A DNA stretch of 31,112 nt from Boothiomyces macroporosus (Eukaryota > Chytridiomycota > Chytridiomycetes > Rhizophydiales > Terramycetaceae): positions 1 through 31,112 of the forward strand of contig JADGKB010000138.1 in assembly GCA_027604185.1 (NCBI GenBank), read 5' to 3'. The position numbers and the translations under genes are program-made. This document shows, piece by piece, positions 1 through 31,112 of this stretch; within the stretch, counting starts at the first letter, position 1; each line of letters opens with the position of its first letter. The notes beneath the pieces are model-generated. The model did not search any database. It saw only the letters and a program-made list of their open reading frames with translations, and was not told the origin of the DNA.

Positions 1-11
1 ATTTATTGATA

Positions 12-3000
12 TCAATGGGTAGATTCATAGTGCTGCTGAGCCAGCTCTCTAATCAGCTGGGCATTGGCTTGGCCAGACGCATCAGTCATTTGAGAAAAGA
101 TGGACTCCTTGTCTTGTAGTAGCGCATGCGGAGTGTCGAATTCGGCAATCTTGCCCTTGTCAAGCACAATCACTCTGTCGAACCCAGCAATGGTGTTGAG
201 TCTGTGTGCGATACTGATCACAGTCGTCGACCCAAAGTGGTTCTGGATCGCCTGCTGCACCAGCTTGTCAGAGTCGCCATCGATAGACGACGTTGCCTCG
301 TCCATCATCAGAATCTTTGGCTTTTGCAGGATTGAGCGGGAGAGGCATACCAGCTGCCGTTGCCCGACAGAAAGGTTTTCGCCGTTCGTGGTGATTGAGG
401 CATCGAGTTTCTCTGGCAGCTCAGAAACATAGTCCTTCAGCCCAGAGTATTCGAGCGCCTTCCACAGCTCGTCGTCAGTATGCTCGCCAGTGTGGTCCAG
501 ATTTGATCTAAAGGTGCCGTCAAACAGGACCGGCTCTTGGGAAATGATTTGGATTCGGGAGCGCAGAGTGGCGAGCCCCAGCTTTTGGATATCTTGGCCA
601 TCGATGATGATCGTTCCCTGCGATGGCTCCATGATTCGGAAGAATGCGGTCAGCAGAGTGCTCTTTCCTGACCCAGTCCTGCCCACTACACCAACCTTCT
701 CACCAGGCTTGATCAGGGCAGATATCCCCTTGATAATGACAGAGTCAGGTCTGTTTGGATACCGCAGCTCCAAGTCTTTGATTTCAATCTTTCCTTCCTT
801 TGGCCATTGAGTAGCGTCAGGATCAGCTGGCTTGACAGTTTCATCTTCTCTTGGGAGATTATTGCCATAGTAATCCATACGTTCCACAGCATTCATTTCT
901 GCCTCGGCAGTTGCAAGAGTACTTAACAATGCAGTAATACTTTCAGCGATTTGAGTAGCAGACGATAAGGAAAGAGCGACACGTGATGCAAAAGCAATAG
1001 ATGAGCTGGTTGTAAGCACTGCAATCAAAGCCATTGCCAATGAGAGAAAAGAGGTTAATACTGATACACGCAACTGGAACCATATTTGAGCAGATTGGAA
1101 AATATACGAAGGTGCTTGGGAATCATCCATCAACAGCCTTTGCTTGGCTATAAAAGACTGTTCAACTCTATAAGCTCTAATAGTTGCCAAGCCAGTCAAT
1201 GTTTCGGAAATGTGTGAATCTAATGGAGACTTACCAGTAGAAGTAAGTCTTTTCAATTCGATATTTGCTGGTTTATACATGTTGAACAGGCCAATAAACA
1301 GTATAGGTAGCACTACAATGCCGACTATAATTAAAAATAGCTTACTTAAAAGATACCAACTTCCTTGCACAATTAATACCGTAGAGGAAACGATAGAAGC
1401 AACAGTAAAGATAGTTGTCATAAATACACCAACGATTCCATTATCCAGAGCTTCCACATCCGTACTCATTCTGTTTATGATTCTACCAATAGGGTTGCGG
1501 TCATAAAATGCCATGGGTGCACGCAAAAGTCCTTCAAGAGCCATATCATGAAAGTAGCAAGAGGCAGTAATAGCAGCAAAGAAGAATAGCGAAATAAAGA
1601 GAATATTAGCGACCATGTTTGCCAATCCGATACCAGTGTATACTAGCAAATATAGAGTAGTTTCGTGGAATCCAGGAGTTGAAGCTTCAGTAGTCCATCT
1701 AGATAGCCACCACGGATTCAATGTTTGCGCAGCAATTGTAACACAGACTGCAATCGCAATCGCAATTGGCTTACCCAGACCCTTGTACCCTTTCAAATAA
1801 GTGAAGTAGACCGAAGCTTTAACTTGGCCCTGGCGTTTATCCTCTGCTTCAATAAAATCTTGAGTTTCATCGACAACAGCTCCGCCAGAAGCAATCTGCT
1901 TTTCAATAATCTTTTTCTCTTCATCATCTTGCTTCTCATCAAACTTGTATGATTCCAGCATTTCCTTTAATTTACCGTTTTCCTTGTGGATCAGTTCATC
2001 AAACGGTCCAGCTTCAACTATTTTACCTTCGTGGAAAACTAGAATATGATCTACTTGCTGCATGTAGTGAAGTTGGTGGGTCGCCAAGAAAACGGTTTTG
2101 GAAGCCAGCTGGGTTTTAATTGCATTTTCAAATACATGCTTTCCAACTTGGGCATCGAGTGCAGCCAGAGGGTCATCCAGCAAGTAAATATCTGCGTTAA
2201 CGTAAATTGCTCTTGCTAGGGACAATCTAGTTTTTTGGCCACCAGATAGATTAATTCCGTTTTCACCAATTTCTGTTTTGATTCCGTCCTTGAATAGCTT
2301 CAAATCATCTCTTAAACCAGATACATCTATCGCGTTTTCCAATTTCTTTTCATCTACCTCTTGATCAAAGACGATATTCTTTTCAATGGTACCAGTCAAT
2401 ATCCAAGGCTGTTGTGAACAGAAGGCTATTGAACCATTGATTTTTAAATCACCTTCAAGTCTTTCAGATTCATTTATGAGACCGGAAAAGAAGGACGATT
2501 TTCCACTTCCGATTTGCCCAACAACACCCACCAGCTTTCCGGTTGGAATTTCCATGCTTATATTTTGTAGATGGAAAGGTGGTTTTCTTTCCTCTTTTTC
2601 TTCCTTTTCATCGCTTGGTTTTTCCTCTGCTTTTTTCTTTCCAAAACTAAACATTGATTTCTTTGGAGCATCCGACTCTTTTTTCTCGGTTGTTTTGTCC
2701 TTCTTTGCTTCTTTTGGTGGGCCACCTTTTCTTTCCTTTTCTTTTCTAATTTCCTCCTTGATGACATCCAAATCTTCCCATTTCCAAGTAACATTGTCCA
2801 ACTTGATAGCTGGCAGGGCTGGATCTACCGTAGAATTAAACAGCGACGCTTCTTTTTCATCCAGTTCGTCAGCCAGCAAAAATTCGTGTATACGCATGAT
2901 AGATTTACGAACACGAACCACAGAGCTAAGTGTGAACGATAACTGGTTCAAACTACCGACTATAGCACCAATATATGACAGAGCAGCAAAGATTCTACCA

Positions 3001-4061
3001 GGATTCATCTTGTTTCCGTCCCTTACAGCGTAAACAGCAAATGTAGCAACAGTCAGCAAAGTCTGGGAAGAGAAGAGCAAAGCAAGAAAGATACACAGAA
3101 TAGATATAAACTTTTTCAAGTTTATAATTTGCTCTCCTCTGAATTTAGCTACTTTATCTCTGAAATATCCTTCCAAAGCCTGCAACTTGATAATCTTGAT
3201 TCCGTAAAACAACTCACGCATCGCAGCCAATCTTGCATCATTGGCTTTGATCATTCTACTGATATACTTGTTCAAGAATGGGAGTAGTACTGCCGTAGAT
3301 AAAGCAATAGCACCCAAGATTCCGGCACCTGCTAGAAAGGCAGATCCAACTAATCCCCAAATGAAATAAATGTTGAGACCAAACTGGATGGGCAACAACA
3401 CTACTTGGCCAATAATCAACAACCCATTGGTAACAGACTGAACATCTTCATTCACCATGTTCATAATTCTCCCTTCATTAAATTTCTACATTAACGACTA
3501 TTACTGTTTTAGATTTCGAGGCCAGAGTAAACGACTTTTGGTAAATAGCTCCGGTCATGATCGCATTGGATTTTTGGGATATCTTTCTATTAATGTTGGT
3601 GTTTAGCGAAGTGAATATTGTGTTGAAGAGCAGCATTCCAAAATAGATGAAAGCCAATGCAACACCGTTATCTACCCATAAACTATCTCTATTGAATGGA
3701 TCAATGGAATTAACGAGCTAATGTTAGTCCAGAGTACTTGTTCAAGGGCTTTGGGAATATACAAGCCCAGCACAATCGTAATTGATAGGCAAATGACTGA
3801 AAAGAATAGCTCCTTGGACATTATCCTTGCAATAGCTTTAAAAAGCGATGGTTCCGGTCCTTTGCCTTCTCTGAATAGTTTATACTCTACAACAAACGGT
3901 TCAAATTGCTTTGACAAGTTTTCAGACTTGTCATTATCATTCAACTCGTACAAATCGTCTTTGGTTAATGGTTTCTTTTTGGCTTGACGTAGTAGTGGTG
4001 TAAGCCAGCTGATTGTAATGAAACTCAGTAGTCCTGGGTTTATCTGCTGTTTTTGAGTCAT
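12..4061 (-). CDS. ABCC/MRP-type ABC transporter, full length
   Basis: Full-size ABCC (MRP4-like, no TMD0) exporter of 1336 aa, probably moving organic anions or conjugates across the plasma or vacuolar membrane. Exons complement(12..3485, 3505..3717, 3738..4061). The two introns, 3486-3504 (19 nt) and 3718-3737 (20 nt), restore continuous reading through the first membrane domain. NBD1 has Walker A GQIGSGKSS (about residue 500), signature LSGGQ (about 590), Walker B IYLLDDPLAALD (about 609) and an H-loop histidine. NBD2 has GRTGSGKST (about 1110), LSVGQ (about 1212), Walker B ILMMDEATSSID and IAHR. The NBD1 catalytic glutamate is Asp (LLDDP), normal for ABCC proteins. NBD1 also carries a roughly 70-residue Lys/Glu-rich insertion just after its first strand. 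The start is the ATG before TQKQQINPG; the frame stays open upstream without another ATG. It is paralogous to the gene at 25468-29435. Family certain, substrate unknown. Confidence 0.93.
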
Positions 4062-4568
4062 TGGTGTTTTGGCTTTTTTGGTTCTATTTATATTGACTGT
4101 GACGGTCACGTACTTTGGGACTCGCAACTTTGGTTTTATGGACAACTCATCGATTATTCAGAGTCACGCCATTTTTATTCTTTTTGGGCTGCTGATTATA
4201 TATAAATTTATTCGGCAAGATCTGATTTATTAATAGCGGTTGTTTCGTTTTTTCTTGTAGTTTTATTTTTCCGTTCGGGCCAATATTTCGGTAAAACATC
4301 GGAGTGAATGGCGACATTGTACTCGTTATGTGGATCAACAATAATGCATGGCGGTGTCAAGCGGCCACCCCTTACATTAACATATGAATATCTGAAAAAT
4401 TCTAGTGGAAGTTATATATCCAAGTGTACAATTCTAGTGGAAGTAATATATCCAGGTGCCTGCTATTGTACTTACCGTTCTACCTTTGGATACAAGTACG
4501 CTCCTAATCCAACGAGGCCTTTTTGAGAAGCTTAATATATAGACAAATAGACTAATACCAAGTTTTTA
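4062..4568. other. Intergenic spacer, no gene seen
   Basis: This 507-base spacer lies between the start of the ABCC transporter and the stop of the peroxidase gene, both on the minus strand, so it must hold the transporter promoter. An AT-rich, near-palindromic TATATAAA-like stretch lies around 4197-4208. A short direct duplication sits at 4398-4458. No convincing coding potential was seen; the small open frames here match nothing recognisable. Confidence 0.5.
4398..4458. repeat. Imperfect 29-bp direct repeat, two copies
   Basis: Copies at 4398-4426 and 4430-4458 both begin AATTCTAGTGGAAGT and differ at two positions, giving a 32-bp period. It is a short tandem duplication in intergenic DNA with no known function. 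Confidence 0.8.
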
Positions 4569-5490
4569 TTACAACTTTTGTCTGGTAACTCCCAATTCCA
4601 ACATTTTGGCAAAAGCTGCAGCAAAGTCTTTAAAGAAAGCTTCCTTGTCCTTTGCGTATAATTCAACATAAGGCTTGAATTTAGGATCCCAAATCAAAGC
4701 CATATCAGTTGGAAGCATCATCAATTCATCATCAGGATCAACGTATTGCTTTGGTCCATCCCATTTCTTTTCTCTCCAGTCAACATTTAATAATAGTCTG
4801 TAATATTGGTTGCTGAAACGGTCTGGAGTGTGAGTCCATGGTCCAGAAAAGCCAGATCTGTCAGTGTGGCATCTTCCAAGAGAGTGGGCACCAGATAAAG
4901 CTACAATATCTTGGTCATTGAAACCCATTCTGTAAAATACATCTCTAATATGCTGGGCACCTTGTGCGGCATCAGGAAGTCTACCATCTAGATATAAATA
5001 AAAAAGCTACTTGGTGGAATGACTTTTGCTGGTTGGGCTTGGGCTACTTTTGGGGGAACATCGCTTCTTCCTCCTTTCCATGGGACTTTAGGGCCGTTCA
5101 TAGCTTCAATGGCAACAACACCAGCCAAAGTCCACAAATCAGCATAAGAAATCCAAGGGTGCTTTTGCTTGATTGGTTCCAAAAATGCTCTATAATTAAT
5201 TCCAATTACCTTGCGTGTTCCAAACCAGCATTGGCACCATCAGATGATTCAGGTTTGAATCTCATGGTGGCTCCGTTAGACCCGCCAGTCTTGGTTTTGG
5301 AATCATAGGTTCCTGAAGCATGCTGAATATTAATAATCGCTTACCTAGGATTAATTTTACTTACCCATGCCAAACGAACGAGAACTGGACCGAGAGAGCC
5401 ATCGTCCCAATCTGGTTTCTTTAAGCTGCGGTTAATTTATGCTTACATTGCCACAATATCCTTTCTTACAGCGTCGTAATTCTGAGCCAT
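4569..5490 (-). CDS. Class I heme peroxidase (cytochrome c / ascorbate peroxidase type)
   Basis: A 271-aa heme peroxidase that reduces H2O2. Exons complement(4569..4987, 5011..5189, 5210..5322, 5365..5425, 5447..5490). Distal-pocket Arg32, Trp35 and His36 lie in VRLAWHASG. Proximal His167 is in [10 protein letters not shown], Trp183 in GFSGPW matches yeast CCP Trp191, and the proximal Asp is in LPTDMAL. Arg176 in the CHTDRSGF segment sits where APX has its ascorbate-binding arginine. Introns are 23 nt (4988-5010), 20 nt (5190-5209), a 42-nt block at 5323-5364 made of two complete mini-introns of 22 and 20 nt, and 21 nt (5426-5446). The ATG precedes [11 protein letters not shown] directly, so there is no mitochondrial presequence and a cytosolic enzyme is likely. 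The electron donor (cytochrome c or ascorbate) cannot be decided here. Confidence 0.93.
5323..5364 (-). other. Two adjacent mini-introns with no exon between them
   Basis: On the coding strand the codon TGG is followed by GTAAGTAAAATTAATCCTAG (20 nt, 5345-5364). A second complete intron of 22 nt (5323-5344) follows at once, running GTAAGC to TTCAG with TTAAT near its end, and then the codon CAT. Both units have their own 5' site, branch-like TTAAT and AG. All 42 nt must be removed to keep the heme-pocket RLAWHASG motif; removing only one leaves a stop or a frameshift. Confidence 0.85.
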
Positions 5491-5528
5491 TTTTTTCTGA
5501 TTACTAACTTTTTTCTCGATTTTTAACT

Positions 5529-5549
5529 TCACATGCTCGAGTCATGTGA
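5529..5549. promoter_or_regulatory. Inverted repeat with E-box-like arms upstream of the peroxidase gene
   Basis: TCACATG and CATGTGA flank a CTCGAGT centre, about 40 bp upstream of the peroxidase start codon and inside the 122-bp gap to the FKBP stop. The symmetry suggests binding by a dimeric factor such as a bHLH protein, but this rests on shape alone. Confidence 0.35.
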
Positions 5550-5612
5550 TTTTGAGAGTTTCTCCAACTGAAACAAGTTAAAATATGTAATGCGAAAGTT
5601 TATTTTATCGTA

Positions 5613-6118
5613 TTAAAAAGCTGGATTAATTTCCAGTAACTCAACCTTGGATTAGCACTGCTTACGTCAAATATTAGGGTAGAATTAGGAGGTATAACTT
5701 TTCCAAATCCTTTCTTTCCATATCCATACTCTGGGCTTATCGTTAGAATGGCATGTTCGTTGAGGGACATTGAGAGAACCCCCAAGTTAATTAATCTTAC
5801 CTTCATCCCAACCTCTAATGAATCTGCCAACACCGATTGTTCCTTTGATTGGTGATCTGCCCTCTGCTTTTGAAGAATCAAATATATTTCCGTTTTCTAA
5901 TTTCCCAGTGTAATCCGCCACTATCACATCTCCTAACACCGGAAAAGTCTTTCCGTCTCCTTGCTTGATGATTTTCTTTGTCCATTGCGGTTTGTCTTCT
6001 ATTTTGGTTTGCTTTGGGGATGATACCATAAAGTAGAGGGCTATGTTAGCCTGGAAACACCTAGTAAAGCAATTAAGCCTATTATAGGAAATGTGTATGA
6101 TCTCTGCTTTTTTGCCAT
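5613..6118 (-). CDS. FKBP-type peptidyl-prolyl isomerase with N-terminal membrane anchor or signal
   Basis: A 148-aa FK506-binding-protein prolyl isomerase. Exons complement(5613..5645, 5666..5781, 5801..6040, 6061..6118). Residues about 9-25 form a hydrophobic segment after a basic MAKKQR start, so the protein is probably a signal-anchored or secretory-pathway isomerase. The FKBP fold follows: VIVADYTGKLENGNIFDSS, GRFIRGWDEG, ILTISPEYGYG, IPPNSTLIFDV and ELLEINPAF at the end. No HDEL-type retention signal is present. Introns are 20 nt (6041-6060, starting GTGTTT), 19 nt (5782-5800) and 20 nt (5646-5665). The middle one fits the family alignment only if it ends in GG instead of AG. A shorter start at 6029 would drop the hydrophobic segment. 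The exon encoding it is supported by correct phase and a canonical TAACATAG 3' end. Confidence 0.88.
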
Positions 6119-6269
6119 GTGAGAAAAAGAGTGATTGGACCCAAAAAGCCTTGCTTTCTGTATGGATAAAGCTCGAGTCTTTCAGTCACTCTAATTACCT
6201 GGCGTGTATATTGCCAGTGTATTGGTAGTCGACGAGCTGACTTGCAGTAGTCAAACAGCACCAGGAACT

Positions 6270-6733
6270 CCCCTCAAAAGGCTATATTCTAGCAGTATCT
6301 CTCCCACCTAGCTTTTTCCACCCCTTGGTGTACTCCCCTCGAAAGATGAGTTGGTGGCAGTGTGATCCAAGAATAGATCCCCTCAAATTAATTTACATCC
6401 CCTGCTAGGAGGGCCAGTTGGAAATTATTTTATTTTCGTGCATGATTTGCATCCCTCTAGAACAATAGAGAATTGGTCCCTACCTACCCCCTCATTTATG
6501 ATCCAGTGTGACACTTTTCATCATCTTCATCACCATAATTATCACAGATGAAAGAGGCCTGTGTACTACATTGCCACTAGAGGGTTGTTGTTGTACTGTT
6601 TGACACTGGTGTTCATTCGTGATTCATTTGGCATAATAATGTTTTCATAGTCACGCCCTTGCCACAGATAAGAGAGATAAACGAGAGGTGGACCCAGGGA
6701 GTGTAATTTTTTTCAGTTGCAGTTGGTACCCCT
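6270..6733 (+). promoter_or_regulatory. Cluster of CCCCT (STRE-like) motifs
   Basis: Seven CCCCT pentamers lie within about 460 bp, four of them inside 6270-6383, several as CCCCTCRAA. In yeasts CCCCT/AGGGG is bound by Msn2/4-type zinc fingers. The second HMG gene has the same pentamer upstream. Binding in this organism is inferred. Confidence 0.4.
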
Positions 6734-6787
6734 GGTAAAGATGGCTTACTCATCCCTCCAGAGTAACTGCTAATTTCGCCGCTCTTG

Positions 6788-6794
6788 TATAAAA
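6788..6794 (+). promoter_or_regulatory. TATA box of HMG1
   Basis: TATAAAA begins 32 bp before the ATG at 6820. At the usual TATA-to-start spacing this implies a very short 5' leader. Confidence 0.55.
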
Positions 6795-6819
6795 CCATTG
6801 GCAGCTTGTCTACTATCAG

Positions 6820-7275
6820 ATGAAAATACCTGGGACACAAATGTTTATAATTATTCCAGCAAAGAAGAGCCCTACTTCTCCAAAAAAACCGCCAAATGCA
6901 TTCATGCGCTACAAATCTTATGTACAAAATCAAATAACTCAAAAATATGGTCAAATTCAAAGTAGCGAAATATCTAAAATTGCAGCTGAAATGTGGAAAT
7001 CTGAACCGGAGACTGTCAAGAACTATTTCAAAGATTTGACAGACTTGGCTTATATGGAATACAAGAATAATAGGGTTAACAAGAAGAGAAAGAGTAGTTC
7101 TGATGTTGAATCTATCGGCAGAAAAAGCTTTGATCTGGAATCGAACAAGAGTGCTTCTATCAATTCACTGGATGAATTGGATAGCTTTGACTTTACTTCA
7201 TTCTCTACGGGTTGGTCTCCCACTATGAATGACGAACAATTCAAGGAATACATTGAAAGAACTTATTGTCAATAA
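6820..7275 (+). CDS. MATA-type HMG-box transcription factor, copy 1
   Basis: A 151-aa intronless protein with one HMG box at about residues 20-85. Diagnostic residues are PKKPPNAFMRYKSYV, the SSEISKIAAEMWKSEP helix and the VKNYFKDLTDLAYMEY helix. The SEISKI..E.WK signature is that of the MATA_HMG family, which includes fungal mating-type and sex-determining factors. It should be a nuclear, sequence-specific DNA-bending regulator. A basic RVNKKRK stretch after the box resembles a nuclear localisation signal. The C-terminus is acidic and ends with a motif shared with copy 2 (SFSTGWSP, then NDE.FKEYIE.TY). It starts at the first ATG after a TATA box. A role in sex determination is inferred from the family only. 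Confidence 0.88.
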   Translation: MKIPGTQMFIIIPAKKSPTSPKKPPNAFMRYKSYVQNQITQKYGQIQSSEISKIAAEMWKSEPETVKNYFKDLTDLAYMEYKNNRVNKKRKSSSDVESIGRKSFDLESNKSASINSLDELDSFDFTSFSTGWSPTMNDEQFKEYIERTYCQ

Positions 7276-7340
7276 ATTAATTTAACTTGCTTGTATTTCA
7301 CTTTGTTTTCTTGTAGCAAATTCATATACTTTACAAATAG

Positions 7341-7436
7341 TCTAGTTCATAAATGGTCTTGTTTAAATATACTCTAGTTCATAAATGGTCTTGTTTAAAT
7401 ATACTCTAGTTCATAAATGGTCTAGTTCAAATATAG
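7341..7436. repeat. 32-bp tandem repeat, three copies
   Basis: Units at 7341-7372 and 7373-7404 are identical, beginning TCTAGTTCATAAATGGTCTT. The third, 7405-7436, has diverged in its second half. AT-rich, just downstream of HMG1. Confidence 0.9.
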
Positions 7437-7662
7437 TCTTGTGTGCAAAACAGATTTCCCTCAAGGATGTTGGATAGATTGCCAATAGAGAGGTTTAAAG
7501 TTTATCTTTGCCCTCTGCATTTGATGCATTTGAAGCCTTTCATCTCTTCTATAGAACTGATTTTTTAATTTCAACCTTGCGCAGTAACATTTATGGAACT
7601 CAACTTGTAGAAACACCATAAAACAGAGTGCTACTCAACTCAACTCACTATCCATCCTGTTT

Positions 7663-7710
7663 CAAATCGACCACCTGTCAAATCGACCACCTGTCAAGTA
7701 GACCACCTGT
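7663..7710. repeat. 16-bp tandem repeat, three copies
   Basis: Unit CAAATCGACCACCTGT at 7663-7678 and 7679-7694, with a third copy (CAAGTAGACCACCTGT) at 7695-7710. Each unit contains CACCTG, an E-box-type hexamer, phased every 16 bp in the HMG2 upstream region. Confidence 0.9.
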
Positions 7711-8022
7711 CAAATGCACAATGAACATCCGCAAATTACCCCTGTCACCAACAAACTCACGATCGAATTCTCGTGATCTAGGCTAATTGATGAATAATAT
7801 AGACGCATTCAAAATGGCTTTCCTTGCATCATAACCCACTTTGAAATCTGACGCGTCTTATATCCACGACGGTAAAATAAAGTCGGATCAATAGTTTCCA
7901 TGAAACACAGGGGTCAAAGAAATTTGGGTTTGATGAGATCCCCCCGAAAGGCACTGCTTATACCCCTGCCAATCTACCCTCCAAGGAGAGCTAGCGTTGC
8001 CTCTAAGGGGTCTTGAATGTTA

Positions 8023-8030
8023 TATATAAA
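8023..8030 (+). promoter_or_regulatory. TATA box of HMG2
   Basis: TATATAAA begins 42 bp before the ATG at 8065, an arrangement like that of HMG1. Confidence 0.5.
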
Positions 8031-8064
8031 GCCCAAACAAACCTCGACGGTTAGTAAAAGTTAG

Positions 8065-8505
8065 ATGTCTAAAATCCCTGGAACGGATATGTTTGTAATT
8101 AACTCTCCTAAAAAACAACAAAACACACCTAAACGTCCTATAAACTCTTTCTTTAGGTACAAAGCCCATGTCAACAAAATGATTGTTGACAGGTACGGCT
8201 TACTCCAAAGCAGCGAAATAAGTAAAATAGCTGCTGAATGGTGGAAGAACGAATCACCAGAAGTCAAGCGGCATTTTCAGGTAATATCAGGTTAATAATA
8301 GGGACTGACGGAAATCGCTAATATCGATTTCAAGATTAGACAAAGTAAAGTACATAAGCGGCGGAAAGAGAATATTACTTTGAATCTGGGCTATCAGGAC
8401 GATTTGGAATCTCACTTTGACTTTCAATCTTTTTCTACTGGTTGGACACCCAAATGTAACGATGAAACTTTTAAAGAGTATATTGAAAAAACCTACAACT
8501 GCTAA
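8065..8505 (+). CDS. MATA-type HMG-box transcription factor, copy 2
   Basis: A 139-aa paralogue of the gene at 6820. Exons 8065..8280 and 8302..8505. The 21-nt intron (8281-8301) carries an in-frame TAA, and its removal joins the third HMG helix (VKRHFQ to GLTEIANIDF) exactly where copy 1 reads FKDLTDL. The HMG box runs about residues 20-85: PKRPINSFFRYKAHV, SSEISKIAAEWWKNESPEVKRHF. It shares with copy 1 the N-terminus KIPGT.MF.I and the C-terminus SFSTGW.P..NDE.FKEYIE.TY, so both are complete genes of one small family. Direct orientation, 789 bp apart, suggests tandem duplication. Expected to be a nuclear DNA-binding regulator; targets unknown. Confidence 0.86.
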
Positions 8506-8621
8506 TTTCTTTGTGAATATATTTATTTAGATTTTTAATTTGAAATCGTTAGCTTTAACGATCACTTGAAACATCATGTTGCATAAATGAAACGATTGGT
8601 TATCCTGAAACCAGAGTGAAA

Positions 8622-10546
8622 CTAGGCAGGAGGGATCAGATGATCAAACTCTTTGATTTCATCAGTCATAGATTCTAGCAAAGTGCTGTCAAGTTCAAAC
8701 ATGTAAATATTTCCGTCGACACAACCCAGAGCCAAATTCTTTCTTTCCTTGTCAGAGATTGCTATAGATTGCACAGTAGTGAACAACTGAAAATCAAGTG
8801 TAAAAGAGGTAAAATTCTCAATTAGATCATAGATATAGAGTATTCCTTTAGAATCTATCGCAAAGAATACTGCTGGTCGATGAGGCGACCATAGAATATC
8901 TACAATTTCGTTTTCTACTTCCCACGTAATCAGTGGCGAATCTATTTCCGTATTGAATAGTGCTATATCTCCATTAGCGTATCCGGCCAAGAACAAGTTT
9001 GGTTTACAGGGTGAGATGGATATACAATTGACACTGTTAATAACCGCATCGTGGATGTGCAACTTGAACTGGATTGGGTGAACTTTACCTTGATGTTTGT
9101 TGTATTGGTTAATAATCTCGTAATCGCTCCCAAAAATATAATTTTGTGATTGAGGTAGCATTTTTGCAGACTTGACATAGTGCTCGGTAGGATACTCTGA
9201 CCTACTATTAAGCATTTTTACTTTAAAGGAGGAGGCTTCCATCTTTCGCCAGCTATTACTTCAATCTTTGTTTTTTCAAGTATAACAGTCCAACTCTGGA
9301 CATTGGCAGTGCTATCAACAGAAGCAATTCTAAACGAATTACGTTGGAAAGAGTATTGAATTAAATCTATGATTGGTGATTTATGATTTTCTTCCAGGTC
9401 ATCTGTAATAGCACTTGGCCATATTGTTGGTGTGTTTTCGAAAACAAACGTTTCAGGATTCTTAAAATCCCAAACCTGTAGACTGCCATCATCAGAGCCT
9501 CCAACTATAATAGAGGGTAATTCCGGAGGGTTGAATATACAATTGATTTCTGGATAGCATACCAAATACCTGCATTAAATAGTAGTACTTTGATGGTAAA
9601 GGATCTCCGATTCTCCACAGAGCAATCACAGTCTTTACTTGATTCAGCGATATTTTAACATTCTTGTAAACTACACAAATAAGTTTAGAAAGTGAATCAA
9701 GGAACAATATTCGCGAAACAGGAGCTTTGATGAATTCCGGAACTTGAAACTTTATAGAGTTTTTCAATAAATCATCATTTAAATTCAAACATGATTCTTT
9801 GAATTCCATGGTTTCGTCTTCTAGGAGGATGGATTCTACCAACTGACCTGCAGATTCTAGAAATCCAGTCAACCGTTTTCCAACTTTATGCTTCTCTGTA
9901 GATTTAGGTCGTTCTATCCATGGAAGCTGCGAATACTCTGCTGCAGTTTCCAGCAATTGGTGAGGTGGTGCTTGCGTCCATCTATCTGTAACCAACCAAT
10001 CATCAGATTGTGAGTCTATTGCACGTGTATCACTATTTGTCTGAATATTTACTTGGCTTGTTTTTTGAGATCCAAAGCTCCTAATGTAAAGCTCATATTC
10101 ATTCATTGGATGCAGCTCAAACAGATCATAGTTTACGAAATCTAGTTGAATTAGATGCGCCAAATCCTTTTGCCTCTTTGATTGCTTGTCGCTGTGTTTT
10201 AGCTTGTTTTTTTCTTTTAGTGCGCTTTGTTGCAGCTCTTGAAGGTCCTTCATCTTGTGAGCAGGCAATTCCATAATGTTGCTGTTACTGCCGGACTCTT
10301 TCTTTTGTTTCAGCTGACTAACCATCGCCAAATCATTCTCTCTTGACATTGCTCTGTTCAGTTCAAAGTGGTTACTCTTTTCAGAGTATTCTTCAAAGCT
10401 GTCGTCGTATTCCTTTGTTAAAATATTCTACTTCGAAATCCTCTTCATAATTGGAATAATCCGGAGTCTTTTCTCTCGATAGCAGCGCTGGCTTGAACTT
10501 GTTCTATATTAGCATCTTGTACTTCCTGGCTCTTTGGCGTGAGCAT
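8622..10546 (-). CDS. DYNC2I1/WDR60-like intermediate chain of cytoplasmic dynein-2
   Basis: A 615-aa WD-repeat protein. Exons complement(8622..9201, 9222..9569, 9589..10412, 10432..10503, 10523..10546), with introns of 20, 19, 19 and 19 nt. The N-terminus has the acidic YEEDFEEYDDSFEEY stretch typical of WDR60. The block IQLDFVNYDLFELHPMNEYE, LYIRSFG and a following DRWTQAPP are diagnostic of WDR60/DYNC2I1. The C-terminal half forms WD40 blades (IIVGGSDDGSLQVWDF, LFLAGYANGDIALFN, LALGCVDGNIYMFE). In other organisms this subunit is part of the dynein-2 motor of retrograde intraflagellar transport, which implies a flagellated stage. It is shorter than animal homologues (about 1000 aa), mostly at the N-terminus. 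The 20-nt intron at 9202-9221 could instead be 17 nt, giving LNRSEY in place of LKSEY. Confidence 0.82.
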
Positions 10547-10572
10547 CTTACGCGTTTCAAAAAACTTTTTTC
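10547..10572. promoter_or_regulatory. Very short divergent promoter between WDR60-like and SPP genes
   Basis: Only 26 bp separate the two start codons, so promoter elements must lie within transcribed or coding sequence, or transcription must be leaderless or bidirectional. No TATA box fits in the gap. Confidence 0.5.
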
Positions 10573-11924
10573 ATGTTTTTGTTTGTTGCTGGACTGTTTA
10601 GCTGCTGCCTGGTAGCAATATACATTGGAAGCCACTTGAGTCTAATAGAAAAAGTAATGCTTACGTAATACAGGAAGAAGAAGAGTACCTGACAACCTAT
10701 GATGCACTGTGGATTCCAATCGCTAGTTCACTTTCGCTGCTGACATTGTACTTGATCATTACTTATTTCGACCCAGAAATCTTGAATTATACGCTAACTG
10801 CGTATATCATGGTCGTCGGAGCTTTTGCGATAAACAAGTACTGGTCATTAACACAGCTTAGTCTTGCACGGGTTGGATTTCCTTGATATCGAGCTAGATC
10901 AGAGTTTGTGTTTGAGACTATCTACAGAAACAACAGATATCTTTTCAATTAATTTTGGAACTATGCATATGCTGACAATCCTGTTTTCATTTGCAATTAC
11001 AGGATTATTTGCTTATACAAGGAACTGGATACTAAACAACATTATTGCGGAAGCATTGGCTATATTCTGCCTTGAAATGATGAAACTATCCACATTCAAA
11101 ACTGGAATGGTTCTGCTTATGCTATTGTTTTTCTATGATATTTACTGGGTATTTGGATCGCAAGCGACGTTTGGAGATAACGTGATGGTGACAGTTGCCA
11201 AATCGCTGGATATTCCAATTAAACTCTTGTTTCCTACAACATTTCCAGAAAGCATGCAAGAGTTTGTGTTTTACGAAGGAAAGTTTTCACTGCTGGGATT
11301 GGGTGATATCGCTATACCAGGAATATTCATAGCTCTCTGTCTGCGGTTTGATTATTTCAATGCATTCAATGTAGATAAGGAAAAGACATTCAAATTTTCT
11401 AAACCATACTTTTATTCCTGTTTATTGTCTTATTTTGTGGGTCTGTCAATTACCCTCTATGTACTGAATGTGTTTGGACATGCTCAGGTATTTGGTTTCT
11501 GAAATAGCCTGCACTCTTGTATCTATCACCTGCATGCATCCTCTCTGTGATTCTCTGTTCTCTGGCGAAAAAACAATTCTATTCTATATTCGAATTCATT
11601 TCAGAAACAGATTCTGACAGCGACAGCTCGATTGAACTTCCAAATTCAGATCCAAACCCAAACCCAAACCCAAACCCAAAGGCTGGTGAAACTGCTGACA
11701 AAAAGAAAGTACCAGGCAAAACAGAAACAAAGGTTAAAGCAACAGAGAGCAAGTCTGCAGATAAAAAGAAGCACAATATTGAAAAGTCTCCTCTTCGTCG
11801 CAGGCTTTACACAGAAGAGAAAGAACATCCGAAAGCACGCACGACTAGATTCAGTGAAGAGGAAATTCCAGTAGAAGAGCTATTAGGTAACCGAATGACT
11901 TTGAGGAATAGAAAAGTAGTTTAA
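10573..11924 (+). CDS. Signal peptide peptidase (presenilin-type intramembrane aspartyl protease)
   Basis: A 430-aa multi-pass ER protease that cleaves leftover signal peptides and type II membrane segments. Exons 10573..10653, 10674..10837, 10857..11487 and 11508..11924, with introns of 20, 19 and 20 nt. The catalytic aspartates are Asp176 in FFYDIYWVFG and Asp232 in GLGDIAIPG. The PAL motif (QPALLYLSPACI, about 292-303) is assembled only by splicing out 11488-11507. The order YD, GxGD, PAL is that of the SPP/presenilin superfamily, and the GLGDI.IPGIFIAL wording is SPP-like. After the last helix comes a cytosolic tail of about 115 residues, Lys/Glu/Ser-rich, with a DPNPNPNPNPK repeat, longer than the short KKEK-like tails of animal SPP. 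Starts at the ATG just after the divergent WDR60-like gene. Confidence 0.93.
11652..11680 (+). repeat. CCCAAA hexamer array inside the SPP tail
   Basis: About five units of CCAAAC/CCCAAA encode alternating Asn-Pro in the cytosolic tail of SPP. It resembles telomere-type sequence only superficially, because it stays in frame within an exon. Confidence 0.85.
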
Positions 11925-12108
11925 ATAAAATTTTAAACAACTTTGATAAGGTTTGATGCTAGCATTGGCAGATGCGTTGTTCGACGAATTCAATTTTAAA
12001 CTTAACCAGTTGTAATATTTCTGACATTGTTCCAGCTATCAGTTTCCTATGTCATCTTTTGGAAGCATAGCGCGACTTTTCATTGAAAAACACGGTATTT
12101 CCAAATAG

Positions 12109-14161
12109 ATGAGTGAAAAAGATATAGTCACTGAATTCGCCGAACCAAAGAAACAGAAATCTTCAGTCAGCTCTATCCCAGCGCAGTTTGGAAAGCGCGT
12201 GCTAAAGTCCAATGCTATGGATGATGATGGAATAGAAGTTTTATCACGATCAAGGAACGAAGTGAATTTCCAAACACAAGAAAATCAGCTTGGTGATGAT
12301 GATGAGAATGAACAGGATGACGAGGAAGGTTTATGTTTCTAATTCAGCTCAAAAGGATGAACGCAAGAGTCTTACTTCCAATAGATCGGCTTCTTTTAAA
12401 GAATCTGCTAAAAAGTCATTGGCAATGTTTGATGAACAGCCAACAAAATCTAGCACTCACCAGAGCAGAGGTAGTTTTACATCATCGAACGGCGGAGGAG
12501 TATTTACAAAGGAGCTCAAAGACCAAAAACTGCTGCATATGAAATGGACTGCTATTTCACTAATCTCAAACATCTTTATGTTTGCGTTAATCTGCCAAGC
12601 GCATACTCCTGAAGGACTGATCCTTACTCAGCTTGGGCCGGTTGTACGACAAGGCGCAGAGGTGTTTATCCTGCTGTGGATGTTTTTCACCCACATTTCC
12701 ACTTTTAGAGCCATGGACGATGGTCTTTCAGCAATCTTTGGCTACTTGCTAACTAGAAAACGAGGATACAGTTTGGCAGTTTGTGGATTTGTTCATTCAT
12801 CACCATTTGAAAAGATTACCTACTCTAGCAACTTGTCGTACCGCAGTCCATGTAGAAAATTCCTAGCGAAATTGTCGTACTTGTGGTTAATCAAGATTTT
12901 CGTTCCAATCTTGATCTTTATAACTTCCATCTCGATTTACTATGAGCCGTATAGATATCTACACTCTAATTTGGGATGCGCAGTTTATACACAAGAGGGT
13001 GTTCCGTTCGACAAGAAATGGCCGACTCTAGAGACTGAAATGGGAATTGGAGAGTTGGTATTTGGTAATTCGTTTGGAATACTACGGTCAGAGCAAAATG
13101 TTGCTAATTCTACGTTTATAGTTGGGCCAGCTCTTGTCGACACTTGTGAAGATGGCACAACCATTGAAGGGCCAGGGTATGTTGCTTCATTGTTGTCTAC
13201 CTGCGCATGCGCCAATTCTCTAAATGCTAATGATATGGAAATAGCTGGTGTCGATCCAAATGTAGCACCACAGATGGCTTCTCAAGTTTCGCTATTGAGC
13301 AACATATCTGGAATCATTAATTACGTCGAATACGTTGACCATCAAACTGTTAATGTTACCAGTATACTAACTGGAACACAACTCTGTGGACAAAGTATTC
13401 CAAGTAATGAACCATACCCAGTTTGTGTTACTACTATAAACAACCACCTTGAAGCACTAATTTTGGTTCAATTCATGACTGATGGGACATCAGCTTCTAT
13501 AGCTCCAGCTCTGTCTACTATAGTAAGCACTGGAGCACCAGCTAATATTACTTGGATATACCAATCTTTGGTCAATATTTTAGGAGGCACAATTTCGTCA
13601 ACCACTCTTCCACAGGTATACCCCGGTGCCCAAAATCCACTGCTATGGTGGATGACTTCCAACATGATTACACTTGATCCTTCTATCTTGGAACCTGGAA
13701 TGGAAACTACAATTGCATTGATCTTGAGAGGAGCAGTTCAACGAACATTTAGTTCTATTGGTACAAGCTGTGTTCAGAGTGTCATTGATGATAATTACAC
13801 GATCTTGTATATAACAGATTTGGGATTCCAAATAGCAATCATATTTTTCGTGTTTGAGCTGTTAATGGTACTCTTGTCGTTTACTGGATTTATCCCATGG
13901 ATTCTTTCAACGGACATCAGAGGCCCAGGCGTACGCTTGGTAACAGACAAGACATTTTTCACAATCATGGTGAACGAAACCAATGTAAGCGCGTTTGGTA
14001 TCGATACTACTATGGATACCATTGATATATGGACAAAGCTGGATTTTATAGTTCGAATTGGCGAAAGTATCCAGACGGTTGATGACCAAGCAGTCGGACA
14101 GATTATTATGGATGCACCAAAGTTTGTTACTTCTATCAAGAGGGATAAAGCGTACCATTGA
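12109..14161 (+). CDS. Orphan multi-pass membrane protein with large non-cytosolic domain
   Basis: A 677-aa protein I cannot assign. Exons 12109..12328 and 12348..14161; the 19-nt intron is GTTTATGTTTCTAATTCAG. Residues 1-135 are charged and Ser-rich (probably disordered and cytosolic). Hydrophobic helices lie at about 140-160 (WTAISLISNIFMFALIC), 176-192 (AEVFILLWMFF) and 253-272 (IKIFVPILIFITSISIYY). A domain of about 290 residues follows, with Cys and several N-glycosylation sequons (NST, NIS, NVT, NIT, NYT), then a helix at about 567-587 (IAIIFFVFELLMVLLSF) and a 90-residue tail. The layout suggests a surface protein or receptor-like protein. The start is the first ATG in the open frame. 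Similar three-plus-one topologies occur among lineage-specific proteins of early-diverging fungi, but no named family is claimed. Confidence 0.75.
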
Positions 14162-14409
14162 AATAGATTTTTACAGCTGATTTGCTCATGTAAATTGTTC
14201 TTATAAGATTCTCACCTTTTCTCACTTAAACTCCTATCTAGCGGGTATAGCTGGTTCCCATTCCTATCAGACCCTTTTAACACCCATCTTTCTCGCCGCA
14301 CCTCCTATTTCGCTTGTGCTTGCTCTCCAGTTCCTCCCTTGCCATGTATCCGACAAGACAAATTTACTCCCTCAACTGATCCAAGAAAATCTTTCGCGCC
14401 TCAATCGTA

Positions 14410-15045
14410 ATGGAAAAACAACTATTCAACCTGAAATTTACAGCCAAGCAATTGGAGCGCATGGCAAAGAAAGCGACAAAGGACGAGGGACTAGAAAAAC
14501 AAAAACTTAAAAAAGTTTCGTTTATTAACACAGGCTCTTCAGCAAGGGAATCAGGAAGGAGCAAGAATTTACGCAGCGAATGCAATAAGGAAAAAGAACG
14601 AATCGCTGAATTTCCTACGGTTTGTTTATCTAACATAGACTGGCTTCCAGGGTTGATGCGACAGCGTCTCGAGTCCAAACGGCGGTAACAATGAAACAAC
14701 TCACTTCGTCAATGGCAAGCGTAGTAAAAGGAATGGAAAAGGCAATGGCGACAATGAATCTTGAACAGATATCACTAGTGATGGATAAGTTTGAACAGCA
14801 GTTTGAAGACTTGGATGTACAGACAGAATACATGGAGAATAGTATGGGCCAAACAACTGCAATTACAACTCCTGGCGACCAAGTCAATGAGCTGATGCAA
14901 CAGGTAAGTGAGGTTAACTCAGGTCGCGGAAGAGAATGGACTTGAGATGCAAATGAATATGCCTTCAGCGTCAGACGTAAAGCTGCAACCAGCAAAGGAA
15001 AATGACGAGTTGGGAGCGAGACTTGCAAAGCTGCGTTCCGGATAA
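14410..15045 (+). CDS. CHMP1: CHMP1 / Did2 (Vps46) ESCRT-III subunit
   Basis: A 192-aa ESCRT-III protein acting at endosomes in multivesicular-body sorting and membrane scission, recruiting the Vps4 ATPase. Exons 14410..14514, 14534..14619, 14639..14903 and 14923..15045, with three introns of 19 nt each. Once spliced it is collinear with CHMP1 throughout: LFNLKFTAKQLERMAKKA at the start, then GARIYAANAIRKKNE, LASRVDATASRVQTAVTMK and MDKFEQQFEDLDVQ. The tail DELGARLAKLRSG is the MIT-interacting motif that binds Vps4. The usual length is 196-204 aa. It lies 59 bp upstream of TRAPPC11 on the same strand. Confidence 0.96.
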
Positions 15046-15104
15046 TAAATCATTAATCTTTAAATTTGTTGCGAAAAGTTTCCCCAAAAAGTTGAACACG
15101 CATC

Positions 15105-18100
15105 ATGGAAGTTTATAAACCGCTTCTGTTCCTGCTGCCAGAAAAAGACTCGCAAGCAACAAGGGATACAATCGCGGCTATAAAGGAGCTTAAATCATAT
15201 CACATCATCACTATAGACAAAATCACTGATCAATTCAAAAAGTACAAATCGCTGTCACCAAACAGAGAAGGAACAGAGCTATACCCAGATGGCATCATTA
15301 GCAACGAGTGGATCACCAAGCATGAAAAGCATCTTTCAAACGTTTGTTTGCTCGTATCGGAAATGTACGAAATGAAAGACAAGGATCCTCTAGGAGGAAT
15401 TAACATGGAAAAAGACTATGACTTGCTCACCATCCAGCAAATCAACGAGAAGCGGTACTTTATACTAATGTAGTATCCTGGCAAACAGCATTGGCTCCAA
15501 ATTTGGCGTTTTGTTTATCATAAAGCAAGAAAATCAACAGACACATGATAGGCTGCAGAATTTCAGAAAAACATGTCACTTGGACAAAACCCAAGTATTT
15601 ACCTTTAAAGATCAAATCACTTTCCAAAAACCACTTGTCGAATTGTCAAACTTGTATTGCAAAGACCGAGAAAAGAAAATCAAAAAGAAAAAGATTGGAG
15701 CGAGTACTAATATGAATGCCAGGTATGATTTCAAATTGGGGTATTTCTGCGAAACGCGGTTTGATTACGATCAAGCAATCAAGCATTACCAAAACAGTTA
15801 TTTGAATCTATTGGAGATTATGATACCAGAACCAACGGAAACTCACATTGATTTGTTTTCTAAGAGATGGAAGCATATATTTGGATTACTGGATAAGATT
15901 TGTGCAAGAGTAAATTCTTACTAAGCCAGATTATCCTACTTTTGATTATTCAAAACCAGCCTGTGGATGCCCTGTACCACCTGCATCGACATGTATTACA
16001 TTTAAAAGACTTTCCCTGTTTCGAATCTCAGTTTTTTACAAATTACATTTTTACCAGCAATGTGATCAACCAGATGCATCTAGTAAACGTACAAGGAGGA
16101 GGATCATTCTATTACTGGTATTGGATACATTTGCAATACAGGTAAATTAGTTTTTTGATCTAGATTGTTTGGTGATGTGGTTGAAAAGCTTAAATTACCG
16201 CTTCCTTACCCTGTTCCTGGGAGCACTGCAAACGCAGCGTTAAGCTTACTCAATAGTGTCGCGACAAGTGGAAATAACTGGATGGGTAACCCTGGTGGTA
16301 CTGTGTTTGGCCCCTATTCAAGCGTAAACACACTCTTTACTGTTCAACAATCTGGATTCTACTATTTAGTAGCTGCAAAGGGATTAGAAGATGCTTGGAT
16401 TAGATATAATGGTGCTGTTAGTATGCCGGATGGTGTAGGGCAGCCAGAGTTTATCGTTGAAAAAATGCAAGAATTTCAAAACTATGATTTTCCAGGAAAT
16501 ATTATTGAATTACTATCCAGAGCATACGAGACATTCAAAAGGTTGAAATACTCTAGACTGACATTGTACATTGCGTCCGAGATTGCCCGCATTTATTCTG
16601 AAAGCCACCAGTATGATTTGTCCATTAAATTTTATGATCGCATATCGAAAACTTATCGAAAAGAATTGTGGTTTGGGTTACTAGGTCACATACTTTTCCA
16701 AACTTATCGATGTGCCAGAAATATAAACGATAGTAAAACAATGGTGGAATGTGCAGTTGAATCTCTGTATCCAGAGTGTGGTGTTGAACTTGAAATACCA
16801 GAGGGTGAATACCAAGTGGATATGGAAATGATTACTAAATTCTTGCAAGTGGATTTCCAATTCTATACTGGGTATGGTCAAGTAAATAACGAACAAAAGT
16901 ACCAGATTATATTAAAAATGTTGGGAAAGCCAATCCAAATCGATGAAATTAGAATTCGATTTAATCTTCCGCAATTCGACGCTACCATCAGACCAAACGG
17001 GTACAGTGAAGCGTTGATTGGGTATTGCAAGAATGAAGCAAAGATTCCACAAAAAGGCCAAACAGTTGTGATTGAAGGCTCGCTGCTTCCCACAAAGCAT
17101 TTGCATATTGAAGCACAGAGTATTCTGATTGTATCCAAAGGACTGTCTCTAATATACAAACTGCAAGACAAGAAACTTCGTTGGTACGAAAATGGAAAGT
17201 TTGTTGATATTTCTGGTAGTAGAGATGTGCGCGTTGAGCAAAGGGAGCCAAATATTGTATTGGAAACCCAAGTTCATAATGGATTCACTGATCAAGATAT
17301 TACATTTACATTCAAAGGAAAATCTACGGAAACTATTGATTCTTTCCTTGTCCTACAGACAAAGTGCATTATTGGGGATGGAAACAAGCAGATTGATACT
17401 TCATGCACTGTCGAGTCTCTGATTGAAGTCGGAGTGCTCTCCCCTGGGCAAGAGTTCCACAAAGACACTATATTCAAAAGCAGTAAAGCTGGAATCAAGC
17501 ATTACGTTGTAACTGCATACATGTACCCAGGCAAACCAGAAACTGTAGATTTTGGAGATACGAAATGGCTGTGGAAGGAATTCAAAGAAAAACAGGTTGT
17601 TATTGAAAACATGTTTGAAGTATCTTTTGAGCACAAGCAACAGTGTCGTTTAGCCATTCCAGAACGGTTTGGTCCTGGGAAAACCACAAAGAAAATCTTT
17701 GAATGGCTGTTTACCATTCAGTTGGTTTCCAATGAAAAAGTAGAATTAAAGTCAACGGAAATGATATCAGAAAGGAATTGCGTTTTATTAGGTGGTGGCT
17801 CGATGCGAAGTATGATCAAGAGTGATAAAGAAACAATTCTGTACAAGGTGGAAGCCAAAGTAGATGTTTTCCAACCAGCTACGAAACTCGAGATTGGTCA
17901 GCTGAAAATCAATTGGATAAAGTACTTTAGATTAACATAGAAATGGAGAATATAGTTCGATAATAGAGCTGCCTAAACCCGATATTCCAACAGAATTACT
18001 CCGTGTGCATGCAAAAATTCCTGGAAATTTAAAGATATCGCAACCGTTCTTGATTGAATACACTATCCAGAATCTCACACTTCACGTAGCTGAATTAGTT

Positions 18101-18358
18101 ACTCTGTTTGAACCAACCGACAACTTTTTCTATGCTGGCTACAAACAAAAATTGGTTCGAATTCTGCCGCTTGGTACCAGCAAGCTTATTGTGAACGTTA
18201 TTGGAATGAAGAGTGGGTTAGGAAGAGTGCCGGTTCTACGTATTATGAAAAAGAGTGACTTTGAGAAACGGGACAGTGATACTATTGATTTAAGCAAATG
18301 CTTTGATGTTGCCGGTGAAAGGGATGGATTGATGGTTTACATCAACCCAAATAAATAA
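15105..18358 (+). CDS. TRAPPC11: TRAPPC11 / Foie gras homologue, TRAPP complex subunit
   Basis: A 1057-aa protein of the TRAPP tethering complex (ER-Golgi traffic, Rab GEF regulation). Exons 15105..15454, 15474..15909, 15930..16141, 16164..17921 and 17941..18358, with introns of 19, 20, 22 and 19 nt. After the N-terminal region (YPDGIISNEWITKHEKHL), family-specific segments follow in order: YDFKLGYFCETRFDYDQAIKHY and the WIHLQYRLFGDVVEKL stretch (foie-gras region), GFYYLVAAKGLEDA, IKFYDRISKTYRKELWFGLL, and C-terminal beta-sandwich (gryzun-type) segments ending ILPLGTSKLIVNVIGMKSGLGRVPVLRI. Human TRAPPC11 is of similar size (about 1130 aa). The third exon reads about 35 residues longer than expected before the WIHLQYR block, so a further in-frame intron, for example a 27-nt candidate near 16031-16057, cannot be excluded. 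Confidence 0.9.
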
Positions 18359-18460
18359 CTGTTTTCGTAATTCATCTATCCATCAACACCCTAACGAATT
18401 TATATTCTCGTATTACTTTAATCACTTGCATATTTTCACGAACGCGTCTTTCCAAACAAA

Positions 18461-19092
18461 ATGGTGAGCTTCAAAAACATTCAAAAGAAATGGGACAAGG
18501 CAAAGAAATGGGATTACGAGCAAACTCTACGCAAAGTAAAAGATACAGCCAATTTCGAAATAGATAAATCTGGCAGATTCGCTGGACGCTTCTTTCAAAT
18601 CGCCCTCAGTCTGATTTCCTACTACTGGCTTGGAGCTCAAAACTCTGTACTAGTAGCGAAATATGGGTTGGCATCTACGAATAACGCAATGATGTACTAG
18701 TCATTAACCATAGCTTTTTCGCAATTATTAGTCCTATCGTCAGCGGATTGCTTATCGCAGTGTATATCACGCCATGGTTCGGCAAGAACTGGACTTCTCG
18801 CAGAATTCTTAGTATTGAAACGTTTTTTGATTTGTTCATGATGATGGGATGGATTTGTGGGTTTGGTGTCGAATTGACTTCTGTTGGGACTGGATGTAGT
18901 TTACAAACTTGGATTGATGGGTGTACTAGCTTTAATTGGCTGGCTGCTTGGTTATTCTTTTTGTTTGTTGCTTGGGCAGCTGGGTTGTTTTTTGATTGTA
19001 CTGCTTGGTACAGAGGTGTATTCGCTGGCAACGAGATTGACGCTGATGTGTTGTTGGACATAAGAAGAAGTGGCAGGCAAACTCGTCGCTAA
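18461..19092 (+). CDS. Fungal MARVEL-domain membrane protein
   Basis: A 203-aa four-helix membrane protein. Exons 18461..18693 and 18714..19092; the 20-nt intron is GTACTAGTCATTAACCATAG. A basic amphipathic N-terminus of about 45 residues is followed by hydrophobic helices around RFFQIALSLISYYWL, IFFAIISPIVSGLLIAVY, ETFFDLFMMMGWICGFGVEL and NWLAAWLFFLFVAWAAGLFF, then a short basic tail. Spacing, the CSLQTWIDGCTSF loop between helices 3 and 4 and the helix 3 wording fit fungal MARVEL proteins (Nce102-like membrane-organising proteins). No catalytic role is expected. It converges on the next gene with 43 bp between stop codons. Confidence 0.75.
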
Positions 19093-19135
19093 TAAAGTGC
19101 TTTTGGTTTTTTATCAAGCTTGACATCTATTTATT

Positions 19136-20666
19136 CTAAAAGTATATTGGGTTAACACCTCCGTGAAGGTGGCTTTCGATTACATTCTCGAAAGGCTTGG
19201 TATCAGTCACTTCAAACATTGGGCAGGAAAAATTAAAGTTCAGTATGTACCGTCTTCCTTCCAAATGCTGGGCTTGTAAGTAACGAAGCGGAAACGTCCG
19301 CTGCTTTGAAGCCAATTCGTCTTTATAGAATAATTCATACAGGTCCCATTTTTCTACATAATGAAGATTCAGTTCCTTGTCTTGCCCTTTAATGCTAGTC
19401 TTCAAGATTGCTTTGGATTTTTCCAATTCACCAATACACACAAGTGATTCATCATAATCCAGAAACAAATCGTTTTGTCCCTGAAGCACTCTGATATACC
19501 CAGGCTTGGTAGAGTCATATATCCGAAAAGTGTTGTCCACAGAAACTTTGAATTTCAAATTTTTGCCGATATCATAGCTTTCACCGTCGTACTCTAGTTG
19601 GTAATAGCTTGCGACTTTTCCGTTTACAGTCAATACTTTGCTTTCCAGCTTTCCTTTTGAAACTATATATCCAATAACATCTGGGCATGACGGACAGCCT
19701 TTATCTGCAGTCGTGGATACATTTCTGTCACATTCCGGAGAAGCCCCAATAGAATACATGCCTTCTTTCAAAGAAGCCAAGTCAAGCTTGAATCCTTGCG
19801 TTAGTGAGCTCACTGGCGAGCTAAAGTAATTGGACACTTCTGTTTTCCAATCAATGTAATCTTTTTCGATTCCCTTGTCTTTTAAAGTTAGTGCGGGAGT
19901 TGAATTGTATGAAACTAGTTTCTTCATAGAGGCTGGTATAAGTGGGAGCTTTGAGTCGCATTTTATAGGGGAAACTGGCGAGATGTCCTCTGTGTCTGCT
20001 TCATACGTCCAATTGCTTAGCAGCTCGCGAATACTGACCGTTGAAATAGGCGGTTCAGACTTGGGCGCTTCCTTTACATTCTCTTTGGTAGCTCCTGCTG
20101 GAGATTGATTGAATATTGTAAAGTCTTTTTTGGAATAACCATCTATAGAAGCTGCGCCACAAAATAGTGGTGGGATATTGGATATTGCAGGATTAACTCT
20201 GTTTCCAAAAATATCGGTATCATCATTCGTGTAATCTAATATATCGTTTTCCCCGCTATTTCCTGTTTGGTTTATTCCCAATTCTGATTTGTGGATTTCT
20301 GAACAAGTGGTAGGAAGTGCGACTGGTGGTTGTTCCCCAGTTATAGGAGGTCTTGGTTCATCAACCATATTGTAAAATGTAGTTTCTACATATTAAAATT
20401 AAATTACGAAGTTCCAGCTCTGGGTTTCGCTTGCGGTAACTGTTTGCAATAGCCACTCTCAATAGTGGTTGAGAAACTTGTCTTTTCAATCCTCTAAACG
20501 CACCATGTCTGCGGATTGGTGGCATAGGTTCTGCTTTCTGTTTCCTTGGGAATTGTGGTTCAACTGTCTTTGCTTTTGAGGATTTCTTCTTTATTTGAAA
20601 GTAGTCAGGATATGGACTGTGGACCGTTGTCGACTCGCTGTGCCTTCGCTTGTGATTCCTGTTCAT
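19136..20666 (-). CDS. DUF1684-like protein, paralogue A
   Basis: A 502-aa protein. Exons complement(19136..20385, 20408..20666); the 22-nt intron lies at 20386-20407. The N-terminal half is low complexity with a basic start (MNRNHKRRH). Residues about 265-500 align with paralogues B and C: LTQGFKLDL...EGMYSIGA, GCPSCPDVIGYI, FPLRYLQ, ILNFNFSCP and a final HGGVNPIYF. The order (GxxxxG strand, CPD..G, aromatic D/S..K stretch, R.YPLR, DFN-like stretch, AG-like end) resembles DUF1684, a bacterial and fungal family of unknown function. This copy is the most divergent of the three and lacks the HDLSR.YY motif of the others. An in-frame ATG at 20726 would add 20 residues. Function unknown. Confidence 0.7.
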
Positions 20667-21104
20667 TTCTACCCGTCTATAATTTTCGAAAAGGAAGAGG
20701 ATGAAATTTTCGATAGGGGCGACCATGCGATGTCTTTTACCCTAGCCTGCCCTAAATGGAATCACAAAACCCGTTCATTCACCTTTTTGAAAAAAAGTGA
20801 TATCTGCAAGGGACCTCACTTGCAATATATTCAAAACGTCTGTCAATATGACTGGCTGGTTGCTAGTAACGACTCCTGTAGCTCGCCTGGTTCTATTTTT
20901 TCATTTGTAGCTGGAAGGGGGTTCAACAGTCAATGCTTTTCGTGTTACACAAAGAGATGTGCGGTAAATAGTAGCCGGATGAATTTCTTGAAAAGCCATT
21001 GAGGCTGAAATGGACCAAGTGATCCAGATCAAAGTGAATCAACTCTACGCTCAATGAAATAGTTCAAGACTGGTCATACAAAAGACTTTACTAGTTTACA
21101 TTTA
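20667..21104. other. Intergenic spacer between DUF1684-like paralogues A and B
   Basis: 438 bases between the start of paralogue A and the stop of paralogue B. It serves as the promoter of A and terminator of B. A plus-strand open frame (20595-21002) overlaps A antisense and has no recognisable motifs. No repeats or other elements seen. Confidence 0.4.
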
Positions 21105-22666
21105 CTAAAAATACTCGGGGTTCATACCACCCATCATCTTTCTACTGATACAATTAATAGGAGTTCCTGCTATTGAAACATGAGCAGGATAAGCGTAATT
21201 GAAGTTGACTATGAAGGCATCCTCGCAAGGCTGCAACTCTACTGCTCGGAATCGAAGGCACTTCTGAACAGCCGAGTGAGGATCTGTGTAGTATATCAAC
21301 TTTCTAGTTCCTTCAAAAGCTACCTTGAATGTTATATTTTCACCAAAGAACTTTACGAGCAGGTCAGTTCTACTGGTGAATCTTCCATAAAATTTCAAGT
21401 CAAAATTGTATGGAAAGAACCTGTTGGGCAGCCCAATAAAGAGGTTTTGATAATAATCTCTAGATAGATCATGCCAATGGAAAACTTCATTCTCGTCCAC
21501 TCTGAATTTCAAGTTGTCATCCAAATGAACCAATGTCCCTGGAGAAAGTTCATATAAGCCGGCCTTTTGAAAAGATTTCCCAAGATACAGTATTTTAGGA
21601 ATGTGTTTTCCATACGACTTTATGAATCCAACTTGATCCGGGCAAGCTGGACTGCCATCCTGAGATTTTTCAATCACTTCGTTGCAATTAGCGTGTGCTC
21701 CAATAGTGTGCTCTCCAATTTGTAACGGTTTTAAATCTAGTTGAAATGCTTTTGTAAGTTCGCTTAACGGATCGCTAAGAAATGCCAAAATATCTACAGT
21801 CCAATCTAGAAACTCTTGAGGAACCAATCGCTCCAAAACCGGGCTAGAGGTAAATACCGGGTGGGATATATTCTTTTTTTCTACAAATACTCGACTGCTG
21901 ATGAGCAAAGATTCAAGCTCTGACTCGTTTTTTTGCAATATCGGGCTGTCATTAAGGGATGTTTCTGAACAGTCGCTTTCATAACCTTCCTGTGTGTATA
22001 TGATGTTTGCAAATTCCATAATCTTTGAATTCAGATCCTTTGGTTTCTCCTTTTTAACTTCTGCTTTTCGTTTCATTTCAGGTTTCCGCAGTCTTGGTGC
22101 AAACGGTTCTTCCCTTGGGAGATCTATAAACCTAGCAATCATCGAGTTCCTTAAATCCCTGGGAATCTCCAGGGCAAACTCTTTCAAAAGAGAGCCTTCC
22201 ATTGAGTCCCGTCGTTCGATGTTGCTCTGTTCCCTGAGAAAGGTAATATAATGCGGATCCAATTCTAAGTTAAATAAAGCGTACTTTTGAGTGAGGGCAA
22301 GAACTGCCTTGAAAGAAAGTCTTTGTTTAAATGCTCGGGTATATTGTGGTTGGATATGCTTGGCAACGTTGTTGTTGTAGAACTGAATTTCTTGAGCTTC
22401 ATTTTTGAACTATTGGCCATATTATTGGGATATTGACTGCTTATTGCTCCGTCCCTCTGTCTAGTAAACTCATTATCCTCAAGCGAACGCAATACCGAGG
22501 TTCGCTGAGCAAGGTCTACGACTGTCGATGTAACAATATAATCCGCAGTTGGGTCTTCTGCAACCCACTCTAATGCTGAACTGTCCGTTTGCCTTTCAAC
22601 AAAGTTGTTTCTATTTTCCGCTTCATATGGTGCATAATAGCACCGTTGCCGTTTGTTTGGGTGCAT
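21105..22666 (-). CDS. DUF1684-like protein, paralogue B
   Basis: A 513-aa protein. Exons complement(21105..22264, 22285..22666); the 20-nt intron is GTACGCTTTATTTAACTTAG. The start is the ATG before HPNKRQRCYY, with a basic N-terminus as in A; the frame is open further upstream without a better ATG. A linker motif LNSKIMEFANIIYTQE is shared with paralogue C. The DUF1684-like domain (about 279-513) has LTKAFQLDLKPLQIGEHTIG, GSPACPDQVGFI, WHDLSRDYYQNLF, PYNFDLKFYGRF, a YYTDPHSA stretch, NFNYAYP and the end MGGMNPEYF. It lies in tandem with A and C. No signal peptide or catalytic motif was recognised; function unknown. Confidence 0.75.
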
Positions 22667-22887
22667 GTTGGTTATCGATGCTTTGCGAAATTCGTTATCC
22701 ACAAGTGAAAGATAGGTTTTCCTATTCCCTATTTGAGCATGAAGCCACACCAACCTGTATGGGTAAACACAACTGCATATAAAGTGCTCTTGATAGAATT
22801 TCCAAACAGTTGCAGTGTTGGCGAATAAGCATTTCGTAATTTGTAATGTCGCAGTGTTGAACCCTTACTTGCAATCAGTCCTGCGTG

Positions 22888-22895
22888 TCACGTGA
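22888..22895. promoter_or_regulatory. TCACGTGA E-box palindrome
   Basis: Perfect 8-bp palindrome 222 bp upstream of the paralogue B start codon. It matches the core bound by bHLH factors in fungi (Cbf1/Pho4 type). A single occurrence, so support is weak. Confidence 0.35.
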
Positions 22896-22950
22896 CCTCT
22901 TAGAGTAGAATTGGGATGAACTGTCATTGGATCAATCTACAATACACCTA

Positions 22951-23014
22951 AATACAAGAACAGAGCAATACAAGAATAGAGCAATACAAGAACAGGGCAA
23001 TACAAGAACAGGGC
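22951..23014. repeat. 16-bp tandem repeat, four copies
   Basis: Unit AATACAAGAACAGAGC in four copies (22951, 22967, 22983, 22999), with one or two substitutions between copies; the last two are identical (AATACAAGAACAGGGC). The period equals that of the repeat at 7663-7710, but the sequence is unrelated. Confidence 0.92.
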
Positions 23015-23362
23015 AATCTTCTTTTGATAGCAACCCAGAGATCCCCAGAATAGGCTACTGCAAGCATTAATCTAGTGATATCTAATCTAGCGTTTCCCAG
23101 GAATCAATTGCAAGTATTTCTAGAAAGTAAGAGTAGAAGATTGGGAAAAAGCTCTGCCGGATGTGATCCATTTGGTGATTTCAGGGGCACAAGTCAAAAA
23201 TTTCATAGTTGCCGGATAAACAAATGTGAAAACAGCAGCTGAGTTTGTGCTTGACTAATTGCGTTCAAGTTTTGTTTCACGAATAGTGTCGATTCAAAGG
23301 GACACATTGATTCGTAAGCACAGACATGTTTCACACAAAATCACAATCTATATTCAAATATA

Positions 23363-24722
23363 TTAGAAATAATACGGGTTCAATCCTGCTTCAATCTTAT
23401 GCACTATGCAATTGATGGGAGCTTTGGACCTCTTTCTCAAATGAATTGGGAACGCAAAGTTAAAGTTGAGTATGTACTTGCCGCTTTCTACATGAGGCTT
23501 CAACTCTACCACACGATATGGATATGTTCGCTGTCTGTAAGCAATAGGATCTGTATAGAAAATTTGCTTGATGTGAGTTACAGATGCCCTAAACACCATG
23601 TCTCTTCCAAAATAGTCAATCATGAACTGGGTATCAGAGATGAATTCTCCCACAAATATCAAGTCAAAGTTGTATGGAAGGAACAAGTCTGGCTTTGGAT
23701 GGTAAACATTCTTGTAGAATTCTCTGGATAGATCATGCAAGAACATTTCTTCATCTTCATCCACACGCAACCGTAGGATTTCGTCCAAATGAATCGTAGC
23801 ACCGGCTTTCAGCTCATATTCCATTCCAGCATTCTTCATACCTTTGGCCAACACGAGGGTTTTGGTCCCAGATTTGCCAGTGGAGTATATAGTACCGATC
23901 AAATCTGGACAGGAAGGACTGCCAAGTTCGGATACAACGACTTTCTTTTTGCATGTTAATCCTCCGCCAAACGTGTAACTGCCAGGACCAAGAGTGCGAA
24001 GATCCAAATGATAGGCTCTGGTCAAATAAGTCTGTGGATCGGAATAAAAGGCTACAATGTCCACTTTCCACTCTAGAAACTCTTGAGGGACAAGATTATC
24101 CGATTCATCTGAACTGGCATCTCCTTCCTCTGAACAAGATTGGGGAACTGGAGGGACATTTGGAGAAGGGACATCTGGCAGTCTATCCGCATCAACAATC
24201 CCCTTTTTCGGGGATACAGGGTTACTGTCGAACGCACTCTCTTCTTGGGTATAAATCAAGTCAGCAAGTTTCATGATCCTTGAGTTTAGGGACGCTACAT
24301 CTTGGTCGTCACCAGTAACGGTACTACTGGAGGAGCTGGTATGAGAATCAGGTCTGTCAAATACTCTGTGTGGGTATAATTCATTTGGTGCAATAGCTGG
24401 AATACCAGTGTATTCAACTTCAGGCGACTTTGGTAGGAAAGCGATTGGGCTACCTGATCTGTTAAAGCCTTGTGGTTGGAGAGGACTTATAGGAGGCAAG
24501 GTTCCTAGAATTAAAACAAAACTTACTAAATGGATCCATCTCTCTTTCAACTGCGAGCTTCTCTTGGTAAATATCGTTGTTTGTCAGACCATAGTCTGGC
24601 CGTGATCGTTTGTGCTGCCTTGAGCCAAATTCAAGATCGAATTCAAAGTTTGTCCCAAAGTCGCAGCCAACTGTATAAAAATCATTGCTTAGCTGATGGA
24701 TTTCTCTTTTCTTTTCTTCCAT
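23363..24722 (-). CDS. DUF1684-like protein, paralogue C
   Basis: A 445-aa protein. Exons complement(23363..24504, 24527..24722); the 22-nt intron at 24505-24526 starts GTAAGT and ends TTCTAG. The first exon is highly charged (MEEKKREIHQL, then SRQHKRSRPDYG). The Pro/Ser-rich middle includes LNSRIMKLADLIYTQE, shared with B. The DUF1684-like domain (about 208-445) has LTRAYHLDLRTLGPGSYTFG, GSPSCPDLIGTI, LHDLSREFYKNVY, PYNFDLIFVGEF, FYTDPIAYRQRTYPYR, NFNFAFP and the end EAGLNPYYF. It is the cleanest match to the DUF1684 pattern, especially YTDP..YRQRTYPYR, which corresponds to the family's DxTSG..TYP.GR segment. Function unknown. Confidence 0.75.
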
Positions 24723-25079
24723 ACCTTCTTTGCTGAAGCATGATTGGTTAAAAAGAAAAGACGAGGTGGAGAAGATCTGTGCGCATCATTTGCGAGATGA
24801 AAGATTACATGCGCTTTACTATGAAAAGAGACAAGGTTTCGCCAACCATACATGAAAGCAAGAGCGGAAAATAATACGATATTATTCCATGTCTTTTGAG
24901 GACTGAATTCCTATTGGAACATGGCCAAACGTTGGTTGAAAATCTTTTGGTCACTGCAACCCCCCAGTGTGAATATTAAAAAAGACCGTACATGACATCC
25001 TTCAATGCGTTTCCGGGCTCCCGATTTGTGGAACATCATTCGAATATAAAATGAATGAATCACATCGGATACATTCAAA
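24723..25079. other. Intergenic spacer upstream of paralogue C and the small peptide gene
   Basis: 357 bases holding the two divergent promoters. Apart from the TATA box at 25045 no element was recognised. Confidence 0.4.
25045..25051 (+). promoter_or_regulatory. TATA box of the small peptide gene
   Basis: TATAAAA begins 35 bp before the ATG at 25080, a spacing like that of HMG1. Confidence 0.45.
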
Positions 25080-25196
25080 ATGAAGTTTCTCACTCTCTTG
25101 TCCATGTTAGCTATCGCGGTATTCTCACTCCCAGCTGCTCCTGAAATTGTCAAGCCTGTTCAAATGCCAATTGACCCAGGTGAGGGTACTGCTTGA
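25080..25196 (+). CDS. Putative 38-aa secreted peptide
   Basis: The ATG at 25080 opens a 38-codon frame ending in TGA. Residues 1-20 form a textbook signal peptide: MKF, then a hydrophobic core LTLLSMLAIAVF, then SLPAA as a plausible cleavage region. The predicted mature part is about 18 residues, starting near PEIVKPVQMPID, acidic and Pro-rich, without cysteines, a KEX2 dibasic site or a CAAX box. A TATA box precedes it at the spacing seen for HMG1. A GTGAGG near the end resembles a 5' splice site, but no AG follows at the intron length used elsewhere. It could be a signalling peptide, a small effector or a chance frame. Confidence 0.45.
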   Translation: MKFLTLLSMLAIAVFSLPAAPEIVKPVQMPIDPGEGTA

Positions 25197-25467
25197 ATCA
25201 ATCGATTTTGAATTGCACTTGCACGCCAAAATAAAAAAATGTATCATTAAGTATATTTTAGTTGATTAGATTGTGGGGTAACTTTGGAGACAGTCTGTGC
25301 TTGCACTTTCTCGAGGGCCAAGTGGTCAGAACCAACAGCAGACACACAAATATGGTTGATATAGGTCGCAATGGGGATAAACCTCCTTGTGTATTTCAAT
25401 TTGGTCATGAGCACAAATTGGGATAAATTCAACCACAGCGGTGTTACAAATTAAGACAAAAAAGCAG

Positions 25468-28400
25468 ATGCAGTTCAGAATTAGAACCGACCCATTCAAC
25501 CTCATAACGAATGTATGGGCAACACCATTCCTGAAGAAGGCAGCGGTAGGATTGCAACCAGAGGTTGATTAAACTGACAACAGGATTTTCCTCCAGTATT
25601 AGACCGAATGCAAGATGTAGAGCCGCTGATGAATGATTACTTGGATGAATTGGATTCATATCTAAAAGATAGGAATAGCAAACCGCCTAGCTTATACACC
25701 CATTTGTTTAAAGTGTTCTACAAGGAAATGTATGTAGTTGCTGATGTAGAATTGCCAATACCGTTGTAAAGCTCGCCTCGCTTTTCACCATTGCAGCCAA
25801 ACCCTTTGTAATTGGCAAGGTACGATATGGCTAACAATTGTTTATCGATTACCTAGACCCGAATTCTCCTCCAGACTGGAATATCCATTGGATTATAGTG
25901 CTTTTGGTACTGCTATTGGTCCTGTCTCCAAGTTTTGACAGTCTCAGTAAAGGATTAAACTTGCGGTTTGAATACAAGTACGTTGCATTCATGAATGCCA
26001 TGCTGTATCAAAAATCGCTAAAGCTCAGCGCAAAGAGTAGGCTAGTAAGTTTTTGATTAATCAGAAATATCAAGGGGGAAATGTCATGAATTATTATTCC
26101 AGGGATGTGGACAGGGTTTACACTGGTTTAGCTATAGTGTATAACGCACTATACCCAGTTATATTCATTATCACCAACTTGGTTTTCCTTTCTTTTCTGG
26201 TCGGATTAGCTACTGTATTTGCTGGTGTTGGGTACTTGGTTCTACTTGCGCTTATCATTGGAATATCGTTCAAGACACAATATTACATGTCTAAACAAAA
26301 TATCATGATTGATGCAAGAATTAATATATTGAGGGATATGCTTAACAGTAAATAATATTAATGTAGATATAAAGAATATCAAGTTATCAAATATTGAATC
26401 CTATTTCCACACCCAGTTGCAAGACAACATTAATGAAGATATGGGTTACCTTTACATGGCGTATTTGTATGGTAGAATCACAACCGCTCTGATTAATGCC
26501 TTTTCTATTATTCTCAGCAGTGTATCGTTTGTTATTTTCAGTGTTCTTGGAAATACTATATCTCCTGCAATTATATTCCCTGCTTACCTATACCTAGACG
26601 CAATTTCCTCTCAAGTTGATTCATTGAGACGGGTTTTAGCGTCATTGTTGAATGTATATGAAGGCTACAACCTTATATCAGACTTCCTACAAGCAGAAGA
26701 GTTTAAACCAATTGTAGGACAACCAAACAACCATGCAAATGCCATTGAATTGGATAACGTGACTTGGAAATGGTTTGATACTGAATATACCAAAAAAATG
26801 CACGACTGGAGGATGAAACAGTTGAGACTGATTAAAAAAGCGAATCAAGAACCAGATATTCAAGAAAACATGGATACCTTTGCACTGAAAAACCTTTCTT
26901 TGCAAGTGAGAAAAGGTCAGTTGATTGGGATTGTCGGAAAAGTAGGTGCGGGGAAAAGTACTCTATTTGCAGGGTTAACCAATGCACTAGACTCTATGCG
27001 AGGAGAGGTAGATATTTATTAATCAGACTTTGATCAATGGCTCCATAGTGTATGCTCCCCAAGAACCATGGCTAATGATGCACACTATTGAGGCCAATAT
27101 TACGTTTGGCAAGAGTCTTGATTCTGAAAGATTACTAAAAGTCGTTACTGCTTGTGGGCTTGTTCATGATTTGAATTCCTTTAAAGATGGGCTACAAACT
27201 AAAATTGGAGAGAATGGAATCAACTTGTCTGGTGGACAAAAAGCCAGAATCTCTCTCGCAAGGTGTTTATACGCAGATGCTGACATTTATCTATTGGACG
27301 ATCCTTTGGCAGCACTTGATTCCTATGTTGGTAGATTTGTATTTGAAAATGTAATCATGAACTTGCTGGCAGAAAAGACAGTTTTACTAGCTACACATCA
27401 ACTGCAGTACATGCACAAAGTAGACCAGGTCATGGTATTTGAAGAAGGAGAGTTGGTAGAGTATGGCAAGTTTAGCCAACTCTTGAATTCTGATGGTTTA
27501 TTCGCAAAGATGATGACTGATTACACGATGGAAGATGTGGATGAAACTAAAGTTTTGGAATTGGCAAATGAAAAACTCAAAGTTTTAGAGCCAGGAAAAC
27601 CACATGAGATTATCAAGCAAGAAAAAAAGCATGTTGGTAACATCAAGTTGGGATTGTACAAGAAAATATTTGCTGGAATGAATAGTTTGTGGTGGTATGC
27701 TGGAATAGCGACTGGCTTTATTCTGAATTTTGTATTAGAGTTTCTTGGATTAATTATACTCACATTGTGGTCAACAGATCCAAACAACAGCATCACGTAC
27801 ATCAAGCTATTATGTGCAGCAGCGATAGTACGAGTCTTTGTTTTTTGTAACTGTTCCTAATTTAGATGTGCTCAATGTTGGATGGTACGTTGGTGGTATC
27901 AACAATCATAAATTCTATTTTAACCAGATGCTTACATCCATCTTGCATGCTCCAATGTATTTTTTCGATGAAACGCCAATTGGAAGAATATTGAATAGGT
28001 TTTCGAATGATATGAACGTTTTGAATTTCCAATTATTCTATAGCTGTTTTACCTCTATTCAATTGATTCTGTCGTTTATTGGAAAGAGTATCATTGTATG
28101 CTTTGCGAGTCCGTTTTTAATTTGTAATTCCAACTAACCTAGTTTTGCTGTTGGTTTCGTATTCGTTGATTTGGTTAGTACGAGGGATATTCGATAGAGC
28201 AAGTCTGGAAATCAAGAGATGGAACTCTTTAAATCTCTCTGCAGTCAATGTACTTTTATCAGAAAGCTTTTCCAGTGTACCAACGGCAAATTTATTCAAA
28301 GCGAACGAATATTTCAAAGAAAAGTTTCAAAGCCGAATTGACGCTTATGTTTCTGCGAATTACATGTTGTTTTGTAATATCTACTGGTATTCCTTTAGAG

Positions 28401-29435
28401 TTTCTATGCTGAATAGTATTATATCTATAGGAATAATAGTAGCAGCAATGCTGGCTCCAAACCATACTTTATCCTTTAGTGCAATAGTAGCACTGGCACT
28501 TACTCAATCTGATAGCTGTACTTCTACTCTATATATCCTGATTGCTACTCTGGCCAGTAACAAAAATCAAATGAATGCATTTGAAAGGGTTTTAGAGTAT
28601 TGCGATGATATAGATCAAGAACCGTCTTTTGATTTTCCAAGTGACAAAAATAATTGGATTGCCTATGGAAGAGTGGAAATTAAAGGGTTAACTGTAGCAT
28701 ACCATTCCAAGCCTGACTTGAATGTCATTAAAAATCTAAGTCTGTCTATAGAGCCTGGGATGAAAGTAGGGGTTGTAGGACGGACTGGATCTGGTAAATC
28801 TACATTCGCGTCTGCGTTTTTCAGATTAGTTGAATTTAAAGGATCAATCTTGATTGATGGAAAAGGTAGACCACACTAACGCAGATTTAAAAACGGTTGG
28901 TTTATCGAGCCTTCGACAAAATATTTATATCATCTCTCAAGAAGCCAATTTGTTCCCGGGAACAATCAGATACAACATTTGCCTCAACAGCAGCTTTTCA
29001 GATGAAGCCATTTGGGATAAGTTGGAGATGGTAGGGCTCAAAGAATATGTTTCTGAGCTACCAGATAGGCTTGATTTCAAGATTGAGTCCAAAGGCAAAA
29101 ACTTGTCGCTAGGCCAAGGCCAGCTGCTGTGTCTGGCAAGAGCATTAGCAAGGAAGCCCAAGCTATTGATTCTTGATGAAGCAAGTTCTTCTATTGATTC
29201 AGAATCGGATCGAAAGTTGCAAAGAGTCATCAAGGATCATTTGCCCGAGACTACGGTACTTTCTATCGCACACCGCCTATATTCTATTGCTGACTACGAT
29301 AAAATCATTGTCCTTGATGCGGGTGAGATGGTTGAATATGATACTCCATTCCAGTTGCTCCAGAACCCTGGATCTGTGTTTTCCAAGTTGGTTGAAGCTA
29401 CTGGCTACTCTACTGGTGAACAAATTCGCATTTAG
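25468..29435 (+). CDS. ABCC/MRP-type ABC transporter, paralogue of the left-edge gene
   Basis: Full-size ABCC exporter, about 1261 aa. Exons 25468..25563, 25584..25745, 25772..25819, 25841..26044, 26065..26347, 26367..27007, 27027..27846, 27866..28123, 28143..28865 and 28885..29435. Most introns are 19-20 nt. NBD1 has GKVGAGKST (about 455), LSGGQ (about 544) and IYLLDDPLAALD. NBD2 has GRTGSGKST (about 1049), LSLGQ (about 1151) and LLILDEASSSID. All motifs are intact, so despite its fragmented look this is a working gene. KPFVIGKFIDYLDP in the first membrane domain recalls the PLFLGKII segment of MRP4. Two joints are weak: the 26-nt intron at 25746-25771 has no clear branch point, and the 21-nt intron at 25820-25840 would end in TG. 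Both introns of the other paralogue occur here at homologous positions. Confidence 0.87.
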
Positions 29436-29477
29436 AATAAACTTGAGAAATCTTGTGCATTTCAAGTTTCAAATCTC

Positions 29478-31112
29478 ATGAGTGGCTGGTCACTAAACAA
29501 CGCATTTGAATTTGTAAAGAGTGCGGTTGATTCAGTAGAGAGCCAGCTGGATAGCATTCTGGACCAGGAAAAGAAACCCAAGCCCACGAGCGATGTGTTT
29601 AAAAAGAGCAAACATCTATCGAAAGCAAAACAGAATGGGAGTGATGAATCAAACTCACAAGCAACTGTAAAGAAATCGGATGACGGAATACTGGGGAAAT
29701 CGACTGAATTAGTTGGGAACAAAGCTGCTGGAGGAGCGGTATCTGTATCCGACAAGGCAATCAGTAAACAACCAGAAGTAGATGAGGAGCAGCCTGACAC
29801 ATCTGTTGATATAAATACAGTAAAGCAGCCAGTGGAGGGAATCTCGATTGATTCAACAATTATAAATCAAACTAATGTGCCGGTTGAAATGAAAGATGGT
29901 TCCCTTGGTCAGCAATTAAATAAAGATGAGTCAATGAAAGAGGGATGGGGCTCTATGGATGATTTTGAAATTGAAGATGTGTTGGATGATAATACAATGG
30001 AAGTGACTGGTGTTGCAGCAACAGAGGAAGTAATTGGTGTTGCAGCAACAGAGCAAGTAGGTGATGCTACAAGAGAGCAAGTGGGTGATGCTACAAGGGA
30101 GCAAGTGGGTGATGCTACAAGGGAGCAAGTGGGTGATGCTACAAGGGAGCAAGTGGATGCAGCAACAGAGCAAGTAGGTGTTGCAGCAACAGAGCAAGTA
30201 GGTGATGCTACAAGAGAGCAAGTGGGTGATGCTACAAGGGAGCAAGACATGGCTGATATCCCTGACAAAAAAGAACTCTATACAAATGGAGAAAAGGTGT
30301 TGGATAAGAAAGAGTATATCGAAACCAAAGTCAATCAAGAAATTATTGATAAAGTGGAATTGGAGAGTAAATCTATCGAGAACCTAAAAGCGGTAGTTGA
30401 ACAGGAAATACTAGCAGACTCACAGAATGAGCAAAAACCAGTGATTGAGCAGAAAGTTGGAAGTCTTGACGAACTAGAAAAACGCAATATGCAACTATTA
30501 GAAGCCAAGACTGAGAATGCTGAGCTGTACAATCGGATTCAGCAATTGGAACAAGAGTTGGCTCAGAAACAATCGAATTATGAAATGCTAAATGAAAGAT
30601 ACGTCAAGTACAAAGAAAAGCAGGACAACGAGACGGACTCAAGCTTTACTGAAATGCAGAATGCGCTGAATCAAAAGGAAGAAAAGATTGCTGGGTTATT
30701 AAAAGAAGGAGAAGATTTAGCAAAGCAAGTGCTAAAGGCAAACACTTTGACGAAAAACTATAGAAAACAGGTAGAGGATTTGAAAAAAGAAAATGCAGAT
30801 AAATCTACTAAATTGGAACAAAGTCAGCAGAAAATTGAACAACTAAACAATAAAATGGCGGGAATGAAAGAGTCGGAACGCGTTATTCAAGGTACTTGAA
30901 ATTAACAAAGAAAACTTTACGATCCTGACAGAAAAGAATTCTGCCAATCAAAAAAAGTTGAGCGAATATGAAAGTCAAATCGTTATTCAAAATCAGCAGA
31001 TTACAGATCTGACCAATACAATCACAACCTTGAACGAGACTATTAGCGATCTTGATGCAAAAATAAACGAAAAGCAAGTGTCTTTGCAGACAGAGCAATT
31101 GACAAAGCAGAT
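29478..31112 (+). CDS. TMF1-like golgin, truncated by window end
   Basis: The first 538 residues of a coiled-coil protein. Exons 29478..30891 and 30911..31112 and beyond; the 19-nt intron is GTACTTGAAATTAACAAAG. The N-terminus (MSGWSLNNAFEFVKSAVDSV) matches the short amphipathic start of TMF1/Sgm1 golgins. An unstructured region with a Gly-Trp-Gly stretch and an 8-residue tandem repeat follows. From about residue 330 there is continuous coiled coil, including LNQKEEKIAGLLKEGEDLAK and LTKNYRKQVEDLKKEN, which fit the TMF 'DNA-binding' coiled-coil domain. Members tether vesicles at the Golgi and bind Rab6/Ypt6 through a C-terminal domain, which is outside the window. It starts 42 bp after the ABCC stop. 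Confidence 0.82.
30009..30246 (+). repeat. 24-bp in-frame tandem repeat in the TMF1-like gene
   Basis: About nine units encode EQVGDATR or the variant EQVGVAAT. The core GATR units at 30060-30155 are nearly identical at DNA level, pointing to recent expansion by slippage or unequal crossing-over. The length is a multiple of three, so the frame is kept. Confidence 0.92.

What the first reader, a model, noticed from the sequence alone, without database searches (positions are those of the whole stretch)
12..31112. Genome-wide ultra-short spliceosomal introns (19-23 nt)
Forty introns in 13 of the 16 protein genes were resolved by matching conserved protein segments across frame breaks. Lengths are 19 (18), 20 (13), 21 (3), 22 (4), 23 (1) and one doubtful 26. 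Each has GT (mostly GTA), usually YTAAY or a close variant, and AG 4-6 nt after it. Such uniform tiny introns are known from chlorarachniophyte nucleomorphs, some ciliates and a few microsporidia, but here they sit in a gene-rich genome with cilium and Golgi genes. With the branch A about 10 nt from the 5' site, the spliceosome must work under extreme spacing.
Basis: partly seen in the sequence, partly recalled or inferred. Interest (0 to 1): 0.88.

Follow-up and report, generated by a model that had tools for sequence, protein, structure and literature searches.

The report
Chytrid fungus with twenty-letter introns
Many genes of a swimming-spore soil fungus (Boothiomyces) are interrupted by non-coding inserts of only about 19 to 22 letters, close to the shortest that a cell is known to cut out of its messages, which makes it a fungal case for asking how small an intron can be.

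Summary
Confirmed and identified. The window is a 31,112-bp contig of the chytrid fungus Boothiomyces macroporosus (spliced peroxidase 100% identical to that species' public protein, longest contig 31,112). A decoder told only 'GT...AG, any length 10-250' puts 105 of 188 introns at 18-23 nt in 237 kb of this genome; seven false dinucleotide pairs show no peak. Extrapolated, roughly 20,000 such introns in 15.2 Mb. Signals are ordinary U2-type (GTA, YTAAY, AG); U2, U6, a U1 candidate, Prp8, SF1, U2AF65 and SMU1 are encoded. The inferred branch A sits at position 14-15, not about 10; 5-6 nt follow it. Cilium genes are expected in a zoosporic chytrid. Uniform ultra-short introns are known from heterotrich ciliates, mikrocytids and chlorarachniophyte nucleomorphs; my searches of open-licence papers listed no report in a fungus. 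New member of a known kind, in another kingdom. No transcript data could be used.

The parts
12..4061 (-). ABCC transporter gene 1; introns 3718-3737 (20 nt), 3486-3504 (19), 1325-1345 (21, in frame, no stop)
   Evidence: spliced frame has one terminal stop; ABC_membrane and ABC_tran domains
3718..3737 (-). intron, 20 nt
3486..3504 (-). intron, 19 nt
1325..1345 (-). intron, 21 nt, in frame and stop-less
   Evidence: removal takes 7 aa out of the second ABC_membrane match, 249 against 256 aa
4569..5490 (-). cytochrome c peroxidase gene, 5 introns
   Evidence: spliced protein 100% identical to P0121 Boothiomyces macroporosus; peroxidase domain 1-237 of 237
5426..5446 (-). intron, 21 nt
5345..5364 (-). 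intron, 20 nt, abuts the next one (zero-length exon)
5323..5344 (-). intron, 22 nt, abuts the previous one
5190..5209 (-). intron, 20 nt
4988..5010 (-). intron, 23 nt
5613..6118 (-). FKBP-type isomerase gene, 3 introns
   Evidence: FKBP_C 2-94 of 94 when spliced, 97.6 bits against 37.6 from one exon
6041..6060 (-). intron, 20 nt
5782..5800 (-). intron, 19 nt, ends GG (added by eye)
5646..5665 (-). intron, 20 nt
6820..7275 (+). HMG-box gene 1, no intron
8065..8505 (+). HMG-box gene 2, 1 intron
8281..8301 (+). intron, 21 nt
8622..10546 (-). dynein-2 intermediate chain (WDR60/DYNC2I1-like), 4 introns
   Evidence: best PDB match dynein-2 intermediate chain 1, 2.5e-29
10504..10522 (-). intron, 19 nt
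10413..10431 (-). intron, 19 nt
9570..9588 (-). intron, 19 nt
9202..9221 (-). intron, 20 nt
10573..11924 (+). signal peptide peptidase gene, 3 introns
   Evidence: Peptidase_A22B 3-283 of 286 when spliced
10654..10673 (+). intron, 20 nt
10838..10856 (+). intron, 19 nt
11488..11507 (+). intron, 20 nt; splicing joins the QPALLYL motif
   Evidence: alignment to SPPL2A runs through the junction
12109..14161 (+). membrane-protein-like gene without Pfam match, 1 intron
12329..12347 (+). intron, 19 nt
14410..15045 (+). Snf7-domain gene (CHMP1-like, name recalled), 3 introns
   Evidence: Snf7 5-168 of 171 when spliced
14515..14533 (+). intron, 19 nt
14620..14638 (+). intron, 19 nt
14904..14922 (+). 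intron, 19 nt
15105..18358 (+). Foie-gras-domain gene (TRAPPC11-like, name recalled), 4 introns
   Evidence: Foie-gras_1 1-253 of 257 when spliced, 86.5 against 67.1 bits
15455..15473 (+). intron, 19 nt
15910..15929 (+). intron, 20 nt
16142..16163 (+). intron, 22 nt
17922..17940 (+). intron, 19 nt
18461..19092 (+). membrane-protein-like gene without Pfam match, 1 intron
18694..18713 (+). intron, 20 nt
19136..20666 (-). gene family member 1, 1 intron
20386..20407 (-). intron, 22 nt
21105..22666 (-). family member 2; frame break near 22,410 not resolved
23363..24722 (-). family member 3, 1 intron
24505..24526 (-). intron, 22 nt
25468..29435 (+). ABCC transporter gene 2, 9 introns
   Evidence: open when spliced; MRP4-like
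25564..25583 (+). intron, 20 nt
25730..25749 (+). intron, 20 nt
25820..25840 (+). intron, 21 nt, ends TG (added by eye)
   Evidence: alignment to MRP4 runs through the junction
26045..26064 (+). intron, 20 nt
26348..26366 (+). intron, 19 nt
27008..27026 (+). intron, 19 nt, inside the first ATPase domain
   Evidence: ABC_tran split 1-43 / 56-137 over the two exons, aligned as one stretch when spliced
27847..27865 (+). intron, 19 nt
28124..28142 (+). intron, 19 nt
28866..28884 (+). intron, 19 nt
29478..31110 (+). TMF-domain (golgin-like) gene, cut by the contig end, 1 intron
   Evidence: TMF_DNA_bd match
30892..30910 (+). intron, 19 nt

Best explanation
These are ordinary U2-type (GT-AG) spliceosomal introns that have shrunk, across the genome, to a narrow 19-22 nt band in the chytrid Boothiomyces macroporosus. 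Shown by sequence: each is little more than its three signals, GTA(A)NT at the start, a YTAAY branch-like sequence whose inferred branch A is at position 14-15, and a 3' end 5-6 nt after it; removal restores conserved proteins; no second class up to 250 nt stands out; the genome encodes U2, U6, a U1 candidate with a normal 5' end, Prp8, SF1, U2AF65, SMU1, Cwc25 and ISY1. Inferred: splicing goes by intron definition, with U1/U6 at the 5' end and SF1/U2 at the branch site packed or exchanged in turn on the same 14 nt. There is no room for a polypyrimidine tract between branch A and AG (3-4 nt), so U2AF65 can hardly work there in the usual way, and the 17-nt U6/intron helix described for the human B complex cannot form before the branch site. 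Introns stay near the shortest length that still splices, and vary by 1-2 nt on either side of the branch A.
For: Length peak specific to GT-AG without motif or length preference; motif decoder and branch geometry; persistence outside the window; 40 curated introns; restored domains; peroxidase identical to the public B. macroporosus protein; Prp8 spliced at six introns of 19-22 nt aligns in one stretch with human Prp8, and the public Prp8 of Boothiomyces sp. JEL0866 agrees at five of the six; spliceosome parts.
Against: No transcript reads were available. Public gene models are themselves predictions. Introns over 250 nt were not looked for. The motif model was seeded with 18-23 nt introns, so its length counts are partly circular (one search is not), and 13 of its 51 calls in the window did not survive my curation. 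The false-pair controls used codon tables trained on the GT-AG run. The U1 candidate scores 68.8 bits, just under Rfam's 69.5. RED was not found by two Pfam families, without a positive control.
Confidence: 0.94

Rival explanations
1. Frame breaks caused by sequencing or assembly errors, or by pseudogenes, that only look like short introns.
For: Two homology-backed introns end in GG and TG, which a base error could give; two loci are duplicated letter for letter over 3,111 bases.
Against: Errors do not add 19-22 nt with a GTA start, YTAAY and AG; false dinucleotide controls show no length peak; Prp8 carries six of them.
Confidence: 0.02
2. The short class is real, but a second class of much longer introns (over 250 nt) also exists and was not seen.
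For: The decoder stopped at 250 nt; 170 introns of 30 nt or more remain in the motif model with a flat length prior, most of them unexplained.
Against: 21 of those 170 carry a complete short module at their 3' end, against 68 of 4000 random AG sites, so part are decoder errors; the plain GT-AG run gave 83 introns outside 18-23 nt, while each false pair gave 161-175 in all; the curated peroxidase, FKBP and ABCC genes need none.
Confidence: 0.1
3. The inserts are removed from DNA (eliminated sequences as in ciliates) or skipped in translation, not spliced from RNA.
For: Uniform short inserts are also typical of eliminated sequences (recalled).
Against: The ends are GT and AG with a branch-like motif at a fixed distance; U2 and U6 genes and a U1 candidate are present.
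Confidence: 0.01

Closest known systems
Chlorarachniophyte nucleomorph introns (18-21 nt)
   Same: Almost the same narrow length band (PMC10245619, passages)
   Different: Those lie in a relict endosymbiont nucleus; here it is a 15.2-Mb genome of a fungus
Heterotrich ciliate introns (Stentor coeruleus, 15-16 nt)
   Same: Uniform, GU-AG, free-living host; about 5 nt follow the branch A (position 10 of 15, 11 of 16; PMC9505925, passages)
   Different: Here 4-5 nt more lie between 5' site and branch A, and the branch consensus is clear, whereas that of Stentor is said not to be strong
Mikrocytid introns (16-17 nt)
   Same: Narrow size, conserved sequence (PMC10245619, passages)
   Different: 224 introns and a strongly reduced spliceosome in a parasite, against an estimated 20,000 introns here
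Paramecium and Nyctotherus introns (about 25 nt)
   Same: Ultra-short class only (PMC5014332, start of abstract in a listing)
   Different: Longer; here in-frame stops in 58 of 104 21-nt introns against 130 of 208 in the other phases give no sign of stop-codon selection (my detection is biased)
Other fungal introns
   Same: Same U2-type signals; chytrid ancestors are inferred to be intron-rich (PMC8476143, passages)
   Different: That 644-genome survey calls a mean of 63 bp relatively short, and its Table 1 has two Chytridiomycota; [quoted passage not shown]

Membership tests
U2-type spliceosomal introns | GT...AG ends with a branch-point motif near the 3' end | tested here: met
   position 3 is A in 89% of 393 introns of 17-24 nt; of 389 of 18-23 nt, YTRA core in 288 and inferred branch A 5-6 nt before the 3' end in 330. 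GT and AG were required by the decoder
U2-type spliceosomal introns | U2-type spliceosome encoded in the same genome | tested here: met
   U2 (two genes), U6, U1 candidate just under the Rfam cut-off, Prp8, SF1, U2AF65, SMU1, Cwc25, ISY1; U4 and U5 not sought
U2-type spliceosomal introns | Removed from RNA as a lariat | not testable with these tools
   no RNA data held
Genomes with uniformly ultra-short introns | One dominant narrow length class under about 30 nt | tested here: met
   105 of 188 at 18-23 nt without any length prior; 389 of 460 with a motif and length model
Genomes with uniformly ultra-short introns | No second, longer class | tested here: inconclusive
   no peak from 24 to 250 nt; longer ones not searched
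Minor (U12-type) introns | U12 snRNA | tested here: inconclusive
   RF00007: no match in G000, but nothing rang in any control either
Nucleomorph | Tiny relict genome of housekeeping genes | tested here: not met
   15.2-Mb genome of a Boothiomyces fungus

The most novel reading that the evidence does not exclude
The spliceosome of this fungus has been retuned to read ultra-short introns by fixed spacing more than by sequence: the 3' site is set by distance from the branch A, so that AG can decay to TG or GG in a few percent of introns, and the NTC protein ISY1, whose start reaches the catalytic centre, has lost the widespread MARN start, as the start of Stentor ISY1 was reported to be non-conserved. 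Two unrelated lineages with tiny introns would then have altered the same protein tip.
Probability: 0.25. Interest if true: 0.8.

Novelty: new member of a known kind. Interest (0 to 1): 0.62.

Why it matters
It would add an independent case, in Fungi, of a genome in which most introns sit near the physical minimum, in a lineage inferred to be intron-rich and with U2AF65, SF1 and a human-type SMU1 among the parts found. That would separate small introns from spliceosome reduction, with which they go together in mikrocytids, and it supports tests of which spacing limits are general: here and in Stentor about 5 nt follow the branch A, while the 5'-side spacing differs by 4-5 nt. It also warns annotators: in-frame 21-nt introns can stay in public proteins (Prp8 of Boothiomyces sp. 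JEL0866).

Tried and rejected
Selection for stop codons inside retained introns (Paramecium-like): no excess in the true phase, e.g. 58 of 104 21-nt introns against 130 of 208 in the other two phases, 45 of 82 19-nt introns against 111 of 164, 91 of 139 20-nt against 180 of 278; my detection favours frame-breaking introns, so this is weak.

Loss of U2AF65 or SF1 for want of a polypyrimidine tract: rejected, both are encoded with short introns of their own. By single exons U2AF65 scored 230.7 bits against a cut-off of 310.3; the spliced protein matches solved U2AF65 over both RNA-binding domains and the C-terminal domain. Loss of Smu1-RED, the human factors for short 5'ss-branch distances (PMC6692369, passages): SMU1 is present; RED_N and RED_C gave nothing, but no control rang, so absence is not shown.

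Rows dropped from and added to the window list: one search had 51 introns there. I dropped 13: 4084-4322, 4371-4572, 5621-5640, 5731-5800, 11887-11962, 21086-21105, 22265-22284, 23432-23453, 25158-25179, 25251-25269, 25391-25455, 25808-25978, 28416-28442. I added 5782-5800 and 25820-25840, which do not end in AG. In Prp8 (L026) I dropped 12-60 and 205-224 as leader artefacts. Sliding the introns by 3-30 nt (12 genes given; FKBP and TMF left out) is a weak control: frames stayed open in 6 of 2000 trials for ABCC2, 12 for TRAPPC11, 38 for the peroxidase, 149-484 for SPP, WD40, ABCC1, HMG2 and CHMP1, 1071-1239 for three one-intron genes and 2000 of 2000 for family member 3. rRNA placement was not reached and was no longer needed.

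Papers: ten searches. Among the titles shown none is about intron length in Boothiomyces, Terramyces or Rhizophydiales; two searches showed all their hits, the others only the best 15-30. They cover open-licence PMC papers, so this does not show that it is unpublished. I saw passages of PMC9505925, PMC10245619, PMC6692369, PMC5364385, PMC8476143, PMC11649378, PMC8624252 and PMC8363638, and listings only of the rest.
Full report
WHAT IT IS. The window is contig C138 (31,112 bp, whole) of a 15,203,306-base, 216-contig assembly. Spliced in silico, its peroxidase gene gives a 271-aa protein identical to cytochrome c peroxidase of Boothiomyces macroporosus, whose longest listed contig is 31,112; the next hits are Terramyces sp. 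JEL0728 at 95% and Globomyces pollinis-pini at 84%. Prp8 of the same assembly is 99% identical to Boothiomyces sp. JEL0866. Boothiomyces is a chytrid: Chytridiomycota, Rhizophydiales, Terramycetaceae. Chytrids make flagellate zoospores (recalled), so a dynein-2 intermediate chain in the window is no surprise.

THE OBSERVATION. I curated the window gene by gene. Of 16 genes, 14 carry 40 resolved introns: 19 nt (18), 20 (13), 21 (4), 22 (4), 23 (1). One gene has none (6820-7275) and one has an unresolved break (21105-22666, near 22,410). Splicing turns split domains into whole ones: peroxidase from 76.1 bits (one exon, profile 116-237) to 172.6 (1-237 of 237); FKBP_C from 37.6 to 97.6 (2-94 of 94); signal peptide peptidase from 174 to 233.8; Foie-gras_1 from 67.1 to 86.5. 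At 11488-11507 the junction falls inside the QPALLYL motif, and the alignment to SPPL2A runs through it. Several genes without known domains (12109-14161, 18461-19092, 19136-20666, 23363-24722) rest on the reading frame and the intron signals alone.

IS IT MORE THAN CHANCE, AND GENOME-WIDE? I wrote a two-strand gene decoder that knows codon usage, start and stop codons and a flat cost for any GT...AG of 10-250 nt, with no motif and no length preference. On 23 loci (237,496 bases, the window included) it called 170 genes and 188 introns, 105 of them at 18-23 nt (19: 21, 20: 44, 21: 20, 22: 16). The same run with seven false dinucleotide pairs, using the codon tables of the GT-AG run, gave 161-175 'introns' each, 27-40 of them at 15-30 nt, and never more than 7 at one length. 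A second model with splice motifs, seeded from those short introns, gave 460 introns in 25 loci (248,844 bases, 148 genes), 389 at 18-23 nt; with motifs but a flat length prior, 300 of 479. Without the window, 345 of 409. 111 of 148 genes have at least one; density is 1.91 per kb of coding sequence. Scaled by length the model gives about 24,000 and the curated window about 19,500 in the assembly (my arithmetic); I quote roughly 20,000, because 13 of 51 model calls in the window failed curation. An independent check is Prp8: removal of its six 19-22 nt introns gives a protein that aligns with human Prp8 over residues 5-2309 in one stretch.

ANATOMY. In the 389 short introns the inferred branch A is at position 14 (140) or 15 (171), and 5 (176) or 6 (154) nt follow it, the AG included; the commonest branch pentamers are TTAAT, CTAAT, TTAAC and CTAAC. 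Position 3 is A in 89%, but position 5 is G in only 19% and T in 40%, although the U1 candidate has the usual ATACTTACCTG start and U6 the usual ACAGAGA (both motifs recalled). Intron GC in the window is 0.25 without the end dinucleotides. Length differences are spread over both spacers.

MACHINERY. Found in the assembly: U6, two U2 genes with GTAGTA, a U1 candidate at 68.8 bits against Rfam's 69.5, Prp8, SF1, U2AF65, ISY1, Cwc25 and SMU1. Not matched: RED by two families and U12, in each case without any positive control. Stentor was reported to differ at two branching factors, the Cwc25 N-terminal plug and the ISY1 start (PMC9505925, passages). In Boothiomyces the Cwc25 start is the human one, MGGGDLNLKKSWHP, so that half of the Stentor pattern does not recur. 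ISY1 differs: of 17 aligned proteins (the query and 16 that I chose from 120 listed) 12 start MARN; the two Boothiomyces rows start MAPKTLAQKQE, Globomyces starts MANNQKEKQ, and two rows look cut short. Alignment to the eight matching solved ISY1 chains begins only at residue 38-47 of the query. A pattern search for a MARN-like start in six frames of the 3.2-kb locus hit once, in another frame within the gene body. The first-exon model of ISY1 is uncertain (the public JEL0838 protein is spliced differently there), and FNQSKLANILKKY may be the diverged counterpart of the usual start. This is a lead, not a result.

HOW IT PROBABLY WORKS. Shown: signals, geometry, factor genes. Inferred: intron definition on a very short RNA, with the 5' site and branch site used in turn by U1, SF1/U2 and U6. 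Human B complexes form a 17-nt U6/intron helix, and short 5'ss-branch distances need Smu1 and RED (PMC6692369, passages). With branch A at position 14-15 that helix cannot be complete, so assembly here must use a shorter contact. With 3-4 nt between branch A and AG there is no downstream polypyrimidine tract; in human short introns SPF45 replaces U2AF in a similar shortage (PMC8363638, passages), which I did not test here.

LOOSE 3' SITES. When the decoder may end an intron in any dinucleotide, 398 of 458 end in AG and 60 do not (TG 10, AT 8, AA 6, GG 5, the rest fewer or equal). TG is over-represented (10 of 58 distinct strings, against 6% that I assumed from base composition, P 0.002), and its branch motifs are strong (7 of 10 against 10 of 48 for the rest, P 0.004). 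Two non-AG cases have protein homology across the junction: GG at 5782-5800 in FKBP and TG at 25820-25840 in ABCC2. Many of the remaining candidates are probably decoder noise, the tests were made after seeing the first two, and assembly errors cannot be excluded.

COMPARISON. Uniform ultra-short introns are known at 15-16 nt in heterotrich ciliates, 16-17 in mikrocytids and 18-21 in chlorarachniophyte nucleomorphs (PMC9505925 and PMC10245619, passages), and about 25 nt in Paramecium (PMC5014332, listing). A survey of 644 fungal genomes, with two Chytridiomycota in its Table 1, infers an intron-rich chytrid ancestor and calls a mean of 63 bp relatively short (PMC8476143, passages). Ten searches of open-licence papers listed no report of the class in a fungus. 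Public gene models already use such introns: all five of the peroxidase gene and five of six in Prp8 of JEL0866, the two genes that I compared in full; so the data exist, and what seems missing is the notice. The JEL0866 Prp8 model keeps seven residues, LSFTNCR, where our gene has a 20-nt intron and where human Prp8 has none: best read as a 21-nt in-frame intron left in the annotation.

VERDICT. Real, genome-wide on the sample examined, and a new member of a known kind in a kingdom where my searches found none. Not verified by RNA.

Noticed in passing
window 5323-5364 (minus strand): Two complete introns, 20 and 22 nt, abut with a zero-length exon between them (or form one 42-nt intron): a possible case of stepwise (recursive) splicing in the peroxidase gene. 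The decoder shows similar unverified pairs at L004 7568-7669 and L005 7017-7058.
   Followed up: partly
window 5782-5800 and 25820-25840: Homology-backed introns that end in GG and TG instead of AG; TG ends look enriched among candidate non-AG introns.
   Followed up: partly
L038 1434-1570 (G000 C39): The ISY1 N-terminus departs from the widespread MARN start; Globomyces is intermediate.
   Followed up: partly
L026 349-368 against P0001: The public Prp8 protein of Boothiomyces sp. JEL0866 keeps 7 residues that look like a retained 21-nt in-frame intron.
   Followed up: yes
L040 and L041 (G000 C49 and C100): Two loci with the Cwc25 gene are identical over 3,111 of 3,111 bases: a recent duplication or an assembly duplicate.
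   Followed up: no
window 19136-24722: Three neighbouring genes with similar C-termini (NPIYF, NPEYF, NPYYF) and no Pfam match in the ORFs given; apparently a tandem family.
   Followed up: no
window 30000-30250: In-frame tandem repeat (about 'EQVGDATR') in the TMF-like golgin gene.
   Followed up: no
window 7300-7760: Short direct repeats seen by eye between the two HMG-box genes ('tagttcataaatggtct', 'tcgaccacctgtcaaa').
   Followed up: no
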